A stretch of 64,000 bases of DNA, taken from positions 1-64,000 of the forward strand of contig NZ_AUIC01000007.1 in the NCBI RefSeq assembly GCF_000423505.1, given 5' to 3'. Below are positions 1 to 64,000 of this stretch, piece after piece. This DNA is from Pseudoclavibacter soli DSM 23366 (lineage in GTDB: Bacteria; Actinomycetota; Actinomycetes; Actinomycetales; Microbacteriaceae). Numbering within the stretch: the first letter of the stretch is position 1; the number at the start of each line of letters is the position of its first letter. The position numbers and the translations under genes are program-made. The notes beneath the pieces were generated by a model. That model ran no database searches, was not told where the DNA came from, and worked only from the letters and a program-made list of their open reading frames with translations.

Positions 1-1025
1 GGCCGAGTCTTACTGGTCATGCCGGCGATGTTGAGGTCTTCGATGAAGATCGCGTCATAGTCGCGCACGAGGGAGTTCGACCATTTCTGCTGCCGATCGG
101 CGACCGTGCGGCTGGCTTTGCCGGACAGGCGACTGATGGCTCTGGCGTGGGCACGGAATCGTTTCGACACCTGTCCACGGTAGTAGTCCTTGGTGGTCTT
201 GCCTGAGGCTTTGATCGCTCTGGCCTGGGCACGCTGATGCATGCGCACCAACCGGTCTGCGCGTTTGAGATCGTTCTTCGGCAGTCTCAGCATGGCCCCG
301 TCACTGGTGGCCACGGCAACTGCCACGCCCCGGTCGATGCCGACAGCCTTGTGTGTCGGTTGCCGTGTGATTGCCTGCGGGTCGTTGACGAACACGAGCT
401 CTCGTCGATCCCAGTTCACCCGCACGGACGTATACGCACGAACAGGCTCCGAGAGCCTGACATGGATGCGGATCACGAAACTCTCGCGCTTCCCCGAGGC
501 CGTGTACTGGCCCGGGTTCTGCCCCGTGATGAACACGATCCCGCTTCTGCGCCCAACCCGCTGGAAACGCGCATTCCTACCGTTGTTGTACCAACACGCG
601 AAGATGTCTGGAGAGTGCTTCCGAGACCGGAACCGGGGCATCCTGCCCGGATCCCTGCCCTGCTGCTTCAAAGTCTCACGCCGCTTGACGGCAGCGAACC
701 AATCCTGCCGCTCCAAACTGTCCGGGCTCTCCAACACTGCCGTTGGTACCGCTGCCGTCCACGACTGCGTCAACCTCGACAGCTTCGGGGTCCTCAGGTC
801 AGGCTCGCCACCAATGGGAACGAGATTCCCATCCTTGTCGTACCTGCAGCGACGCGAACGATGCATGTTGAACCGTGTCCGCCACGCACCGCACAACCAC
901 CGCATGAGCTCATCCGGATCACGCGAATACAACCGCTGCGAATCAGGGTCACTGTTATCAGACAGGCCGATGAACGGGCTCGCGCCCTTCACCGACACCC
1001 GCGTGATCCTGACCCGCTGACTCAC
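1..1025 (-). CDS. tnpB: TnpB-like RNA-guided nuclease (OrfB transposase), C-terminus cut by window
   Basis: The reverse strand reads through as a TnpB protein. The RuvC I motif is GIDRGVAVAVATSDG and the RuvC II motif is IFIEDLNIAGM, placing Asp and Glu of the RuvC site. Between them is the basic helical segment typical of the family. The zinc finger and last RuvC motif would lie beyond the left edge. The likely start is GTG at 1025, with GGAGG about 11 bases upstream and an in-frame stop further up. TnpB proteins are RNA-guided DNA nucleases that help the transposon persist. The reading frame is open over its visible length, so the gene may be functional. Confidence 0.88.
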   Translation of the reverse strand, partial: MSQRVRITRVSVKGASPFIGLSDNSDPDSQRLYSRDPDELMRWLCGAWRTRFNMHRSRRCRYDKDGNLVPIGGEPDLRTPKLSRLTQSWTAAVPTAVLESPDSLERQDWFAAVKRRETLKQQGRDPGRMPRFRSRKHSPDIFACWYNNGRNARFQRVGRRSGIVFITGQNPGQYTASGKRESFVIRIHVRLSEPVRAYTSVRVNWDRRELVFVNDPQAITRQPTHKAVGIDRGVAVAVATSDGAMLRLPKNDLKRADRLVRMHQRAQARAIKASGKTTKDYYRGQVSKRFRAHARAISRLSGKASRTVADRQQKWSNSLVRDYDAIFIEDLNIAGMTSKTR

Positions 1026-1061
1026 CGAAACCAGCCCCTCCAAAACTCTCTCACCACAGGA

Positions 1062-1069
1062 CTATGCGG
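1062..1069 (-). promoter_or_regulatory. CGCATAG box upstream of tnpB
   Basis: CCGCATAG reads toward tnpB, with its end 36 bases before the proposed GTG start. It matches the element-wide box found before many other genes. Whether it belongs to the IS or to the interrupted flank cannot be told. Confidence 0.45.
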
Positions 1070-1092
1070 CGGCCCTCAACGGACGCATTCCT

Positions 1093-1113
1093 CCCCACGG
1101 CTAAAGCCGGGGG
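1093..1113. repeat. IS subterminal hairpin
   Basis: CCCC at 1093-1096 pairs with GGGG at 1110-1113, and CGGCT at 1098-1102 pairs with AGCCG at 1105-1109. One unpaired A (1097) bulges and the loop is two bases. Stem-loops of this shape mark the ends of IS200/IS605-family elements and are recognised as single-stranded DNA by the Y1 transposase. Confidence 0.65.
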
Positions 1114-1121
1114 CACCCTGC

Positions 1122-1292
1122 TCACCCCTCACGGTGGTGCTCGGAGACGATTTCGCCAGCTTGCCAGCAGAAGGTTCGGATGTCTCCGAGGAGCTTGTCT
1201 CTGTCGTTATCGTTCAGCCCAATCTGGATCTCAGCTGGCGAGTGCTCGATCCTACCCCAGCGGCCATTTGCAGCGCGTGGCTGTTCGGTCAA
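1122..1292 (-). CDS. Small protein with the element's N-terminal G-x-[FW] module (56 aa)
   Basis: An open frame with a TTG start at 1292 overlaps the stop of the nucleotidyltransferase gene by four bases (TTGA). AGGA lies about seven bases upstream. The peptide contains NGRWGRIEHSPAEIQIGL, which matches the pattern G-x-[FW]-x(5-8)-E-[VIL]-x-L seen at the N-termini of four other proteins of this element. The last part is rich in Asp, Arg and Trp and shows no known fold. The overlap argues for co-translation with the nucleotidyltransferase. Function unknown. The main doubt is the rare start codon and short length. Confidence 0.5.
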   Translation of the reverse strand: MTEQPRAANGRWGRIEHSPAEIQIGLNDNDRDKLLGDIRTFCWQAGEIVSEHHREG

Positions 1293-1621
1293 AGCTGCAT
1301 CCTGTCAGCCCACGCATGTTCCAAACCAGAGCCAGCTATCTGCTCCGGCGAAACCCAACGAAGATCGAACCGCACTCCATACCGTTCGGAGAGATCGAGC
1401 GCTGCTTCAACGACGGCGAATCCACTGCCGTTGCCGCCCTCGACGAACAGGTCCACGTCTGAACCCGGCCGGTCGAGCCCGGTCAGGCAGGATCCGAAGA
1501 CATGGATGTTGTTGAAACCTCGAGCGTGCAGGAATTCCAAGATCTCATCACGATGGCTTTCGAGTACTTCAGATGGCCGTGCAGCGCTGACAACCGAAGA
1601 TACGTGCGTTCGGTCAGCCAT
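1289..1621 (-). CDS. Minimal nucleotidyltransferase (MNT domain)
   Basis: A 110-residue protein of the DNA polymerase beta superfamily. It holds the signature FGSCLTGLDRPGSDVDLFV, that is GSxxxG followed by SDxD; the two Asp bind Mg-NTP. A third carboxylate is likely in RFDLRWV. Proteins of this size act as antitoxins that AMPylate HEPN toxins, or as accessory enzymes in defence clusters. The ATG at 1621 has GGAGGT seven bases upstream. It follows the 1633-2160 gene by 11 bases and overlaps the 56-residue gene after it, so the three probably form one operon. No HEPN partner with an Rx4-6H motif is visible, which is unusual. Confidence 0.85.
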   Translation of the reverse strand: MADRTHVSSVVSAARPSEVLESHRDEILEFLHARGFNNIHVFGSCLTGLDRPGSDVDLFVEGGNGSGFAVVEAALDLSERYGVRFDLRWVSPEQIAGSGLEHAWADRMQL

Positions 1622-1632
1622 CCCTACCTCCC

Positions 1633-2160
1633 TCATTCCCGTCCCACTGCCTTCGTTCGTGATTCTATACCGCCACACAACCGTGCTGCCAGAGTGCTCG
1701 CGTCGAGCTCGCCTGAGGCGGTTTGACACAGCTTCTTCTCCGCGTCCCAGATGACCAGGCCGCCGGAGGTGTAGAGGCCAGCACTCAGCATCGCAGACAG
1801 GCCCGCATGCAGTCGATCTGCGGCCGCCCCGGAGCTTTCCCACTCGTGTGCGGACACGACGACCAAGAAACCGAGAGGCATTGGTGCGAGGTTCGCGGCA
1901 GAGGCCACCAGCTGCTCCAACCTGTTGCCGACATTCTTACCGAGGCTGCGGTCTATTCGGGTGCACAGAACTCCGAGGCTGTCGGCGGCCACATCTACCC
2001 GGCGGGTATAGAAGCGCCCCTTCAGCGGCACGCCGGTGCGGATGTGCCGGGCTCCGGCGCGTTCGAGTTCGCCCGCCGTCCATGTTCGCACCAGGTCGGC
2101 GTCGTGACCGGTGCGGACGTTTCCGTCTCCGGTCGATAGTGCTCGCGCAAGCTCTTCCAT
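1633..2160 (-). CDS. Uncharacterised protein, first gene of the MNT cluster
   Basis: A 175-residue soluble protein that I do not recognise with confidence. The middle (roughly residues 50-110) has alternating strands and a GKNVGNRLEQLVASAANL stretch. This is loosely like the FGNNxNNRxEEAxGxAxDL helix of XhoI/PaeR7I-type restriction nucleases, but no clear D-ExK active site is visible. The start at 2160 is well supported: a CCGCATAG box ends exactly nine bases before the ATG, as at other genes of this element. It heads an operon with the nucleotidyltransferase. Role in defence or toxin-antitoxin function is inference from that pairing only. Confidence 0.7.
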   Translation of the reverse strand: MEELARALSTGDGNVRTGHDADLVRTWTAGELERAGARHIRTGVPLKGRFYTRRVDVAADSLGVLCTRIDRSLGKNVGNRLEQLVASAANLAPMPLGFLVVVSAHEWESSGAAADRLHAGLSAMLSAGLYTSGGLVIWDAEKKLCQTASGELDASTLAARLCGGIESRTKAVGRE

Positions 2161-2169
2161 ATTCGGGGA

Positions 2170-2188
2170 CTATGCGGTCCGCGCACAC
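2170..2188. promoter_or_regulatory. Divergent promoter boxes: CCGCATAG (-) and GCGCACAC (+)
   Basis: On the minus strand CCGCATAG (2177-2170) is followed by nine bases and the ATG at 2160. On the plus strand GCGCACAC (2181-2188) is followed by eight bases and the ATG at 2197. The same two box classes face apart at 9708-9727. Confidence 0.7.
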
Positions 2189-2196
2189 AGGAGAGT

Positions 2197-2553
2197 ATGA
2201 CTATCATCGAACGTTTCCGAGCCCAACATCCGTCTCGCCGCATAAGTGTCTCTGGAGGGAATATGGACGAGCTCGACTACCTGCATGACGAGAACCGCGA
2301 TTTGCACCGACGGATTCACCTCGCGGCAGAGGCCGTCCGCCACCTGCACCCGGACACGGCAGTCAGCGAGCACGACCGCCAGTGGTGGGATCAGCTGTCG
2401 GCGGCAGTGCTGACCGTCTCCCACCCGCCGCGCTACGGCAACCTGCTCGACGACGGGGGCATCCGCTGGGCCGGCGGTTTCGCCGAGGCCGAGCGTATTC
2501 AGAACGAGCTCGGTCTACCGATGTTTATGGAGCCGTCGGGCGCACGCGCATAG
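2197..2553 (+). CDS. Hypothetical protein (118 aa)
   Basis: No family recognised. The protein is rich in His, Asp and Arg, mostly helical, and ends in a short Gly/Trp-containing segment. Two starts are possible: ATG 2197, eight bases after a GCGCACAC box, and ATG 2263, preceded by GGAGGG. I chose 2197 because the box spacing matches other genes. The stop codon TAG (2551-2553) lies inside the next CGCATAG box. It is divergent from the MNT cluster and upstream of the zinc-ribbon gene. Confidence 0.65.
   Translation: MTIIERFRAQHPSRRISVSGGNMDELDYLHDENRDLHRRIHLAAEAVRHLHPDTAVSEHDRQWWDQLSAAVLTVSHPPRYGNLLDDGGIRWAGGFAEAERIQNELGLPMFMEPSGARA
2547..2553 (+). promoter_or_regulatory. CGCATAG box overlapping a stop codon
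   Basis: The last three bases are the stop codon of the 2197 gene. A start point about ten bases downstream would give a short leader containing GGGAGGT before ATG 2588. Confidence 0.6.
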
Positions 2554-2587
2554 CCCGTAGCAACGATGCATGAGCGGGAGGTAGACA

Positions 2588-2983
2588 ATGGGCAATCGAC
2601 ACAATCCGCGCCGACAGGGGTTCTACGACCTCGTCAGCGAGGGCATGCTGCTGAGCATTCACTGTGAGGGGTGCGGATGCTGGTTCAAGTGGCGGGCCAC
2701 CGGGCACCCGAGGGTGAATCTGCCACCCTCGTATCACAGCCCCGCCTGCGGTGTGAAGCATCGGGAGTGGACGAAGAAGCAGCGAGCTATCGGCATGGCT
2801 TGCCGCCGTCCGGACAAACGCGTGTATATGACCGACCGCGATGCTCAGCTGGCCTGCGAAAGGCTCCGGAAAGAGACGGGGGAGCTGTTGCGTCCGTACC
2901 GCTGCCCGTGCGGCTGGCTGCACGTCGGCAGGCTGCACTATCGAATCTTGGAGACCCCGGGCGAGGCACATCGCGCCGCCTGA
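2588..2983 (+). CDS. Hypothetical zinc-ribbon protein (131 aa)
   Basis: The ATG at 2588 has GGGAGGT just upstream. The protein has an N-terminal CEGCGCWFKW segment, a later CGVKHREW, and a C-terminal YRCPCGWLHVGR motif. The paired Cys and His residues suggest one or two structural zinc sites, probably for nucleic-acid binding. The C-terminal CPCGWLH resembles small zinc-binding proteins common in actinobacterial phages and plasmids. Function unknown. It is followed by a box and the protease gene. Confidence 0.7.
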   Translation: MGNRHNPRRQGFYDLVSEGMLLSIHCEGCGCWFKWRATGHPRVNLPPSYHSPACGVKHREWTKKQRAIGMACRRPDKRVYMTDRDAQLACERLRKETGELLRPYRCPCGWLHVGRLHYRILETPGEAHRAA

Positions 2984-2988
2984 ACGCA

Positions 2989-2995
2989 CGCATAG
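2989..2995 (+). promoter_or_regulatory. CGCATAG box, nine bases before GTG 3005
   Basis: CGCATAG is followed by nine bases and then GTG, which fixes the start of the subtilisin-like protease and suggests a leaderless transcript. Confidence 0.65.
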
Positions 2996-3004
2996 CGCTC
3001 AGGT

Positions 3005-3889
3005 GTGCCCCGCCCCCGAACGCTCTGCTGCGCGATCGCCTGTGCGCTGTCATGTCTGCTGAGCGGATCAGCATCCGCTCCCGCCGACACAGTGTTACTG
3101 ACGGTGGATGCGTCGTGGGCGCGGGGGCTCGCGCAGATGCATGATACCGGCGCTACAGGGGCGGGGGTGACGGTCGCGATCGTCGACACTGCGGTGTCCA
3201 GCGCTCGCACCCACATAGATCAAATCTGGCCGAACACCTGTGGCGGTGATGCAGACACCGACGACGGTGTACTCGCGTGGCATGCCACCAGTGTTGCCCG
3301 GATCGTCTCATCGATTGCCCCGGACGCGCGCATCGAAGCTCACCCTGTCGGCACTGCCCGCCTGGACGGCACCATCGCCTGCAGCACCGACCGGACACGT
3401 GCATTTGCGCAGGCCGTCAACGAGTCTGCCGACGCGGACGTGATCGTGGTGACGTCTTCTGTAGGCCGATCTCCGGAGCTTGATGCCGCTGTGATCGCTG
3501 CCCAGCTGCGCGGCGCAACGATCGTTGCCGCTCGCCCCCAGACCAGTGTGTCGTCCGCGTCCTGGCTGTTCGACCTCCCCGGTGTGATCGGTGTCCAGGC
3601 AGTCGACGCATCCGGGGTGGTTCCCGATCAGTTGGCTGCCGACGACCCGGACATCGACGTCTCCGCTCAAGGTGTCGGCATGCCCGTTCTCGGAATGCGG
3701 TGGATGCCCGGGCTCCGAGACGGCACCTCTTTCGCCGCCCCGGTGGTGGCCGGGCTGATCGCTGCCAACAGGGCAGACGCATCCTGTGTGCTGGCCGCAG
3801 CCGCGGTCGGGTCTGCGATCAACCCGGCAACGGCGTCGCTTCTAGCGCCCCGCGCACAGTCTCCTGCAGACACAGCAGAAACGAACTGA
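3005..3889 (+). CDS. Exported subtilisin-like serine protease (S8, mycosin-like)
   Basis: A 294-residue protein with an N-terminal signal sequence (hydrophobic to about residue 24). The catalytic triad is intact: Asp61 in VAIVDTAV, His93 in WHATSVA, Ser242 in GTSFAAPVVAG. The oxyanion Asn region reads VVTSSVGRS (148-156), so the usual Asn seems replaced by Ser. It is shorter than most secreted subtilisins and has no visible propeptide or C-terminal anchor. The GTG start is chosen from the box nine bases upstream. Its stop is 13 bases before the methylase-helicase gene, so the two may be co-transcribed. Target unknown; processing of a surface or transfer protein is a guess. Confidence 0.85.
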   Translation: MPRPRTLCCAIACALSCLLSGSASAPADTVLLTVDASWARGLAQMHDTGATGAGVTVAIVDTAVSSARTHIDQIWPNTCGGDADTDDGVLAWHATSVARIVSSIAPDARIEAHPVGTARLDGTIACSTDRTRAFAQAVNESADADVIVVTSSVGRSPELDAAVIAAQLRGATIVAARPQTSVSSASWLFDLPGVIGVQAVDASGVVPDQLAADDPDIDVSAQGVGMPVLGMRWMPGLRDGTSFAAPVVAGLIAANRADASCVLAAAAVGSAINPATASLLAPRAQSPADTAETN

Positions 3890-3902
3890 CACAAGGAGCA
3901 TC

Positions 3903-6900
3903 ATGAGTAGGTTCACCCCATACCTCGACGCACTCGAACAGATGAGCACGCCGCATCCTGATGCTCGTATCGTTCGTGGCTGGCGTGGTTGGGGGCCGGT
4001 GGCTCCGCTGATCGACCGGATGCACGACCTTGAAGACACCACCCCGGACGTGGTGCGAATGCGTGAGCTCGGTGCGCTGTTCTCTCCGGAGAACATCGAC
4101 AATTCGTTCTACACGCCCGAAACAGTCATTGACGCCTGCTGGGAGCTGGCGAGCGCTACCGGCATTGACGGTGGCGCAGCGCTGGAGCCCGGGTGCGGGT
4201 CTGGTCTGTTCATTGCCGCCGACCCCGTTGGCTTCCACTGGACCGGCATTGAGTCGGATCCGCTGGCCGCGCGCATGGCTCGACTGCTCAACCCGGCAGC
4301 GGTAATCGCCGAGCGCCCATATGAGTCGCTGGTGCACGCGCCGGGTCGCTACGATCTGGTCATCGGGAATGTGCCGTTCGCAAACACTCGCGTCTGGGAC
4401 GAGCAGACACACCTGCCCAGCGACTCCGTCCACCAATACTTCATCACCCGCGCGCTGACAGAGCTGCGTCGCGACGGGCGCATGGTTGTGGTCGTCTCCC
4501 GTCACATGCTGGACGCATACAAGAACGCCGACGCCCTTGCCCGACACGGGTATCTGGAAACCGCTGTGCGCCTACCCTCCGGCGTCTTCGATGGCACGGA
4601 TGTCGTCGCCGACATTCTGGTGCTGCGCCCGGGCACGGACGACGCCTCCCGCCTGACCGGCTGGTTCGACTCGCATCCGGAGCTGGTCGCCGGCAAAGTC
4701 TCTGGGACCGGCTGGCATAACGGCATTCGTGTTGACGGCGATGCCACCGACATTCACACCGCACTGGGGCACGCACTCCAGATGGTCTCCCGTGCCCCGG
4801 CGCGAACACGTATCAGTGCGGATGTGCCGGATGCGCCCGTCGCGGTCGCTGACGCTGCAGGTCGTCCAATCGGGTCTTTCCAAATCACCGCCGACGGCAT
4901 CGTGGAGATCACCGCCGACGGCGCTGTCGGCGTACGCGAGTCGAAAGAGCTGCGTGCACTGGTGGAGCTGCGTGATCTCGCCATTCGGCTGCTGGACGCA
5001 GAGACGGCAGATACCCCAGACCTAGAGGCCATCCGTACTCAGACACGCGAAGCCTATGAAGCCTATGTCGCGCGCTGGGGTGCACTGGGGCGAGGCAACA
5101 TGTCGGAGGGACGAATCGACCCTGAGACAGGACTGGCACAGCTGAACTGGCGCCGCCCAGCCATGGGCGGGTTCCGCCGTGACCCTGACGCCGCACTGGT
5201 ACTAGCGCTCGAGGTGTTCGATCAGGATACGGGTGAGGCTCGCCCAGCGCCGATTCTCCTGCACCGTGTCAACCACGCGCCTGTCCCCGCAACCCACGCG
5301 GACACGCCAGCTGACGCGCTGGCAATCTCACGGGGTGAGGGCAGGGGAATCGATCTGGATCGCATCGCTGAGCTGCTCGGCACCGATGTGCCGACGGCAC
5401 TGGAGCAGCTGAGTGGACTGGTCTTCCGGGACCCGGTCAACGATGAACTGGTCACCGCAGACGAGTACCTCTCCGGGGACGTCGCCACCAAGCTCGCCGC
5501 AGCGGAAGCTGCTGGAGCCCATGCGAATGTCCTCGCGTTGCGTGAGGTGGTGCCGCCACGCCTGACCGAGCTGGATGTGACCGTGCGTCCGGGCGCCTCA
5601 TGGGTTCCCACCAGCGTCGTCTCAGATTTCACCGCGGAGGTGTTCGGGTCCCGCTCGAACGTCAGCCGGGAGGTGACCACCGGACGTTGGAGTGTTGAGG
5701 GTGGGTGGGCCGCCGGTGACGCTCGCATCCACTTTGGGACCGATGATCGGGATCCGCAGCAGCTGCTTGAGCATCTGCTGAACAACACGTCACCGGTGAT
5801 CGTCCGCGAGGTGCCGAACCCGGAAGACATGTGGGGGCGTCCGCTGAAGGTGCGTGACCAGCGCGCCACTCTGGCCTGCGAGGAGCAGATGGAGGCGATC
5901 TCGGCTCGGTTCACCACGTGGATGTGGGAGGACGGGGACCGGGCTGAGCGTGTCCTGGACATCTACAACGAACGCTTCAACTCATTCGTACCTCGAAGCT
6001 TTGACGGCTCATGGCTGAGCTTCCCCGGAATGTCCGCAGATTTCACCCCGTGGGATCACCAGCGCCGCATGGTCGAACGCGTGATCTCCCAGCCCCGAGT
6101 GCTGTGCGGGCATCCCGTCGGCGCCGGCAAGACCAGCACCTCCATCATGGCGGCGGTCACGCTGCGCCAACTGGGGCTGGCGAGCAAGCCACTGATCGCC
6201 GTACCCAACCACCTGCTGGAGCAGTACGCCCGTGAGGCCCATCAGCTGTATCCGACCGGACGCTTCCTCGTTGCGACCAAAGAGGACCTGAGCGCTGATC
6301 GCCGCAGGCTGTTCGCCGCCCGCTGCGCCACCGGTGACTGGGACGCGGTCATCATGACGCATCAGGCGTTCTCGTCCCTGCCCCTATCTGCCGCAGCAGA
6401 TGAGAGGGTCACTCAGCTGCAGTGCGATCAGGCGATGGATCGCGTCTACGCTGCCGGGCGAGTCAATGTCAAACGTGAGGAGAAGGCGATTCGCCGTTTT
6501 CGCACGAAAGCCCGGAAACTCTCCGACGGTGTCGCCGACGCGCAGCAGGTGATGTTCGACCAGCTCGGCGTCGACCACATCACCATCGACGAGGCGCACA
6601 TGTTCAAACGCCTTGACGTCGATGCCGGCCGGGATCAGGGGTTCGCCTCCGGATCGTCCAAGCGCGCTTGGGATCTGCAGCGCAAGATCGAGTGGCTGGC
6701 CAGCCGTCGCGGCGACCGCCCGGTGGTGGCTCTGATGACTGGCACGCCGTGGTCGAATTCGATCGTGGAGACGTTCGTCTGGCAACGCCTGCTCCAGCCA
6801 GATCGTCTGGTTCGTGCCGAGGTTGCCAACTTCCCGGCGTGGGCGGCGACGTTCGTGCGCTTCGAATCGCAGGTCGAGGTCTCACCGGACGGTTCGAGCT

Positions 6901-8483
6901 TCCGGCTGCAGCGACGCCCCGCAGTCATTCAGAACCTGCCCGAGCTGATGGGCATGTTCGCCGACGTCGCCGATGTGCTCACCCCGGAGCAGATCGGTCT
7001 CGCTCGTCCGGATCATACCGAGACCACTGTGGAGGTCGACCCCACCGACGAGCAGGATACGTTCGTGCGAGAACTGGCCGAGCGTTCGGAGAAGATCCAC
7101 AGCGGGTCGGTCGATCCTGCCGACGACAACATGCTGTTGGTGTGCAATGACGGTCGCAAGGTTGCACTGGATCCTCAGCTAGTCGGTCTGGCCGATGTGA
7201 GCCCGAAAGTCGATGCAGCGGTCGAGCGCATCGCCCGCATCTGGTCGGACACTCGCGAGCGCGTCTACGGCAGTAGAGTCAAGCCCGGTGCACTGCAGGT
7301 GGTCTTCTGCGATCTCGGCACTCCCGGTGACCGCGGCGACCAGACGTACGGGCGTCTGCGATCAGGACTGGTTGCCGCCGGTGTGCCGGCCGAGCAGATC
7401 AGGTTCATTCACGATGCGCGCACTGGGCGTCAGCGGGATGCCCTGTTCCAGCAGTGTCGGGACGGCGATGTTGCTGTGTTGATCGGCTCCACAGAGAAGA
7501 TGGGGACGGGGACAAACATCCAGGATCGCTTGGTGGCTGTGCATCATATGGACCCGCCGTGGCGCCCGTCTGACATCACCCAGAGGGAGGGGCGTGCACT
7601 GCGCCCGGGCAACCTCAACGACCATGTTGAGATCTATCGGTATGTCGCCCGTGGCACTTTTGACTCGTACAGCTTCCAGACGCTGGAACGGAAAGCCCGG
7701 TTCATCGCCCAGCTGATGAGTGCCTCATCCGGCCAGCGTGAGGTCGAGGACATTGCCGAGGCGGTGCTCACATTCTCTCAGGTCAAGGCGATCGCCACCG
7801 GCAATCCGATGCTGCTGGAGCATGCCCGGCTCCGCTCTGAGGTTCGTCGACTTCAGGTGCTGCGCGCGGTGCAGTCTCAAGGTGCAGCGAGGGCTCGCAA
7901 GGAGTCGGGTGCACTTGCGTCCGAAGCGAAACGACTCGGCACTGAAGCTCGCGCATATGAGACGCTTCTGCGGCGCATCCAGCCGGCGCCCGAGGATCCC
8001 CGCGCCGAGCGTGAGCGCTTCGTATGGGCGCTGCGGAGGATGTTCGAATATAACGCCGGGTACGCGAGTGCGACCGTTCGCGGCATCAGCGTCGACCTCT
8101 CCCGCCCCGTCCCGGGCGCACCCGTAACGATGAGGACGCGCATCGGGTCGATCACACTGGAGATCGGCACATTCACCTCTCGCGGATCGGATGCCGAACG
8201 TGCGGCCACCTCCGCACGACGGATCTTCGACGCATGGGTGACGCGGTCGGTCGATGCCGAGGCAATCGAGACCCTGCATGCACGTTCAGCTGGTGCCCTC
8301 GCACAGTCTGATGAGCGGGCACGTGCGGCTGAGAACTTCGTGTTCGCCCAGCAGGTTCAGCTTGACCAGTGTGTTCGTGATCTCGCAGCGGTGGAACGCG
8401 CGCTGGAAGCGGCTGCCGCACCTGCCGAGATTCCGAACGAACCGGCGGTGGGCGCCCCGGAGAAAATAAAGGTGGCAGCATGA
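3903..8483 (+). CDS. N6-adenine DNA methyltransferase / SNF2-type helicase fusion (DarB-like)
   Basis: A 1526-residue protein. The N-terminus is a class I methyltransferase: motif I EPGCGSGLF (95-103) binds S-adenosylmethionine, and motif IV is NVPF (156-159) in place of the common NPPY/F. The C-terminal half is a superfamily 2 helicase: Walker A GHPVGAGKTS (about 737-746), DEAH (896-899), MTGTPWSN (motif III), and QREGRALRPGN (from 1227, motif VI). A helical tail of about 250 residues follows. Such fusions occur in phage P1 DarB and on many conjugative elements, where they are linked to antirestriction or DNA modification during transfer. RBS AAGGAG precedes ATG 3903. The last gene bases overlap the next start (8480) by four. 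Confidence 0.88.
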   Translation: MSRFTPYLDALEQMSTPHPDARIVRGWRGWGPVAPLIDRMHDLEDTTPDVVRMRELGALFSPENIDNSFYTPETVIDACWELASATGIDGGAALEPGCGSGLFIAADPVGFHWTGIESDPLAARMARLLNPAAVIAERPYESLVHAPGRYDLVIGNVPFANTRVWDEQTHLPSDSVHQYFITRALTELRRDGRMVVVVSRHMLDAYKNADALARHGYLETAVRLPSGVFDGTDVVADILVLRPGTDDASRLTGWFDSHPELVAGKVSGTGWHNGIRVDGDATDIHTALGHALQMVSRAPARTRISADVPDAPVAVADAAGRPIGSFQITADGIVEITADGAVGVRESKELRALVELRDLAIRLLDAETADTPDLEAIRTQTREAYEAYVARWGALGRGNMSEGRIDPETGLAQLNWRRPAMGGFRRDPDAALVLALEVFDQDTGEARPAPILLHRVNHAPVPATHADTPADALAISRGEGRGIDLDRIAELLGTDVPTALEQLSGLVFRDPVNDELVTADEYLSGDVATKLAAAEAAGAHANVLALREVVPPRLTELDVTVRPGASWVPTSVVSDFTAEVFGSRSNVSREVTTGRWSVEGGWAAGDARIHFGTDDRDPQQLLEHLLNNTSPVIVREVPNPEDMWGRPLKVRDQRATLACEEQMEAISARFTTWMWEDGDRAERVLDIYNERFNSFVPRSFDGSWLSFPGMSADFTPWDHQRRMVERVISQPRVLCGHPVGAGKTSTSIMAAVTLRQLGLASKPLIAVPNHLLEQYAREAHQLYPTGRFLVATKEDLSADRRRLFAARCATGDWDAVIMTHQAFSSLPLSAAADERVTQLQCDQAMDRVYAAGRVNVKREEKAIRRFRTKARKLSDGVADAQQVMFDQLGVDHITIDEAHMFKRLDVDAGRDQGFASGSSKRAWDLQRKIEWLASRRGDRPVVALMTGTPWSNSIVETFVWQRLLQPDRLVRAEVANFPAWAATFVRFESQVEVSPDGSSFRLQRRPAVIQNLPELMGMFADVADVLTPEQIGLARPDHTETTVEVDPTDEQDTFVRELAERSEKIHSGSVDPADDNMLLVCNDGRKVALDPQLVGLADVSPKVDAAVERIARIWSDTRERVYGSRVKPGALQVVFCDLGTPGDRGDQTYGRLRSGLVAAGVPAEQIRFIHDARTGRQRDALFQQCRDGDVAVLIGSTEKMGTGTNIQDRLVAVHHMDPPWRPSDITQREGRALRPGNLNDHVEIYRYVARGTFDSYSFQTLERKARFIAQLMSASSGQREVEDIAEAVLTFSQVKAIATGNPMLLEHARLRSEVRRLQVLRAVQSQGAARARKESGALASEAKRLGTEARAYETLLRRIQPAPEDPRAERERFVWALRRMFEYNAGYASATVRGISVDLSRPVPGAPVTMRTRIGSITLEIGTFTSRGSDAERAATSARRIFDAWVTRSVDAEAIETLHARSAGALAQSDERARAAENFVFAQQVQLDQCVRDLAAVERALEAAAAPAEIPNEPAVGAPEKIKVAA

Positions 8484-9055
8484 GCGAGATTCGATCGAGC
8501 GCTGATAACCGGCTGGTCTACCGGCTGGTCAATGTGGGTGTGGTTCTGACCGCGCTGGCCGCCACTCTGGTCAGTTGGAATGGGTTGACGTTCGTGGGTG
8601 TGTGGGCCGAGCTTCCCGGCGGGATGCTGTGGCTGATGCCTCTGATGATCGATCTGCCCATTGTGGTGTTCACCATGGGTGGGCTCGCCAGACGTTCACG
8701 GGCGGAGAGCTACTGGCTGTTCAGTCTCGCCGGGTATGCCCTCACTGTCGTCTCGGCCGCCGCGAACTTCCTGCACGTGGTCTCCATTCGGGGGCTGGAC
8801 ACGCTCGAGGGTGTGGTCGGCTCGTGCCTGTCTGCCATGGCGCCGGTGCTGGTGCTGCTGACCACTGAGGCGCTGGGCGCACTGCTGGCGAAACCACAGC
8901 GCGCACCGGATGCCGAACAGGTTGCCGGCAGTGTCGACGAGCTGACTCGGGCGCTGGCCGCGGCACACGCCGAGGTGGTCAACAGCCAGTCCGCGCAGGC
9001 AGAGTCAGAGCGGTATCGAGAGCACGCGGCTCGAGCCGAACAATCCCTCGCATAG
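8480..9055 (+). CDS. DUF2637-like membrane protein with C-terminal coiled coil
   Basis: A 191-residue protein with four predicted membrane helices (about 15-35, 47-66, 77-97, 106-135) and then a charged, Ala/Glu-rich helical tail. WLMPLMIDLPIVVF fits the DUF2637/SpdB2-like family that accompanies FtsK-type transfer proteins on actinobacterial plasmids and may help spread of DNA between cells. ATG 8480 overlaps the end of the methylase-helicase gene (ATGA type), so translation is coupled. The TAG stop is part of a CGCATAG box. Confidence 0.72.
   Translation: MSEIRSSADNRLVYRLVNVGVVLTALAATLVSWNGLTFVGVWAELPGGMLWLMPLMIDLPIVVFTMGGLARRSRAESYWLFSLAGYALTVVSAAANFLHVVSIRGLDTLEGVVGSCLSAMAPVLVLLTTEALGALLAKPQRAPDAEQVAGSVDELTRALAAAHAEVVNSQSAQAESERYREHAARAEQSLA
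9049..9055 (+). promoter_or_regulatory. CGCATAG box overlapping a stop codon
   Basis: Its TAG is the stop of the membrane protein gene. A start point near 9065 would give a leader with GAGGAGG before the redoxin ATG at 9108. Confidence 0.58.
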
Positions 9056-9107
9056 TTCGTCTGGCAGCTCACATCCGTGAGCACAGATGACATTTGAGGA
9101 GGATCAG

Positions 9108-9380
9108 ATGACCGTGACCGTCTACAGCACCCCAGGGTGCTCGCAGTGCAAGTTGACTGCAAAGGTGCTGGCTCGTGAACAGGTGGCTTACCGCATGGTC
9201 GACATCTCTGAGGATCCCACCGCTCACGCCTATGTGACTCAGACCCTCGGCTACTCGCAGGCGCCGGTAGTGGTCACTGAGACAGGGGAAAACTGGTCAG
9301 GATTCCGACCAGATCTCATCAAGGCGCTGTCAGCTGGCGGGCCAAACACACCGGGCACGCCCGCTCTAGCAGTCGCCTGA
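9108..9380 (+). CDS. nrdH: NrdH-like glutaredoxin
   Basis: A 90-residue thioredoxin-fold protein. The redox site is CSQC near the N-terminus (GCSQCKLT), and the C-terminal WSGFRPDLI segment is diagnostic for NrdH, which delivers electrons from thioredoxin reductase to ribonucleotide reductase. The start at 9108 has GAGGAGG seven bases upstream; an in-frame ATG at 9087 would add seven residues. NrdH genes are common on phages and plasmids, where they may support nucleotide supply during replication. No ribonucleotide reductase is in the window. The last 15 residues are Pro/Ala-rich and look disordered. Confidence 0.86.
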   Translation: MTVTVYSTPGCSQCKLTAKVLAREQVAYRMVDISEDPTAHAYVTQTLGYSQAPVVVTETGENWSGFRPDLIKALSAGGPNTPGTPALAVA

Positions 9381-9387
9381 ACGAGGA

Positions 9388-9699
9388 TCAATCGCCTTCA
9401 AACGTGCGCCGGGCCGTCTCCAGATCGGGATGGTTCAGGCGCACGTCTGTGTGTGGGGTCACCGTCGATCCGTCCGCCAGTTGGACATCGCCCAGAAACT
9501 CGAAGCTCGCATGTGCTTTCCATCCATCCGGTGCGCTGCTGAGCTCCAAGGTGTCCGCTCCAGCACACACCAGATCGGCGTCGTCTCCACTGAGGTGAGT
9601 CACCGCTGCGTCGAGGCTCACGTCGGCCGGCGTCTTGTGCTGCAGGGCGAAACGTCCGCCGCTGCCATGGAGGTTGCCGTGCTGGTCAAAGGTCGTCAT
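9388..9699 (-). CDS. Small protein with the element's N-terminal G-x-F module (103 aa)
   Basis: No family recognised. Residues 3-31 carry the module: FDQHGN, then GGRFALQHKTPADVSLD. The rest is rich in Asp, Leu and Thr and looks like a small beta-rich domain. It starts at 9699, eight bases after a GCGCACAT box, and is divergent from the 9737 gene. It converges on nrdH, with only seven bases between the stops. Function unknown; the shared N-terminus links it to ArdC and two other proteins here. Confidence 0.7.
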   Translation of the reverse strand: MTTFDQHGNLHGSGGRFALQHKTPADVSLDAAVTHLSGDDADLVCAGADTLELSSAPDGWKAHASFEFLGDVQLADGSTVTPHTDVRLNHPDLETARRTFEGD

Positions 9700-9707
9700 A
9701 CCGGAAC

Positions 9708-9727
9708 ATGTGCGCTGCTCCGCATAG
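9708..9727. promoter_or_regulatory. Divergent promoter boxes: GCGCACAT (-) and CGCATAG (+)
   Basis: Minus strand: GCGCACAT (9715-9708), eight bases, ATG 9699. Plus strand: CGCATAG (9721-9727), nine bases, ATG 9737. This repeats the layout at 2170-2188 in mirror image. Confidence 0.7.
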
Positions 9728-9736
9728 GTGTCCGGT

Positions 9737-10648
9737 ATGAGCGAACCTGTCTACCAGTTCTTCCCATTCATCCTTGAAGAGGGCGAACAGCTGATCCTGC
9801 CCGGCGGGTCAGCTGCTCTCGTAAAACACTGGGATGACTTCACCGAGCAGACGGGCATCAGCCGCGACGCGACAGCGGAGTCGCCCATGCTCGCGCTTCC
9901 GCTGCCGGTTTCCGGGGGCATCCTCAGCGAGGACCTCGTCATCGACGCCCTCTGGCTGCCGTGGCTGTGGCGTCCAGAACGACTCGCCACGCGTCTCGAT
10001 GGGGAAACCCCGGATCACTGGCTGCTGCGCAACGCGCTCGAGACGACGCTCAACGGCCTGTATCAGCCCGAGCAGGGCGAATGGTTGGACGCACTCGCCG
10101 TGGTGGGCCTTGATTCCGAGGAGGCGGCCACATATGAGCGAGCAGCACGCCACCTTCTCGGTGAGCCCGACGAACTTCTAACCAGTCTGCCAGACCTGCT
10201 ATACCCCCAAGCGAATGCCTCTGTTGCCGCTGATCTGGCCGACCAGCTGGAGCCCATCTACCCCGCGGTCGCATGGCATCTCGCCGCCGACGACATCCTT
10301 GAACTACTGGCCAGTGTGCAGGCAAATGCGGACAGCACACGTGACCTCGTTTCGGCGGCCGAGTGGGTGATCGCGGTCAGCCAGCGCGTGTTCGCAGACC
10401 TGCCGACCCTCGAAGCGGGCAAGCCTACCTCATTAGCTGTGCTCGAAGCGGTATTGCGCACCTCCGTGCCGACATGGCCGAAATACCAGCTTGCACAGGT
10501 CGCCGCCGCGGGCGGTCCGTGGGCGTTCTTCGTTCATGTCTTCGAAGAGATCAGAGACACCACCCAACCTGCGGCCGACATTTACACACACCTGATCGAC
10601 CAGTCGATGCCGGGCACCGCAGCTCAGCCCGCACTGGAAGCCGAGTAA
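9737..10648 (+). CDS. Hypothetical protein cotranscribed with the FtsK-like translocase
   Basis: A 303-residue acidic, mainly helical protein without recognised family, signal peptide or membrane helix. Leu, Ala, Glu and Trp are frequent. A GTG at 9728 would add three residues, but ATG 9737 lies exactly nine bases after a CGCATAG box. Its TAA stop overlaps the ATG of the translocase gene (TAATG), so the two are coupled. By position it may be an accessory factor for transfer; this is inference. Confidence 0.7.
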   Translation: MSEPVYQFFPFILEEGEQLILPGGSAALVKHWDDFTEQTGISRDATAESPMLALPLPVSGGILSEDLVIDALWLPWLWRPERLATRLDGETPDHWLLRNALETTLNGLYQPEQGEWLDALAVVGLDSEEAATYERAARHLLGEPDELLTSLPDLLYPQANASVAADLADQLEPIYPAVAWHLAADDILELLASVQANADSTRDLVSAAEWVIAVSQRVFADLPTLEAGKPTSLAVLEAVLRTSVPTWPKYQLAQVAAAGGPWAFFVHVFEEIRDTTQPAADIYTHLIDQSMPGTAAQPALEAE

Positions 10649-12384
10649 TGGCCACACGAATCGAGCGTAAGGTCGCCCGGCTCCCAGCGGAGTTCGATAT
10701 GGCGGCACACAGTGACCGTCTCGGACAATGGGTGAAACACTCGTCGGTGTTCGGTCCCGACTGGGAGCTGCAGTCAATCTCGGTCGAAGAGCACACCGTC
10801 ACCGCGATCAGGCAAGCAGCAGTCAGTGAGGTCAGTGAGTCCACGGTGCGGTCACGCCCGATGAAAGTCATCGGCCTGCCCCGCGGGACGAAGCCAGCTG
10901 AGGCTGACAAGTACGCCGCCAGCTACGCCGACACATATCCCGGTTTCCAGATGACCCGCTTCGACCCCTATCTGCTGCAGGCCACCGTCACGAAAATGGC
11001 TCCTGAAGAGGTCCGATGCCGGGATGCAATCGCCAACGCACTCGGCTGCAAGCCATGGGATGTTCAGGTGTTCGCCAAGTCCTCAGGCGGGTTCGACATC
11101 GAGCTGCCTCCGACGTACACCCCATCCAAACACGACGACAAGCTCGACGAAGTGGCCACCACTGTTGTCGGGCGTCCAGGCTGGTTTGTCCGCACGCAGC
11201 CGGCGAAGCTCACCGCACAGATCATCCCCGCTGAGCTGCCCGCCTTCGACAAGGCTTACCCGTACCCAGACCTTGGACATCTGCGTCCGAAGAGTCTTGA
11301 GGATTCCCTCCAACTTCCACTGGGCATGCGCCTCGGCGGCCCCGGGGAACCGAACACTCGACTGGACTTCGACTTCGACGCGACCCCGGGCGCACTGGTC
11401 TCAGGTACCGCCGGCTCCGGTAAGAGCGTCACGGTCAACGCACTCATCTTCGGTGCGCTCCAGCGCGGCTGGGAACTCGTCGTCGTCGACGTGCCGCACA
11501 AGGCAATCGACTACGAATGGGTGAAGCCGTACGTACGCGAGAACGGCTTCGGCTGCGCGTCGAAGGCCTCCAGCCTGACCGCGCTGAAACTTGTCTACGC
11601 GGAGGGGGAGCGGCGGGCGGCCCTGCTCGCTGAGCACGGTGTGCAGAAATGGCAGGAGCTGCCGGCTCCGGTCCGAGCCGAGAACCCGCTGATTCTCGTC
11701 ATCATGGATGAGGTAACTGGCCTGTTCGCCTCTGACCCGATCCCCAAGGCGCTGCCGAAAGATCACCCAGAACGTGTGGAAGCTGAGCAGCACGCGATGG
11801 AAACGGACCTGTTGAAGATGGTCACGGCAAAGATCCCCGCCGAGCTGCGCTTTGTCGGCATCCGCATCATTCTGGCCACCCAGATGGCTCAGGCGAACAC
11901 CGGCATCTCGGTACCGCTGAAGACCAACCTCGCCAACCGCGTACTGCAGGGGGCGAAACCGTCGAAGGCAGCCCGGGGGCACGCGCTCAACGATCCTGAT
12001 GCTGCCCCGCACATCCCAGAGTGGATCAGTGCCGATAAAGGCCAGTCCCGCGGTGTCGGTGTCGCTGAGCTTGAGGGGCAGGTGCCCTGCGTGTTCAAGA
12101 GTTTCTTCGCGTCCACGGACACCTATCTGAAGGCGCTCAGTGCTCTCGGTGTCCAGCGCAATCACACGCCTGAGCCGACTGCAGCCCAGATCGACCGGTA
12201 TGTGCCGCGCCTGGACGACGGTCTCGACGAAGACGGCGAGCCCGCAGCCACACTGCCGGAGCCGACGAAACGCTTCGGCGCCAAACAGAGCGCACCCGAG
12301 GAATGGGAACTCGACCCGGAAACGGGTAAACCGCTGACCGGGTTCGCCCGAGCTAACGCCGCCCGGCATGCGCTCGGTGGCTGA
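10648..12384 (+). CDS. FtsK/SpoIIIE-type conjugal DNA translocase (TraB-like)
   Basis: A 578-residue ATPase. Walker A is GTAGSGKS (253-260) and Walker B is LILVIMDE (about 348-355). The region QMAQANTGISVPLKTNLANR fits the later RecA-like motifs of FtsK. No clear N-terminal membrane helices are seen. Proteins of this type move double-stranded plasmid or AICE DNA between actinobacterial cells without a relaxase, binding short repeats on the DNA. The start overlaps the stop of the gene before it by one base. The C-terminal 60 residues are acidic and poorly conserved in appearance and may hold the DNA-recognition part or a linker. Confidence 0.88.
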   Translation: MATRIERKVARLPAEFDMAAHSDRLGQWVKHSSVFGPDWELQSISVEEHTVTAIRQAAVSEVSESTVRSRPMKVIGLPRGTKPAEADKYAASYADTYPGFQMTRFDPYLLQATVTKMAPEEVRCRDAIANALGCKPWDVQVFAKSSGGFDIELPPTYTPSKHDDKLDEVATTVVGRPGWFVRTQPAKLTAQIIPAELPAFDKAYPYPDLGHLRPKSLEDSLQLPLGMRLGGPGEPNTRLDFDFDATPGALVSGTAGSGKSVTVNALIFGALQRGWELVVVDVPHKAIDYEWVKPYVRENGFGCASKASSLTALKLVYAEGERRAALLAEHGVQKWQELPAPVRAENPLILVIMDEVTGLFASDPIPKALPKDHPERVEAEQHAMETDLLKMVTAKIPAELRFVGIRIILATQMAQANTGISVPLKTNLANRVLQGAKPSKAARGHALNDPDAAPHIPEWISADKGQSRGVGVAELEGQVPCVFKSFFASTDTYLKALSALGVQRNHTPEPTAAQIDRYVPRLDDGLDEDGEPAATLPEPTKRFGAKQSAPEEWELDPETGKPLTGFARANAARHALGG

Positions 12385-12416
12385 GAGCACGGTTTTCAGC
12401 TCCTGTTCGGCACCTA

Positions 12417-12423
12417 CGCATAT
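12417..12423 (+). promoter_or_regulatory. CGCATAT box, nine bases before ATG 12433
   Basis: A variant of the element box with T in the last place. Its nine-base spacing selects ATG 12433 over a GTG nine bases earlier. Confidence 0.6.
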
Positions 12424-12432
12424 GTGCCTAGT

Positions 12433-13998
12433 ATGAGCCGATTCGTTCCACGCACCCTCGCTGCCACCCTCGCCGCCGCCGCCCTGATTACCACGCCAAC
12501 CGTCACCGCATTCGCTGCCGACGAGGCGGATGCGCTGACGACATCAACCTGCACTGACACCACCATTGTCGCCTTCCGCGGCTCTGGTGAGAAACAGGTC
12601 GACGGGAGTGCCACCGAGACGAACGGATGGGAGGGTGCGACGCTCAACCGGGTGATCTCCGGTCTGCGAGCCGACGGCGACAACTCGAACGTCATCGGTG
12701 TCGGCTGGGATGATGCTGCGAAGGCCGGCTATGAGGCCATCGCCATCAATGCCACCAGCATTGACTTCAATGACACCGCGTCCATCATGCCGCGGCTGAT
12801 CGAATCGGCGAATGCAGGTGCCGCCTCTGCCTCCGAGCAGCTGGATGCGCTCGTGGCCGCCTGCCCGAGCACAAAGGTGGTTGCCCTCGGCTACTCACAG
12901 GGCGCGATGGCCGCTCGCACGCTCGCGCAGCTGCGTCCAGATGTGGTCACTGGAGCTGTGGTGCTCGGCGACCCCTACCAGGAGTCTGGCAGCGAAGCCG
13001 AACGCGAGGGCATCGTCCGCTGGTGGTCGACCGACGATTCGGGTCTGGACGATTCCACGGTCTCAGCGTCGTACTCGCATGAGACCGATCCGATCTCCGA
13101 CCACGACTGGCGACGCGGCATCACCTCTGTCATCACCGATGTGGCCGAGCACACCAACTACGCCACGGATACCACCGAGGTCTCCGAGATCGTGCAGGAC
13201 ATTCAGGATGCGGCAGGGGCGAGCACTGAGGCAAGCGTCGCACCAGCGGTGGCTGGCATTGCCACGGACAAGGCCAGTGTGCCGATCAGGTTCGGCAGCT
13301 TGTCTACCACGCACGAGGTTTCCGTGGACGGTGCGACAGCGCAAGAGTTCACCGCCTCCGCCGGGCTGTTGGACCTCAGCGCTGGCGACCACAAGGTGAC
13401 GGTCGACGGCACGGAGATCCCTGTTCACGTCACTGCATACGCAGACGAACACTCCTACCCGAACATGGGAGACAGCGCCACCGAGATCAGCGCGACCTGC
13501 ACAAACGGCACGCTTACGGCCGATGTCAGCGCGGATGACACCACGCGAGCGGCTGTCCGTCTCCAGCAGGGCGTCACCAGTCTGGTCAAGGGTGTCTACG
13601 GGTCATGGCAGACGAGCGAGCTCGCCTCAGGTGTGCAAATTGATCTGTCCGGCCTCGCAGCCGGCACCTACGACCTTGTGCTGGTCACTGACGACGGTCG
13701 CCACGACAGCTTCTCTGTGAACGTGACGGAAAACGCTGCAGAGCCCCCTGTGGTGACTCCCACCGAGCCGGGGGAGACCACACCCGATCTTCCCGAGGCC
13801 CTCGACGGTGATGACGATGCCATCATCGACGACAGCACTCCGGCGACCACCGTTGACACCGTCGCGACAACGCAACCGCAAACAGGGGAACTCGCACGCA
13901 CCGGCGCAGACCTCGACGGGGTCGCCGCCGCCGGTGCCGCCGCCCTCGCCGCTGCGGGCGCGGGCTTTGTGTTCGCTCGTCGGCGCACACGCGCATAG
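12433..13998 (+). CDS. Cell-wall-anchored cutinase-like hydrolase
   Basis: A 521-residue surface protein. A signal peptide (about 1-28, ending near AFAAD) is followed by a cutinase-type alpha/beta hydrolase: nucleophile Ser155 in GYSQGAMA, Asp in the DPISDHDW region and a later His as likely triad members. Residues from about 270 form beta-sandwich repeats and an acidic Thr/Pro stalk. The C-terminus has LARTG (487-491), a hydrophobic stretch and RRRTR, a sorting signal. LAxTG is the form used by class E sortases. Cutinase-like enzymes cleave esters of lipids or plant polyesters; the substrate here is unknown. Start chosen by the box. Confidence 0.87.
   Translation: MSRFVPRTLAATLAAAALITTPTVTAFAADEADALTTSTCTDTTIVAFRGSGEKQVDGSATETNGWEGATLNRVISGLRADGDNSNVIGVGWDDAAKAGYEAIAINATSIDFNDTASIMPRLIESANAGAASASEQLDALVAACPSTKVVALGYSQGAMAARTLAQLRPDVVTGAVVLGDPYQESGSEAEREGIVRWWSTDDSGLDDSTVSASYSHETDPISDHDWRRGITSVITDVAEHTNYATDTTEVSEIVQDIQDAAGASTEASVAPAVAGIATDKASVPIRFGSLSTTHEVSVDGATAQEFTASAGLLDLSAGDHKVTVDGTEIPVHVTAYADEHSYPNMGDSATEISATCTNGTLTADVSADDTTRAAVRLQQGVTSLVKGVYGSWQTSELASGVQIDLSGLAAGTYDLVLVTDDGRHDSFSVNVTENAAEPPVVTPTEPGETTPDLPEALDGDDDAIIDDSTPATTVDTVATTQPQTGELARTGADLDGVAAAGAAALAAAGAGFVFARRRTRA
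13992..13998 (+). promoter_or_regulatory. CGCATAG box overlapping a stop codon
   Basis: The TAG (13996-13998) ends the cutinase gene. A start point near 14008 would leave a leader of about 30 bases with AAAGGAG before ATG 14039. Confidence 0.6.
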
Positions 13999-14038
13999 TC
14001 CATGTCTGTACCAGAAGATCTGTCACCCGAAAGGAGCC

Positions 14039-16114
14039 ATGTCCACACAGACCGCACCTCGTAAAGGTGCCACAATCGCTAGGGGGCTCGCCCTCGCCTC
14101 CGTCACCGCCACGCTCGTCGGTGCCACTGGTGCCTTCGGGTTCACCACAGCAGTCGCCGACGAAAGCCCATCTATCAGCGCTCAGGGGTTGATCTCCGAG
14201 GTCACTGCAGCAGGCGACACAGCCGGGGCGTCAGCGCTTGAAGGTGCCGGAACAGACTCTGCCGGTCGCACAGTCGCCTTCGTCGACACCGCAGACGCCT
14301 CATCCGCGCAGCTGCTCGACGCCATCGACAACCGCAATGCCTCCGGTGCGGACATTCAGGTCCTCCAGCTCGACGGCGAGATCTCCGCGTATTCGGCCAA
14401 CGACCTTGTCGGCGGCGCGGGTATCGGCTATAAAACCAGCACAGGTGGATACACCTGCTCAACAGGTTTCGCGGCATGGTCGAAAACGGGCGCTCCAGCC
14501 ATCATCACCGCAGGGCACTGCCTGTCTGACGCGGCAAAGGGTGCGAGCGTCTACCGCACAGACCCGAAGCAGGAAGCCGCCGCGGGCGACACTAGCGGCT
14601 ACTGGAACCCGATCGACGCGATCGGTACTGCATCCTTCGTCCAGTACGGCGGCCCCGGCAACACGACCGGGCAGAACGGAGCAGTGGACTCACTGGACAT
14701 CGCCACAGTGAACATCACCAACCAGGAGGTGACGCCTCGAGCGCTGGTCACTGACTGGACGACCGCCAGCTCCGGGGATCTGTCCGCGAGCGCCACGGAA
14801 GTGCGCTCGGTGGCATCGGTCGATCCGAGCAAGACGGTGACCCGTTCCGGACGCACTTCGGGTGTGACAACGGGCAAGGTACTGCAGAATTCCGACGGCA
14901 CCTATCTGACCGATGGCTGGATTCAGGTCAGTGGACACTATGTTCGTGGGTTTGCAACGACTGCGGTCTCTGATCACGGGGATTCGGGCGGTTCGGTCGT
15001 GCAGGGTAATGCTGCAGTCGGCGTACTCTCTGGCGGCGGAGAGACGACCGATGGTGTTGAGATCTCGTGGGTTGCCTCATTGGTCGACTCTATCGGCTAC
15101 ACCGGCGGTTACACTGTCGCGGTGATCGTGGATGCACCGGAACTGACCTCGGTTGCTGACGGCGGGCATGTCGGTACTGGTGCGACTTTGAGCGGGACAG
15201 GCCAGGCTGGCACGACGGTGACTGTGTCTGGAAGTGGTGTTGACACACAAACGGCCACGGTTGATTCGTCCGGCGCGTGGTCGGTCAAAGCACCCGCCAC
15301 GCCCGGTGACTACACGCTGACGCTGAAGGCGGCCAGTGGGTTCAGTACCTCGGACTCGGTGACCAAGAAGATTGCCGTCGACCTCGGTGTGCCGGTGGTG
15401 ACTACGCCGGCAGCCGTCGTCGGCGGCCTCACTGAGATCTCAGGTACCGGCGTCCCCGGAGCGACCGTCACCATTATGGGTGACGTGACGGCCTCCACCA
15501 CCGTCGGCTCCGACGGCACATGGACGGCACCTGCGGAACTCGGCTACGGGAAGCACACGCTGAAGCTCACCCAGACCCAGAACGGTGTCACCTCCGCCGA
15601 GACGAGTGCTGAGATCGCCGTAGCGCCGGCCGCCCCGACGATCTCCAGCCCCATGTCTGACGCGCAGTATGAGTCGGGGAAGCCGCCAACGAGCGTCACT
15701 GGTACTGGTGAGCCCGGCGCAACGGTCACCGTGAGTATCGACGGGCACTCGTCTGAGACCACTGTGGGTGAAGACGGCACCTGGTCACTTCCGATCAGCA
15801 CGACACTGGCTGATGGTACTCACTCCATTTCGGCAGTCCAGACGATCGAGGGCGTCGACTCAGCCGCCGCCTCGGTCACTGTGACTGTCGGTAACGCTGA
15901 CGCCGGTGAAACCGACGGTCCGAGCACTGACAGTACTCAGCAGACCAGCGATGGCAGCTCGTCCTCCACCACAGACACCACTGCGGTCACGGATGGCGAG
16001 CTCGCGGTGACCGGCGCCAGTTCAGGGCTACTGTGGGCTGCAGTGGCTGCAGGGGCGGCCGCGCTGCTTGGCGGAGCGGCGCTCATCGTCCGCCGCATTC
16101 TCGGACGTCATTGA
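14039..16114 (+). CDS. Cell-wall-anchored trypsin-like serine protease with Ig-like repeats
   Basis: A 691-residue protein. Signal peptide about 1-40; prodomain to about 125; then an S1-family (chymotrypsin-like) domain with His160 (TAGHC), Asp220 (DSLDIA) and Ser316 (GDSGGS). Three Ig-like repeats of about 85 residues follow (roughly 363-625), each with the G-x-G-x-P/A-GATVT strand. A Ser/Thr stalk leads to LAVTG (655-659), a hydrophobic segment and RRILGR. Like the cutinase before it, it has a class E sortase-type signal. It probably processes proteins at the cell surface. AAAGGAG precedes ATG 14039. A strong terminator follows. Confidence 0.9.
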   Translation: MSTQTAPRKGATIARGLALASVTATLVGATGAFGFTTAVADESPSISAQGLISEVTAAGDTAGASALEGAGTDSAGRTVAFVDTADASSAQLLDAIDNRNASGADIQVLQLDGEISAYSANDLVGGAGIGYKTSTGGYTCSTGFAAWSKTGAPAIITAGHCLSDAAKGASVYRTDPKQEAAAGDTSGYWNPIDAIGTASFVQYGGPGNTTGQNGAVDSLDIATVNITNQEVTPRALVTDWTTASSGDLSASATEVRSVASVDPSKTVTRSGRTSGVTTGKVLQNSDGTYLTDGWIQVSGHYVRGFATTAVSDHGDSGGSVVQGNAAVGVLSGGGETTDGVEISWVASLVDSIGYTGGYTVAVIVDAPELTSVADGGHVGTGATLSGTGQAGTTVTVSGSGVDTQTATVDSSGAWSVKAPATPGDYTLTLKAASGFSTSDSVTKKIAVDLGVPVVTTPAAVVGGLTEISGTGVPGATVTIMGDVTASTTVGSDGTWTAPAELGYGKHTLKLTQTQNGVTSAETSAEIAVAPAAPTISSPMSDAQYESGKPPTSVTGTGEPGATVTVSIDGHSSETTVGEDGTWSLPISTTLADGTHSISAVQTIEGVDSAAASVTVTVGNADAGETDGPSTDSTQQTSDGSSSSTTDTTAVTDGELAVTGASSGLLWAAVAAGAAALLGGAALIVRRILGRH

Positions 16115-16128
16115 CCTTGACGGAGATG

Positions 16129-16166
16129 CCGGCAGGTGCGTGAACGAGCGCATCTGCCGGTTTTTT
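16129..16166 (+). terminator. Rho-independent terminator after the surface protease
   Basis: CCGGCAGGTGCG (16129-16140) pairs with CGCATCTGCCGG (16149-16160) around an eight-base loop with one mismatch, followed by six T. Confidence 0.9.
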
Positions 16167-16248
16167 CGTGTCCGCGCACAAGGTGGGTGCACAGTGTGCC
16201 AGAGTGACATTGTGTAAGACTAGCTAACAAGCTCACGAGAGGAACATC

Positions 16249-16722
16249 ATGTTCGAGCACTTCGATACCGAAGCCGAAGCAACCACCGTCCGACCCCACC
16301 GCGTCACCCTCAGTGACGGCCAAGTACTGCAGGCAGACACGACTACTGAACTGGTCGACGCGCTGCTGCCGGTTGACTACCTCGCACTGGACGATGTGGC
16401 CGCGCTCGAGGCGCGAGTCGACTTCGCAGAGGAGCATGCCGCGACCGTACAGTCGCTGCTGCTGCTCGGACTCGCCGCCGATGAGGGTTTGGAGTCGCTC
16501 GGGGAGGACGACCGCCTATTCCTCACCACAGGCAAGAGCGAGCCTGTCTCCGGCGAATATGACGGGCCGATCGACCTCATTCAGGTGACCACTACCTACG
16601 AACCGTACAGCGATGACGAACCGCCGACCGGACGAATCATCTGGATCGACCCAAGCACCGAGACGTCTCTGCTGACCACGCTTGGTGCAGCATCAGAGTT
16701 CTCGTACACGACCGCGGAATAA
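16249..16722 (+). CDS. Hypothetical acidic protein (157 aa)
   Basis: No family recognised. The protein is strongly acidic, with helical segments around residues 40-85 and a Thr/Tyr-rich, probably beta C-terminus. There is no signal peptide or membrane helix. GAGAGGA lies about seven bases before the ATG. It sits alone between a terminator and a CGCATAG box. No CGCATAG box precedes it; the upstream sequence has only weak promoter-like hexamers. Confidence 0.65.
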   Translation: MFEHFDTEAEATTVRPHRVTLSDGQVLQADTTTELVDALLPVDYLALDDVAALEARVDFAEEHAATVQSLLLLGLAADEGLESLGEDDRLFLTTGKSEPVSGEYDGPIDLIQVTTTYEPYSDDEPPTGRIIWIDPSTETSLLTTLGAASEFSYTTAE

Positions 16723-16727
16723 GTCCT

Positions 16728-16735
16728 CCGCATAG
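16728..16735 (+). promoter_or_regulatory. CCGCATAG box
   Basis: Located five bases after the stop of the preceding gene. A start point near 16745 gives a 19-base leader with GAGGAGG before ATG 16764. Confidence 0.6.
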
Positions 16736-16763
16736 GGCTGGTGAGAAGCCCTTGAGGAGGATC

Positions 16764-17531
16764 ATGACCACCAGCACCGAAGCGACTCTTGCCGCACTCA
16801 TCGCCGATGCCGCCGCAGGTTTGCTGCAGCCGCAGCAGGCCTATACCATCCGTGACGGCAACGTCGTCTGGCTGGATGACTTCACCGTCATTGATGGCAG
16901 GCAAGTCACCGGCGTGCTGCTGAGGGGTGACACCCTTCGTGTCGATGTCGTCGCAGGCGGCCCCTACACAGTCCCGTTCGGCGCCAGCGGCGACGACCTG
17001 CGTGACTTCGTCTTCGCCCAGGCTGTGAATGCGCTGCTTCATGGAGAACAGTTCTACGGTCCAGATCGACAGCTGGCCGAGCCTGTCGCAGCTGCCCCGT
17101 TGGAAGACGCACCCGCCCCTGGGTCGATCCTTCCCCCGGTGGAGGCGCTTCCTGCCGAAGCGGTCATTCGCGAACCCGCGCAGTCGATTGCGTCGCTGTT
17201 GCCAGAGCTGCCCACGCCCGAGGCGGGCGTCCCCGATGCACCCGCCGAGCAGACCCCCATCACGGAAGAGCCACTTGACTGGGATCTGCCGACCGAGGTC
17301 ATCCCCGTCGTCCCCGAGCCGACCCCGTTGACACTGGAGGAGCCCGCTGCAGGGTCAGTCGAGGATGAGGTCGCACCAACGAGCGAACCAGCGCCGCAGA
17401 CCATCGCCTTCGACCCCGAGAAGGAATCACTTGACGAATGGCTGGCGCGCCTGCCAGAACGTGGTCAACATGAGCCGAGCGTATCCAACAACCTTCGGCT
17501 CGGCTCTCCATCGCCCCTGTTGGGTGACTGA
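16764..17531 (+). CDS. Hypothetical protein with Pro/Glu-rich tail (255 aa)
   Basis: The first 95 residues look like a compact domain; the remaining 160 are Pro, Glu and Thr-rich and low in complexity, likely disordered. There is no signal peptide or anchor. GAGGAGG precedes the ATG at 16764; an upstream in-frame start at 16752 has no comparable site. No family recognised. The acidic composition resembles the 16249 protein, but I see no clear sequence similarity. Confidence 0.65.
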   Translation: MTTSTEATLAALIADAAAGLLQPQQAYTIRDGNVVWLDDFTVIDGRQVTGVLLRGDTLRVDVVAGGPYTVPFGASGDDLRDFVFAQAVNALLHGEQFYGPDRQLAEPVAAAPLEDAPAPGSILPPVEALPAEAVIREPAQSIASLLPELPTPEAGVPDAPAEQTPITEEPLDWDLPTEVIPVVPEPTPLTLEEPAAGSVEDEVAPTSEPAPQTIAFDPEKESLDEWLARLPERGQHEPSVSNNLRLGSPSPLLGD

Positions 17532-17544
17532 TCTCGACAGCACA

Positions 17545-17579
17545 GAAACACCCCGGAGCTTTGCAGCCCGGGGTGTTTC
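17545..17579 (+). terminator. Long hairpin, likely terminator
   Basis: GAAACACCCCGG (17545-17556) and CCGGGGTGTTTC (17568-17579) are perfect inverted repeats around an eleven-base loop. The T tract is part of the stem, as in many phage and plasmid terminators. It can work in both directions. Confidence 0.75.
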
Positions 17580-17630
17580 CGTCTGCACAGGTGCGCATGG
17601 CTTGTGTCCATCGAAACCGATCGGCCCCGT

Positions 17631-17649
17631 AAAAAAAAGGGGGGGGGGG
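17631..17649. repeat. Homopolymer tract A8-G11
   Basis: Eight A are followed directly by eleven G in the noncoding stretch between the 17545 hairpin and the 17747 box. Such a run is prone to slippage. The rest of the 17,580-17,745 interval holds no gene I can support; a CCGCATAG copy in minus orientation (17721-17714) has no start codon at the expected distance. Confidence 0.9.
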
Positions 17650-17746
17650 AGGGCCACGCCAGCTCGAACTCATGGGTCTGAACAAGAAGCGGACGAGGCC
17701 CTCCAACGTATACCTATGCGGAACAGGTGCGCTTGTTCGTCCATGA

Positions 17747-17754
17747 CCGCATAC
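17747..17754 (+). promoter_or_regulatory. CCGCATAC box, nine bases before a short upstream ORF
   Basis: Variant of the element box with C in the last place. Nine bases later is the ATG (17764) of a ten-codon frame that overlaps the next gene. Confidence 0.55.
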
Positions 17755-17763
17755 AAGTGTGTC

Positions 17764-17796
17764 ATGACCGTCGTATTCGGGAGAGACCATGGATGA
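17764..17796 (+). CDS. Ten-codon leader ORF
   Basis: ATG 17764 opens a frame encoding MTVVFGRDHG whose TGA (17794-17796) overlaps the first codons of the 17789 gene. The box spacing predicts that this ATG is the 5' end of the mRNA. It may couple translation of the next gene to initiation on a leaderless message. Evidence is positional only. Confidence 0.35.
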   Translation: MTVVFGRDHG

Positions 17797-18037
17797 ACAG
17801 CTCAAAGAAGCCCTCGCCGCGCTGACCGCACTCGAGACCCTGCAACGGCCGGTCGACATCAGTGAGCTGCTCAGCTCACAGCAGCTCGACCACATTCCAG
17901 CAGAGGACAGAGAAGACATCGCAGAGCGCGCATTCGAGATCCTCCGTGCAGCAGTCGACGTCGTCGTCGGCGAGCACTTCGAAGAGGGCGAGGCCTACGA
18001 ACCGGAATCGTCGGCAGCAGAGGACGCGATCTATTGA
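17789..18037 (+). CDS. Hypothetical acidic helical protein (82 aa)
   Basis: A small protein with many Glu, Ala and Leu residues, probably all helical. It has no recognised family. GGGAGA precedes ATG 17789. It overlaps the end of the short leader frame and lies 12 bases before the phosphoesterase gene, which suggests an operon of the two. Confidence 0.6.
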   Translation: MDEQLKEALAALTALETLQRPVDISELLSSQQLDHIPAEDREDIAERAFEILRAAVDVVVGEHFEEGEAYEPESSAAEDAIY

Positions 18038-18049
18038 GCCGCAGCCCAC

Positions 18050-18856
18050 ATGGCTGATATGGCCGCCACACACGCTCGCGAATCGATTCTCAGAATCGGA
18101 ACTCTGAACCTCCTGCACTTCGACGAGTGCATCGACGAACGGGTACAGGCGCTGTCGTGGGAGCTCGATGCGGCCAATATACGCGTCCTCCTGTTGCAAG
18201 AGGTGACTCGGCATGCCCTCGAAAGCCTTCGCCATGGCTTGGCCGGGTGGCAGATCTCAGCCGGCCCGCAGCTGACAGGTGCAGGTGATCTGCAGGCTGT
18301 GGCCACACGTGACGGCGAGCACGTTGTTCTTCGATCCACACCTGTGGATTTCCCCGCTATCGCGCCTGTTGTCGCCACAGACCATGGAATCTGGGCAAGT
18401 GTTCACCTCGCGTGGGGGCTTGGCCGGGAGAGCGAGCGAGTTGCAGAAGCAGTGCGCATCAGTCGGTGGCTCGAACCGCTACGTGGAGAACGCCCGGTAT
18501 TCCTCGGCGGGGACTTCAACGCGGAACCCTCATCGCGGACGATGCGCTTTCTCACTGGCCTCGACAACGTCGACGGGGCGGATGCGGCGTGGACATCCGC
18601 GTGGAGTGGTCGTGAACCCTTCGCCACTACTCGAACGGATGGCGGATGGGCTGAGGAACAGTCTCGCCGAGTGGGGATTGTCCGCCCATACGATATGCCG
18701 GACCGCACAATCGACCACCTGCTCGTCGACGGGTGGCGATATGGCGTCAACGGCGCATTCACCCGCACATTCCGCTTCGCGGACTCCACCATCCCCGACG
18801 GGCGCGGCATCTCCGACCACTACGGCGTGGGCGCTGACGTTCTCCTGCTCGGCTGA
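18050..18856 (+). CDS. Endonuclease/exonuclease/phosphatase-family protein
   Basis: A 268-residue protein with all the EEP-family motifs in order: IGTLNLLHF (metal-site Asn), LLLQEV (Glu), GGDFNAEP (Asp and Asn), RTIDHLLV (Asp-His) and ISDHYGV (Asp-His). Members hydrolyse phosphodiesters in DNA, RNA or lipids. No signal peptide is seen, so a cytosolic nuclease is more likely than a secreted sphingomyelinase. The length is close to the exonuclease III core. It stands just before ardC on the element. Substrate unknown. Confidence 0.86.
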   Translation: MADMAATHARESILRIGTLNLLHFDECIDERVQALSWELDAANIRVLLLQEVTRHALESLRHGLAGWQISAGPQLTGAGDLQAVATRDGEHVVLRSTPVDFPAIAPVVATDHGIWASVHLAWGLGRESERVAEAVRISRWLEPLRGERPVFLGGDFNAEPSSRTMRFLTGLDNVDGADAAWTSAWSGREPFATTRTDGGWAEEQSRRVGIVRPYDMPDRTIDHLLVDGWRYGVNGAFTRTFRFADSTIPDGRGISDHYGVGADVLLLG

Positions 18857-18859
18857 GCA

Positions 18860-18867
18860 GCGCACAT
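18860..18867 (+). promoter_or_regulatory. GCGCACAT box, eight bases before ATG 18876
   Basis: The second box class. Its spacing fixes the ardC start well inside the longer open frame. Confidence 0.6.
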
Positions 18868-18875
18868 CCGACTGC

Positions 18876-19922
18876 ATGACAACAACACGAGTGCGAGGAC
18901 GTGACCGGGGGAGAGCACCAGGCCGTGGCACCCCCGGCAGCTTCGACATCAAGCATCAGAGCAGCGCCGAGGTAAGTCTCGATGCCGAGGCAGGCAGCGC
19001 CTTGCCCGAGAAGAAGCTGACGAAGGCGGACGAGCATAAGGCCCTGGTCGCACGCGAGCTCCTATCGGCCATGCGCGAGGGTACCGCACCATGGCAGCGC
19101 CCGTGGGCGCCGGGGGAGCTGTCGGCCTATCGCCCGTCGAATGCTGCGACGGGGCGCCCATACAGCGGACAGAACACGCTGTGGCTGATGATCTCGGCGA
19201 CGCGAGCAGGCTACCCATCGAACCAGTGGATGACCTTCAACCAGGCGAAGAAACTCGGCGGACAAGTACGCAAAGGCGAGCACGGCACTCGCATCCTGAT
19301 CTACAAGACCTTTGAGCGCCGCGACAAAGACGGTTCTCCAATGCTGGACGACCACGGAAAACCGATGACAGGTGTATTCGCGTCCACGGCCACTGTGTTC
19401 AACATCGCCCAAGTTGACGGCCTCCCAGAGAAGGCAACCCCCGCTGACGCCGCACCTACAGAGCGCGCATGGGAGGACGACCGTGTTGGCCAGTCGGTCA
19501 TCGACTCATCTGGTGCGGTTATTCACCACGTCAGCCAAGACAGGGCCTTCTACCGGCCTTCCACCGACGAGATCACGCTTCCGACGCGCGAGCAGTTCCC
19601 CGACGCCAGCTCGTATTACTCGACCGCCTTTCATGAACTCTCGCACTGGACCGGGCATCCGTCTCGGCTCAATCGTGTGCACGGCAAGAGCTTCGGCGAC
19701 CACGACTACGCTGGCGAAGAGCTTGTCGCAGAGCTGTCCTCGTTCCTGATCTCATCGGAGACACAGGTCGGTTATGAGCCGGCTCAGACCGCCGCTTACC
19801 TGAAAAGCTGGTCAGATGCGCGCGGGAGCAAAGATGCCGAGGCCGAAGTCCAGCAGGCGCTTCACGATGCTGGCCGCGCCGCGAAATACCTGCTGGACAA
19901 GATCCCGGGGCGCAGCGCATAG
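18876..19922 (+). CDS. ardC: ArdC-like antirestriction protein with metallopeptidase domain
   Basis: A 348-residue protein. Residues 1-36 carry the shared N-terminal module (GSFDIKHQSSAEVSLD). An ArdC N-terminal single-stranded DNA-binding domain follows (APWQRPW near 71; NAATGRPYSGQN at 89-100; GGQVRKGEHGT). The C-terminal part is a zinc metallopeptidase with HELSH (253-257) and a distal Glu region. ArdC-type proteins protect incoming plasmid DNA from restriction. The start is chosen from the GCGCACAT box eight bases upstream. The stop TAG forms part of the CGCATAG box that drives the replication gene. Confidence 0.88.
   Translation: MTTTRVRGRDRGRAPGRGTPGSFDIKHQSSAEVSLDAEAGSALPEKKLTKADEHKALVARELLSAMREGTAPWQRPWAPGELSAYRPSNAATGRPYSGQNTLWLMISATRAGYPSNQWMTFNQAKKLGGQVRKGEHGTRILIYKTFERRDKDGSPMLDDHGKPMTGVFASTATVFNIAQVDGLPEKATPADAAPTERAWEDDRVGQSVIDSSGAVIHHVSQDRAFYRPSTDEITLPTREQFPDASSYYSTAFHELSHWTGHPSRLNRVHGKSFGDHDYAGEELVAELSSFLISSETQVGYEPAQTAAYLKSWSDARGSKDAEAEVQQALHDAGRAAKYLLDKIPGRSA
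19916..19922 (+). promoter_or_regulatory. CGCATAG box overlapping the ardC stop
   Basis: Stop codon and box share TAG; nine bases follow, then ATG 19932. One of the cleanest examples of stop, promoter and start packed together. Confidence 0.65.
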
Positions 19923-19931
19923 CCCTGTCGC

Positions 19932-22900
19932 ATGAGCAACCCGTCATACGCCCCGGAACAGTACGCCCCGAATGTCACAGACTCCGGCGCCCTGAAACTG
20001 GCAGACTCAGCAGTGGCACCGCTGGTCGCCGCCGCACGCGGCTACAGCTGGCTTCAGGAGCCTGCAGTCAAAGGCTTCGCCAAGGACCACCACATGGGAG
20101 CGGGCAATACGAAAGTCGTTCGTCAGCTGGCACAGGTCGTCAACGACACGGGGGCGATGGTGATGCCGTGGTTCCGTGTGGACCGGGTGCTCGAGGCACA
20201 GTCTCACGGTATCGAGGCCAGCTTCGATGCTCTGCAGTATCGACCGACGCGTCCGCGTGCGTTCGGTGACGGGCACATCGCCAAGTATGAGATGCGGTTG
20301 GGAGACCCCTCCATTATTGATGTTCACCCCGCCACGCCGAAGTCGTGGTTCGAGCCCGGTGGTGTGGCGAACATCCTGATCACCGAGGGACTGTTGAAAG
20401 CTGATGCAGCGGTGACTGGCATGCTCGCAGCGGCTGGCGTCGATAAAGCCGCGCTGGCCGAATCAGATCAGCCGAGTGTAGCCCGTTCGAAACTGACGGA
20501 GGTGATGGACGCGATCCCCGTTCAAGATCGCACGCTCATTCTCGCTCTTGTCGGCGTCGGCAACTGGCATCGCAACGCGTTGGAGTTCAGCGCCATCCCC
20601 ACGAAGGATGCCAACGTCATCTTGGGTTTCGACGCGGACGCAGCGACGAACATCAACGTCTGGACGCAACTGGACCGGCTGACCACCTTCCTCACCGACC
20701 GCGGCGCACGGGTGCAGTATCTGAGTCTCGAGGAGGCCAACCTCGCTGATGTCGCCGCCGGCGGCAAAGGCAAGCTCGGCATCGACGACGCCCTTGCCCG
20801 CTACACGGACTGGTCGGCGTTGATCGCCTACCAGAATCTCGACAGTATCCTCCCGGAGCGCCCGAAGGACTCCGTCGTCGCACGTGAGGGCGCATGGCGG
20901 ATCGCCGGTGCCACCGACGAACATCCTGCCGGCACCTCCACGCAGGTCTGCCACGAAGTGCGCAACGAATTCGGCTCCGGTTCCGGTGACCTGCGTTGGG
21001 AGACCAAATTCCCATTCGGCGGTCGACTGGCGCAAGTCGTCTCCACGCGCAGCCCCACCCAGACAGAGATCGAATCCGGCGTCTACGAGAAGGGCTGGAC
21101 GCCCAAGGACAGCCCGGAGCTGAAGATGACTGCGGTCGTCGAGATCGGCTGGGTCGACCAGTTCACTGGGGAGCCCAGAAGCACCCGGATCGAAGGTCCG
21201 GCATCCGTCGTCGCGTACCAAGAGCCCAAGGACTGGGGGAGGGCTTCTGCGAACGTGGATCTTCCCGTCGATGTCTTCGACATCCCCCAATTTCCACCCG
21301 GCAAAGATGGTCGTGATTGGTTGAACGCGGTGAAGTCACACCGAGCCGACGAGCGACAGACGCTGACTGCGTGGGACACGCTCGGATGGGTGCCGGTTCC
21401 GGACAGTGACACCTGCGCATTCATTGCGGGATCTGGACAAGTCATCGCGCCCGACCGGCAGACGCGAGAGGCAGTCGTGTCCGCCGTCACCGAGACCGAT
21501 CTACCCGCAGCGAGCCGCTTCGGTGTCCGACTGCCTGCCGGGGAGCCACTCACCGAGGACTGGAAATCCGAAGTTCGGGACGCGATCAGGCGCATGTTCG
21601 ACTCTTATGTCTTCAGCGGCGTCTGGGCAGACCCCGGCACAGCGGCCGTCGTGCTGGCAGCCGGTCTGCGCCCCTATCTGCCGTTGCGCACACATTCGGT
21701 CGTCTACCTTCAAGGCCCTCCCGGGAAAGGGAAGTCGTGGACGGCTGCGGCGATCGCCAGCTTCCACCAGTCCTCTCCCGGGCTGTTCGACAACAACAGC
21801 CTTCCGGCGGGTGCGAACGCGACAGCCTACGCGACAGAGATCGCAGTATCCAAAGCCAACCTCTGGATCGTCGACGACATCGCACCCACACTCGACCGGC
21901 GCAAAGCCGAAGAGCAGGCGTCAAAGATCGCCGACATGATCCGCGCCATCCACAACGCCGCGTCACGTCAGCGTGGAAACGGCAGCGGAGGACTGGCTAA
22001 GACTCGCACCCCGCGAGCGCTTCTGGTGCTCACCGCTGAGAATAATGCCCAGCTGCGCAGTGTCCGCGACCGCACGTTGGAAGTGACCTTTGGAGAGGGG
22101 TCGCTGTCCAACGGATCTGACGGCAATCTGGTGGAGCGGGTCTCCACATTCCGTGACGAGGATGATGCACCCGCGCTGATCGCCGGTGCTCTGGTGCAAT
22201 TCATCCAAGCGATCACAGCCGGTCCCGGGGAGTGGGCCAAGATGGTGCGTGACGAGCGTGAGCTGCGTACCGACTTAGAGTCCGACTACCGTGTGCTGAT
22301 GCAGGAGCGCGGGGTGAACAATTCCAACGTCGCTCGTAAGGCGAAGATCGGCGCCGACCTTGCGCTCGGCCTGCAGGCGATGCTCTCGCTGTGTGACGCC
22401 GTCGGCGGATTGGAACGTGAGTACGAGGCGGTCTCCGCCTATACCAAGGGGGGCTTGTTCGAGCAGCTGGGCAATCTGGTGGCTGATAACGCACTCGGAC
22501 AGCAGCGTCGTTCGCCCGGTCAGACGCTCGTGGAGGCGATCCGTGGCATGCTCATCTCCGGCGACGCCTATCTGGACTCCGCGGCCGGTGACGGCACTCC
22601 ACCGCTTGGTGGCGCAGCGGACGCCGGCAATGCCCAGCTGGGGTGGCAGAAGACACCGGAGGGGGAGTGGCGGCCACGTGGCCGATACATGATCGGTGTG
22701 GTGACGGAAGCCCCGGACGGGGAAGGGGAGCGGCTTGCCGTGATCATGCAGAAACCGACCTCGGGGCTGGCTCTGAAGTTTGACCCGACAATCGGTCATG
22801 GCAGCGACGGCTCCACGATGTTCCGGACATTGTATGCCGAGCACCTCGTGCACCCTCACTACCAGTCGACGCTGGAACGTACCGGACGCGTGTCCGTGCA

Positions 22901-22979
22901 GATTCGACGGACTCCCAACGTGCGGATCTGGGGCGTGCCGCTGTCGCTGGACGAAATTCTCGAGGGGGATCAGGCGTGA
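19932..22979 (+). CDS. Replication protein: TOPRIM-like (DUF3854-type) and P-loop ATPase
   Basis: A 1015-residue protein. The N-terminal third has a TOPRIM-like core: Glu152 in ILITEGLLKAD and Asp234/Asp236 in GFDADAA, as in plasmid primases. The C-terminal half has Walker A GPPGKGKS (595-602) and WIVDDIAPT as a likely Walker B, resembling DUF927-type helicases. The combination suggests a primase-helicase for autonomous replication of the excised element. ATG 19932 lies nine bases after a CGCATAG box. The end overlaps the RuvC-like gene by four bases (GTGA). Exact family assignment is from motifs only. Confidence 0.8.
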   Translation: MSNPSYAPEQYAPNVTDSGALKLADSAVAPLVAAARGYSWLQEPAVKGFAKDHHMGAGNTKVVRQLAQVVNDTGAMVMPWFRVDRVLEAQSHGIEASFDALQYRPTRPRAFGDGHIAKYEMRLGDPSIIDVHPATPKSWFEPGGVANILITEGLLKADAAVTGMLAAAGVDKAALAESDQPSVARSKLTEVMDAIPVQDRTLILALVGVGNWHRNALEFSAIPTKDANVILGFDADAATNINVWTQLDRLTTFLTDRGARVQYLSLEEANLADVAAGGKGKLGIDDALARYTDWSALIAYQNLDSILPERPKDSVVAREGAWRIAGATDEHPAGTSTQVCHEVRNEFGSGSGDLRWETKFPFGGRLAQVVSTRSPTQTEIESGVYEKGWTPKDSPELKMTAVVEIGWVDQFTGEPRSTRIEGPASVVAYQEPKDWGRASANVDLPVDVFDIPQFPPGKDGRDWLNAVKSHRADERQTLTAWDTLGWVPVPDSDTCAFIAGSGQVIAPDRQTREAVVSAVTETDLPAASRFGVRLPAGEPLTEDWKSEVRDAIRRMFDSYVFSGVWADPGTAAVVLAAGLRPYLPLRTHSVVYLQGPPGKGKSWTAAAIASFHQSSPGLFDNNSLPAGANATAYATEIAVSKANLWIVDDIAPTLDRRKAEEQASKIADMIRAIHNAASRQRGNGSGGLAKTRTPRALLVLTAENNAQLRSVRDRTLEVTFGEGSLSNGSDGNLVERVSTFRDEDDAPALIAGALVQFIQAITAGPGEWAKMVRDERELRTDLESDYRVLMQERGVNNSNVARKAKIGADLALGLQAMLSLCDAVGGLEREYEAVSAYTKGGLFEQLGNLVADNALGQQRRSPGQTLVEAIRGMLISGDAYLDSAAGDGTPPLGGAADAGNAQLGWQKTPEGEWRPRGRYMIGVVTEAPDGEGERLAVIMQKPTSGLALKFDPTIGHGSDGSTMFRTLYAEHLVHPHYQSTLERTGRVSVQIRRTPNVRIWGVPLSLDEILEGDQA

Positions 22980-23533
22980 GCATCAGCACTGAGGTTGTCG
23001 GCATTGATCTGAGCCTGACCGGCACCGGACTGGCGCGCATCGGCGCAGACGGCATAGAGGTTGGGCTGTTCGGTGCCGAAGGTAAGAGGGACGCCTCGCT
23101 GGATGAGCGTCGGACTCGGATCGAAACGCTGGCAGGTGAAATCCTCGACTGGGTCGGCTCACCGCTGGCCGCTTTGGTGGAGTCTCCGTCGTACAACAGC
23201 TCGGGTGGTCATGCCCATGACCGTTCTGGGTTGTGGTGGCTGGTGGTGACAGGACTTCGAACTCGCGGTGTGGCCGTAGCCGAGCTCGCGCCCGCGACAC
23301 TGAAGAAATACGTCACTGGCAAGGGCACCTCCACGAAGGACGCGATGATCGCTGCCACTGTGCGAAGGTTCCCAGACGTCGACGTCAACAACAACAATGT
23401 CGCCGATGCGCTCGGCCTCGCATGTGTGGCTTCCAGGCTCGCCGGCTCTCCTGTTGATGGCGAGCTCTCTCAGGCCAGACAGCAGGCCTACACCACATTC
23501 CTGACGAAAACCGGACCGTTCTGGGGCGTCTGA
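22976..23533 (+). CDS. RuvC-like Holliday junction resolvase / nuclease
   Basis: A 185-residue RNase H-fold protein. GIDLSLTGTG near residue 9 supplies the first Asp, LVESPSY the Glu, and NNNVADALGLA the final Asp pair. This matches phage-type RuvC-like resolvases. The GTG start overlaps the stop of the replication gene, so the two are coupled. It could resolve recombination or replication intermediates of the element. Confidence 0.82.
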   Translation: MSISTEVVGIDLSLTGTGLARIGADGIEVGLFGAEGKRDASLDERRTRIETLAGEILDWVGSPLAALVESPSYNSSGGHAHDRSGLWWLVVTGLRTRGVAVAELAPATLKKYVTGKGTSTKDAMIAATVRRFPDVDVNNNNVADALGLACVASRLAGSPVDGELSQARQQAYTTFLTKTGPFWGV

Positions 23534-23541
23534 TCGCCCCT

Positions 23542-23549
23542 CCGCATAA
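23542..23549 (+). promoter_or_regulatory. CCGCATAA box before the prepilin genes
   Basis: A variant with A in the last place, eight bases after the RuvC-like stop. A start point near 23559 would give a leader of about 38 bases to ATG 23597. Confidence 0.5.
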
Positions 23550-23596
23550 GCCTGCAGTGGAACTGGGAAGCGCCCAGAAAACGAAAGGCAACCACC

Positions 23597-24049
23597 ATGT
23601 TGGAGAAGACTCACAGCGGGCTTGCAAACCGCGTCCACAACTATCAGATCAAGCGCGCCAACGGCGAGACCGGTTTCACTCTCGTGGAGTTGCTCGTGGT
23701 CGTCGTGGTCCTGCTCATCCTCGCGGCAGTTGCCATCCCGATTTATCTGAGCCAGCAGGAAAACGCCCGCCGCTCAACCGTGCAGTCGGCGCTGCAATCG
23801 GTGCAGAACAACATCGCAACCAAGGCTCTGGACAACACGGTCTCGACCAGCATGATCAACGCCGCGATCAGTGACGCTGGTTACAAGACCACTGCGAGCG
23901 CCGCAGGCAAAGGGCACGTTGTGTTCATTGAGGCGTCCGGGGTGAGCGCAACGGCCTACACCTTGACCGCCGGCTTCACTGTCGACGGCAGCACCATTCT
24001 CTACAAGTACACGGTCAACGAAAAAGGTGAGATCACCAAGGTGAGCTGA
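23597..24049 (+). CDS. Type IV prepilin-like protein 1
   Basis: A 150-residue protein with a 26-residue basic leader and the prepilin cleavage site G/FTLVELL, with Glu at +5, followed by a hydrophobic helix. The C-terminal domain is Ala/Thr-rich and ends in a short beta segment. This is the hallmark of type IV pilins and pseudopilins handled by prepilin peptidase. No peptidase, PilB/PilC or secretin is in the window. AAAGG lies before the ATG. First of a three-gene run. Confidence 0.88.
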   Translation: MLEKTHSGLANRVHNYQIKRANGETGFTLVELLVVVVVLLILAAVAIPIYLSQQENARRSTVQSALQSVQNNIATKALDNTVSTSMINAAISDAGYKTTASAAGKGHVVFIEASGVSATAYTLTAGFTVDGSTILYKYTVNEKGEITKVS

Positions 24050-24111
24050 CGTGACTGGCGGCGGGTGCATGAGGGGCATCCGCCACCACTCTCCGACCTG
24101 AGGAAGGAAAC

Positions 24112-24558
24112 ATGACACACACCGTTGGCAGGCGACGACTCCTCGTTGTCGGCGCGACCGTGCTCGCAGCTGCGGGAGTGGTCGGCGCAGCCGTGTCCCT
24201 GCAGCATTCGGGCGAAATCGCCGAGCACACTGCGCGTCTTGAGTCTGCGTTGTCGCAGGCCTCTGACACTGTCCGGCAGGCGCAGGAGGACAACAACGAT
24301 CGATATCTTTCCGTCAATGAGGTGCTCGCGGACTATAGCGGCTCCCTAGACACCGGGCTGACATGGTCTGCCCAGCCTGGCGAATCGCAGGTCATGAATC
24401 TCGAGGTGTGGGAGCTCACCGCCTGCCTAGAGAGTACGTGCCGCACCGTTGATGCTGGTGGTGACTTCAGCGACCCCGGCGATGTTTCCAGCTCGACCGC
24501 TGCATTGAGTATGGACGCAAGTGGCTCGGAGCTGGAGACCGAGGAGATCACTGAGTGA
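24112..24558 (+). CDS. Single-pass membrane protein between prepilins
   Basis: A 148-residue protein with a basic start (RRR at 7-9), one membrane helix (about 10-30) and an acidic extracytoplasmic part. AGGAAGG precedes the ATG. It has no class III leader. Two Cys (ACLESTC) may form a disulfide. Its position between two prepilin genes suggests a pilus accessory role, but no family is recognised. The stop overlaps the next ATG by one base (TGATG). Confidence 0.7.
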   Translation: MTHTVGRRRLLVVGATVLAAAGVVGAAVSLQHSGEIAEHTARLESALSQASDTVRQAQEDNNDRYLSVNEVLADYSGSLDTGLTWSAQPGESQVMNLEVWELTACLESTCRTVDAGGDFSDPGDVSSSTAALSMDASGSELETEEITE

Positions 24559-25034
24559 TGCGCAAACGAAGCCCCGATGCCGGGTTCACTTTGGTTGAGC
24601 TGATCGTCACTGTCTCGATCACACTCATCCTGCTTGCAGTCAGTATCGGATCATATTTGGGGTTCCGGATCTATCGAAGCGATACCACTGCAAAAGCTGC
24701 ACTGCAGACCGCCAGCGAGCATCTCCAATCAGCCACGGCCACTCGATCGCTCGACGATTACACCCCCGCGCAAATTCAGTATGACAAGCGCTCCTTGTGG
24801 ACCGATGATTCAGGAGCGCGTGTTGACTTTGCCTATGTCGGCTCTGCACGCAGCAGCAGCCTCTACGTCGTATCGTCAACCGCTTCATATTCACCGTTCA
24901 AGTCCTACGACACGTGGGTGCTGAAAGCGCAGGCCTCATCCGGTCGTTACTGGTGGTACACCAGCAAGACCGGTACGTTCAAATGCACGACCGTCGAAAG
25001 CTACCTGAGCACGTCGACCTGCGGCACATTCTAG
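24558..25034 (+). CDS. Type IV prepilin-like protein 2
   Basis: A 158-residue protein with a short basic leader (MRKRSPDA) and cleavage site G/FTLVELIV, Glu at +5. The C-terminal domain is Ser/Thr/Tyr-rich with two Cys near the end that could form the pilin disulfide loop. The ATG at 24558 overlaps the stop before it; a GTG at 24555 is possible. Together with the first prepilin it may form a short fibre on the surface of cells that carry the element. Confidence 0.86.
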   Translation: MRKRSPDAGFTLVELIVTVSITLILLAVSIGSYLGFRIYRSDTTAKAALQTASEHLQSATATRSLDDYTPAQIQYDKRSLWTDDSGARVDFAYVGSARSSSLYVVSSTASYSPFKSYDTWVLKAQASSGRYWWYTSKTGTFKCTTVESYLSTSTCGTF

Positions 25035-25037
25035 GCA

Positions 25038-25376
25038 TCAGATGCGCGGCGGCATCGGTGCGCGACCAATACGCGGAGGGGCGGTCTTCCGGTCAAGCCG
25101 CGGGGGAAGCCCGAAGAGAGGCATGCGCTCGATGACGGCGTTGTCCGCTGAGCGTGGCTCACCTTTTCGGTAGACCATGGCTTCGATGTCGTCAGCGTCG
25201 CTGCCCGGCGCGAACCGGGGAGCGGACGGCACAGGCGGTACAGGCGGCATGGCCGGGATGCCTGGAACGTCGGGGAGAGTGATCTCCGCACCGCTCTGAT
25301 GCTTGGCTGCGAACTGTCCGGCATGGCCGGTGCGTGCGTTGCCGCGGGGATGCTGTGTCGGGTCGAATGCGCTCAT
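25038..25376 (-). CDS. Small Pro-rich protein with the N-terminal G-x-F module (112 aa)
   Basis: The first 36 residues hold FDPTQHPRGN and GHAGQFAAKHQSGAEITLP, nearly identical in part to the 26219 protein. The rest is Pro, Arg and Met-rich and ends in PPRI; it looks disordered. It starts eight bases after a CACAT-type box and converges on the prepilin operon. Function unknown. Confidence 0.68.
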   Translation of the reverse strand: MSAFDPTQHPRGNARTGHAGQFAAKHQSGAEITLPDVPGIPAMPPVPPVPSAPRFAPGSDADDIEAMVYRKGEPRSADNAVIERMPLFGLPPRLDRKTAPPRIGRAPMPPRI

Positions 25377-25384
25377 ACCAGCGA

Positions 25385-25391
25385 ATGTGGG
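25385..25391 (-). promoter_or_regulatory. CACAT-type box before ATG 25376
   Basis: CCCACAT (25391-25385) is followed by eight bases and the ATG. Weaker match than the other GCGCACAT copies. Confidence 0.45.
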
Positions 25392-25403
25392 CTGCGCACG
25401 TTC

Positions 25404-25544
25404 CTACGCCGAGAACCACCAGATGAGCCCAGCAACCGCGGCCCACCCGGGCAAACTGAACGCCACCCCGTAGGCGAGACCCCTCATGAACCGGACACCC
25501 TCGGGACGCACTCCGTCAAATTCTTCTGCATGTGGTTTGCTCAT
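25404..25544 (-). CDS. Small membrane protein (46 aa)
   Basis: A 46-residue peptide with an acidic N-terminus and a C-terminal membrane helix (GLAYGVAFSLPGWAAVAGLI). It lies within a longer reading frame but ATG 25544 is eight bases after a CCGCATAG box, which supports this start. No family recognised. It sits in a row of three small minus-strand genes. Confidence 0.55.
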   Translation of the reverse strand: MSKPHAEEFDGVRPEGVRFMRGLAYGVAFSLPGWAAVAGLIWWFSA

Positions 25545-25552
25545 GCAAATGT

Positions 25553-25560
25553 CTATGCGG
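25553..25560 (-). promoter_or_regulatory. CCGCATAG box before ATG 25544
   Basis: Perfect eight-base match on the minus strand, eight bases before the start codon. Confidence 0.6.
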
Positions 25561-25563
25561 GCA

Positions 25564-25791
25564 CTATCCCTGATACAGGTTCGGATCGATCCCGAACTGT
25601 GTGAACCAGCCGTGGAAGTAGCCGAACACGAGTACGGCGAGGATGAGAACGAAGGCGGCGATCTTCGCCAGCTTCTTCGCCCACGCAATTCCTGTCGTCG
25701 CCGCGATCATCAGCACTGTGCCAGCGGACAGTCCGGTGATCCCGGACAGCCACGCCACCAGCTCCTGAACACCCGCTGCGAACTGCTCCAT
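25564..25791 (-). CDS. Small membrane protein (75 aa)
   Basis: Starts at ATG 25791, overlapping the stop of the upstream gene by one base, with GGAGG nine bases before it. Two membrane helices are likely (about 22-38 and 45-63), with KKLAK between them. The size and layout resemble holins or small conjugation membrane proteins, but no family can be named. Confidence 0.62.
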   Translation of the reverse strand: MEQFAAGVQELVAWLSGITGLSAGTVLMIAATTGIAWAKKLAKIAAFVLILAVLVFGYFHGWFTQFGIDPNLYQG

Positions 25792-26219
25792 CACGCTGCC
25801 TCCTCGTTCTCGCACGCAAGCCCCTGCCGTAGAAACGTGTCGAGACCGGCGGTGCCGTCGCCGAAGCCGACCTGCCCGGAGACGGTCTCGCCGTCAACGC
25901 GCTCGTAGGAGTAGCCCACCCACCCGGTCGCGTCGGACTCGTCGCTGAGACGGTTGTCTTGGATCACCACGGAACGTCGCCCGTCTGCGCTGTCAATCGT
26001 ATGTGCGGCGCCGAGACCGTTGACTACGTCTGGTTCCGATGTGGTCATGCTCAGCCCGTTGGCCTGCGCCCAGTTCGTCACCTGCTCAGCGAGTTCATCA
26101 GGCGTCACCGCCGTATCCAATCCGAGTTCAGGGGTGAAATGCTGTTTCGCTGCAAACTGACCGGCATGGCCGGTGACGGTGTTGCCGCGCGGATGCTGTG
26201 TGGGGTCGAAGTTGCTCAT
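25791..26219 (-). CDS. Protein with the N-terminal G-x-F module (142 aa)
   Basis: Residues 1-37 carry FDPTQHPRGN and GHAGQFAAKQHFTPELGLD. The next part (about 40-142) is an acidic alpha/beta domain of unknown family with DSADGRRSVVIQDN. The start is seven bases after a GCGCACAT box. It is coupled to the 75-residue membrane protein by a one-base overlap. Its first 75-80 bases are close in DNA sequence to those of the 25376 gene. Confidence 0.7.
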   Translation of the reverse strand: MSNFDPTQHPRGNTVTGHAGQFAAKQHFTPELGLDTAVTPDELAEQVTNWAQANGLSMTTSEPDVVNGLGAAHTIDSADGRRSVVIQDNRLSDESDATGWVGYSYERVDGETVSGQVGFGDGTAGLDTFLRQGLACENEEAA

Positions 26220-26226
26220 ACCACTC

Positions 26227-26234
26227 ATGTGCGC
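26227..26234 (-). promoter_or_regulatory. GCGCACAT box before ATG 26219
   Basis: Seven bases separate the box from the start codon; an ATG in the box itself (26228) is in frame and would add three residues. Confidence 0.55.
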
Positions 26235-26256
26235 GGCGGGGCAAAAATGTGCCTGC

Positions 26257-27444
26257 TCAGTCGCTGTAGCCGAAAGCGCTCTGCAGAAGATCCGCTGTGC
26301 GTTTGTCGACCCACGGCAGTTCCTTGATGTAGAACCGACGAGTCGTTTCACTGGACGCGTGCCCGAGTAACCGTGCAGCGAGCTCCACGTCACCGAGAGA
26401 AGCGATCTCTGTAGCCACCGTTTTACGCATCGTGGAGAAAAGCACGTTCTCGACCGGCGCCTCAAGAGCGTCGAACAGCTGCTGTCCGGTCGCCCAGTTC
26501 CGGAACTTCCGAAATGCTCGATCCAAATTATTCAGCTGGTAGGGGGTTCCCTTACGCGTGCGGAACAGGTAGTCCTCTGCGTCGGAGCAGATCTGCATCT
26601 TCGCCATGATGATGTCGGCAGCAAATCTCGGTAGGCAGATGATTCGCATCTGACGCGCACGTTTCGGCGTGGGTTTGCGCTCACCGTTGGGCTGCATCGT
26701 CCCATTCACAGACACAAACACCTGGTCGTCGACAACCAACACATCTCGTTTGCGCAGGGCCAGCACCTCACCGGGTCGCATGCTCGTTCCCAGGACAATG
26801 TCAAGGATTCGGCGGATATCGAGGTTCGGACCCACTCCGCGGCGCTTCGTCGACTCCCACTGGATGAGCACCTGACGTACCACGTCAACGTCGTGGGCGC
26901 TTAGCGCCTCCCGTTCAGTCTTCGCCGGCCGGACTGGAGTCGTTGCAGCGGCGAAGTCGCGCTCGATATGCCCCATTCGGACAAGGTGCTGACACACCAT
27001 ACTCAGTACGATACGAGCCATTTTGGCGTTCCACGCGCCCCTCTCGTCGGAGATGCTTGTGACCACGCCCTCGAGCAGCGGTACATTGAGGTCGCTGATG
27101 CGTATCTGTGCCAAGCGGCTCTGCAGAGTCCGATTCAGGCATCGCCGATACTGGGCTAACGTCCCAGCCGCCGCGTTCGGGTGAGCGCGCTTATACGCCT
27201 CAAGCCACTGACGTCCGGCCTCTTCGAGCGTTGACCCTGAGTCAAGCGCTTGCGTGGCGCCGAGAATCTGTGCCAAAGCCTTGTGGATCGATTCCAGCGC
27301 GGCGTTCTCGTCTGCTCCTTTTCGTTCGACCTGACGTGCAGTTCCGTCCATCAGATACACGCGACACCGAGCAATCCATCCTCTGCCCGATCGACTCGCC
27401 CTGATCGGCGAATGAGTTCCCGGCGCTTTCGGTGGCCTGCTCAT
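26257..27444 (-). CDS. int: Tyrosine recombinase (integrase)
   Basis: A 395-residue integrase with an N-terminal SAM-like DNA-binding region (about 70-165) and a C-terminal catalytic domain. Catalytic residues: Arg223 (SMRPGE), Arg340 (STMRKT), His362 (LLGHASS) and Tyr372 (RRFYIKE). Ser337 stands where most relatives have the His of HxxR. The ATG at 27444 is four bases after the excisionase stop. It is expected to recombine the tRNA 3' end with the element att site. Confidence 0.93.
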   Translation of the reverse strand: MSRPPKAPGTHSPIRASRSGRGWIARCRVYLMDGTARQVERKGADENAALESIHKALAQILGATQALDSGSTLEEAGRQWLEAYKRAHPNAAAGTLAQYRRCLNRTLQSRLAQIRISDLNVPLLEGVVTSISDERGAWNAKMARIVLSMVCQHLVRMGHIERDFAAATTPVRPAKTEREALSAHDVDVVRQVLIQWESTKRRGVGPNLDIRRILDIVLGTSMRPGEVLALRKRDVLVVDDQVFVSVNGTMQPNGERKPTPKRARQMRIICLPRFAADIIMAKMQICSDAEDYLFRTRKGTPYQLNNLDRAFRKFRNWATGQQLFDALEAPVENVLFSTMRKTVATEIASLGDVELAARLLGHASSETTRRFYIKELPWVDKRTADLLQSAFGYSD

Positions 27445-27448
27445 CTGT

Positions 27449-27661
27449 TCAGGCCACTTCCTGCAAGTCCGCAGCCTCCATGTCCTCGAGGTATCGGTCG
27501 ACCGTCTCGCGCCGCCAGCGAACGGAGCCACCAATCTTCACCGCGCGTGGACCCTGGCCCTTTGCGCGCAGGTTGCGAATCGTCTTCTCGGAAACGTTCA
27601 AGAGGGAGGCAAGGTCCTTGATGGTCAGCAGTGGAAGCTCCGCCGTGGTGTTCTGTGTCAT
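27449..27661 (-). CDS. xis: Excisionase / MerR-like helix-turn-helix protein
   Basis: A 70-residue protein with an HTH_17-type domain: LTIKDLASLLNVSEKTIRNL then GSVRWRRETVDRYL, as in AlpA/Xis proteins that guide excision and can regulate int. ATG 27661 is eight bases after a CGCATAG box; a longer start at 27688 is less likely. It forms an operon with int. Confidence 0.87.
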   Translation of the reverse strand: MTQNTTAELPLLTIKDLASLLNVSEKTIRNLRAKGQGPRAVKIGGSVRWRRETVDRYLEDMEAADLQEVA

Positions 27662-27669
27662 GTGACTGT

Positions 27670-27676
27670 CTATGCG
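27670..27676 (-). promoter_or_regulatory. CGCATAG box driving xis-int
   Basis: Eight bases before the excisionase ATG, extended to CGCGCATAG. Confidence 0.62.
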
Positions 27677-27829
27677 CGTGGCTGCCAAATGAGCGACATA
27701 ACGGGATATATCGGGATATTTGAGATCGACCGCCCCCCTGACGAGGGGTTTTTGCTGGGTTTTTGCTGGATTTGAGCATGCGCGGCCCTTTTGACTCAGG
27801 AGCGTTCCGCATGATTCCGGGGCAAAACG
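27677..27829. other. att-proximal noncoding region with direct repeats
   Basis: About 150 bases between xis and the tRNA. CGGGATAT occurs twice near 27701-27720, and TTTTTGCTGG occurs twice near 27748-27770. These are candidates for integrase arm or excisionase sites. No gene is seen. Confidence 0.5.
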
Positions 27830-27903
27830 TGGGGCGTGCGGGACTTGAACCCGCGACCAAGGGATTATGAGTCCCGTGCTCTAACCAGCTGAGCTAACGC
27901 CCC
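27830..27903 (-). tRNA. tRNA with CAU anticodon (Met or Ile2)
   Basis: The reverse strand folds into a full cloverleaf: acceptor GGGGCGT/ACGCCCC, D-arm, anticodon stem GGGAC/ATCCC region with loop CTCATAA, and a GTTCAAGTC T-arm. The discriminator is A; CCA is not encoded. CAU could be elongator Met or lysidine-modified Ile; the sequence alone does not decide. Its 3' half borders the integrase end and is the likely attachment site. A TAGAAT -10 lies upstream (27934-27929). Confidence 0.92.
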
Positions 27904-27950
27904 GAGGTGCGCATGGCACCGACAATCGATTCTACCGACTGCAAAGCAAA

Positions 27951-27988
27951 ACGGCCCTCACTGCGAACAATTCCGCAGTGAGGGCCGT
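27951..27988 (-). terminator. Terminator after yceI
   Basis: A perfect 15-base stem: ACGGCCCTCACTGCG (27951-27965) and its complement (27974-27988), followed on the minus strand by a TTTT run. It separates yceI from the tRNA. Confidence 0.88.
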
Positions 27989-28008
27989 CAGCGTAATCGG
28001 CGATCAGC

Positions 28009-28566
28009 TCACTTGTCGAGGGTGAACTCAGCTTCGATGTTGATCTTGACCTCGGGGCCGAGCAGCACGCCGCCGGTCTCGAGTGCAGTGTTCCAGGTCA
28101 GGCCGAAGTCTTCGCGCTTGATCTTGGTCTCGGCTTCGAAGCCGGCGACCGTGCGGCCGTAGCCGTCGGTGGTGATGCCGCCGAAGTCGGCCTCGAGGGT
28201 GACCGGTTTGGTCACGCCGAGCAGGGTCAGCTCGCCGTCAATCGCCCAGTCGTCACCGTCGACGCGCACGCCGGTGGAGACGAACTCGATGGTGGGGTTG
28301 TTCTCGACGTCGAAGAAGTCGGGGGTCTTGAGGTGGCCGTCGCGGTCGGGGTTGCCGGTGCTGATGCTGGCAGTCTGAATGGTGGCCTTCACCGACGAAT
28401 CGGTGGGGTTGTCGGCGGTGGTCAGCGTGGCGCTGAAATCGGTGAACTGGCCACGGAACTTCGACACCAGGTGGCGGATGCTGAAGGTGACACTGCTGTG
28501 TGCGGGGTCGATCTGCCAGGTGCCGGTGGCGTAGCCGGGGATGCTTGCTGCGGTGATCTCACTCAT
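28009..28566 (-). CDS. yceI: YceI-family lipid-binding protein
   Basis: A 185-residue protein with the YceI lipocalin-like pattern: WQIDPAHSSVTFSIRHL at the start and FGLTWNTALETGGVLLG near the end. Family members bind long-chain isoprenoids such as polyprenyl pyrophosphate and are often stress-induced. There is no signal peptide, so it is probably cytosolic. ATG 28566 has GGAG upstream; an ATG seven codons earlier lacks one. It lies next to the padR gene in the same direction, with a palindromic site between them. Confidence 0.92.
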   Translation of the reverse strand: MSEITAASIPGYATGTWQIDPAHSSVTFSIRHLVSKFRGQFTDFSATLTTADNPTDSSVKATIQTASISTGNPDRDGHLKTPDFFDVENNPTIEFVSTGVRVDGDDWAIDGELTLLGVTKPVTLEADFGGITTDGYGRTVAGFEAETKIKREDFGLTWNTALETGGVLLGPEVKINIEAEFTLDK

Positions 28567-28594
28567 GAGGGGCTCCATTCGAATCAAGATGTTG

Positions 28595-28622
28595 TTGATA
28601 CTACAACTATTGTAGGTGTCAA
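28595..28622. promoter_or_regulatory. Palindromic operator upstream of yceI
   Basis: TTGATACTACAA and TTGTAGGTGTCAA form an imperfect inverted repeat. On the minus strand it contains TTGACA and TACAAT. It is a plausible binding site for the adjacent PadR regulator. Confidence 0.55.
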
Positions 28623-28653
28623 ATGCCTTTCGCGCCAGTCATGGCAGAACAAT

Positions 28654-29214
28654 TCAGTCAGAATTCGTCACGCGTTTGGGCGGGCGGCCGCGCCGCGGGC
28701 GCTCCTGGTCGACGGGAAAGGCCGTTGAGGTGCGCGCCGCCTGCTGAATGACCTGGCGCAGCCAGTTGGTCTCGGCGTTGAGCACGCTGTGATAGCCCAG
28801 CCAGACCATGCTGGTGATGGGTTCGGGCAGCCCTTCGCGAGGAGCAGTGGAGCGCTGTAGACACGAGTCGAGATGGCGCTGGGCCACCGCTTGCCCGTCG
28901 ACGCTCGGCAGCGACATTGCCAGCGAGACCTTGCGGATCGTATCGATGGTCGAAGCAGAATCGTCAACGGTGTTTAGCCAGTTGTGAAACAGATCAGTGC
29001 CAGCTTCAGTGGGCTCATAGAGCACACGGCCATGCTGAGGCTCACCCAGCTGCCGCACATAGCCGTCGCGGGCCAAGCGATCGAGCGTGGAGTAGATCTG
29101 CCCTGCGTTGACATCGAGCAGCCCAGCAGTGCGCCTCAGCAACTCAGTGCGCAGCTGTGTGCCGTAGCACGGCGACTCGCCAAGGATGCCGAGGATGCCA
29201 TAGCGCACGACCAC
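28654..29214 (-). CDS. PadR-family transcriptional regulator
   Basis: A 186-residue protein. The N-terminal winged helix (1-85) has the PadR signature YGILGILGESPCYGTQL and GQIYSTLDRLARDGYV. A helical C-terminal dimerisation domain follows, ending in an Arg/Pro-rich tail (RPRRGRPPKR). The GTG start at 29214 has GAGGAGG upstream. The upstream region repeats TGCACC(C)GG twice near TAGACT, which may allow autoregulation. Together with yceI it may form a stress-response pair. Confidence 0.88.
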   Translation of the reverse strand: MVVRYGILGILGESPCYGTQLRTELLRRTAGLLDVNAGQIYSTLDRLARDGYVRQLGEPQHGRVLYEPTEAGTDLFHNWLNTVDDSASTIDTIRKVSLAMSLPSVDGQAVAQRHLDSCLQRSTAPREGLPEPITSMVWLGYHSVLNAETNWLRQVIQQAARTSTAFPVDQERPRRGRPPKRVTNSD

Positions 29215-29295
29215 GTTGCCTCCTCATCCGGTGCATCAGTCTACCGGGTGCACTCGGTCCGCGGACGATGACACGAGGCAGCTGTGGGGAATGGT

Positions 29296-30537
29296 TCAGA
29301 CGGTGCGCACGCCGACCACGGCGTTGTGACCGCCGAAGCCAAACGAGTTCGAGATGGCGAACAGCTCGCCCTCGGCGGGCAGCGCGTACGGCTCACCAGT
29401 CGGAGCCAAGAAGGGGATCTCGGGATCTTGCTCGTGCAGATTGATGATCGGCGGCACGACCCTATCCTGCAGAGCCTTGATGGTGAACAGCGTCTCAAGG
29501 GCGCCGGTACCGCCCAGCAGGTGGCCCGTGTTGCCCTTGGTCGCGGCCACGGGGATGCTGGCGAGGGCATCGCCCAGCACGCTGTGCAGCGCCTTGTATT
29601 CAGCAGGGTCGCCGACGGGGGTTGAGGTGGCGTGCAGGTTGATGTGCGCAACCGTCTCGGGGGCCTGGTTCGCCTGCTTCAGTGTGGCCTTGACGGCACG
29701 CGCTGCCCCAAGCCCCTCGGGGTCGGGTGCCGTGATGTGATACGAGTCAGAGGTGACTGCACCGCCGGTGATCTCGGCGTAGATGCGCGCGCCGCGAGCC
29801 AGGGCATGCTCTTCGGTTTCGAGCACGAGCACCGCAGCACCCTCACCCATGACGAAGCCGTTGCGGCTCACATCGAGCGGGCGGGATGCTCCGGCCGGAT
29901 TGTCGTTGTCTTTGCTGAGTGCATGCATCGAGGCGAAGGCGGCCAGCGGCAACGGGTGAATGGTCGATTCGGTGCCACCGGCGATGATCACGTCGGCAAA
30001 GCCCTGCTGCAGGTGATCGTACGCGTTGACGATCGACTCGACCGATGATGCGCAAGCCGAGAGAACGGTGCGGGCGAACGCCTGCGCCTGAAACTCCAGC
30101 GAGATCGCAGCAGCCGAGGCGTTGGCCATCAGCATCGGCACGGTGAGGGGGAGCACGCGACGCGGCCCCTTCTCGCGCAGTGCGTCATACGAGTTGAACA
30201 GGGTCCAGACGCCGCCGATGCCAGTGGCGAAATCGACACCGAGACGAGTCGGATCGATCTCAGGAGCACCAGCGTCTTGCCAGGCTTCGCGCGCGGCGAC
30301 GATCGCGAACTGCGCCGACGGGTCGAGGCGCTTGGCCTCGACGGTGGTGAGCACCTCGGTGGGGCGAACCTTGGCCTGCCCGGCGAAACGCACGGGCAGG
30401 TCATACTGCTCAACCCACGGGGCATCGATGGTAGACACGCCGGACTCGCCGGCGAGCAGCGCCTGCCATGTGGAGGCGACGTCTCCGCCCAACGGGTTTG
30501 AGGTGCCCAGTCCGGTGACGACGATCTTCTTGCTCAT
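29296..30537 (-). CDS. fabF: 3-oxoacyl-ACP synthase II
   Basis: A 413-residue KAS II. The catalytic Cys162 lies in TVLSACASS, and the two His are in NLHATSTPVGD and GNTGHLLGG. It extends acyl-ACP with malonyl-ACP in the type II fatty acid pathway. GGAGA precedes the ATG. It is the last gene of the fabD-fabH-acpP-fabF run, 48 bases after acpP. Confidence 0.96.
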   Translation of the reverse strand: MSKKIVVTGLGTSNPLGGDVASTWQALLAGESGVSTIDAPWVEQYDLPVRFAGQAKVRPTEVLTTVEAKRLDPSAQFAIVAAREAWQDAGAPEIDPTRLGVDFATGIGGVWTLFNSYDALREKGPRRVLPLTVPMLMANASAAAISLEFQAQAFARTVLSACASSVESIVNAYDHLQQGFADVIIAGGTESTIHPLPLAAFASMHALSKDNDNPAGASRPLDVSRNGFVMGEGAAVLVLETEEHALARGARIYAEITGGAVTSDSYHITAPDPEGLGAARAVKATLKQANQAPETVAHINLHATSTPVGDPAEYKALHSVLGDALASIPVAATKGNTGHLLGGTGALETLFTIKALQDRVVPPIINLHEQDPEIPFLAPTGEPYALPAEGELFAISNSFGFGGHNAVVGVRTV

Positions 30538-30585
30538 GACTCTCCAGTTCTCGATGCTCTGTGCTCAGGCCCGCCGAGGGTGCGA

Positions 30586-30834
30586 CTACTTGCTGGCGCC
30601 CACGATGAAGTCGACGGCGTCTTTCACCGTCTTGAGGTTCGGAACCTCTTCGTCGGGAATCTTCACGTCGAACTTCTCTTCTGCGTTGACCACGATGGTC
30701 ATCAGCGAGATCGAGTCGATGTCGAGGTCGTCGGTGAACGACTTCTCGAGGGTCACGTTCTCGGTGGGGACGCCGGTCTCTTCGTTGACGATCTCGGCCA
30801 GGCCGGCGAGGACGTCTTCAGTGGTGTGTGCCAT
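30586..30834 (-). CDS. acpP: Acyl carrier protein
   Basis: An 82-residue acidic helical protein. The phosphopantetheine is attached at Ser41 in DLDIDSISLM. AAGGAG stands before the ATG. It carries the growing chain between FabD, FabH and FabF, encoded on either side. Confidence 0.96.
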   Translation of the reverse strand: MAHTTEDVLAGLAEIVNEETGVPTENVTLEKSFTDDLDIDSISLMTIVVNAEEKFDVKIPDEEVPNLKTVKDAVDFIVGASK

Positions 30835-30878
30835 GGTGTTTCTCCTTGTGTTGGTTGGCGGTGGACAGTCTAAAGGCT

Positions 30879-31880
30879 CTACGGCAGCACGACGATCTGG
30901 GCGCCATAGACCAGACCGGCGCCGAAGCCGATCTCGAGGGCGACATCGCCGCTCTTGGCCTGGCCGCTGTCGAGCAGGGCACGGGTCGCAATCGGGATCG
31001 ATGCTGCCGAGGTGTTGCCGCTGTGAGCGATATCACGGGCGATGACGACCGACTCGGGCAGATGCAGCTGTTTGGCGAACTCGTCGATGATGCGCATGTT
31101 CGCCTGATGCGGCACGAACACGTCGATGTCGTCGGGGGTGAGCCCTGCAGCATCAATGGTGCGGCGAGCAACCTTGGCCATATCCCACACCGCCCAGCGA
31201 AAGACTGTGCGGCCCACCTGGCGCAGTGTCGGCCACGGCACGTCACCCTCACGAAACTCGTTGAGCGAGTTGGTCATGTAAATCGTGTCCCAGTGCGAGC
31301 CGTCTGAACCCCACTGTGTGGGGGAGATGGCCGGCGTCTCACTCGGGCCGACCACGGCAGCACCGGCGCCATCGCCGAGCAGAAACGAGATTGAGCGGTC
31401 TGTCGGATCTACGATGTCAGAGAGCTTCTCGGCGCCAATCACCAAAACGTAGTCAGCAAGGCCCGACCGCACCAGCGCATCCGCCTGGCCAATGCCATAG
31501 CAGTAACCGGCGCAGGCCGCCGAGATGTCATACGCGGCAGCCGGGGTGGCGCCGATCTGCTCGGTGAGCCATGCGGCCAACGAGGGGGTTTGGTATGGAT
31601 GCGTAACGGTCGCCACGATCACCGCGCCGATCTGGCTGGGCTCGATGCCCGCCTGCTCGATGGCCTGGCGTGCGGCCCCCAAAGCGAGGTCTTTGACGCC
31701 GACCTCTGCTGAGGCGCGACGCCGGTCGATGATGCCCGTGCGCTGCTGAATCCATTCGTCGGAGCTGTCGATCGGGCCGACCAGCTCGTCGTTGGTGACC
31801 ACGACATCGCCGCGCTGTGCGCCGATGCCGAGAATGCGGGAGTACTGCGGGCCGGTTGCCGTACGCAGGGTGGTGCTCAT
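30879..31880 (-). CDS. fabH: 3-oxoacyl-ACP synthase III
   Basis: A 333-residue KAS III with Cys123 (ISAACAGYCYG), His in FVPHQAN and Asn in SGNTSAAS. It starts fatty acid synthesis from an acyl-CoA primer and malonyl-ACP; in actinobacteria the primer is often branched, giving iso/anteiso acids. It lies 30 bases after fabD and before acpP. Confidence 0.96.
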   Translation of the reverse strand: MSTTLRTATGPQYSRILGIGAQRGDVVVTNDELVGPIDSSDEWIQQRTGIIDRRRASAEVGVKDLALGAARQAIEQAGIEPSQIGAVIVATVTHPYQTPSLAAWLTEQIGATPAAAYDISAACAGYCYGIGQADALVRSGLADYVLVIGAEKLSDIVDPTDRSISFLLGDGAGAAVVGPSETPAISPTQWGSDGSHWDTIYMTNSLNEFREGDVPWPTLRQVGRTVFRWAVWDMAKVARRTIDAAGLTPDDIDVFVPHQANMRIIDEFAKQLHLPESVVIARDIAHSGNTSAASIPIATRALLDSGQAKSGDVALEIGFGAGLVYGAQIVVLP

Positions 31881-31910
31881 TGGGTGCCTCGTTTGTTCTG
31901 TGTGTGCTGT

Positions 31911-32861
31911 TCAGGCGGCCACGGTGTCACCGTGTTCGGCGATGAGCGCGACGGCGGCCTCGAGGTCTTCGGGAGTGGTGATCGCCACAGCGGGCAGACC
32001 CCGCAGCTGGCGCTTGGCAATGCCGAGGAGCGTGCCGCCGGGCAGCAGCTCGATCAGCCCGGTGACGCCGTGCTCGGTAAACGAACGCTGGTCGGCATCC
32101 CAGTGCACGGGCGATGCCACCTGCGAAATGAGCAGGTCGCGATACTGTGTGCCTGAGGTGATGATCGTGCCGTCGGCGTTGGTCCATAGTGGTGCCGTGG
32201 GATCAGTGGCGGGAAACTCCTCGCGCAGCGACTCCAAGTGCTCACGTGCGCTGAGCATGTGCTCAGTGTGAAAGGCACCGGCAACTGACAGCGGGATCAC
32301 CCGTGTTTTTGCCGGGGGTTCAGCGGCGAGCTGCTCGATCTGCTCAACCGTGCCGGCGGCCACCAGCTGTGCATCGCTGTTGAAGTTGGCCGGGCTGGCA
32401 CCGAGCTCACTCAGGCGGGCCAAGATCTCATCTCGATTGCCGCCGATCACCGCTGCCATGGTGGTGGGGCGCGCGGCTGAGGCCTTGGCCATCGCCTGCG
32501 AGCGTTCGCGCACGAACTTGGCGGCCACCTCGGGGGTGAACACGCCAGCGAGTGCTGCTGCAGCGATCTCACCAACTGAGTGCCCGGCATATCCGAACTG
32601 CGGCGCGGCAACACCAGCGGCGGCCAGTGCGTCGCGCAGCGCCTGGGCACTGACCAGGCTCGCGGCCACGATCAGCGGTTGAGCAACGGCGGTGTCGCGA
32701 ATGGTCTCCGCGTCGGCAGTGGAGCCCGCGGCGATCAGATCGATGCCGGTAGCCTCAGAAAGGGTCTCGAGCAGCTCACGCGACTGCTCGCGTTCGAGCC
32801 AGGGAGTGAGGAAGCCGGGTTTTTGTGAGCCCTGTCCGGGCGCGGCGAGAAGAATCATCAC
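31911..32861 (-). CDS. fabD: Malonyl-CoA:ACP transacylase
   Basis: A 316-residue acyltransferase with GQGSQKPG at the start and the nucleophile Ser95 in GHSVGE. It loads malonyl onto ACP. It begins the fab run and is preceded by a 106-base gap after fasR, which could hold a promoter responding to FasR. Confidence 0.95.
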   Translation of the reverse strand: MMILLAAPGQGSQKPGFLTPWLEREQSRELLETLSEATGIDLIAAGSTADAETIRDTAVAQPLIVAASLVSAQALRDALAAAGVAAPQFGYAGHSVGEIAAAALAGVFTPEVAAKFVRERSQAMAKASAARPTTMAAVIGGNRDEILARLSELGASPANFNSDAQLVAAGTVEQIEQLAAEPPAKTRVIPLSVAGAFHTEHMLSAREHLESLREEFPATDPTAPLWTNADGTIITSGTQYRDLLISQVASPVHWDADQRSFTEHGVTGLIELLPGGTLLGIAKRQLRGLPAVAITTPEDLEAAVALIAEHGDTVAA

Positions 32862-32967
32862 TGCCTAGTCTGGTCGCATCGGTCACGGTGACCCTGTGGT
32901 ATCGCTGCACCAAAAGTGACAGATCGCTTTGGATGAACCCCACAAACCGCGGGTCGAAAGCTGCGCA

Positions 32968-34152
32968 TCACGGCGCTACCGCTTCATCCTGATCGGCGTT
33001 AATCGAGCCGAGAATCAGCGCCATCTGCAGAATAAGCGCGTCGCGTGGGTCGGTTGGATCCCAGCCGAGCACGTCGGTGATGCGCCGCAGCCGGTAACGC
33101 ACGGTGTTGGGATGCACGAACAAGTCGCGTGCCGTGCCTTCGAGCGAGCGGCCGCTGTCGAGGTACGAGCGCAGGGTGCCCAGCAGGTCGGTCGACTGTC
33201 TGCTCAGCGGCACATAGGCCTTTTGGATAAGCGTCACACGTGCCAGCGGATCACCGGCCAGTGCACGCTCGGGCAGCAGATCATCGGCGAGCACTGGGCG
33301 AGGTGCGAGTTTCCATCCGGCCGCTGCGCGGTAGCCAGCCTGCGCCGCACGGGCCGAGGTCGACGCCTCAATGACCGTGGCCGCGGGCGGGCCGATCACG
33401 ATGGGGCCGTCGGCGCACAGCGACGAAAGCTCTCGCACCACGGCTTTGATCGAGAACGAGTGTGGCTGCTCGCCGACGTTCTCAGGCGCCGACTGTCCGA
33501 GGATCATGACCAGCCGATCGGTCTGCACCCCGGTGAGAATCTCGGCGCCGGCCGCCCGAGCGGTACGCCGCAGCAGCTCCAGATCGGGCAGTCCGCTGCT
33601 GGCGGCCACCACCGCATACAGCGGCCCGGTGGTCGACCAGCCGAGGGCGGCCAGACGGCTGGGCAGCTCGTGAGTAGACTCGCCGTTGACCACCGAGTCG
33701 ACCACGAGCGCCTCAAGGCGTTCGTCCCACTGGCCGCGAGCCTCGGCCGCCTGTGCGTACACGTCGGCCGCCGCGAAAGCCACATCTCTCGAGTAGTTGA
33801 GAAACGCGAGATGCAGTTCGGGGTCGTCGGCGGTGAACTGGTCTTGCACCACAGAGATGACCACGCGAATCAGCTGCAGGGTCTGCTGCAGCGAAACCGA
33901 CCGAATCAGCTCGCGAGGTGCGTTGCCGAAGATGTCTGAAGCGACCCATCCTTCGGCCTCGGGGTTGTCGAACCAGTTGATGAACGACTGGATGCCCGAC
34001 TGGGCGACCAGCCCGATGGCCGAGCGTCTGGCCGGGGCCAGCTCGCGGTACCACGGCAGGTCTTCGTCGAGACGACGCAGCGTCGCTGTCGCCATCTCTC
34101 CGCTGACCTGCCGCAGACGCGCAAGAGTGCGCTCCTTGTCAGATTCACTCAT
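32968..34152 (-). CDS. fasR: PucR-type regulator of fatty acid synthesis (FasR-like)
   Basis: A 394-residue protein with a C-terminal PucR helix-turn-helix: [20 protein letters not shown]. The N-terminal two thirds is the GGDEF-like regulatory region typical of this group. In Streptomyces, a protein of this type lies beside fabD and activates the fab operon; position supports the same role. ATG 34152 overlaps the end of aceE by eight bases, which couples pyruvate oxidation with lipid regulation. Confidence 0.87.
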
Positions 34153-36868
34153 GCGCCGTGGGGTGCGGCTGAGCCGCATTCACGTTCAGCAGGTCGTATC
34201 GCTCGATGGCCTCGGCCGGCACCTTCTCGGCGACCACACCCGCCTCGGCCAGCTGCTGGAGCGTGCGCACCACGATCGATGCTGCATCGATCTTGAAGTA
34301 GCGTCGCGCTGCCTCGCGGGTGTCGCTGAAGCCGAAGTCGTCGGCACCGAGCGAGGCGAAGGGCTGCTCGACGAACTGACGAATCTGATCGGGAACCGCC
34401 TTGGTGAAGTCGCTGACGGCGATGACCGGCCCGGCTGTGCCATCGAGCTTCTCGGCGATGTAGGCCCGCTGTGGTGTGCGCTCCGGGTGCAGGAAGTTGT
34501 GCTCGTCGGCGGCGATGCCGTCGCGTCGCAGTTCGTTCCAGCTGGTGACCGACCAGACGTCGGCCTGCACACCCCAGTCTGCGGCCAGTAGCTGCTGCGC
34601 CTCGAGCGCCCATGGCACCGCCACGCCCGATGCGAGCAGCTGGGCCTGAGCCTTGCCAGACGCAGCAGTCGAGATGCGGTGAATGCCGCGGATGATGCCA
34701 TCGACGTCGACATCGGCTGGTTCGGCAGGCTGCACGATCGGCTCGTTGTAGACGGTGAGGTAGTACATCACGTCGGGCTCGGGGTGGTTGCCACCGTACA
34801 TGCGTTCCAGGCCAGACTCGACGATGTGGGCGATCTCGTACGAGTACGCCGGATCGTAGGCCACCACGGCAGGGTTCGTGGCGGCCAGCAACAGTGAATG
34901 ACCATCAGCGTGCTGCAGGCCCTCACCGGTAAGCGTGGTGCGCCCAGCGGTCGCGCCGAGAAGGAATCCGCGTGCTCGCGCATCCGCCGCAGCCCACAGC
35001 ACGTCGCCCGAGCGCTGAAAGCCGAACATCGAGTAGAACAGGTAGACTGGGATCATCGGCTCACCGTGCGTCGAGTACGACGTGCCGAGCGCGGTGAATG
35101 CACTGGCGGCGCCGTCTTCGTTGATGCCGACGTGGTAGATCAGCCCCTGCGGGCTCTCTTTGTAGGCCAGCAGCAGTTCGCGGTCGACCGAGATGTAGTT
35201 CTGCCCGTGCGGGTTGTAGATCTTCTTGGTGGGGAAGAAGGAGTCGAGACCGAAGGTACGTGCCTCATCGGGAATGATCGGCACGAAGCGCTTCTCCCAG
35301 CCCTTCTGCGCGAGCAGGTCTTTGAGCAGACGCACGAACGCCATGGTGGTGGCGATCTCCTGCTTACCGGAACCCTTCTTGACGCCCTCGTAGGCCTTCT
35401 TGGGAGGAAGGTCGATCAGCGTGGGATTGTTGGGGCGAGCCGGCACGTAGCCGCCGAGCTCGGCGCGGCGCTCCCGCATGTACTGAATCTCGGGCGCGTC
35501 GAAACCGGGGTGGTAGTACGGCGGTGACCAGTGATCGTTCTCTTCGAGCTGGGCGTCGGTGATCGGAATGCGCATGTGATCGCGGAACTTCTTCAGATCG
35601 TCGACGGTCAGCTTCTTCATCTGGTGCGTGGCATTGCGGCCCTCGAACGAGGGACCCAGGCCGTAGCCCTTGATGGTGTGGGCAAGGATGACCGTGGGGG
35701 AGCCCTTGTGATCCATCGCCGACTTGTAGGCGGCGTAGACCTTGCGATAGTCGTGGCCGCCGCGCTGCAGCGCCCAGACCTGGTCGTCGGTGTAGTCCTT
35801 GACCAGTTCGAGAGTGCGCGGGTCGCGGCCGAAGAAGTTCTCGCGCACGAATGCGCCGTCTTCGGTCTTGTAGGTCTGGAAGTCACCGTCGGGGGTGTTG
35901 TTCATCAGCTGCACCAGCGCACCGTCGGTGTCACGGGCAAGCAGCTCATCCCATTCACGGCTCCAGACGACCTTGATCACATTCCAGCCTGCACCGCGGA
36001 AGAATGACTCGAGCTCTTGAATGATCTTGGTGTTGCCGCGCACCGGGCCGTCGAGTCGCTGCAGGTTGCAGTTGATCACGAAGGTGAGGTTGTCGAGCTG
36101 GTCGTTGGCAGCCACATGCAGCAGGCCGCGGCTCTGAGGCTCATCCATCTCGCCATCGCCGAGGAACGCCCAAACATGCTGGTCTGAGGTGTCTTTGATG
36201 CCGTGGTTGAGCAGGTAGCGGTTGACCTGTGCCTGATAGATGGCGTTCATCGGGCCGATGCCCATCGACACGGTGGGGAACTGCCAGTAGCCGTCCATGT
36301 GCCGCGGATGCGGGTACGAGGGGAGTCCGCCCACAACAGAGTGCTCCTGGCGGAAGCCGTCGAGTTCGGCCTGACTCAGGCGCCCCTCGAGGAACGAGCG
36401 TGCGTAAATGCCGGGGGAGGCATGCCCCTGGAAGAAGACCTGGTCGCCGCCGCCCGGATGATCGGGGCCGCGGAAGAAGTGGTTGAAGCCGACCTCGTAG
36501 AGCGCTGCCGAAGAGGCATAGGTCGAGATATGACCGCCGACGCCGACGCCAGGGCGCTGAGCGCGGTGCACGAGCACGGCGGCGTTCCAGCGAATCCATC
36601 GGCGGTAGGTGCGCTCGAGCTCTTCGTCGCCCGGGAAGGCAGGCTCGTTCTCGGGAGCGATGGTGTTGATGTAGTCGGTGGTGGGGATGATCGGCACATT
36701 GAGCTGCAGGTCTTTGGAGCGCTTGATCAGGCTCATCAGAATTTCGCGGGCTCGGCCTCGACCGTGCGCCTGCACCAGCTCATCGAGCGACTGCGTCCAT
36801 TCCTGCGTCTCACTCGGGTCGAGGTCGACGTAGTCAGGGGCGTACGGGTCTTGGTTGTTGACCGTCAT
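34145..36868 (-). CDS. aceE: Pyruvate dehydrogenase E1 component (homodimeric)
   Basis: A 907-residue protein with the thiamine diphosphate motif GDGEMDEPQ and a long N-terminal region typical of the single-chain E1 of actinobacteria. It decarboxylates pyruvate and passes the acetyl group to E2. ATG 36868 has GTGAGG upstream; an in-frame start 19 codons earlier lacks support. It overlaps fasR and is divergent from ahpE across 115 bases. Acetyl-CoA produced here feeds the fab genes next door. Confidence 0.96.
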
Positions 36869-36983
36869 CGCTGCCTCACTTTCTTTTGGTTGGTATCCAC
36901 AAGACAGTCTAAGCGACTGAACCAAAGCTCCCGTGCAGCGTCACGTGTCGTATACGAAGTGCGCAACCCGGTACTGTGGGCGT

Positions 36984-37445
36984 ATGACCATCGATATCGG
37001 CACCCCAGCACCCAACTTCTCTCTGCTCGACCAGCACGGCGCAGAAGTGCGCCTTGACGACTTCCGCGGCCAGCCCGTGGTGCTCGTCTTCTACCCGCTG
37101 GCTTTCTCTGGCATCTGCACCGGCGAGCTGTGCACCCTGCGCGACAACTACGCGCAGTTCAGCGAGCCCGGCGTGAACCTGCTCGCCATCAGCGTCGACT
37201 CGCATCACACATTGCGCGCGTTCGCCGAGCAGGAAGGCTACGACTTCACGCTGCTCGCTGATTTCTGGCCGCACGGCGGCGTAGCTCGTGAATATGGCGT
37301 GTTCCTCGAAGAAACCGGTGTCGCCAACCGTGCCACCTTCGTGATCAACGGCGACGGCATCGTGCGGGGCCGCTTGGTGACCGCCCCCGGTCAGGCCCGC
37401 GATTTCGCGTGGTACCAGCAACAACTCGCCGAGCTGCGCAAGTAA
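36984..37445 (+). CDS. ahpE: AhpE-type peroxiredoxin
   Basis: A 153-residue peroxiredoxin. The peroxidatic Cys45 lies in the FSGICTGEL motif; Cys50 could act as resolving residue. It reduces hydrogen peroxide and organic peroxides. TACTGT (36972-36977) lies six bases before the ATG, so the mRNA is predicted to be leaderless. It is divergent from aceE. Confidence 0.93.
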   Translation: MTIDIGTPAPNFSLLDQHGAEVRLDDFRGQPVVLVFYPLAFSGICTGELCTLRDNYAQFSEPGVNLLAISVDSHHTLRAFAEQEGYDFTLLADFWPHGGVAREYGVFLEETGVANRATFVINGDGIVRGRLVTAPGQARDFAWYQQQLAELRK

Positions 37446-37550
37446 GCCTGTCGCGGTGGCGAGTAGGGCATCCATTATGCCGCCGTGCCTGTGATGCGCC
37501 TCAGCCGGGTGCTGATACGGTAATGTGTTGCGAGTGCCCGTCAGGGCGTG

Positions 37551-37624
37551 GGGCCTATAGCTCAGTTGGTTAGAGCACCTCGTTTACACCGAGGGGGTCG
37601 GGGGTTCGAGTCCCTCTGGGCCCA
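37551..37624 (+). tRNA. tRNA-Val (UAC)
   Basis: A full cloverleaf with acceptor GGGCCTA/TGGGCCC, anticodon loop TTTACAC (TAC) on stem CCTCG/CGAGG, and a GGTTCGAGTC T-arm. CCA is not encoded. Confidence 0.95.
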
Positions 37625-37767
37625 CAATTTCAGACGTAGTCGAACTCGTTTCTGGGGTTCACATTGTCGTTTCGTAGAGTCGGCGAACTGGGGAAGTGCT
37701 TGTTCGTCGCCGGTGGAGTCGACGTGCTGCACGGCGAAAGACATGCCGCCGTCAAGCTGAGCAAGTG

Positions 37768-38097
37768 TTATGCGCGAGTGGATAGAAGGAGCTTCCGGCT
37801 GCCGAACGTAGCCGTGACTTCTACGGTGCCACCGAGGGCTTCGACGTAGGACATGAGAGTCGCTAGCCCGGAACGGTCAAGGTCACCAGACTCCAGCGCA
37901 GAAATCGTGGGCTGGGTCAACTTCATGCGTTCGGCGAGTTCCTTCTGAGTCACGCCCTGCTCCTCACGGATCTCACGGAGCCGGTAGGCGCGCTCCTCAG
38001 CCTCCATACGTGCGACATGCTCGGCAACGGCCTGCTCGTGGATGGGGCGCTTGGCGCGCACTTCGCTCCACGCGGTGGTCTTCGTCTTGGTGCTCAT
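37768..38097 (-). CDS. higA: XRE-family antitoxin of a HigBA-type pair
   Basis: A 109-residue protein. The helix-turn-helix (about 40-95) reads LREIREEQGVTQKELAERM and PTISALESGDLDRSG. It would neutralise the toxin encoded two bases upstream and repress the operon. The toxin-first order is usual for HigBA. It converges toward the tRNA-Val gene. Confidence 0.88.
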   Translation of the reverse strand: MSTKTKTTAWSEVRAKRPIHEQAVAEHVARMEAEERAYRLREIREEQGVTQKELAERMKLTQPTISALESGDLDRSGLATLMSYVEALGGTVEVTATFGSRKLLLSTRA

Positions 38098-38098
38098 C

Positions 38099-38452
38099 TC
38101 ACTCCTCCTCGCTGTTCAGCCACTCATCAAATCTGTCGTCGGCTATTGGGATGTTCTGGTCGTACCACTGCTTCCATCTGCCTGCTTTGTCTCCGGCAAT
38201 GAGCAGGATGGCCCTGCGTTTCGGGTCGAAGGCGAACAGAATCCTGATTTCACTGCGCCCTGCCGATCCGGGCCGCAACTCCTTCATGTTGTGATGCCGA
38301 GACCTCTTGATCCGATCGGCGGTCGGCCTCCCGAGCGTGGGTCCTTCGGACTCCAGTCGGGTGATCGCGGCAGCGATGAGATCGAAGGTCTCGTCATCTA
38401 GCCCAAGCACCCACGACTCCACGTCTTCCCAGAGTCGCACTTCCCAAGACAT
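38099..38452 (-). CDS. higB: HigB/RelE-type toxin (Gp49-like)
   Basis: A 117-residue protein with SRHHNMKELRPGSAGRSEIRI and ILLIAGDKAGRWKQWY, the pattern of phage-derived HigB-like mRNA interferases. It is expected to cleave mRNA at the ribosome. TATGCT lies six bases before the ATG, giving a leaderless message. Two TTGAGTC repeats overlap that promoter. Confidence 0.87.
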   Translation of the reverse strand: MSWEVRLWEDVESWVLGLDDETFDLIAAAITRLESEGPTLGRPTADRIKRSRHHNMKELRPGSAGRSEIRILFAFDPKRRAILLIAGDKAGRWKQWYDQNIPIADDRFDEWLNSEEE

Positions 38453-38458
38453 GCAACC

Positions 38459-38487
38459 AGCATAGACTCAACTCGATATTGACTCAA
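38459..38487 (-). promoter_or_regulatory. Promoter and HigA operator repeats
   Basis: -10 TATGCT (38464-38459) with direct repeats TTGAGTC at 38471-38465 and 38487-38481, 16 bases apart. The repeats cover the promoter, as expected for antitoxin autoregulation. Confidence 0.6.
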
Positions 38488-38560
38488 GTAAATGATCGCG
38501 ATTGTTCGCGACGTGTTCTCATTCAGCCGCTCACATGTCTGAGCCACGCAAAACCGCCGG

Positions 38561-38818
38561 TCAGTAGTGGTAGCGAGCTTGGAGAATGATGAAGTCTTCT
38601 CCGGAGACGTGATAGACCAGCCGATGCTCGTCGGTGATGCGCCGTGACCAAGCTCCTTGCGCGCCGTACTTCAGCTCCTCCGGTTTTCCGATGCCCTCGA
38701 ATGGTTCGCGCAGGCATGCATCGATCAGGGAGTTGATGCGTTTCAGCATGCGACGATCAGCAGACTGCCAATGTTGGTAATCTTCCCAAGCGGACTTGTC
38801 CCAGACAAGACGCATCAT
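38561..38818 (-). CDS. yoeB: YoeB-type toxin
   Basis: An 85-residue ribosome-dependent endoribonuclease of the RelE fold. EDYQHW at the start, the RRITDEHRLVY core and the C-terminal RYHY supply the usual Arg, Glu and His residues of YoeB. Start ATG 38818 overlaps the antitoxin stop by four bases; ATG 38815 is the alternative. Confidence 0.92.
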   Translation of the reverse strand: MMRLVWDKSAWEDYQHWQSADRRMLKRINSLIDACLREPFEGIGKPEELKYGAQGAWSRRITDEHRLVYHVSGEDFIILQARYHY

Positions 38819-39066
38819 TCGCCTCTGTCGAGCTCGTGCTCCTCGACCTCGCCGACTCGTGCCCGCTCGTAGGAGTCGAGCAGCCTGCGCGCATTTGCGG
38901 GAGACCGGAAGAGGTAAGCCGTCTCCTGCCACGCCGCATATTCATCGGCCGGCATCAAGACGGCGTTGCCCTTACGGGATACGATTTCTACCGCATCTCG
39001 ATCGGCATTGATTCGCTCGATCAATGAGAAGAGCGTTTTTCGGGCCTCACTTGCGTTGATGGACAT
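38815..39066 (-). CDS. yefM: YefM/Phd-type antitoxin
   Basis: An 83-residue protein starting INASEARKTLFSLIERI, the YefM DNA-binding fold, with an acidic flexible tail that would wrap the toxin. GGAGGT precedes ATG 39066. Upstream are repeated ACTCGTACGA/GGTACGACTC sequences likely to be its operator. The following 39,067-39,318 interval otherwise shows no gene. Confidence 0.92.
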   Translation of the reverse strand: MSINASEARKTLFSLIERINADRDAVEIVSRKGNAVLMPADEYAAWQETAYLFRSPANARRLLDSYERARVGEVEEHELDRGE

Positions 39067-39318
39067 TGCTGAGACCTCCAATCATCTGATGAGTCGTACC
39101 CGATTATCGTACGAGTCATTGGAGACGGAGTCACTGTCGTGGACCCGTACCACAGTGTGTCCGCGACGTCGCGGTTGCACTGGAAGTCGACTGTTGCTTT
39201 TTACTAGTGCCGCTTGTGGCAGCAAGTGCACCGACAACTAACGCATCATCAACCGGAGGTGCAACCGCAGGATTGGACTGACCCGGTGACGTACGCAGCA
39301 AGATACGCGATCTCCGAT

Positions 39319-40263
39319 TCATCCTCTCGCTGGGCTCCGTGCCCAAGCCTGCACCAGGTCGTCCACTGACAAACGTGGGAAGTCAGGTTGGTACGTGCGA
39401 AACAGAGCATCATCAACTGTGTAATCAGCAGTCACCTGATACATCATCTCCACCTGTTCGTGTGCCGCGCGCGAGAATAGAGAGGCTGCTCGAATCATGC
39501 GTTGCCCGACTGGAGCCAGTCGCACTTGGCGCTCAATGCGATGCGAAAGCGCCTGTGCCAAGTCGTCCCCGCTGAATGCCTCTGCCGGAGGGAGAACGAC
39601 CACGTCGTGCGATTGCAATCCAGAGCTCGCAGCAACGGCGAGCAGTCCGCGGCTCACCAGCCGTGGATCAGCATAGGAGTGCTGACACCGCGGATCACCG
39701 ATCCACCGCAGGGAGTGACGGTTCTCGGAAAGCACTGCATGCAGGCCACTCCACGGAACAACGGTGACTTCGGCACCGGGGCCGATGAAGTCAGCCGACC
39801 GACACACCGTGATCTGCGCTCCCTGCGATCGCGCCCGCTGAAGTTCTTTGAACCCTTGCAGTCGAGCTCTACCTTTGGCGCTACAGGGCTCGAGCGGTGT
39901 GCGTTCGGTAAATGGAGTGCCGTGAGATCGACCGTAGACATAGAGATTGTCGAGCACGACAAACGGAATCTGAGAGTCCAACGCAGCGCGCGCTATCTCA
40001 CGCATTAGCCGTGGCCAGTCACGGAGCCAGACCTTGGCGGAGTATGGCAACCCCAAGGTGACGACCGCCCGATCGCATGCCTTGAGGGCAGGGGCAAGTT
40101 CGTCGCCGGTGTACGCGCTGACTTGGCGGCCTTCGATTCTCTCTCTGCCTGCCAGACGAGGTGCAGATCGGGCAATCGCGACAGCGCGTTGCCCTGTGTG
40201 CAACAGCGCAGAGACAACGGCCGAGCCAATCTGTCCAGTGGCGCCGATCACAGCAGTAGTCAT
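39319..40263 (-). CDS. NAD(P)-binding oxidoreductase / epimerase-like protein
   Basis: A 314-residue Rossmann protein of the atypical short-chain dehydrogenase group (NmrA/epimerase-like). It begins with the dinucleotide motif GATGQIGS; VLDNLYVYGRS supplies a Tyr but the usual YxxxK is not clear. Substrate unknown. TACACT lies six bases before the ATG, so it is predicted leaderless. It sits in the variable stretch after tRNA-Val. Confidence 0.82.
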   Translation of the reverse strand: MTTAVIGATGQIGSAVVSALLHTGQRAVAIARSAPRLAGRERIEGRQVSAYTGDELAPALKACDRAVVTLGLPYSAKVWLRDWPRLMREIARAALDSQIPFVVLDNLYVYGRSHGTPFTERTPLEPCSAKGRARLQGFKELQRARSQGAQITVCRSADFIGPGAEVTVVPWSGLHAVLSENRHSLRWIGDPRCQHSYADPRLVSRGLLAVAASSGLQSHDVVVLPPAEAFSGDDLAQALSHRIERQVRLAPVGQRMIRAASLFSRAAHEQVEMMYQVTADYTVDDALFRTYQPDFPRLSVDDLVQAWARSPARG

Positions 40264-40365
40264 GGTCACAGTGTAACGATGTACTCCTCGCCACATCCTG
40301 CTGAACCCCACGACTCCCCACAGAAACCTCCGCACAGGCAAAGAAAAGAGAGACCGACAACGCCT

Positions 40366-42249
40366 TCAGCGTCGCGCCGCCCGCATGCCGTTGGCGATGA
40401 TCACCACCTCAGCCAGCTCATGAATGAGCACCACTTGCGCGAGCCCGAGCACCCCGCACAGCGCCAGGGGCATCAAGCCTGCGATCACGCACAGCGCCAT
40501 CACGAGGTTTGTCGTCATGATGCGGCGTGCCCGTTTCGCATGCTGCAATGCCGGCGGAATCAATCGCAGGTCGTCGCCGACAAAAGTCACCTCTGCCGAC
40601 TCGATCGCCGCAGCCGAGCCGTGCGCGCCAATGGCAATGCCCACAGTTGCCGTAGCGAGTGCCGGTGCATCGTTGATTCCGTCGCCAATCATCGCGGTGG
40701 GCTGCTCCGCGCTGAGCCGCCTGACGCAGTCGGCCTTCTGCACCGGCAACAGCTCGGCCTGAACATGATCGATGCCGACCTCGGCCGCGATGGCGTCGGC
40801 CGTTCGCACACGGTCTCCGGTCAGCATCACCGACGCGACCCGTTGCGCACTGAGCATGCCGACCGCCTCCGCGGCTTCCGGGCGCACCTGATCGCGCAGC
40901 CCGATCAACCCAAGCATCTGTTGCACACCATTCGCATCAGCCAGTGCGACTGCGACCACGCTCATTCCGCGCACAGCGAGTTCTTCAGCGGGCTGCTGCA
41001 TTGCCGCTGAGCGATCGACCCAGTCGACATTCCCGACGCAGACTTGTCGTCCATCGATCATGCCGGATACTCCTTGCCCGGGCACCTCGGTCATATCGGC
41101 GACGCGCTCACCAGCTGCTTCACCCCTCGCTTCGGCATCGAACCCTTCGTCTTCCGCAGCATGCAGGATGCCCCGAGCGAGCGGATGCGCACTGCCCACC
41201 TCGAGCAGCGCCGCCAGTCGCACCACCTCGGCTTCGTCACCATTGGCGGCAACGACGACAACGACCTCCGGTCGCCCCACGGTGAGCGTGCCGGTCTTAT
41301 CGAAGGCAACCCGACGCACGCTGCCCAGACGTTCGAATGCAGCCCCGGATTTGATCACCATGCCGCCGCGAGTGGCAGCGCCGATAGCGCTGATCACCGT
41401 GACCGGCACGGCAATCGCCAGCGCACAGGGTGAAGCCGCCACCAACACCACCAAGGCGCGCTCGATCCATGTCGACCAGTCGCCGTTCACCGCACCGATC
41501 AGCGCGACCCCGAGCGCGAGCATGAGCACCCCGGGCACCAATGGCGCGGCAATCCGATCTGCCAGCCGAGCCCGACGCCCCTGGGTGATGCGGGCATCCT
41601 GAACCAGCGCCACAATGCGCGTCAGCGAGTTGTCGCGACCACTCGCCGTTGCCTCGATCTGCAGCACCCCGGTCGTGTTGATGCATCCGGCAAGCACCGC
41701 CTCCCCGGGGGCCACCGTCACCCGAAGTGACTCACCGGTGACGGCGGAGACATCCAGGCTCGAATGCCCCAGTCGCACGTGACCATCCGTGGGAATACGC
41801 TCACCGGCGGCCACCATCAGCAGATCGCCGGCCTTCACATCAGTCACCTTCAGGCTCTGCCAGCGTCCGTCTCGGCGCACCTGTGCAGTTCTCGGAATCA
41901 ACGACAGCAGCGCGCCCAACCCATCTTCCGCATGGTCAATGGCACGGTCTTCCAAGGCCTCGGCCATCGAGTACAAGAAGGCCAGCGCCGCGGCCTCAAG
42001 CACATACCCGAGGCACACAGCTCCCACGGCAGCAATGGTCATCAGCAGCCCGACGCCGAGCCTGCCGCGGCCCAAACGGGTCAGCGCACCCGGCACAAAG
42101 GTCGACGCTCCGCAGATCAGCGCCGCCCAGAGCAATGCGTGGGCCGCCCACGACGGAGGCGTTGAGGCGTCACCCACGATCAGACAAGTAAGCCAGCCCG
42201 CAAGCAGCAGCACACCGCTGGTGATGGCTCTGTTCAGTTCAGAGGGCAT
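40366..42249 (-). CDS. P1B-type metal-transporting ATPase
   Basis: A 627-residue pump. TGES (171-174), SPC in the sixth membrane helix (273-275), phosphorylated Asp317 in DKTGT, and a C-terminal GDGINDAPA hinge. There is no N-terminal metal-binding domain. The SPC motif and a C-terminal HELAE segment fit the P1B-4 group (Co, Zn, Fe or Cd). The ATG overlaps the end of the cmtR-like gene by 11 bases. Likely exports toxic metal ions under control of that sensor. Confidence 0.9.
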   Translation of the reverse strand: MPSELNRAITSGVLLLAGWLTCLIVGDASTPPSWAAHALLWAALICGASTFVPGALTRLGRGRLGVGLLMTIAAVGAVCLGYVLEAAALAFLYSMAEALEDRAIDHAEDGLGALLSLIPRTAQVRRDGRWQSLKVTDVKAGDLLMVAAGERIPTDGHVRLGHSSLDVSAVTGESLRVTVAPGEAVLAGCINTTGVLQIEATASGRDNSLTRIVALVQDARITQGRRARLADRIAAPLVPGVLMLALGVALIGAVNGDWSTWIERALVVLVAASPCALAIAVPVTVISAIGAATRGGMVIKSGAAFERLGSVRRVAFDKTGTLTVGRPEVVVVVAANGDEAEVVRLAALLEVGSAHPLARGILHAAEDEGFDAEARGEAAGERVADMTEVPGQGVSGMIDGRQVCVGNVDWVDRSAAMQQPAEELAVRGMSVVAVALADANGVQQMLGLIGLRDQVRPEAAEAVGMLSAQRVASVMLTGDRVRTADAIAAEVGIDHVQAELLPVQKADCVRRLSAEQPTAMIGDGINDAPALATATVGIAIGAHGSAAAIESAEVTFVGDDLRLIPPALQHAKRARRIMTTNLVMALCVIAGLMPLALCGVLGLAQVVLIHELAEVVIIANGMRAARR

Positions 42250-42607
42250 CGTCGCTGCCACAGCTCGCGCAACAACCGGGCACAGTGCAGCCGGCATCGC
42301 GGCACGGCTCGCCCTCATCGACAGCGAGCGTCACCTCAAGCAGGCTTTCCAGCGCTGCAGCGAGATGCGCATCGGAGATCTCATAGCGCGTTCGCCGCCC
42401 CTCTGGCTGCGCAATCACCAACCCGCATCCGCGCAGACAGCCCAAGTGGTTCGACACATTCGGCCGGGTGAGTTCGAGCGTTTGGGCAATCTCAGCGGGG
42501 TAGGCGGGCCCGTCAAGCAGGGCAAGCAGGATGCGCGCCCGGGTCGGATCAGACATCGCACGCCCCAGTCGACTCATCACGTCGAGACGCGAAGCAATAT
42601 TCAGCAT
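42239..42607 (-). CDS. cmtR: CmtR-like ArsR-family metal sensor
   Basis: A 122-residue winged-helix repressor. LTRPNVSNHLGCLRGCGLV contains Cys57 and Cys61; Cys102 lies in GEPC. These three match the cadmium/lead ligands of mycobacterial CmtR in number and spacing. The extra C-terminal CTVPGCCASCG is not part of that core. It would release DNA on metal binding and induce the ATPase gene. TACTAT is seven bases before the ATG (leaderless), within a palindrome. Confidence 0.93.
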   Translation of the reverse strand: MLNIASRLDVMSRLGRAMSDPTRARILLALLDGPAYPAEIAQTLELTRPNVSNHLGCLRGCGLVIAQPEGRRTRYEISDAHLAAALESLLEVTLAVDEGEPCRDAGCTVPGCCASCGSDDAL

Positions 42608-42610
42608 GTG

Positions 42611-42627
42611 GTGAATAGTACACTCAC
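42611..42627 (-). promoter_or_regulatory. CmtR operator and promoter
   Basis: Imperfect palindrome GTGAATAGTACACTCAC with -10 TACTAT inside. A repressor bound here would block transcription of cmtR and the ATPase gene. Confidence 0.65.
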
Positions 42628-42646
42628 TGCTGAATTATTTACAGAA

Positions 42647-43510
42647 CTACCGCACAGTATCTGGGTCAGCACCAACCCGCTCACCGGTGTCGAGTGCAGC
42701 GATGCGCTGCAGATCGCGCTCGGTCAGTTCGAACCCGAAGACGTCGATGTTCTGCGCAATGCGCTGCTCATGCGTCGACTTCGGGATCACGACGAGCCCA
42801 TTCTGCAGGTGCCAGCGAATCACGACCTGTGCCGGGCTGACGCTGTGCTCTGCAGCGATTTCTGCGATGGTCTCGTTGGCCAGCACCGTGTTGGGTCGGC
42901 TGTTCTTGCCCCAGCCCGAGTTGCCGGTGCCGCCCAGCGGGCTCCACGATTCGACGGCGATGCCGTGCTCGAGCGCATGCTGGCGAAGCGGCAGCTGCTG
43001 AAAGTGCGGGTGCAGCTCGACCTGGTCGATCGCTGGCGCCACGCTGTGCTCGGCCAGCACCAGATCGAGATGGCGGATGGTCGCGTTGCTCAGCCCGATG
43101 GCTCGCGCTCGACCCTCGCTGTGCAGCTGCTCAAGTGCATGCCACGTCGCCAAGAACTCGGCGTCATCACCGAGTGGCCAGTGGATCAGGTACAGATCGA
43201 CGTAATCGGTGCCCAAACGCTGCAGGCTCTCGTCGAAGGCTGCGAGGGCACGATCGCGCCCATGGTCGGCATTCCACAGCTTCGTCGTCAGAAAGATCTC
43301 TTCGCGAGGCACGCCCGAGGTAGCGATGCCGCGGCCGACGCCTTCTTCGTTGCCGTAGATCTTGGCAGTGTCGATGTGTCGGTACCCTGCCTCGTCGATC
43401 GCGAAGCGCACCAGGCGCTCAGCATCGTCGTCGGGGGTCTGCCATACGCCGAGCCCCAGTTGGGGGATCGAAGTGCCGGAGTTCAGTGCAATGGTGGGTA
43501 CGTCTGTCAT
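42647..43510 (-). CDS. Aldo/keto reductase
   Basis: A 287-residue NADPH-dependent reductase. Asp and Tyr in DTAKIYGNEEGVG, Lys in TTKLWN and His in LIHWP form the active-site set; SNATIRHL and IPKSTHEQRI bind the cofactor. It resembles 2,5-diketo-gluconate reductases, but the substrate is not certain. TAACGT lies seven bases before ATG 43510. Confidence 0.93.
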   Translation of the reverse strand: MTDVPTIALNSGTSIPQLGLGVWQTPDDDAERLVRFAIDEAGYRHIDTAKIYGNEEGVGRGIATSGVPREEIFLTTKLWNADHGRDRALAAFDESLQRLGTDYVDLYLIHWPLGDDAEFLATWHALEQLHSEGRARAIGLSNATIRHLDLVLAEHSVAPAIDQVELHPHFQQLPLRQHALEHGIAVESWSPLGGTGNSGWGKNSRPNTVLANETIAEIAAEHSVSPAQVVIRWHLQNGLVVIPKSTHEQRIAQNIDVFGFELTERDLQRIAALDTGERVGADPDTVR

Positions 43511-43520
43511 ACCCACCACG

Positions 43521-43991
43521 TTAGCGGCCCAGACGCCGCAGATGTGGGGCTGCACCCAAGTATTGCTGCAGGAGGGCCGTATCATCACTGCTCAGGCGCA
43601 TGGGCCGCCCATTCTGTGGGTCAACAAGCACCAATCCGTTCAGACCATGTGCGCAGACAACGGCAGGATCGCCATCCACCGTTTGACGAATCTCGAAACC
43701 GAGCTCGAAATCAGCCGCACCCACTCTGGTCACCCACAGCCGCACGAGCACCGACTCGAGTCGCAGTCGAATCGGATGTCGATATTCGATGGCTTGTCCG
43801 GTCAGAAACACCTGTGGCATATCGGGTTCGACATGCTGCAGCTGGGGGAGATGGTGCTCGCCGTAGCGGGCCTGCGCAAAGAAACTCACCCGCGCCTGTT
43901 CAACCAGCGCCAGCGTGGCGACGTTGTTGACATGGCCGTAGACGTCGACATCGCTCCAGCGCAGCTGGATGGGCACATCGAGGTACGACAT
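43521..43991 (-). CDS. Acyl-CoA thioesterase (4HBT hot-dog fold)
   Basis: A 156-residue protein with RWSDVDVYGHVNN, the YbgC/FadM-type active-site motif (Asp before GHVNN). It hydrolyses acyl-CoA thioesters. Its ATG overlaps the stop of the ABC ATPase gene by one base, so it is translated with the transporter genes. The link between the two is unclear. Confidence 0.9.
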   Translation of the reverse strand: MSYLDVPIQLRWSDVDVYGHVNNVATLALVEQARVSFFAQARYGEHHLPQLQHVEPDMPQVFLTGQAIEYRHPIRLRLESVLVRLWVTRVGAADFELGFEIRQTVDGDPAVVCAHGLNGLVLVDPQNGRPMRLSSDDTALLQQYLGAAPHLRRLGR

Positions 43992-44749
43992 CAGTCTTCT
44001 GCCAGCGTGACCTCGGTCGGGTGCAGCACCCGGCGCAGAAACTCGCGCGTGCGTGGATGCTGCGGGGTGTCGATCACCTGGGCCGCGGGGCCCTGTTCGA
44101 CGATGACCCCACCGTCCATGAATGCGACGTGATCAGCGACTTCGCGGGCGAAGGCCATCTCGTGGGTGACCACGAGCATGGTCATGCCAGCGTCGGCCAG
44201 TTCGCGCATCACGGCGAGCACATCGCCGACGAGTTCGGGATCGAGCGCGCTGGTGGGCTCGTCAAAGAGCATCAGCTGTGGGTCGACGCTCAAGGCCCGG
44301 GCAATTGCCACGCGCTGCTGCTGGCCACCCGAGAGCTGGTGCGGGTACGAGTCTTCTTTCTCGGCCAAGCCGACCTTGCGCAGGTTTATGCGCGCTTTGG
44401 CCTCGGCCTCTTCTGCACTACGCCCGAGCACCTTGAGCTGAGCGATGGTGCAGTTCTCGAGCACAGTCAGGTGGGGAAACAGGTTGAACTGCTGAAACAC
44501 CAGACCGATGCGGCGACGCACCTCATCGATGTCGACGTCGGGGTCGGTCAGTTCTGCACCGTCGACGGTGATTGTGCCCTCGTCAGGGGTCTCGAGCAGG
44601 TTCACGCAGCGCAGCACGGTCGATTTGCCCGAACCGCTCGGTCCGATCAAACAGACCACCTGGCCGGGCTCGACCTCAAGGTCGATGCCGCGAAGCACGT
44701 GATTGTCGCCGAAAGACTTGGTCACCCCATGGATGCTGATTGCGCTCAT
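43991..44749 (-). CDS. Polar amino acid ABC transporter, ATPase
   Basis: A 252-residue GlnQ/HisP-type ATPase: Walker [10 protein letters not shown]-loop [11 protein letters not shown], signature LSGGQQQR, Walker [13 protein letters not shown]. It powers import of the ligand bound by the 46433 lipoprotein. ATG overlaps the permease stop by four bases. Confidence 0.95.
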
Positions 44750-45570
44750 TTCGCCGCCTTGCTCTTGGCTTTGGTTCGGGTGGTGGAGAACTCGAACCGC
44801 TTGGCCAAATAGCTCAGCGGCACGGTGATCACCAAGTAGCAGGCGCCAGCAACCACGAGGGGAGTGAGGCCGGCATCGGCGCCGCTGAGAGCCTGACGCC
44901 CGAACTTGGAGAGTTCGTATTGGCTGATGGTCAGCCCCAGCAGATACACCAGTGAAGTATCTTTGGTGAGCAGAATCAGCTCGTTGGTGAGCGGCGGCAG
45001 CACCAGGCGAAACGCCTGAGGAAAGATGATCGACACCAGAGCACGCCCCTTGGACATGCCGAGCGAGCGCGCGGCCTCAAGCTGCCCCGGGGGCACCGCC
45101 TGCAGGCCTGCACGCAGCGTTTCAGAGATGTATGCGGCCGACACCATGCCGAGAGAGAGCATCACGGTGACGTAGATGTTCAAGTTGACCTGGAATGCCG
45201 TGGGAATGCCGTAGCCGAACGCGATGAACACCAGCAGTGCGGGCAAGCCGCGAAACAGCTCGACGTAGACCGTCGAGATCCAGCGGTATGGCGCCACCGA
45301 CGACAGGCGCATGAAAGCGAGCAGTGTGCCGCCGACAAGCCCGAACCAGAACGACAGCAGGGTGTAGATCACCGTGTTCAGCAGCGCCGTGGTGATGACC
45401 TCGGGAAACTGCGCCGCGGCGATGGCCGGGTTGAAGAAGGTCGTGGCCACTTTGGGCCAGTCGGTGACCACGGCGAGCACGAGCACCACGGCGATCAACA
45501 CGGCGTATTGCACGCCACGAATCACCTGCGCTCGGCGCCGGGGGCTGCTGAGGAGTCTGGAGCTGCTCAA
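44746..45570 (-). CDS. Polar amino acid ABC transporter, permease
   Basis: A 274-residue HisM-type permease with about five membrane helices and the EAA loop [23 protein letters not shown] that contacts the ATPase. The longest frame starts with TTG at 45570; a GTG about 15 codons further in is possible. It is 86 bases after the binding-protein gene. Confidence 0.93.
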
Positions 45571-45656
45571 AATCGGCTGCTTTCTCTGCCGGACAGACGG
45601 GGCTGGCGCGCCACACAGTGCGCACGCCAGCCCAGTCTAGTCGCGCTGGTCGCGGA

Positions 45657-46433
45657 TCAGTCGTTGTTCGCGCCCCACTTCGACAGGATGCTGTCGAGCG
45701 TGCCGTCGGACTTGATGCGGTCGAGGGTGCTGTTGACCGAATCGAGGAGGTCGGTGTTGCCCTTGCGAATCGCGATGCCGTACTGCTCGTTGGTCTCGAT
45801 GGTGTCGACCTGCTTGAGGTCGGGGTACTTGGCCAGGTGCTCCTTGGCGGGCGCGATCTGGTCGATCAGCACGTCGGCGGTGCCATTCTCGACCTGCTGT
45901 GCAGCGAGGGCGGCGTCTTCGAGGCCTGAGGCATTCCAGCCGTTGGCCTCGGCCAGATCTTCACCAGTGGTGCCCTGCTGCACCACGATCTTGTACTGAC
46001 CGTCGGTGGCCTGTGCCGTGCTCGTGATGCCCGAGTCAGCACGGGCGACAACGGCGAGGTTGTCTGAGAAGTAGGGCTCAGAGAAGTCCATCTTGGTGGC
46101 GCGCTCATCGGTAATGGTGATAGCACTGATCGCGATGTCGCACTTCTTCGCGTCAAGATCGGCACCCGACTGCAGACCCTCAAAGCCGGAGTTCACGTGC
46201 TCGAGCTCAACGTTGAGGTCTTTCGCGATCTCTGCGGCGATATCGGCGTCGATGCCGACGATCTTGCCGTCTTGGATGCTCTCGAACGGCGCGTACTGCG
46301 CCTCTGAGCAGGCGACGAGCTTGTCGCTGCTGATCAGTTTGTCATTGCCTGCGGTGCTGGTGCAGCCTCCCAAGGCGAGTGCGCCGACCGCAAGAATGCC
46401 CGCGGCCGTGCTCAGCTTGGAGAACGTGTTCAT
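45657..46433 (-). CDS. Polar amino acid ABC transporter, binding lipoprotein
   Basis: A 258-residue protein with a signal peptide and lipobox LGGC (Cys about residue 24), followed by a type II periplasmic-binding fold with DIAAEIAKDL and KCDIAISAITIT. It captures the amino acid outside the membrane. First gene of the operon that continues with permease, ATPase and thioesterase. Confidence 0.94.
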   Translation of the reverse strand: MNTFSKLSTAAGILAVGALALGGCTSTAGNDKLISSDKLVACSEAQYAPFESIQDGKIVGIDADIAAEIAKDLNVELEHVNSGFEGLQSGADLDAKKCDIAISAITITDERATKMDFSEPYFSDNLAVVARADSGITSTAQATDGQYKIVVQQGTTGEDLAEANGWNASGLEDAALAAQQVENGTADVLIDQIAPAKEHLAKYPDLKQVDTIETNEQYGIAIRKGNTDLLDSVNSTLDRIKSDGTLDSILSKWGANND

Positions 46434-46505
46434 AATGCCTCATCTCATAGGGGTTACTTCGCGCCCGATCGTGGCTGGGCACGTTGCCCCATGCTAGTGC
46501 ACCCT

Positions 46506-46527
46506 GTGTTTCATCTGTGTGAAACAC
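46506..46527. promoter_or_regulatory. Perfect palindrome upstream of the amino acid transporter operon
   Basis: GTGTTTCA (46506-46513) and TGAAACAC (46520-46527) are exact inverted repeats six bases apart. A TAGCAT hexamer (46496-46491, minus strand) lies just downstream, so the palindrome covers the -35 area and looks like a repressor site. Confidence 0.6.
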
Positions 46528-46534
46528 GCGACGC

Positions 46535-47266
46535 TCAATCGGCAGAGACCACCTGCCAGAGCTGCCGATACGCCTGTGCAGCCTCACTGCGGGGCGCGTA
46601 GGCACCGACCGCCTGACGTCGCAGGCCCATCTGCTCGACAACCGACGCCGATGGCACCACAATCGGTCGAATACTCGCATCGAGGTCGGGCAGATCAGCA
46701 ATAGCCTGAGCCTGAGCCCAGCGGCGTCGATCGGCCAGCGAGAAGAAGCCCACGATCTTCGCCCCGGAGTTGTTCTCGCCGACCAGTTCGTGCACCTGAT
46801 CGATGCTGCGCAGAGACAGCGCAGCTGGCACCAAGGGAGTTACCACAGTGTCGGCGGCCGTGATCACGGCGCGAGCCAGCAGCGAGGCTCCGGGAGGGGC
46901 ATCCAGAATCACCACGTCGTAGTCGTCGGTCACCGCATCGAGCAGTCGGCGCAGACGCTTGCGCGACTTGGGCACGTCATCGAGGCTGGCCTCAAGTTCA
47001 CGATATGAGTCATCGGCGGGCAGCACGTCAAGCCGCTCGACATCGGTGCGACGGATGGCCTTCTTGATAGAGGTATCGCCGTGCACCAAGGCCTCAGCAC
47101 CGCCTTTGAGCTTGGGGCGCACCGACAGCAGATAGGTCGTGGCGCCCTGGGGATCAAGATCCCACAGCAGCACACGCTGAGTCTGCGCCCCCTGCCAGGC
47201 GAGATTGACCGCGGTGGTGGTCTTGCCAACCCCACCCTTGGTGCTGAACACGGCGATGGTTCTCAT
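46535..47266 (-). CDS. ParA/MinD-family ATPase (orphan)
   Basis: A 243-residue ATPase with the deviant Walker A KGGVGKTTT and VVILDAPPGAS. Family members position DNA or protein complexes. No parB or parS-like partner is nearby. TAGTCT lies six bases before the ATG, so it is predicted leaderless. Confidence 0.9.
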   Translation of the reverse strand: MRTIAVFSTKGGVGKTTTAVNLAWQGAQTQRVLLWDLDPQGATTYLLSVRPKLKGGAEALVHGDTSIKKAIRRTDVERLDVLPADDSYRELEASLDDVPKSRKRLRRLLDAVTDDYDVVILDAPPGASLLARAVITAADTVVTPLVPAALSLRSIDQVHELVGENNSGAKIVGFFSLADRRRWAQAQAIADLPDLDASIRPIVVPSASVVEQMGLRRQAVGAYAPRSEAAQAYRQLWQVVSAD

Positions 47267-47309
47267 GTCGACAGACTAATGGATGGCCGTGTCGCGAAGG
47301 TGAACAGCG

Positions 47310-48983
47310 TTAGGCTGCGCGGGCGGTCACCGAGGTCATCGGCGCAGCAGCCGTGCTGGTGCCTGCGTTGAGCGACTCGTGGTTGGCCTTCTCGGTCACG
47401 TCGAAGGTCTCGCGGTATCGACCGAACAGCAGCTGCATCTGGGCGGCCATAGCGCTCAGCGAGTTGAAGAGCAGGCCGATGGCGGGATAGAGCACCCACT
47501 GGGCGATCATGCCGAATGAGCGGCTGTTGCCGTAGCGGCGCGGACGTTCGGGAAGCATGTTGTAGCCAAACCAGATCATCAGCAGGATGCCGAACATGGC
47601 GACTTGCTGCATCTGCCCAATGACGTAGGGCAGATCGAGCACGAGGCTGTCCATGAACGACAGTCGCAGACTCATCACAAACGGCACCCAGGCGCCGAAC
47701 GCGATCAAGGGCGCGATGCACGCGAGGCTGACATGACTGTCGAGCAGCTGAGCGAAGCGCCGCAGCGAGCCCCAGAACGGGGCCGGGTTGTCGCGCGAGA
47801 ACACCCGCTGAGCGACGAACGGCACGTCAGAGGCCCCATAGGCCCAACGGCGCAGCTGCTTGAACTGCGCGGTGAGGGTACGCGTGTAAGACTCGGTGAG
47901 CACGGCATCTTGGTAGATCGGCACATGAATGCTGATCACCTTGTAGTCGCCATTGAAGTGGAAGTAGCTGCGCCAGTACTGGTGACCGTCTTCAACGATG
48001 GTGCGCACGCTCCAGAAATCCATCTCGACCAGCGCCGACATGGGCTGGGCATGCGAGGCGAAGTTGCGCAGTGACATGGGGCGCATCGAGCTGATGATGT
48101 TCCAGAACGAATTGGCATTGGCGATGACGCGACTGGGGGCCGGAGCATCCCAGATATTGCCCAAGAACAGCGAGATGGGCTGGAACGACATGCGCTTGCG
48201 ATTCGGATGCACGATGTACTCGTAGGTGACGTTGTCGAAGTATGCCGGATGCGGCACGTTATCGCAGTCGAGCGTGGTAACGATCACGCGGTCGTAGTCG
48301 ATGCCGCGCTCGTCGAGCAAAGCCTGCAGATGACGGCCAGCGTGAGTGATGTTGCTGCCCTTACCAGGCAGCTCGTTCGGCAGATCGGCGGGGTGACGCA
48401 CCAGCTCAAAGTGGCCGAACTCGCTGCCGAACTCACGCTGCAGCCGACGAGCCGTCTGCTCAATACCGGCGCCACCGCGCTCTTCGTATGCGAACAGCAC
48501 GATCATGTGCTTCGGGTCGTAGGTGGTGCGAGTCAGCGCGCGGAGGGTCGGAGTGATGACTTCGTATGCTTCGTTATAGGCCGAGATGATCACCGCGTTG
48601 AACAGCTCAGAAGGCTTCGGATACTGGTCAGGCGCACGGCTGATGCGAGCTAGGTTGTCACGATGGCGCGAGAGCTGATAGGCCTTGGGTGCCTCTGTGA
48701 CGCGAGCCTGGTAAGGATGCTCGAGCTGTGCCAGCCGAGCAGCCCAGTCAACATCTTGGGCACGTTCGAGCGCACTGTTGCCGGCAACGATTTCAACGGC
48801 TGAGCGAAGGGCACGAAGCATCATGAGCGCGACGAGCGCCAGCAATGCATAGGCTGCCCAAGTCGGCTGCACGAACGACAGCACGACGAGGCCCACTAGC
48901 GTGCCGAGGCTGGCAAGACCCGGCAGCATCTCGAAGAAGCGATAGCCGGAAGTGCGGTTGCCCAGCGGCAGCTCGTTGTTCAT
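47310..48983 (-). CDS. Membrane glycosyltransferase, family 2
   Basis: A 557-residue protein with two N-terminal membrane helices, a GT-A domain (ISAYNE; LDCDN as the DxD site; QLRRWAYGASD as the QxxRW motif) and about four C-terminal helices. This layout fits processive or lipid-linked glycosyltransferases that build surface polysaccharides. GAGGATC precedes ATG. Product unknown. Confidence 0.9.
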   Translation of the reverse strand: MNNELPLGNRTSGYRFFEMLPGLASLGTLVGLVVLSFVQPTWAAYALLALVALMMLRALRSAVEIVAGNSALERAQDVDWAARLAQLEHPYQARVTEAPKAYQLSRHRDNLARISRAPDQYPKPSELFNAVIISAYNEAYEVITPTLRALTRTTYDPKHMIVLFAYEERGGAGIEQTARRLQREFGSEFGHFELVRHPADLPNELPGKGSNITHAGRHLQALLDERGIDYDRVIVTTLDCDNVPHPAYFDNVTYEYIVHPNRKRMSFQPISLFLGNIWDAPAPSRVIANANSFWNIISSMRPMSLRNFASHAQPMSALVEMDFWSVRTIVEDGHQYWRSYFHFNGDYKVISIHVPIYQDAVLTESYTRTLTAQFKQLRRWAYGASDVPFVAQRVFSRDNPAPFWGSLRRFAQLLDSHVSLACIAPLIAFGAWVPFVMSLRLSFMDSLVLDLPYVIGQMQQVAMFGILLMIWFGYNMLPERPRRYGNSRSFGMIAQWVLYPAIGLLFNSLSAMAAQMQLLFGRYRETFDVTEKANHESLNAGTSTAAAPMTSVTARAA

Positions 48984-49124
48984 CGCGAGATCCTCTCATC
49001 GTGCCCAGTTTTAGGCTCACCCCATACAATCGCGGCAGTGTCAAGGCATCAAGCAGGTTTGGTAACGAATCGGCAACATTCACGTTCGGCAGCGATTCCG
49101 GGCACTCTGTCCTAGACTGGCGGC

Positions 49125-49667
49125 ATGCCTCGTCTGTCCACCCGTGTGCTGCTGAGCTGTGCCGCGATCAGCATTGTTACCGGCGTTCTCTTCGTTCTCA
49201 CTGGCGCATTGCACGCTGTTGTCATCGCGACGGTGCCTTGGCTTTATGGCGCACTCATCGGCCTGTATTTTCTGCCCGGAGCCATTGCCCAAGGGCTCTT
49301 CCGCCTACCCGGCGTTGCCGTTGTCACAATTCTCTTCGCCGCTGTGCTCACCGCGCTCTCACCGGTCATGTCGCTTGGTTGGGCGGTATTCGGCCCAATG
49401 GCGCTGATCGGGGTGCTTCAAGAGCTGCCGTACGCAGTCTTCGCCTATCGACGACGCACCCGGCGCGTCGCCCTGATCGGCGCCACTGCGTCGGGGCTGC
49501 TGCTCGGTGGCGTGTTTGCCTACATTTTCGAGTTCTCCCATGGGCAGATCGTCCTCGCTGCGCTGCAGCTGGTGGCGACAACCGTCAGCGTCGTACTCTT
49601 CTCTTGGCTGGGTTGGTTCATCGCCGACAGACTGCGCGCGGCTGGCGTGGGCGCATCGGGCAGATGA
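49125..49667 (+). CDS. ECF transporter S component (YkoE-like)
   Basis: A 180-residue membrane protein with five or six helices and ALIGLYFLPGAIAQGLFRLPG, a pattern of YkoE-type substrate-binding components for thiamine precursors. No ECF ATPase or T component is beside it, so it may share a general module encoded elsewhere. TAGACT is six bases before ATG (leaderless). Confidence 0.8.
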   Translation: MPRLSTRVLLSCAAISIVTGVLFVLTGALHAVVIATVPWLYGALIGLYFLPGAIAQGLFRLPGVAVVTILFAAVLTALSPVMSLGWAVFGPMALIGVLQELPYAVFAYRRRTRRVALIGATASGLLLGGVFAYIFEFSHGQIVLAALQLVATTVSVVLFSWLGWFIADRLRAAGVGASGR

Positions 49668-49744
49668 TGAATCGAGGCATGATCACCTGCGCGGCGACAG
49701 TGCGACAGCCGCGCAGGTCTGCGGTGTCGCAAGGGGGAGTGAAG

Positions 49745-50683
49745 ATGCAGAATTCGTTATTGGTGCAGCCCTGCCGTTTTCGGGGTGTGCTGGCAGCGTT
49801 CGTCGTACTCTGCACCGCGTGGGTGCTCGTTGGCTGTGCTTCTGTGAGCTCCGGAGCCACGTCTGAGGCGGTACACGTCGAAGCCGACCTGAGCGTGGCT
49901 CCGTCGGCGGCCTTCGACACGCCGCTCGAAGTCTCCGATATGCAGCGCACAGTCATCACCCGCGGTCGCGGTGATGCGCTTCGTGACAACGACACCATCA
50001 GCATGAAGTCGATGGTCTACCGCGCCTCTGACGGGTCTGCAGTTTCAAGTGGCGATCAGTGGCGGTACGCCTATCCGGTGTCACTCAATGACGCCGAACC
50101 GGGCATCCGCTCCGTGGTCTCGGGTCTGCCTAGCGGAAGCCGCGTCGTGGTCACCGCCACAGCCGAACAGTTCTTCGGCGACGATCGTCCGATCGATGAC
50201 CTGCAGCCTAAGGAAGGCGTCGTCGTGGTGATGGATGTCTCTGCGTACCCGGCGAAGGATCGTACCACGGTGGCCACGCTCACCGACGATGAGATGCCCG
50301 AGGTCACCTTTGACGGTGCTCGCCCGGTGCTCGTTGCACCGTCATTGCAGACGGCCCCGCCAGCGCAGACGGTCTCTCGTACGCTGAGCAATGGTACGGG
50401 TGATGCACTGACCGCAGATGACACGGTCACCTTTCGTGCATTGACCGCAGCGTGGGGCGACGGCGGCATCGTTGGCGACGACTTCGCCAGCGGAGCCTCT
50501 TCTCGACGTCTGGCTGATCTGCCAGCGGGTCTGCAACAGGCTCTCAGCACAGCTCATGTCGGAGACACCCTTGAGGTGGTGGTGCCGCCATCGGAGGGGC
50601 CCGGCGACAGTCTTTCCGAACAGCTGCGTCACGAGACGCTGGTCTTCGTCATCACCATCGACTCCGTGTCACTCGGAGAGTGA
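49745..50683 (+). CDS. FKBP-like peptidyl-prolyl isomerase lipoprotein
   Basis: A 312-residue protein with a signal peptide and lipobox LVGC (Cys about residue 32). Two halves of about 120 residues each resemble FKBP domains (DNDTISMKSMVYRASDG; ADDTVTFRALTAAWGDG), though aromatic active-site residues are poorly kept. It would help folding of exported proteins. GGGGGAGTG precedes ATG. A start 80 bases upstream is in frame but less likely. Confidence 0.78.
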   Translation: MQNSLLVQPCRFRGVLAAFVVLCTAWVLVGCASVSSGATSEAVHVEADLSVAPSAAFDTPLEVSDMQRTVITRGRGDALRDNDTISMKSMVYRASDGSAVSSGDQWRYAYPVSLNDAEPGIRSVVSGLPSGSRVVVTATAEQFFGDDRPIDDLQPKEGVVVVMDVSAYPAKDRTTVATLTDDEMPEVTFDGARPVLVAPSLQTAPPAQTVSRTLSNGTGDALTADDTVTFRALTAAWGDGGIVGDDFASGASSRRLADLPAGLQQALSTAHVGDTLEVVVPPSEGPGDSLSEQLRHETLVFVITIDSVSLGE

Positions 50684-50705
50684 CACATCTACCTCAGGAG
50701 CAGCC

Positions 50706-51512
50706 ATGACCGCACTGTCCGATCTGATCGCAGCAGCAGACCAGCTGTGGCCCGCCGCACTGGCCGAGCCGTGGGATCGTCCAGGGTTGGCCGTCGGCGA
50801 CCCCAATTCGCGCGTGACGCATGTGCATCTGGCCCTCGACGTCACGGACGCGACGCTCGCCGAGGCCGCCAACTTCGGAGCAGATGTGCTCTTCACTCAT
50901 CACCCCACGCTCTTTCGCCCGGCGGCAGAGGTGACTACAGTCAGCTGGCCCGGTCGGCTGGTCTACCGTGCTGTTCAGCACGGCATCGCCCTCTTTTCAG
51001 CTCACACCAATGCAGACAGTGCCGCCGGTGGTGTCAACGATGTGCTCGCCGGGCTCATCGGCATCTCTGAGCCGACACCGCTCGTGCCCAACGACGATGA
51101 CCCACGCGTAGGGCTGGGGCGGGTGGGGCCGCTTTCTCCCCCCACCGCACTTGGTCAGCTCGCCGCCGACATTGCACGAGCACTGCCGTCGACGGCCTCG
51201 CAGGTACGTGTTGCCGGCGACTTTGATGAACTCGTGCACACCGTTGCCGTATGCAGCGGTGCAGGAGACTCGCTGCTCGACGAACCCGCCGCACGGGCGG
51301 CCGACGTCTACGTCAGTGCCGATCTGCGCCATCACGTGAGCATCGATGCCCGAGCTCGTGGTCAGCGAGGCCTGATCAACCTCTCGCACTGGGCCAGCGA
51401 GTGGGTCTGGCTTCCTGTCGCAGCAGACCAGCTGCGCCACGCAGTGCCTGGCATCGAAGTCACTGTGAGCGATCTGCGCACCGACCCCTGGGACTTCGCC
51501 ATCGCGCAGTGA
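50706..51512 (+). CDS. Nif3-like dinuclear metal centre protein
   Basis: A 268-residue protein of the Nif3/YbgI group: WDRPGLAVGDP, FTHHPTLF and FSAHTNAD give the His/Asp ligands of two metal ions. The family is widespread and its reaction is not settled; annotation as GTP cyclohydrolase type 2 is common but weak. AGGAG precedes the ATG. Confidence 0.92.
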   Translation: MTALSDLIAAADQLWPAALAEPWDRPGLAVGDPNSRVTHVHLALDVTDATLAEAANFGADVLFTHHPTLFRPAAEVTTVSWPGRLVYRAVQHGIALFSAHTNADSAAGGVNDVLAGLIGISEPTPLVPNDDDPRVGLGRVGPLSPPTALGQLAADIARALPSTASQVRVAGDFDELVHTVAVCSGAGDSLLDEPAARAADVYVSADLRHHVSIDARARGQRGLINLSHWASEWVWLPVAADQLRHAVPGIEVTVSDLRTDPWDFAIAQ

Positions 51513-51555
51513 GCCGCGCGGCCATCCCACTGCACCAAGGGCTACAATGATGCAC

Positions 51556-51933
51556 GGATGGGATGCCCATGCGATCGCGTGCCGAAGAGATTCGGCCCGA
51601 GGAACGTCCGGGCTCCACAGGGCAGGATGGTGGGTAACGCCCACCCGGGGCAACCCGCGAGCAAGTGCAACAGAAAGCAGACCGCCCGGTCGATCACGGT
51701 CGACCAGGTAAGGGTGAAACGGTGGTGTAAGAGACCACCAGTGGTCGTGGCAACACGATCAGCTGGGTAAACCTCATTCGGAGCAAGACCAAGCATGGAG
51801 GTGGGCGGCCCGCCTATACCTCCGGGTAGGTTGCTAGAGCTGGTCAGCAATGACCCGCCGAGAGAGATGATCGCACCCGCCCGAGCTTCGGCTCGACGCG
51901 GCGACAAAACCCGGCGTATCGGGCATCCCATCC
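51556..51933 (+). ncRNA. rnpB: RNase P RNA (type A)
   Basis: Conserved segments are present in order: GAGGAACGTCCGGGCTCCAC, ACAGAAAGCAGACCGCC and AAGGGTGAAACGG, then a late purine-rich CR-V part. The first 13 bases (GGATGGGATGCCC) pair exactly with the last 13 (GGGCATCCCATCC) as helix P1. TACAAT at 51543-51548 is a likely -10. The RNA removes 5' leaders from pre-tRNA. Confidence 0.97.
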
Positions 51934-51996
51934 ACTCAGTGCGCCAGAACATCAGCGCCGCACAGCGCGTAGCGCACCCGCCTCGTGCGTGGTACC

Positions 51997-52755
51997 TCAG
52001 ACCTCGCGATGTGCCAGCGCGTAACCGGCCGCGCCAACGATGCCGGCATGCTCGTGAAATCGCGCGGCGACCAGTGGCGTTTCAACGTCGATGAGATGCA
52101 GAAACTGGTCGGCCACACTTGAGATACCGCCGCCCACGACGAACAGGCTGGGGCTCAACAGATGTTCGAGCGTCTGATAAAAGCGGGTGAGACGTATGCC
52201 CCATTCGGCATAGTCGAGACCATCACGCTCGCGTGCTACAGAAGAGGCAAAACGTTCATAGTCTGGGTGGCCATCGATCTCGAGATGCCCAAGTTCGCTG
52301 CCGGGAATCAGCATGTCGTCATAGATGAGTGCGCTGCCGATGCCGGTGCCAAGCGTGGTGACCACGGTGAGGCCGCGCTGACCTTTGGCAGAGCCGCTGA
52401 TTGACTCGGCCCAGCCTGCGGCATCGGCATCGTTGATCAGCGTGACCGGTCGACACAGTGCCTGGCTGAAATGTGCCGCGGCGGGGTGGCCGATCCAGCT
52501 GGCATGGATGTTGGCAGCCGACTTCGTGATTCCATCAATCACCACCGAGGGCAGTGCGACTCCGACCGGCAGCTCGCCGCTGCCGGTCTGCAGCTCGGCA
52601 ACCAGTGCCGCCACAATCTCAACCACCTCATCTGGTGTTGCCTGAGCCGGAGTGGCTGCCTGCACGCGTTCGCTGCGCAGCTCGCCACTCAGCGTGTCGA
52701 CAACGGCCGCCTTGATGGAGGTGCCGCCAACGTCGACTCCGATCGCCTGTGCCAT
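51997..52755 (-). CDS. ppgK: Polyphosphate glucokinase
   Basis: A 252-residue ROK-like kinase: phosphate site GVDVGGTSIKAAVVD, TLGTGIGSALIYD and GSELGHLEIDG. In actinobacteria this enzyme phosphorylates glucose with polyphosphate or ATP. AAAGGA precedes ATG 52755. It follows map by 36 bases. Confidence 0.93.
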   Translation of the reverse strand: MAQAIGVDVGGTSIKAAVVDTLSGELRSERVQAATPAQATPDEVVEIVAALVAELQTGSGELPVGVALPSVVIDGITKSAANIHASWIGHPAAAHFSQALCRPVTLINDADAAGWAESISGSAKGQRGLTVVTTLGTGIGSALIYDDMLIPGSELGHLEIDGHPDYERFASSVARERDGLDYAEWGIRLTRFYQTLEHLLSPSLFVVGGGISSVADQFLHLIDVETPLVAARFHEHAGIVGAAGYALAHREV

Positions 52756-52791
52756 GCCAGTCCTTTCGGCCGTCATTGATGAGGCTGCAGC

Positions 52792-53673
52792 TCAGTCGAG
52801 CCCAGCGGGAGACGCGGTGAGAATCTCGGGGCCGTCAGCGCGCACCACAATGGTGTGCTCGAACTGGGCGGTCCAGGAGCCGTCGGCGGTAGCGACCGTC
52901 CAATCGTCTGGCCAGGTCTTCCAAGTTGCCCCGCCTAAGGTGAGCATGGGTTCGACCGTGAACACCATGTTCTCTTCGATCACATCAGTGAAGCGTTCAG
53001 GATCGTCGTAGTGAGGAATGATCAAGCCAGAGTGAAACTCGCGGCCAACGCCATGGCCGGTGTATTCACGAATCACTCCATAGCCGAAGCGCTTGGCGTA
53101 AGACTCAATAGCGCGGCCGATGACCGAGACCTGACGTCCCGGACGTGCGGCGCGAATGCCACGCAGTGTCGCCTCACGGGTGCGGTCGACCAGATCGCGC
53201 ACCTCTTGGCGCACATCGCCCACCAGGTAGGTGCGATTGGTGTCGCCGTGCATGCCGTCTTTGAAAGCAGTCACATCGATGTTGACGATGTCGCCATCTT
53301 CAAGCACTGTGTTGTCGGGGATGCCATGGCAGATGACCTCGTTGACTGAGGTGCACACGCTCTTGGGAAAGCCTCGGTAGCCCAGGTCAGAGGGGTACGC
53401 GCCGTGATCGACCATGTATTCGTGAGCAACCCGGTCGAGGTGATCGGTGGTGACCCCAGGACGCACCTCTGCGGTGAGGATGTCGAGGGTCTCTGCAGCG
53501 ATCTGAGAGACTGCGCGAATACGTTCGATCTCTTCTTCGTTGTAGAGATCGCCGTGGCCAGACTCGTCGAAGTCTTTGACGTCAACGTAGTAAGGGCGTG
53601 GGATGCTCGCCGGAACAGCGAGACGGGGAGTGTGAAGGCCGCCGATGAGGTGACCAGAGGAATCTTTGGGCAT
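52792..53673 (-). CDS. map: Methionine aminopeptidase type I
   Basis: A 293-residue protein with the metal ligands in order: DVTAFKDGMHGD, GHGVGREFH and TVEPMLTLG. The N-terminal extension of about 40 residues is of the actinobacterial MapB type. It removes the first Met. TAGAAT lies six bases before the ATG, so the message should be leaderless. Confidence 0.96.
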   Translation of the reverse strand: MPKDSSGHLIGGLHTPRLAVPASIPRPYYVDVKDFDESGHGDLYNEEEIERIRAVSQIAAETLDILTAEVRPGVTTDHLDRVAHEYMVDHGAYPSDLGYRGFPKSVCTSVNEVICHGIPDNTVLEDGDIVNIDVTAFKDGMHGDTNRTYLVGDVRQEVRDLVDRTREATLRGIRAARPGRQVSVIGRAIESYAKRFGYGVIREYTGHGVGREFHSGLIIPHYDDPERFTDVIEENMVFTVEPMLTLGGATWKTWPDDWTVATADGSWTAQFEHTIVVRADGPEILTASPAGLD

Positions 53674-53708
53674 ACGATGATTCTACGCCGAGCACCTGAG
53701 GAGCTGTC

Positions 53709-53894
53709 ATGAGCGAGACGAAGCGTTATTGGTTCAACACCCGCACCCACGAAGTCGAAGACGGCCCGCAGTCTCTGGCGACCGACCGCATCGGGCCGTT
53801 CGCCACCGAAGAAGAGGCCCGCAATGCCTTAGAGATCGTGCGCCGCCGGTCAGCCGAGTGGGCCGCAGAAGAAGACGCCGAACGCGATCAGTAG
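53709..53894 (+). CDS. Small conserved SPOR-like protein (61 aa)
   Basis: A 61-residue acidic protein with YWFNTRTHEVEDGPQS and RIGPFATEEEARNALEIV, a pattern of small actinobacterial proteins related to SPOR domains. GAGG precedes the ATG. It is divergent from map and overlaps the end of panB by seven bases on the opposite strand. Role unknown. Confidence 0.78.
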   Translation: MSETKRYWFNTRTHEVEDGPQSLATDRIGPFATEEEARNALEIVRRRSAEWAAEEDAERDQ

Positions 53895-54700
53895 GTGTGT
53901 GCCTCGTCGGGGAATGCGCGATCTCGCACGTCGGTGATATACGCCTCAGCCGCCTGCGTCAGCACCCCGGCCACATCTGCATACTGCTTGACAAAGCGAG
54001 GCACACCCTGCGTGTTCAGCCCGGCGAAGTCGGTCCAGACGAGCACCTGACCATCGGTGCCGTTGCCCGCACCGATACCGATGGTGGGAATGCGCAGCTG
54101 CGCGGTGATCTCGCGGGCAGCCTCGCCGGCCACCATCTCGAGCACCACGGCAATCGCCCCGGCTTCTTGCACCGCAAGCGCATCGGCGGTGAGTTCGGCC
54201 ACGGACTGCTCGTCTCGACCCTGAATGCGAAAGCCCCCCAGTCGCTGCTCCGACTGCGGGGTGAAGCCCAGATGCCCGACAACTGGTATTCCGGCGTCGA
54301 CGATGGCGGCAATGCGCGTACGGATGCGCTGGCCACCTTCGAGCTTGACCGCGTGGGCCCCAGCCTTCATCAGTTTGACCGCAGAGTTGACCGCCTGCTC
54401 ATCACTAGCCTCATACGACCCAAACGGCATATCAGCGATCACGAGGGCTCGCTCAACCGCGCCCGACACAGCCGCCGTTGCATCAGCAATCTGTTGGAGT
54501 GAGACCCGCAGCGTGTTCGGATACCCCAGAACGTTATTGCCAATCGAGTCGCCGATCAGCAGGGTGTCTACTCCGGCACGGTCAAACACCCGTGCAGTGA
54601 GCGCGTCGTAGCTGGTGAGCATGGTGAACGGCCGGCCCTCGTCTTTGAACCGCTGCAGATGCAGGGTGCGAACTCGTTTGGGCTCATGCGTCGTCGTCAT
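53888..54700 (-). CDS. panB: 3-methyl-2-oxobutanoate hydroxymethyltransferase
   Basis: A 270-residue TIM-barrel enzyme: LTSYDALTARVFDRAGVD, IGDSIGNNVLGY and IPTIGIGAG. It makes ketopantoate for pantothenate and coenzyme A. TAGACT lies seven bases before ATG 54700. Divergent from glnA2. Confidence 0.95.
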   Translation of the reverse strand: MTTTHEPKRVRTLHLQRFKDEGRPFTMLTSYDALTARVFDRAGVDTLLIGDSIGNNVLGYPNTLRVSLQQIADATAAVSGAVERALVIADMPFGSYEASDEQAVNSAVKLMKAGAHAVKLEGGQRIRTRIAAIVDAGIPVVGHLGFTPQSEQRLGGFRIQGRDEQSVAELTADALAVQEAGAIAVVLEMVAGEAAREITAQLRIPTIGIGAGNGTDGQVLVWTDFAGLNTQGVPRFVKQYADVAGVLTQAAEAYITDVRDRAFPDEAHTY

Positions 54701-54798
54701 GGCGACAAGTCTACGACGCAGTCGCGACTCGCACGGAAAGGCCCTCGATGAAGCCCGCGAGCGGTTACGCTTGAGTGGGACTCGCGAAAGGATCTCCA

Positions 54799-56136
54799 AT
54801 GGACAAGCAGACTGATTTCGTGCTGCGCACGATCGAAGATCGTGGAGTGCGCTTCGTGCGCCTGTGGTTCACCGACGTGGTCGGCTCACTGAAATCTGTC
54901 GCGGTGTCTCCGGCCGAGATCGAGGGCGCCTTCGAAGAGGGCATCGGTTTCGACGGCTCGGCGATCCAAGGCTTCTCACGCGTGTACGAGTCAGACATGC
55001 TGGCCTTCCCCGATCCCAATACCTTCCAGCTGCTGCCATGGCGCGGTGAAGTCGATCCCACTGCGCGCATGTTCTGCGACATCACTACGCCAGACGGGCA
55101 GCCGGCCGCAGCCGACTCCCGCCACGTGCTCAAGCGTGCGCTTGATCAGGCAGCACAGCGCGGCTTCTCGTTCTATGTGCATCCCGAGATCGAGTTCTAC
55201 CTGCTTGAGCGTGATTCGGTCGAGAACTGGCCGCTGCGCCCGGCCGATCAGGCTGGCTACTTCGACAACGAGCCCGGTGGCACCGCCAACGACTTCCGCC
55301 GCCGCGCCGTCGGCGTGCTCGAAGAGCTGGGCATTTCGGTTGAATACTCGCACCACGAGGTCGGGCCCGGGCAGAACGAGATCGATCTGCGCTATGCCGA
55401 CGCCCAGACCATGGCCGACAACATTCAGACGCTGCGCACAGTGGTCAAAGAGGTGGGCATCGAACAGAACGTGCACGCGACTTTCATGCCCAAGCCCTTC
55501 CCTGATCAGCCGGGCTCTGGCATGCACACACACTTCTCCCTGTTCGAAGGCGATAACAACGCGTTCTACGATCCGGCCGGCGAGTACGAACTGTCGCACA
55601 CCGCGCGCCAGTTCATGGCCGGCGTGTTGCACCATGCCGCCGAGATCACCGCGATCACCAACCAGTTCGTCAACTCATACAAGCGCCTCTGGGGCGAAGA
55701 CGAAGCACCGAGTTCGATCGCGTGGGGGCACAACAACCGCTCGGCACTCGTTCGCGTGCCGCTGTACAAGCCGGGCAAAGGCCAGAGCACTCGCATCGAG
55801 TACCGGGCCATCGACTCAGCCGCCAATCCATACCTTGCCTATGCGCTGCTGCTCGCTGCAGGCCTCAAAGGCATCGAGGAAGACTACGATCTGCCGCCCG
55901 AGGCGCAGGACAACGTGTGGGAGCTCACGCCGGCTGAGCGCCGCGCCATGGGCATCGCCGACCTGCCCGGCAGCCTTGAGCAGGCGCTGGCCATCATGGA
56001 GGAATCAGAACTCGTCGCCGAGACCTTGGGGGAGCAGGTCTTCAACTACGTGCTGCTGAACAAGCGGCAGGAGTGGAAGGACTACCGCGCCCAGGTGACC
56101 GACTACGAGCTGCGGCACAATCTGAACCGCCTGTGA
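54799..56136 (+). CDS. glnA2: Glutamine synthetase, GlnA2-type
   Basis: A 445-residue GS I subunit with GFDGSAIQGFSR, HPEIEFYL and GSGMHTHFSLF. At the place where GlnA1 has the adenylylated Tyr (YELPP), this protein has WELTP, so it should not be regulated by GlnE. AAAGGA precedes ATG 54799. Its stop overlaps glnE by four bases. Confidence 0.95.
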   Translation: MDKQTDFVLRTIEDRGVRFVRLWFTDVVGSLKSVAVSPAEIEGAFEEGIGFDGSAIQGFSRVYESDMLAFPDPNTFQLLPWRGEVDPTARMFCDITTPDGQPAAADSRHVLKRALDQAAQRGFSFYVHPEIEFYLLERDSVENWPLRPADQAGYFDNEPGGTANDFRRRAVGVLEELGISVEYSHHEVGPGQNEIDLRYADAQTMADNIQTLRTVVKEVGIEQNVHATFMPKPFPDQPGSGMHTHFSLFEGDNNAFYDPAGEYELSHTARQFMAGVLHHAAEITAITNQFVNSYKRLWGEDEAPSSIAWGHNNRSALVRVPLYKPGKGQSTRIEYRAIDSAANPYLAYALLLAAGLKGIEEDYDLPPEAQDNVWELTPAERRAMGIADLPGSLEQALAIMEESELVAETLGEQVFNYVLLNKRQEWKDYRAQVTDYELRHNLNRL

Positions 56137-59066
56137 GCCCCGCCGCGGAGGCCATGCCCAGCCGCATGCAGCTTGCCCGACTCGGCTTCGCCGAGTTGTC
56201 CGAGACACTCGCACTGCTATCGCGCGAATGCGATGCACACAACTGGGCGCTGAGCATCCTTGATCGCCTGCGCACGGCAGCCGACCCCGATGCAGCCCTG
56301 CAACAGCTGCTCGATCTGGCCGAACGGTGCCCCGACCTCACTCAGGCCGACGATCATGCGCTTGACCGACTCATTCTGTTGCTCGGCGGCTCCACTGGTT
56401 TGGGTGATTTCCTGCTGCGGTCTCCTGAAGAGCTGGCCTGGTTCATCGCTCACGAGGAGGTTCCACTCGCTCGGGAGGCATACATCGCCAGCATTGCCGA
56501 CGCGGCTGCGGTCATCGATGACGCCGACACCCCCGAGACACGAGCGAACCGTCTGCGTCTGCGCTATCGGCGACACTTGACGCAGGTCGCTGTGTGGGAT
56601 CTCTCGGCCGACGACCCACGTGAGGTCTTCGAGCGCGTGGGCCAGGCCCTGTCAGACCTCGCCGACGCCGCCTTTGAGGCTGCGCTGCAGATCGGCACCG
56701 CGGCCTGCCGGCCACAGTTCGGCGACCTCGTCGATCAGGTGCGGGTGGCCGTGATCGCGATGGGCAAGACTGGCGCGCGCGAGGTCAACTACATCAGTGA
56801 TGTCGACGTCATCTACGTCGCCGAGCCCGTGGGCGACACCGACCCCAGCCGAGCACTGACCGCCGCCACCCGCATCGTGCAGTCTGCAGTGCGAGCGATC
56901 AGCGCGACGGGTCGCGAGCCCGGTCTGTGGGAGGTCGACGCGAATCTGCGCCCCGAGGGCAAAGACGGTGCGCTGGTGCGCACCCTCGCGTCACACGAAG
57001 CGTACTACGCGCGCTGGGCCAAGGAATGGGAGTTTCAGGCGCTGCTGAAGGCTCGAGCCATGGCGGGTGACGCCCAGTTGGGCCTCGACTATATTCGGTC
57101 CATCCGACCGCTCGTCTGGCAGTCTGCGTCACGACCCAACTTCGTCGAATCTGTGCAGGCGATGCGTCAGCGGGTCACCGACAATATTCCTGCCGATCAA
57201 GTCGACGTGCAGTTGAAGCTCGGCCCAGGGGGGCTGCGCGATGTCGAGTTCACCGTACAGCTGCTGCAGCTGGTGCACGGTCAACACGATGAGCGACTGC
57301 GCGGGCGCGCCACGCTCGAGTCGCTGCGCGCCCTGTCTGCCGGTGGGTATGTCGGGCGGCGGGAGGCTGACGAGTTCGCCGATGACTATCGCACCCTCCG
57401 AGTGCTCGAGCACCGTCTCCAGCTGCGACAGATGCGGCGCACGCACCTGATGCCTCGAGACGATGCCGATCTGCGCGTGCTGGCTCGGGCGTCCAAGCTC
57501 GCAGCCGGTGGCCCTGATCTCGCCGCACTGTGGCAGCGCACCCGACGGTCGGTGCGCGAGCTGCACACCCGCCTGTTCTTCAGCCCGCTACTGGCCACCG
57601 TGGCTGCGCTGCCGGGCGAAGACTTCCAGCTGACCACCTCACGTGCCACAGACCGGCTGCGGGCGATCGGCTACCGCGACCCCGACGGGGCACTGCAGCG
57701 CATCACCTCGCTGACGAGTGGTGTGTCGCGTCGTGCCGAGATTCAGCGCCACCTGCTGCCACTGATGCTCGAGCTCTTCGCTGAAGGCTCAGACCCCGAT
57801 GCCGGATTGCTCTCGTTCACGCGCATCAGTGAGAGCATCGGCGATGCATATTGGTATCTGCGCATGCTGCGTGATTCGCCAGTGGCTGCGCAGCGTCTCG
57901 CGCAGGTGCTCTCGTGCTCGCGATTTATCGGCGACAGCCTTGCCAGCCAGCCTGAGGCTGCGCAGTGGTTTGAGAATGATGACGGGGTGGCGCCACGCAC
58001 CTTCGAGATGCTGCACACCGAGATGGCCGCCGTCGTGCGTCGCCACCCAGCGCAAGATCCCCGAGTGGTACCGCTACTACAGCAGCTGCGTCGTCGCGAA
58101 GTGCTGCGCCTGGCCATCTGGGCGGTGATCAACGACATCCCGGTCGAGCAAGTCAGTCGCGGTCTGTCGACCATCTCGCGTGCCCTGCTCGAAGCCCTGC
58201 TGCTGTGGATCGACCCGGTCACTACACACGGGGTGCGCTTCGCCGTGATCGGTCTGGGCCGGTTTGGCGGGGGAGAGCTCGGGTTCGCCTCCGACTTAGA
58301 CGTGATGTATGTCTACGAGCCGGTTCGCGACAACGCCGATGTGCGAGCACTCGCGCAGCAGCTCGCCAAGGCAGCTCACGACTTTGTCATGCCGGTCGAT
58401 CTTGACCTCGACTTGCGCCCCGAGGGGCGCAAGGGTGCGATCGCCAAGACCATCTCTGCACTCTCGACGTATTACCAGCGATGGGCCCAAACCTGGGAGC
58501 GTCAGGCCCTCGTGCGCGCAGCTCCGGTCGCCGGCGACACCGAACTGCTCGACCAGGCCATGGCTGTGATCGACCAGGTGCGCTGGGGTGCACCGCCCGA
58601 CCTTATGCAGGAGCGCGAGATCAAGCGGCTGAAGGCTCGGATGGAGTCTGAGCGTCTGCCCCGCGGTGTCGACCCCAGCCGCCACGTCAAACTCGGGCGC
58701 GGCTCTCTCACTGACGTTGAGTGGGTCATTCAGCTCGAACAGCTTCGACATGCTCACGCTGATGTGAGCCTGCGCAACTCGAACACGCTGACCGCACTTG
58801 CGGCGCTGACTGCCTCGGGCATCCTGACGGGCGAAGACGCCGAGACACTGCGCACGGCGTGGTTGCTCGCCTCACGAGTGCGCGACGCCAACATGCTCGC
58901 CACTGGCAAGCCCAGCGACGTGCTCGCCGAGTCGGGTGCCGCGCTGGAGCCCACCGCACGACTGCTCGGCTACGCTGCCGGAACAAGTGCCGCTCTCGAG
59001 AATGACTATCTGCGCGCCACCAGGCGTTCGCGGCGGGTCTTTGAGCGGCTTTTCTACGGCGAATGA
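56133..59066 (+). CDS. glnE: Glutamine synthetase adenylyltransferase/deadenylylase
   Basis: A 977-residue bifunctional enzyme with two nucleotidyltransferase halves: GKTGAREVNYISDVDVIYV and GLGRFGGGELGFASDLDVMYV. It attaches AMP to, and removes it from, a Tyr of GlnA1 in response to nitrogen. GTG 56133 overlaps the glnA2 stop (GTGA); ATG 56154 is the alternative. Confidence 0.95.
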   Translation: MSPAAEAMPSRMQLARLGFAELSETLALLSRECDAHNWALSILDRLRTAADPDAALQQLLDLAERCPDLTQADDHALDRLILLLGGSTGLGDFLLRSPEELAWFIAHEEVPLAREAYIASIADAAAVIDDADTPETRANRLRLRYRRHLTQVAVWDLSADDPREVFERVGQALSDLADAAFEAALQIGTAACRPQFGDLVDQVRVAVIAMGKTGAREVNYISDVDVIYVAEPVGDTDPSRALTAATRIVQSAVRAISATGREPGLWEVDANLRPEGKDGALVRTLASHEAYYARWAKEWEFQALLKARAMAGDAQLGLDYIRSIRPLVWQSASRPNFVESVQAMRQRVTDNIPADQVDVQLKLGPGGLRDVEFTVQLLQLVHGQHDERLRGRATLESLRALSAGGYVGRREADEFADDYRTLRVLEHRLQLRQMRRTHLMPRDDADLRVLARASKLAAGGPDLAALWQRTRRSVRELHTRLFFSPLLATVAALPGEDFQLTTSRATDRLRAIGYRDPDGALQRITSLTSGVSRRAEIQRHLLPLMLELFAEGSDPDAGLLSFTRISESIGDAYWYLRMLRDSPVAAQRLAQVLSCSRFIGDSLASQPEAAQWFENDDGVAPRTFEMLHTEMAAVVRRHPAQDPRVVPLLQQLRRREVLRLAIWAVINDIPVEQVSRGLSTISRALLEALLLWIDPVTTHGVRFAVIGLGRFGGGELGFASDLDVMYVYEPVRDNADVRALAQQLAKAAHDFVMPVDLDLDLRPEGRKGAIAKTISALSTYYQRWAQTWERQALVRAAPVAGDTELLDQAMAVIDQVRWGAPPDLMQEREIKRLKARMESERLPRGVDPSRHVKLGRGSLTDVEWVIQLEQLRHAHADVSLRNSNTLTALAALTASGILTGEDAETLRTAWLLASRVRDANMLATGKPSDVLAESGAALEPTARLLGYAAGTSAALENDYLRATRRSRRVFERLFYGE

Positions 59067-59134
59067 GTGTGTCTGCTCGCTGAAGTGTCGACGTGCAGAG
59101 CGCCTGGGTTCTCTGCCTTAAACCTTGGCAACAA

Positions 59135-59166
59135 GAATGGCCCCGACGCGAACGTCGAGGCCATTC
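59135..59166. terminator. Hairpin between convergent glnE and glnA1
   Basis: GAATGGCC and GGCCATTC flank an inner CGACG/CGTCG stem with loop CGAA. The T tract is weak (TTCTTGTT on the minus strand). It may end transcripts from both sides. Confidence 0.75.
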
Positions 59167-59185
59167 TCAGTGTTGAATCAGCAGA

Positions 59186-60610
59186 TCACACGCCGTAGTA
59201 CAGCTCGTACTCGAAGGGGTGCGGACGCTGTGCCAGTGGCTTGAGCTCACGCTCGCGCTTGAGGGTGATCCAGCTTTCGATGACCTCGTCAGTGAACACG
59301 TCACCGGCACGCAGGAACTCGCTGTCAGCCTCAAGGGCCTCGAGCACGCGATCGAGGCTGCCCGGAACCTGGGGGATGTTCTTGGCTTCTTCGGGCGGCA
59401 GCTCGTAGAGGTCTTTGTCAACGGGCTCGTGCGGCTCGATCTTGTTCTTGATGCCGTCGATGCCGGCCATCAGCTGAGCAGCAAAGGCGAAGTACGGGTT
59501 GCCCGAGGCGTCGGGGGCGCGGAACTCGATGCGCTTGGCCTTGGGGTTGGTGCCGGTAATAGGGATGCGGATGGCCGCCGAGCGGTTGCCGGCCGAGTAC
59601 ACGAGGTTGACTGGTGCCTCGAAGCCAGGCACCAGGCGGTGGTAGGAGTTCACCGTGGGGTTGGTGAACGCCAGCAGTGCCGGAGCGTGCTTCAGGATGC
59701 CGCCGATGTACCAGCGGGCGATGTCAGACAGACCTGCGTAGCCAGCCTCGTCGTAGAATAGCGGCTGGCCACCGTTCCACAGCGACTGGTGGGTGTGCAT
59801 GCCCGAGCCGTTGTCGCCGAACAGCGGCTTCGGCATGAAGGTCGCGGTCTTGCCGTTTCGCTCGGCCACGTTCTTCACGATGTATTTGAACTTCAGCAGA
59901 TCGTCGGCCGCATTGACCAGAGTGCTGAACTTGTAGTTGATCTCGCTCTGGCCTGCGGTGCCCACCTCGTGGTGCGAACGCTCAACCTCAAGGCCCGAGG
60001 CGATGAGCTCGGTAACGATCTCGTCGCGCAGGTCAGCGAGCTTGTCAGCCGGGGTCACGGGGAAGTAACCGCCCTTGAAGGGGGTCTTGTTGCCCAAGTT
60101 ACCGCCGATTTCTTCACGGCCTGAGTTCCAAGCGGCCTCTTCGGAGTCAACCTCGTAGAAGCTGCGGCCAGCGTTGACCTCGTAGCGCACCGAGTCGAAG
60201 ATGAAGAACTCGGCCTCTGAAGCGAAGAAGGCGGTGTCAGCGATGCCGGTCGAAGCAAGGTACGCCTCGGCCTTCTTGGCGGTCTGGCGCGGGTCTTTCG
60301 AGTAGATCTCGCCGTTGCGCGGGTTGAAGATGTCGTGGTTGAACACGAGGGTCTTCTGGGCGCGGAACGGATCGAGGTATGCAGTCGTCACATCGGGGAT
60401 CAGCTGCATATCTGACTCGTCGATGCTCGCGAATCCGCGGATCGAGCTGCCGTCGAAAAGCTGGCCGTTGACGAAGTAGTCTTCATCGACGAACTCTGCC
60501 GGAAGGTTGAAGTGCTGCTGAACGCCGGGGAGGTCAGTGAATCGGATGTCAACGAATTTGACGTCCTCATCCCTGATGAATTTCAGGGCCTCCGATGAAT
60601 CTTTGAACAT
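59186..60610 (-). CDS. glnA1: Glutamine synthetase type I
   Basis: A 474-residue protein with [25 protein letters not shown] and [12 protein letters not shown]. Tyr402 in [10 protein letters not shown] is the adenylylation site for GlnE, whose gene is next door. Main ammonia-assimilating enzyme. A long leader of about 50 bases separates it from the divergent RDD gene promoter area. Confidence 0.97.
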
Positions 60611-60745
60611 ACCTGCTGCTCCATCTTGAATTCAGGGATCCGGTGTGGATTCCGGATCGTTAGTGTCAGCGTAGACCGACCCGATTACCCCACAGTATCC
60701 CGAATGTTTCCGGCATGTTACAGGCGCGCGGATACAATCGGTTTT

Positions 60746-61156
60746 GTGCACGAAGATTCCTCCGCCTCCACCATGCCCGATCCGTCCGCAGCAGTTTCCG
60801 CAGCAGACTTGGCCGGCCTCGGTCGCCGCCTCATCGGACTGATCGTCGATTGGGGCTTGGCCACCCTCGTCTCATACGCGTTCTTCGGTGGCAACCCGTG
60901 GGCAACCATGGGCATCTGGGCGCTCGAGCAGATCACTCTGGTGAGCACGCTCGGCTACGCCTTCGGCCATTTGGTCACCGGCATTCGAGTCGTTTCCGTG
61001 CACACAGGTGGTGCACCTGGCTTTGCACCAGTGGTTATTCGCACCGCTCTGTTGGCGCTGTTCGTGCCAGGCCTGATCTGGGGCAAAGACGGTCGACCAG
61101 CGCACGACCGCATCGCCGGCACTGCAGTAGTACTGGCGAAGGCCGCCCGTCGCTGA
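60746..61156 (+). CDS. RDD-family membrane protein
   Basis: A 136-residue protein with RDD signature residues (GRRLIGLIVDWG) and three membrane helices; the last part HDRIAGTAVV is typical. Proposed roles in transport are unproven. The GTG at 60746 is seven bases after TACAAT, so it should be leaderless; the longer frame upstream has no support. Stop adjoins the stop of the DUF4191 gene. Confidence 0.85.
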   Translation: MHEDSSASTMPDPSAAVSAADLAGLGRRLIGLIVDWGLATLVSYAFFGGNPWATMGIWALEQITLVSTLGYAFGHLVTGIRVVSVHTGGAPGFAPVVIRTALLALFVPGLIWGKDGRPAHDRIAGTAVVLAKAARR

Positions 61157-61867
61157 TCAGCGCCCGCGAATTGCCTTGTGATCGGGGCGCACCCGGTTCG
61201 GATCCATGCCCTTCGGCACGCCATAGCCACTGTCGAGAGAATTCAGCCGATTGGCCACGGCAGTGACCTCGGCACGGGTCAACGCCGGTTTCAGTTTGGC
61301 CAGCGAACGGTTGATTGCTTTGAGCTTGATGGTCTTCTCAGTGCCATCGCCCACGACAAGGCGCGTAACGGTGATATTCGGTACCACGCGCTGCACCTTG
61401 ATGCGCTCTTCGTTGAGCAGTCGCTGTACGCGAGTGGGGCTGCCCTCGGCGATGAGCACCACACCAGGGCGCCCGATCACTCGATAGACAGCATCTTGAG
61501 TCTTGGGGTTCACTGCCACCGGCAGCTCAGACCCCTGCCACGAACGCTTCAACGATGATCGAAGCACAGCGCCAACAGCACCTGGCTGCCCTTCGATCTG
61601 CGAGTAGGCGACCGATTCGGCCTTGCGCCCCAGCACAATGAGCGCGCCGAGCACGCCCGTCAGCACACCAAGCAGCACCCAGCCGACAATGGCGAGCCAG
61701 TGACCGCCGAAGACGAATAGCGCCAGCGCCACACCGATGAGGATCGGCAGCACCAGAGCAAGCAGAATCCACCAGAGAGACGAGGGATCAGCGCGCGTGG
61801 TCATCTTGAAGACCTGTACCAGCTGACCGATGCGTCCCGAGGATTTCTGCTTCTTGGTAGTAGACAT
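61157..61867 (-). CDS. DUF4191 membrane protein
   Basis: A 236-residue protein with two membrane helices (about 35-80) and a soluble C-terminal part including VLIAEGSPTRVQRLLNEER. It is common in actinobacteria next to glnA1 and the lipoyl genes. TATTCT lies seven bases before ATG 61867. Function unknown. Confidence 0.87.
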   Translation of the reverse strand: MSTTKKQKSSGRIGQLVQVFKMTTRADPSSLWWILLALVLPILIGVALALFVFGGHWLAIVGWVLLGVLTGVLGALIVLGRKAESVAYSQIEGQPGAVGAVLRSSLKRSWQGSELPVAVNPKTQDAVYRVIGRPGVVLIAEGSPTRVQRLLNEERIKVQRVVPNITVTRLVVGDGTEKTIKLKAINRSLAKLKPALTRAEVTAVANRLNSLDSGYGVPKGMDPNRVRPDHKAIRGR

Positions 61868-61997
61868 GCTCTCTAGAATACCCGGCGCCGCTGCCCTTTC
61901 GTGCAGCAGTTGTACACAGGCGTCAGGTGTGTCGATTTTGTCCACAGTTGCAAGGATGTCGTGGCCGATCCCCAGCTGCTCAGCCAGACTGATCACT

Positions 61998-62960
61998 ATG
62001 CAGCACGCCAGCACGACGTCGAGTATCCCCACCTCATCGACGGTTCCCACCTTTGACCCCAGGGCCGGCGTGCTGCAGACCATAGCAGGCAGTCCCACGC
62101 ACCAGATCTTGGCATTCTTGCGTCATCCCCATCTCCGGTGCGCGCGGCCGATCGACGATGGTGACGAGGCAGCGAGCGATGCTCATCCTAAAGAGCAAGC
62201 AAGCGTCACCTTGGTGCCGCAGGTGATCGCCGAGTCACTCGGTTCCCGGCTGCGCATCCAAGGCGCCCTCCAACGTGGCCAGGCGCTCCACGTCATTTTG
62301 GCCGCCGCCAGTGTGCTTCACTATCTGCTGCAGAACGGCTGGTCAATCGGTCGACTCAGCGTTGACGACATCATGATCGCGGTTGATGGCGACGTGCTGT
62401 TCGACGTTGCAGCACAGGCGACGCCCTGCAGCATTCGTACGCTCAACAACAGCGAGCTGACCAAGATCACTACCCTCGGCGACCGACTGCTAGCCCAAGG
62501 TCTCGGGTCACCTCAAGAGCGCGCGCAAGAGCGTGCCGTGATTGGTCGTCTGCTCGCAGGTCTTGAACACGATGAAGATCTCGACCGCGCGGCGACGCTG
62601 GCTGGGTGCATCGAAATCGGAAGACCCATGAAGTTCAACCGAGTGCCATCATTCAGCAACGAGCTATTGCAGGTCAGCGAAGCATCGCCCGGCCCAGCTG
62701 CTGAGCGCGCCGGCCGACGAAGGCGTCGCTCGGCAGCAGAACGCTCCCTGCGACCGGTCATGGCGGTGCAACGTGTGCGCGTGGTCTTGGGCACCATCGA
62801 CGGGTTGCTCGAGCGCTTTGTTGATCAACGCGAACAGCGCGCTCACGCTGCAAGCGTGAGCGCTGAGAAGCCCACCGTCGTCAAGCGATTACTTTCACCG
62901 ACAGCGATGGCCACGGCGCTGAGCGCCGTGGCCATCGTGTGGCTGGTGTTGACCAGCTAG
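61998..62960 (+). CDS. Tail-anchored protein with possible degenerate kinase fold
   Basis: A 320-residue protein from ATG 61998. The stretch ALHVILAAASVLHYLLQNGWSI followed by GRLSVDDIMIAVDGDVLFDVA (about 105-145) looks like the helix, catalytic loop and DFG region of protein kinases, with HRD and DFG replaced. A basic linker (RRRRR) and a final membrane helix (ATALSAVAIVWLVL) follow. The start is uncertain; no clear RBS. Pseudokinase is a proposal, not a confirmed call. Confidence 0.55.
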   Translation: MQHASTTSSIPTSSTVPTFDPRAGVLQTIAGSPTHQILAFLRHPHLRCARPIDDGDEAASDAHPKEQASVTLVPQVIAESLGSRLRIQGALQRGQALHVILAAASVLHYLLQNGWSIGRLSVDDIMIAVDGDVLFDVAAQATPCSIRTLNNSELTKITTLGDRLLAQGLGSPQERAQERAVIGRLLAGLEHDEDLDRAATLAGCIEIGRPMKFNRVPSFSNELLQVSEASPGPAAERAGRRRRRSAAERSLRPVMAVQRVRVVLGTIDGLLERFVDQREQRAHAASVSAEKPTVVKRLLSPTAMATALSAVAIVWLVLTS

Positions 62961-62970
62961 ATATACTCAA

Positions 62971-64000
62971 TCAGAGCCCGAGCGCCTCACTGAAGTCGAA
63001 CTTCTCGAGAATGCTCTTCACTTCACCCAAGAACCGTGCCGCATCTGCACCGTCGATGACTCGGTGGTCATACGACAGACTCAGATAGGCAACCGACCGA
63101 ATTGCGATGGTGTCTTGGCCGTCGACGGTCAGTACGCGGGGCTGCTTGGTGACCGCACCGGTGCCGAGAATGGCAGACTGCGGCAGCGAGAAGATCGGCG
63201 TATCGATCAACGATCCGCGAGAGCCGGTATTCGTAATGGTGAACGTGCCACCGATCACGTCATCAGGCTTCAGCTTGTTCTCGCGTGAACGTTCAGCCAA
63301 GTCAGCGATGCCGGTTGCGAGACCTGAGAGGTCGAGTGCGCTGGCATCATGCAGCACCGGCGCATACAGACCCTGCTCGGTGTCGACGGCGAAGGCAACG
63401 TTGTCATGGTCGTGGTAGACCACGTCGTCACCGTCGATCGATGCGTTGATCGCCGGGTGGGCGGGCAACGCATGCGACGCAGCGTAGGCGAAGAATGGCA
63501 GGAAGGAGAGCTTCTGCCCGGTCTTGCTCTCGAATGCTGCTTTGTGCTGCTGGCGGAACGCAGCGACCTTGGTTAGGTCGACCTCGACGATCGAGGTGAG
63601 CTGTGCCGCATTCTGCAACGAGTGCACCAGGCTCTTGGAGAGTACCTTGCGCAGACGCGAGAGCGGCACCCGCTGACCCCGCAGGTCGGAGGCCACTGGC
63701 AGCGCGTAAGCTGACCCAGCTGTATCGGCAGCGGCAGGAGACGAAGTCGCCGCAGCCGGGGCGTTGGCGGCCTGCGCTGCCTGCGCCTGCAGCACATCTT
63801 CTTTGCGAATGCGACCACCGACGCCAGTGCCGCTCACTGCGGCCAGGTCAATGCCCAGACGTGCAGCCAGTTTGCGCACGATCGGAGTGACATAGGCATG
63901 CTGAGTGACCGCGGCCACCTTTTCATCACGAGCCGGCGCTGCCGGCGCAGCAGCCGCCGGCTCGGCAGGAGCAGCCGGCTCGGCAGCGGGAGCCGCCACC
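62971..64000 (-). CDS. sucB: 2-oxoacid dehydrogenase E2 component, N-terminus outside window
   Basis: Visible part: an Ala/Pro-rich linker, the E3-binding domain (VTPIVRKLAARLGIDLAAVSG), a second linker and the catalytic domain ending in SYDHRVIDGADAARFL with the active-site His. The lipoyl domain(s) lie beyond 64,000. Most likely the dihydrolipoamide acyltransferase of 2-oxoglutarate or pyruvate dehydrogenase; both are possible in this group. Confidence 0.93.
   Translation of the reverse strand, partial: VAAPAAEPAAPAEPAAAAPAAPARDEKVAAVTQHAYVTPIVRKLAARLGIDLAAVSGTGVGGRIRKEDVLQAQAAQAANAPAAATSSPAAADTAGSAYALPVASDLRGQRVPLSRLRKVLSKSLVHSLQNAAQLTSIVEVDLTKVAAFRQQHKAAFESKTGQKLSFLPFFAYAASHALPAHPAINASIDGDDVVYHDHDNVAFAVDTEQGLYAPVLHDASALDLSGLATGIADLAERSRENKLKPDDVIGGTFTITNTGSRGSLIDTPIFSLPQSAILGTGAVTKQPRVLTVDGQDTIAIRSVAYLSLSYDHRVIDGADAARFLGEVKSILEKFDFSEALGL

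Follow-up and report, generated by a model that had tools for sequence, protein, structure and literature searches.

The usual view is that a plasmid makes use of its host's promoters. Phage late promoters are read by a phage sigma factor from a -10 element only, as with gp55 of T4. In actinobacteria, leaderless SigA promoters have a TANNNT motif lying some 12 bases upstream of the start codon (PMC3160421, PMC3890552), and FliA/WhiG promoters are given in PMC8325347 as a -35 of TAAA with a -10 of GCCGATAA. A search of open-licence papers for plasmid- or ICE-encoded sigma factors with promoters of the kind reported here returned nothing on point.

The window analysed, 64,000 nucleotides of Pseudoclavibacter soli DSM 23366 (contig NZ_AUIC01000007.1, positions 1 to 64,000), holds part of a mobile element in which the word CGCATAG recurs shortly before start codons. 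Like the leaderless SigA promoters, this box would be a -10 block at a fixed distance from the start, with no leader and a weak or absent -35. Unlike them, it keeps CGCA upstream and has no T at -7, its sister form on related plasmids (CGCACA) lacks the T of the TA, and box plus start is not overrepresented on the sampled host chromosome; the boxes do not follow TANNNT at -12 to -7. As a -10, it would resemble FliA/WhiG promoters in its conserved CG-rich upstream half (CCGATA there, CCGCATA here), but its CG and ATA stand one base further apart, the boxes align as CGCATAG with no TAAA, and two of the eight related plasmids, pACHL01 and pYJN5-1, have no FliA-like gene listed. The T4 gp55 system is similar in its element-encoded sigma-like factor, its -10 block only and its element-wide use; it differs in sequence and host, in that the factor considered here (SigX) matches sigma regions 2 to 4 by profile, and in that the carriers here are plasmids and integrated elements.

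Results

CGCATA occurs 18 times in positions 1-27676, and three of these copies (2239, 4514 and 7952, the last two both within a long ORF, 3903-8483) are absent from the list of an earlier note on this DNA. All listed copies are present in the sequence, but three had been placed one base off, the true positions being 16729, 17748 and 23543. Eleven listed sites read CGCATAG, as does an orphan on the minus strand (17714-17720) with no start at the right distance; the others are CGCATAT (12417), CGCATAC (17748) and CGCATAA (23543). The spacings that had been claimed were recovered, nine bases to 2160, 3005 (a GTG), 9737, 12433, 17764 and 19932, and eight to 25544 and 27661.

Predicted leaderless starts follow the plus-strand boxes at 2989-2995 (GTG 3005, a subtilase-like ORF below the Pfam cut-off), 9721-9727 (ATG 9737, a 303-aa protein with counterparts on the plasmids pS16, pPA-B-2242 and pACHL01), 12417-12423 (ATG 12433, cutinase-like) and 19916-19922 (ATG 19932), the last opening a DUF3854 primase-like core gene (19932-22979, plus strand) that serves as a marker of the plasmid family. 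For the subtilase-like ORF, the gene caller chose ATG 3137 over GTG 3005. On the minus strand, such starts follow the boxes at 2170-2176 (ATG 2160, a 175-aa ORF, 1633-2160), 25553-25559 (ATG 25544, a short frame passed over by the gene caller) and 27670-27676 (ATG 27661). The last frame encodes a 70-aa helix-turn-helix protein, excisionase-like as judged by eye, and precedes the tyrosine integrase at the element end (26257-27534, minus strand); a tRNA-Met (27829-27903, minus strand) lies on the boundary side.

Other boxes stand further from a start that has its own ribosome site. The minus-strand box at 1062-1068 is 43 bases upstream of the start at 1025 of a TnpB-like (OrfB_IS605) ORF; this box with its flank has a second copy at C5:80194. 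On the plus strand, a CGCATAA at 2239-2245 is followed 24 bases on by a start at 2263, and the box at 2547-2553 is followed 41 bases on by one at 2588; those at 9049-9055, 13992-13998, 16729-16735 and 23543-23549 precede starts at 9108 (glutaredoxin-like), 14039 (an Ig-like repeat protein), 16764 and 23597 (pilin-like), respectively. The box at 17748-17754 (plus strand) has both the ATG at 17764 and a start with a ribosome site at 17789.

Joined to two neighbouring contigs, the window part gives an element of about 170 kb with 46 copies of CGCATAG. An ATG or GTG lies exactly 15-16 bases past the first C in 22 of these, 15 stand 29-76 bases upstream of starts most of which have a ribosome site, and nine are orphans with no start at a fitting distance. 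ATG offsets after the box peak at 15 (10 copies) and 16 (9 copies), every other offset having at most 3, and the complementary word has no ATG offset above 2; the box is strand-specific. It is a block at a fixed distance and strand before the start, as in a sigma-dependent promoter class. The placing of the TA at -12/-11 in the earlier note holds for the nine-base spacing but not for the eight-base one, where it lies one base closer; alignment of the boxes confirmed that the -7 T is not kept. Searching for a -35 with k-mers at fixed offsets gave nothing above shuffles in this element (n = 46), and none stands out before the boxes of G133, a genome of the same genus (n = 11).

All 22 close-start copies have a pyrimidine (C or T) immediately before the start codon. 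A Shine-Dalgarno match of at least 4 was present in 5 of these 22 and in 14 of the 15 distant-start copies (Fisher p 2.9e-5). Since the gene caller gives preference to starts that have this match, the comparison was repeated with a caller blind to it, giving 5/22 against 10/13 (p 0.004). With either caller, the close start was the one chosen in 17 of the 22; among the 22 putatively leaderless starts, five have a ribosome-site match of 4-5 bases and five are not the caller's choice.

In window positions 1-27800 CGCATAG occurs 12 times against 2.27 expected, the latter bearing out a previous estimate of about three chance copies, and none of 200 first-order shuffles reaches 12; the earlier observation is confirmed. 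CGCATAG-N8-9-[AG]TG occurs there 6 times (0.15 expected). The corresponding figures for window positions 28001-64000 are 1 (3.46) and 0 (0.21), and C6:28001-84000 has three copies of the word (4.0 expected). In 360 kb of chromosome sampled by a fixed rule, 30 copies were found against 33.6 expected, so that CGCATAG is unenriched on the chromosome. Box plus start was found once in 576 kb of chromosome (3.6 expected; the 360 kb sample, an earlier 160 kb and C6:28001-84000), as against 22 times in 170 kb of element. The earlier 160-kb sample (1 copy of CGCATAG, 13-16 expected) had suggested depletion on the chromosome, which was withdrawn after the rule-based sample; our assessment did not change, since it is box plus start that carries the argument. 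An initial sample of the chromosome (L013-L020), picked around genome-scan matches, was excluded. Genome-wide, CGCATAG-N8-9-[AGT]TG occurs at 37 places and the reversed-pattern control at 15; of the 37, 22 are on C5, C6 (there all before 27.7 kb) and C7.

Eight plasmids of Curtobacterium and the Arthrobacter group, 375-608 kb in size, carry the box or mainly its sister form. The primase query matches these 8 of 72,556 plasmid records, the SigX queries match the same 8 and no other, and SigY is present in all of them, so that primase, SigX and SigY occur together in 8/8 plasmids and in the genome of the window (primase on C6; SigX and SigY on C7). Counts of GCATAG-N7-9-ATG, with the reversed control in brackets, are 104 (2) on pS16, 121 (2) on pCPAA3, 73 (0) on D40, 9 (0) on pACHL01, 9 (4) on pYJN5-1, 8 (0) on pPA-B-2242, 8 (3) on the A. 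caoxuetaonis plasmid and 7 (1) on zg-Y1110; on pYJN5-1 and in A. caoxuetaonis this form is barely above its control. For ACACAT-N7-ATG, in the same order, the counts are 17 (0), 14 (0), 13 (1), 85 (0), 79 (0), 81 (0), 58 (0) and 69 (0). In pACHL01 the sister form places CGCACA at -16 to -11 from the ATG, as CGCATA is placed in the window's element at nine-base spacing.

Three of these giant Micrococcales plasmids, pACHL01, pPA-B-2242 and pS16, are like the window's element in box and core genes (primase, DnaE, ParA-like, SigX, SigY, helicases and pilus genes, not all of them on each). Their records are of circular plasmids of 418-546 kb, whereas the element of the window measures about 170 kb and has an integrase next to tRNA-Met. 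In all four, the primase ATG has GCATAG 7-9 bases upstream. The five other plasmid relatives were compared by primase, SigX, SigY and box counts. On pPA-B-2242, 21 of 33 copies of CGCATAG have a -35-like CCGT at a constant position upstream, as do 18 of 34 on pACHL01, which suggests a two-block promoter on both. The ACACAT form has a -35 of its own, GGKGAG, on these same two plasmids, whose promoters were aligned.

Among other genomes, G133 has seven CGCATAG-N8-9-ATG within its element. In G466, of another family, SigX lies inside a 280-kb stretch holding 58 CGCACAT-N9-ATG, and in G463 five CGCATAG-N7-9-ATG occur in the 60 kb around SigX. The SigX loci of G222 and G499 have just two box-ATG each, in 70 and 40 kb, respectively, and the 5-kb contig carrying SigX in G400 has none.

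SigX lies beside partition genes and, on plasmids, also beside the primase. By profile, it is a divergent sigma-70 relative: hhalign of a five-member SigX alignment against four true sigma-70s gave a probability of 94.4% (E 8.9e-8, 214 columns, regions 2 to 4), and a six-member alignment gave 94.6%. Ten single proteins from the element or G133 gave at most 0.6% against either alignment, single sequences being a loose control. Pfam Sigma70_r3 was matched by four of the five SigX members tested (E 1e-4 to 6e-3, all below the curated cut-off), the G466 member had no Pfam match at E 0.1, and in two members generic helix-turn-helix families outscore the sigma family. No SigX was found in G133 at E 0.1 in a search of the whole genome. 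Related-locus searches returned no relatives for SigX (two members, genome contigs) or for SigY or the primase (viral contigs).

Other candidates were considered. SigY had looked by eye like another sigma factor, which the profile test does not support (probability 0.9%); of two members scanned, that of pACHL01 has a weak Sigma70_r2 match (E 0.0042) and that of the element none. A sigma-like ORF noticed by eye in the G133 element (C1:142277-143458) found no support in profile and Pfam tests. An element-encoded RNA polymerase was first suspected, as no sigma domain had been found in the element, and was dropped once SigX was recognised.

Discussion

That the box is a promoter with transcripts starting there is very probable. 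It would, on balance, form the -10-like core in a class of promoters private to one family of giant actinobacterial plasmids and integrated elements, and be read by an element factor, most likely SigX. RNA polymerase with such an element-encoded specificity factor, the divergent sigma-70-family protein SigX being the likeliest one, would recognise CGCAYA[GT] with a C-rich flank and start the RNA about 15-16 bases past the first C of the box. Where that base is the A of the ATG, a leaderless mRNA would result; where the gene start is further downstream, the RNA would have a short leader and a ribosome site. As the reader of the box, SigX is the leading candidate, at a little under an even chance.

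A different sigma factor may instead read the box, a possibility that we hold to be less likely than not. This could be a sigma of the host, either SigA or the helicase-sigma fusion encoded on the chromosome (C3:211961-214531), acting by itself or aided by an element-encoded protein, for example SigY or the HA-repeat proteins, and on plasmids their own RpoD-like or FliA-like sigmas might read one form of the box. G133 has the box without a detectable SigX, and also has an open frame of 853 aa with a sigma in it, resembling that of the host fusion, which itself is 43% identical over 785 residues to the plasmid-borne helicase-sigma of pACHL01. As RpoD-like sigmas are present on 5/8 plasmids and FliA-like ones on 6/8, either or both forms of the box could be read by other factors. 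The five plasmids with a listed RpoD-like sigma are those in which the ACACAT form dominates, on pACHL01 and pPA-B-2242 this form has its separate -35, and the FliA/WhiG -10 given in PMC8325347 is not unlike CCGCATAG. However, with box plus start at chance level on the sampled chromosome, no such regulon of the host would be apparent for a host sigma. Further, the window's element contigs have no Sigma70_r2 match, the sole such match on pS16, with its 104 box-ATG, is the FliA-like gene, and pACHL01 carries the CGCATAG form with no FliA-like gene among its Sigma70_r2 matches.

The earlier note had left the choice between a private promoter class and an operator. That the box is an operator, or the site of a nucleoid- or partition-type protein lying near starts by happenstance, is very unlikely. 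It is a single compact block with no -35 in the window's element, which encodes HA-repeat and other helix-turn-helix proteins, but it is no palindrome (by eye), and its fixed orientation, two exact start distances, ribosome-site split and 22/22 pyrimidines link it with the start of a transcript and not with binding alone. Those same features, with the chance level on the chromosome and the density on related plasmids, favour the private promoter class. A translation signal in the mRNA would suit the many boxes 8-9 bases before start codons, but is very unlikely given the 15 copies far from starts mostly with their own ribosome site, and the promoter-like second block upstream in pACHL01 and pPA-B-2242. 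Chance or base composition, which the orphans (9/46) and the chromosomal level of the word might suggest, is excluded by the controls, with 0/200 shuffles reaching the count in 1-27800, 73-121 matches against 0-2 on three plasmids, and 58-85 of the sister form against 0 on five.

Going beyond the private promoter class as such, we suggest tentatively that a divergent sigma-70 clade (SigX) on giant actinobacterial plasmids and integrated elements may run its own transcription programme, with up to about 120 promoters per plasmid, one CGCAYA[GT] block placing the RNA start on the start codon, and a -35 either absent or particular to the lineage (CCGTC, or CACAG). It appears that one plasmid family holds dozens to more than 100 copies of a promoter type for which there is no sign of use by the host chromosome, and that this type is kept across bacterial families, with a candidate sigma factor. 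The finding bears on annotation, many genes on these plasmids seeming to begin without a ribosome site, and on the drift between -10 and -35 recognition, the -10 being kept while the -35 differs by lineage. It also offers a clear system in which to study by experiment how a mobile element can separate its own gene expression from that of its host.

Results

The box is concentrated in one element

All of the boxes listed in the earlier note, which proposed a CGCATAG word ahead of start codons as a feature of one element, were present in the window. Positions 1-27800 contain 12 CGCATAG copies against 2.27 expected, a number reached by none of 200 shuffles, and positions 28001-64000 contain one (3.46 expected); the G+C contents of the two parts are alike. 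When an ATG or GTG was required eight or nine bases after the word, six copies were found in 1-27800 (0.15 expected) and none in the remaining window.

The 2.22-Mb genome is in nine contigs; the window is C6:1-64000 and therefore opens, on the left, at a contig end within the element. ParA-like frames at the end of contig C5 and the start of contig C7 have a repeated stretch in common (by eye). OrfB_IS605 matches the frame that is cut by the left end of C6, and TNB, the domain that makes up the rest of a TnpB protein of this kind in a further copy (C5:80270), matches the frame at the C7 end. From this shared repeat and the split TnpB we infer an element of ~170 kb that would run C5 to C7 to C6:1-27.8k, with putative contig joins. 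It ends at a tyrosine integrase and a tRNA-Met, and its genes, of which several take their names from plasmid annotation or inspection by eye, include DnaE, LigA, SSB, a DUF3854 primase, a ParA-like protein, helicases, type IV pilus and transfer proteins, ArdC and glutaredoxin. The first 40 kb of C5 has few boxes and may be of other origin than the rest.

The element-wide distribution claimed by the earlier note held against the chromosome, where CGCATAG is at or below chance, versus 46 copies in the 170-kb element. A fixed-rule chromosomal sample of 360 kb gave 30 copies (33.6 expected), an earlier sample of 160 kb gave 1 (13.3 expected), an odd gap between the two, and C6:28001-84000 gave 3 (4.0 expected). 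The box with a correctly spaced [AG]TG was found once over the 576 kb of chromosome sampled (3.6 expected), versus 22 times in the element. In a comparison of 199 genomes from this family, the present one had the most copies of CGCATAG-N8-9-ATGA (17; control, 0), the next highest being G133, of the same genus, and G085, with 7 each. In G133, the 100 kb examined held 7 copies with an ATG at the eight- or nine-base spacing, all in C1:126-155 kb, alongside an integrase that shares 77% identity with that of the window; a tRNA-Met is close by.

Spacing from box to start codon

Of the 46 copies, 22 are followed by ATG (19) or GTG (3) at +15/+16 from the first C, 15 lie 29-76 bases upstream of a predicted start, and 9 belong to neither class. 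The commonest ATG offsets are 15 (10 copies) and 16 (9 copies), with all others ≤3; for the complementary word, used as a control, every offset is ≤2. Gene starts on C5, C6 and C7 came from our own codon-usage caller, which gave no bonus to the box and chose the same start for 17 of the 22. A Shine-Dalgarno match of ≥4 bases precedes 5/22 leaderless-spaced starts versus 14/15 distant ones (Fisher p 2.9e-5). Because the caller rewards such matches, the split was retested with a caller blind to them, and it persisted (5/22 versus 10/13, p 0.004; 11 copies left over). The base at -1 of the leaderless-spaced starts is always a pyrimidine (C in 12, T in 10); bacterial RNA polymerase usually starts on a purine (+1) that follows a pyrimidine (-1). 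Most simply, the box would set an RNA start ~15-16 bases downstream: a gene beginning exactly there would have a leaderless mRNA, and one beginning further on would have an RNA leader carrying a ribosome site.

Two TnpB-like (OrfB_IS605) genes, at window 1-1068 and C5:80194-81700, have a common upstream flank holding a box, so that a TnpB insertion element seems to use the plasmid's promoter. The box also begins three of four genes in a run at C7:10480-15541 that encodes a helicase and proteins built from HA (helicase-associated) repeats in tandem; the two proteins scanned had 6 and 7 stretches matching HA.

A plasmid family shares the box

The primase (19932-22979) matches 8 of 72,556 plasmid records at 29-34% identity, all of them circular plasmids of 375-608 kb from Curtobacterium, Pseudarthrobacter, Arthrobacter and Paenarthrobacter. 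GCATAG-N7-9-ATG occurs (reversed-pattern control after the slash) 104/2 times in pS16, 121/2 in pCPAA3, 73/0 in D40, 9/0 in pACHL01, 9/4 in pYJN5-1, 8/0 in pPA-B-2242, 8/3 in the A. caoxuetaonis plasmid and 7/1 in zg-Y1110. A sister form, ACACAT-N7-ATG, occurs in the same order 17/0, 14/0, 13/1, 85/0, 79/0, 81/0, 58/0 and 69/0 times. When CCGCACACAT of pACHL01 is aligned on the ATG, CGCACA falls at -16 to -11, where the window's element, at nine-base spacing, has CGCATA; the shared core is therefore CGCAYA. GCATAG stands 9 bases before the primase ATG in the window's element, 7 in pS16, 8 in pPA-B-2242 and 9 in pACHL01, and among these four is preceded by C only in the window's element and pACHL01. 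Given so low a protein identity, this GCATAG is a footprint.

Upstream blocks differ among relatives. CCGT starts 16 bases ahead of the CGCATAG form in 21/33 copies of pPA-B-2242 (z 25.9; shuffled maximum 5.9) and 18/34 of pACHL01 (z 21.4; shuffled maximum 5.4), and the ACACAT form of both plasmids has a different -35, CGGKGAG. The strongest signal ahead of the pS16 box is TCCG, which abuts it (73/173 copies), with CACA at -21 further upstream (18/173; z 15.6). Nothing rose above shuffles in the window's element (n=46) or that of G133 (n=11), and the 58 CGCACAT-N9-ATG copies of G466, from another family, had no upstream block above about half a bit except the bases adjoining the box. A conserved -10 with a drifting -35 is the pattern expected of sigma promoters. 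Directly upstream of boxes, GACACCCG was also observed, often as CTGACACCCG or GTGACACCCG (pPA-B-2242 7227, 7331 and 37419; pACHL01 331731, 335574 and 367708), perhaps a second operator or iteron.

Discussion

We are highly confident that the box is a promoter. That it is read by SigX, a divergent sigma-70-like protein of 262 aa outside the window (C7:2673-3461), we propose only tentatively, at slightly less than an even chance, because of the points concerning G133, other sigmas and a host fusion discussed below. SigX adjoins the ParA-like gene; on both pACHL01 and pPA-B-2242 the ParA-like gene is followed by two others, then by SigX and then by the primase. The SigX gene of pACHL01, a plasmid of the soil laboratory strain Pseudarthrobacter chlorophenolicus A6, lies at 330755-331642. 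A five-member SigX alignment matched a profile of four true sigma-70s with 94.4% probability (E 8.9e-8) over 214 columns that span regions 2 to 4 (94.6% with six members); ten single proteins, a loose control as single sequences, gave ≤0.6%. Pfam Sigma70_r3 was sub-threshold in 4/4 members, generic helix-turn-helix families ranking ahead in two, and the G466 SigX had no Pfam match at E 0.1. SigX queries match the same eight plasmids as the primase and no further plasmid record, one query matching 3-4 places per Curtobacterium plasmid. The SigX model found matches at E 1e-4 in 13 of 396 genomes from the order, with scores >100 bits in 6 of them. In G466, SigX, SigY (a second conserved protein, also on C7 here), a FliA-like sigma and DnaE lie within the 280-kb stretch holding the 58 copies; C7:1.004-1.284 Mb of that genome appears as an element of roughly 260 kb with core genes. 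Near SigX, CGCATAG-N7-9-ATG occurs 5 times in 60 kb (G463), twice in 40 kb (G499), twice in 70 kb (G222) and not at all in a 5-kb contig (G400). All that G078 has of SigX is a remnant with an internal stop codon (C12:309787-310047), located near a primase relative; the box there is weak.

Other plasmid sigmas, or a host helicase-sigma fusion, could read the box instead, since G133 carries the box although SigX has no match there at E 0.1. An RpoD-like sigma is found in at least five of the eight plasmids (among 40 of 557 matches listed) and a FliA-like sigma in at least six (among 20 of 47 listed); a whole-plasmid Sigma70_r2 scan covered pS16, pPA-B-2242 and pACHL01. The five ACACAT-rich plasmids are the five with an RpoD-like sigma among the matches listed, a hint that this sigma, and not SigX, may be the one to which the ACACAT form with its GGKGAG -35 belongs. 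The host chromosome encodes a superfamily-2-type helicase fused to a complete sigma-70 (C3:211961-214531), with a similar open frame in G133, built like the fusion of pACHL01 (377249-380221), which has an HA-like C-terminal part and a 74% identical counterpart in pYJN5-1. This host fusion could serve both genomes. SigY has the same plasmid distribution as SigX, but profile comparison does not support it as a sigma.

An N-terminal stretch like FDPTxHPRGN..GQFA is common to otherwise different proteins (window 25038-25376, 25791-26219 and 9388-9699; SigY, C7:22563; G133 C1:153005-153301) and may serve as a tag for sorting or transfer. The SigY query also matches 14 ORFs in C5:646-22723, presumably through this stretch.

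Host-type leaderless promoters carry TANNNT ~12 bases ahead of the start (PMC3160421, PMC3890552). The box differs from these in keeping an upstream CGCA but not the -7 T, in agreement with the earlier note, and in the sister form a C takes the place of the T in TA. FliA/WhiG sigmas use GCCGATAA with TAAA (PMC8325347), to whose -10 the box is similar, yet distinct. No plasmid family in which a single private leaderless promoter recurs 73-121 times came up in our literature search, which covered open-licence papers. Systems in which an element encodes a sigma and has promoters dedicated to it are familiar from phages.
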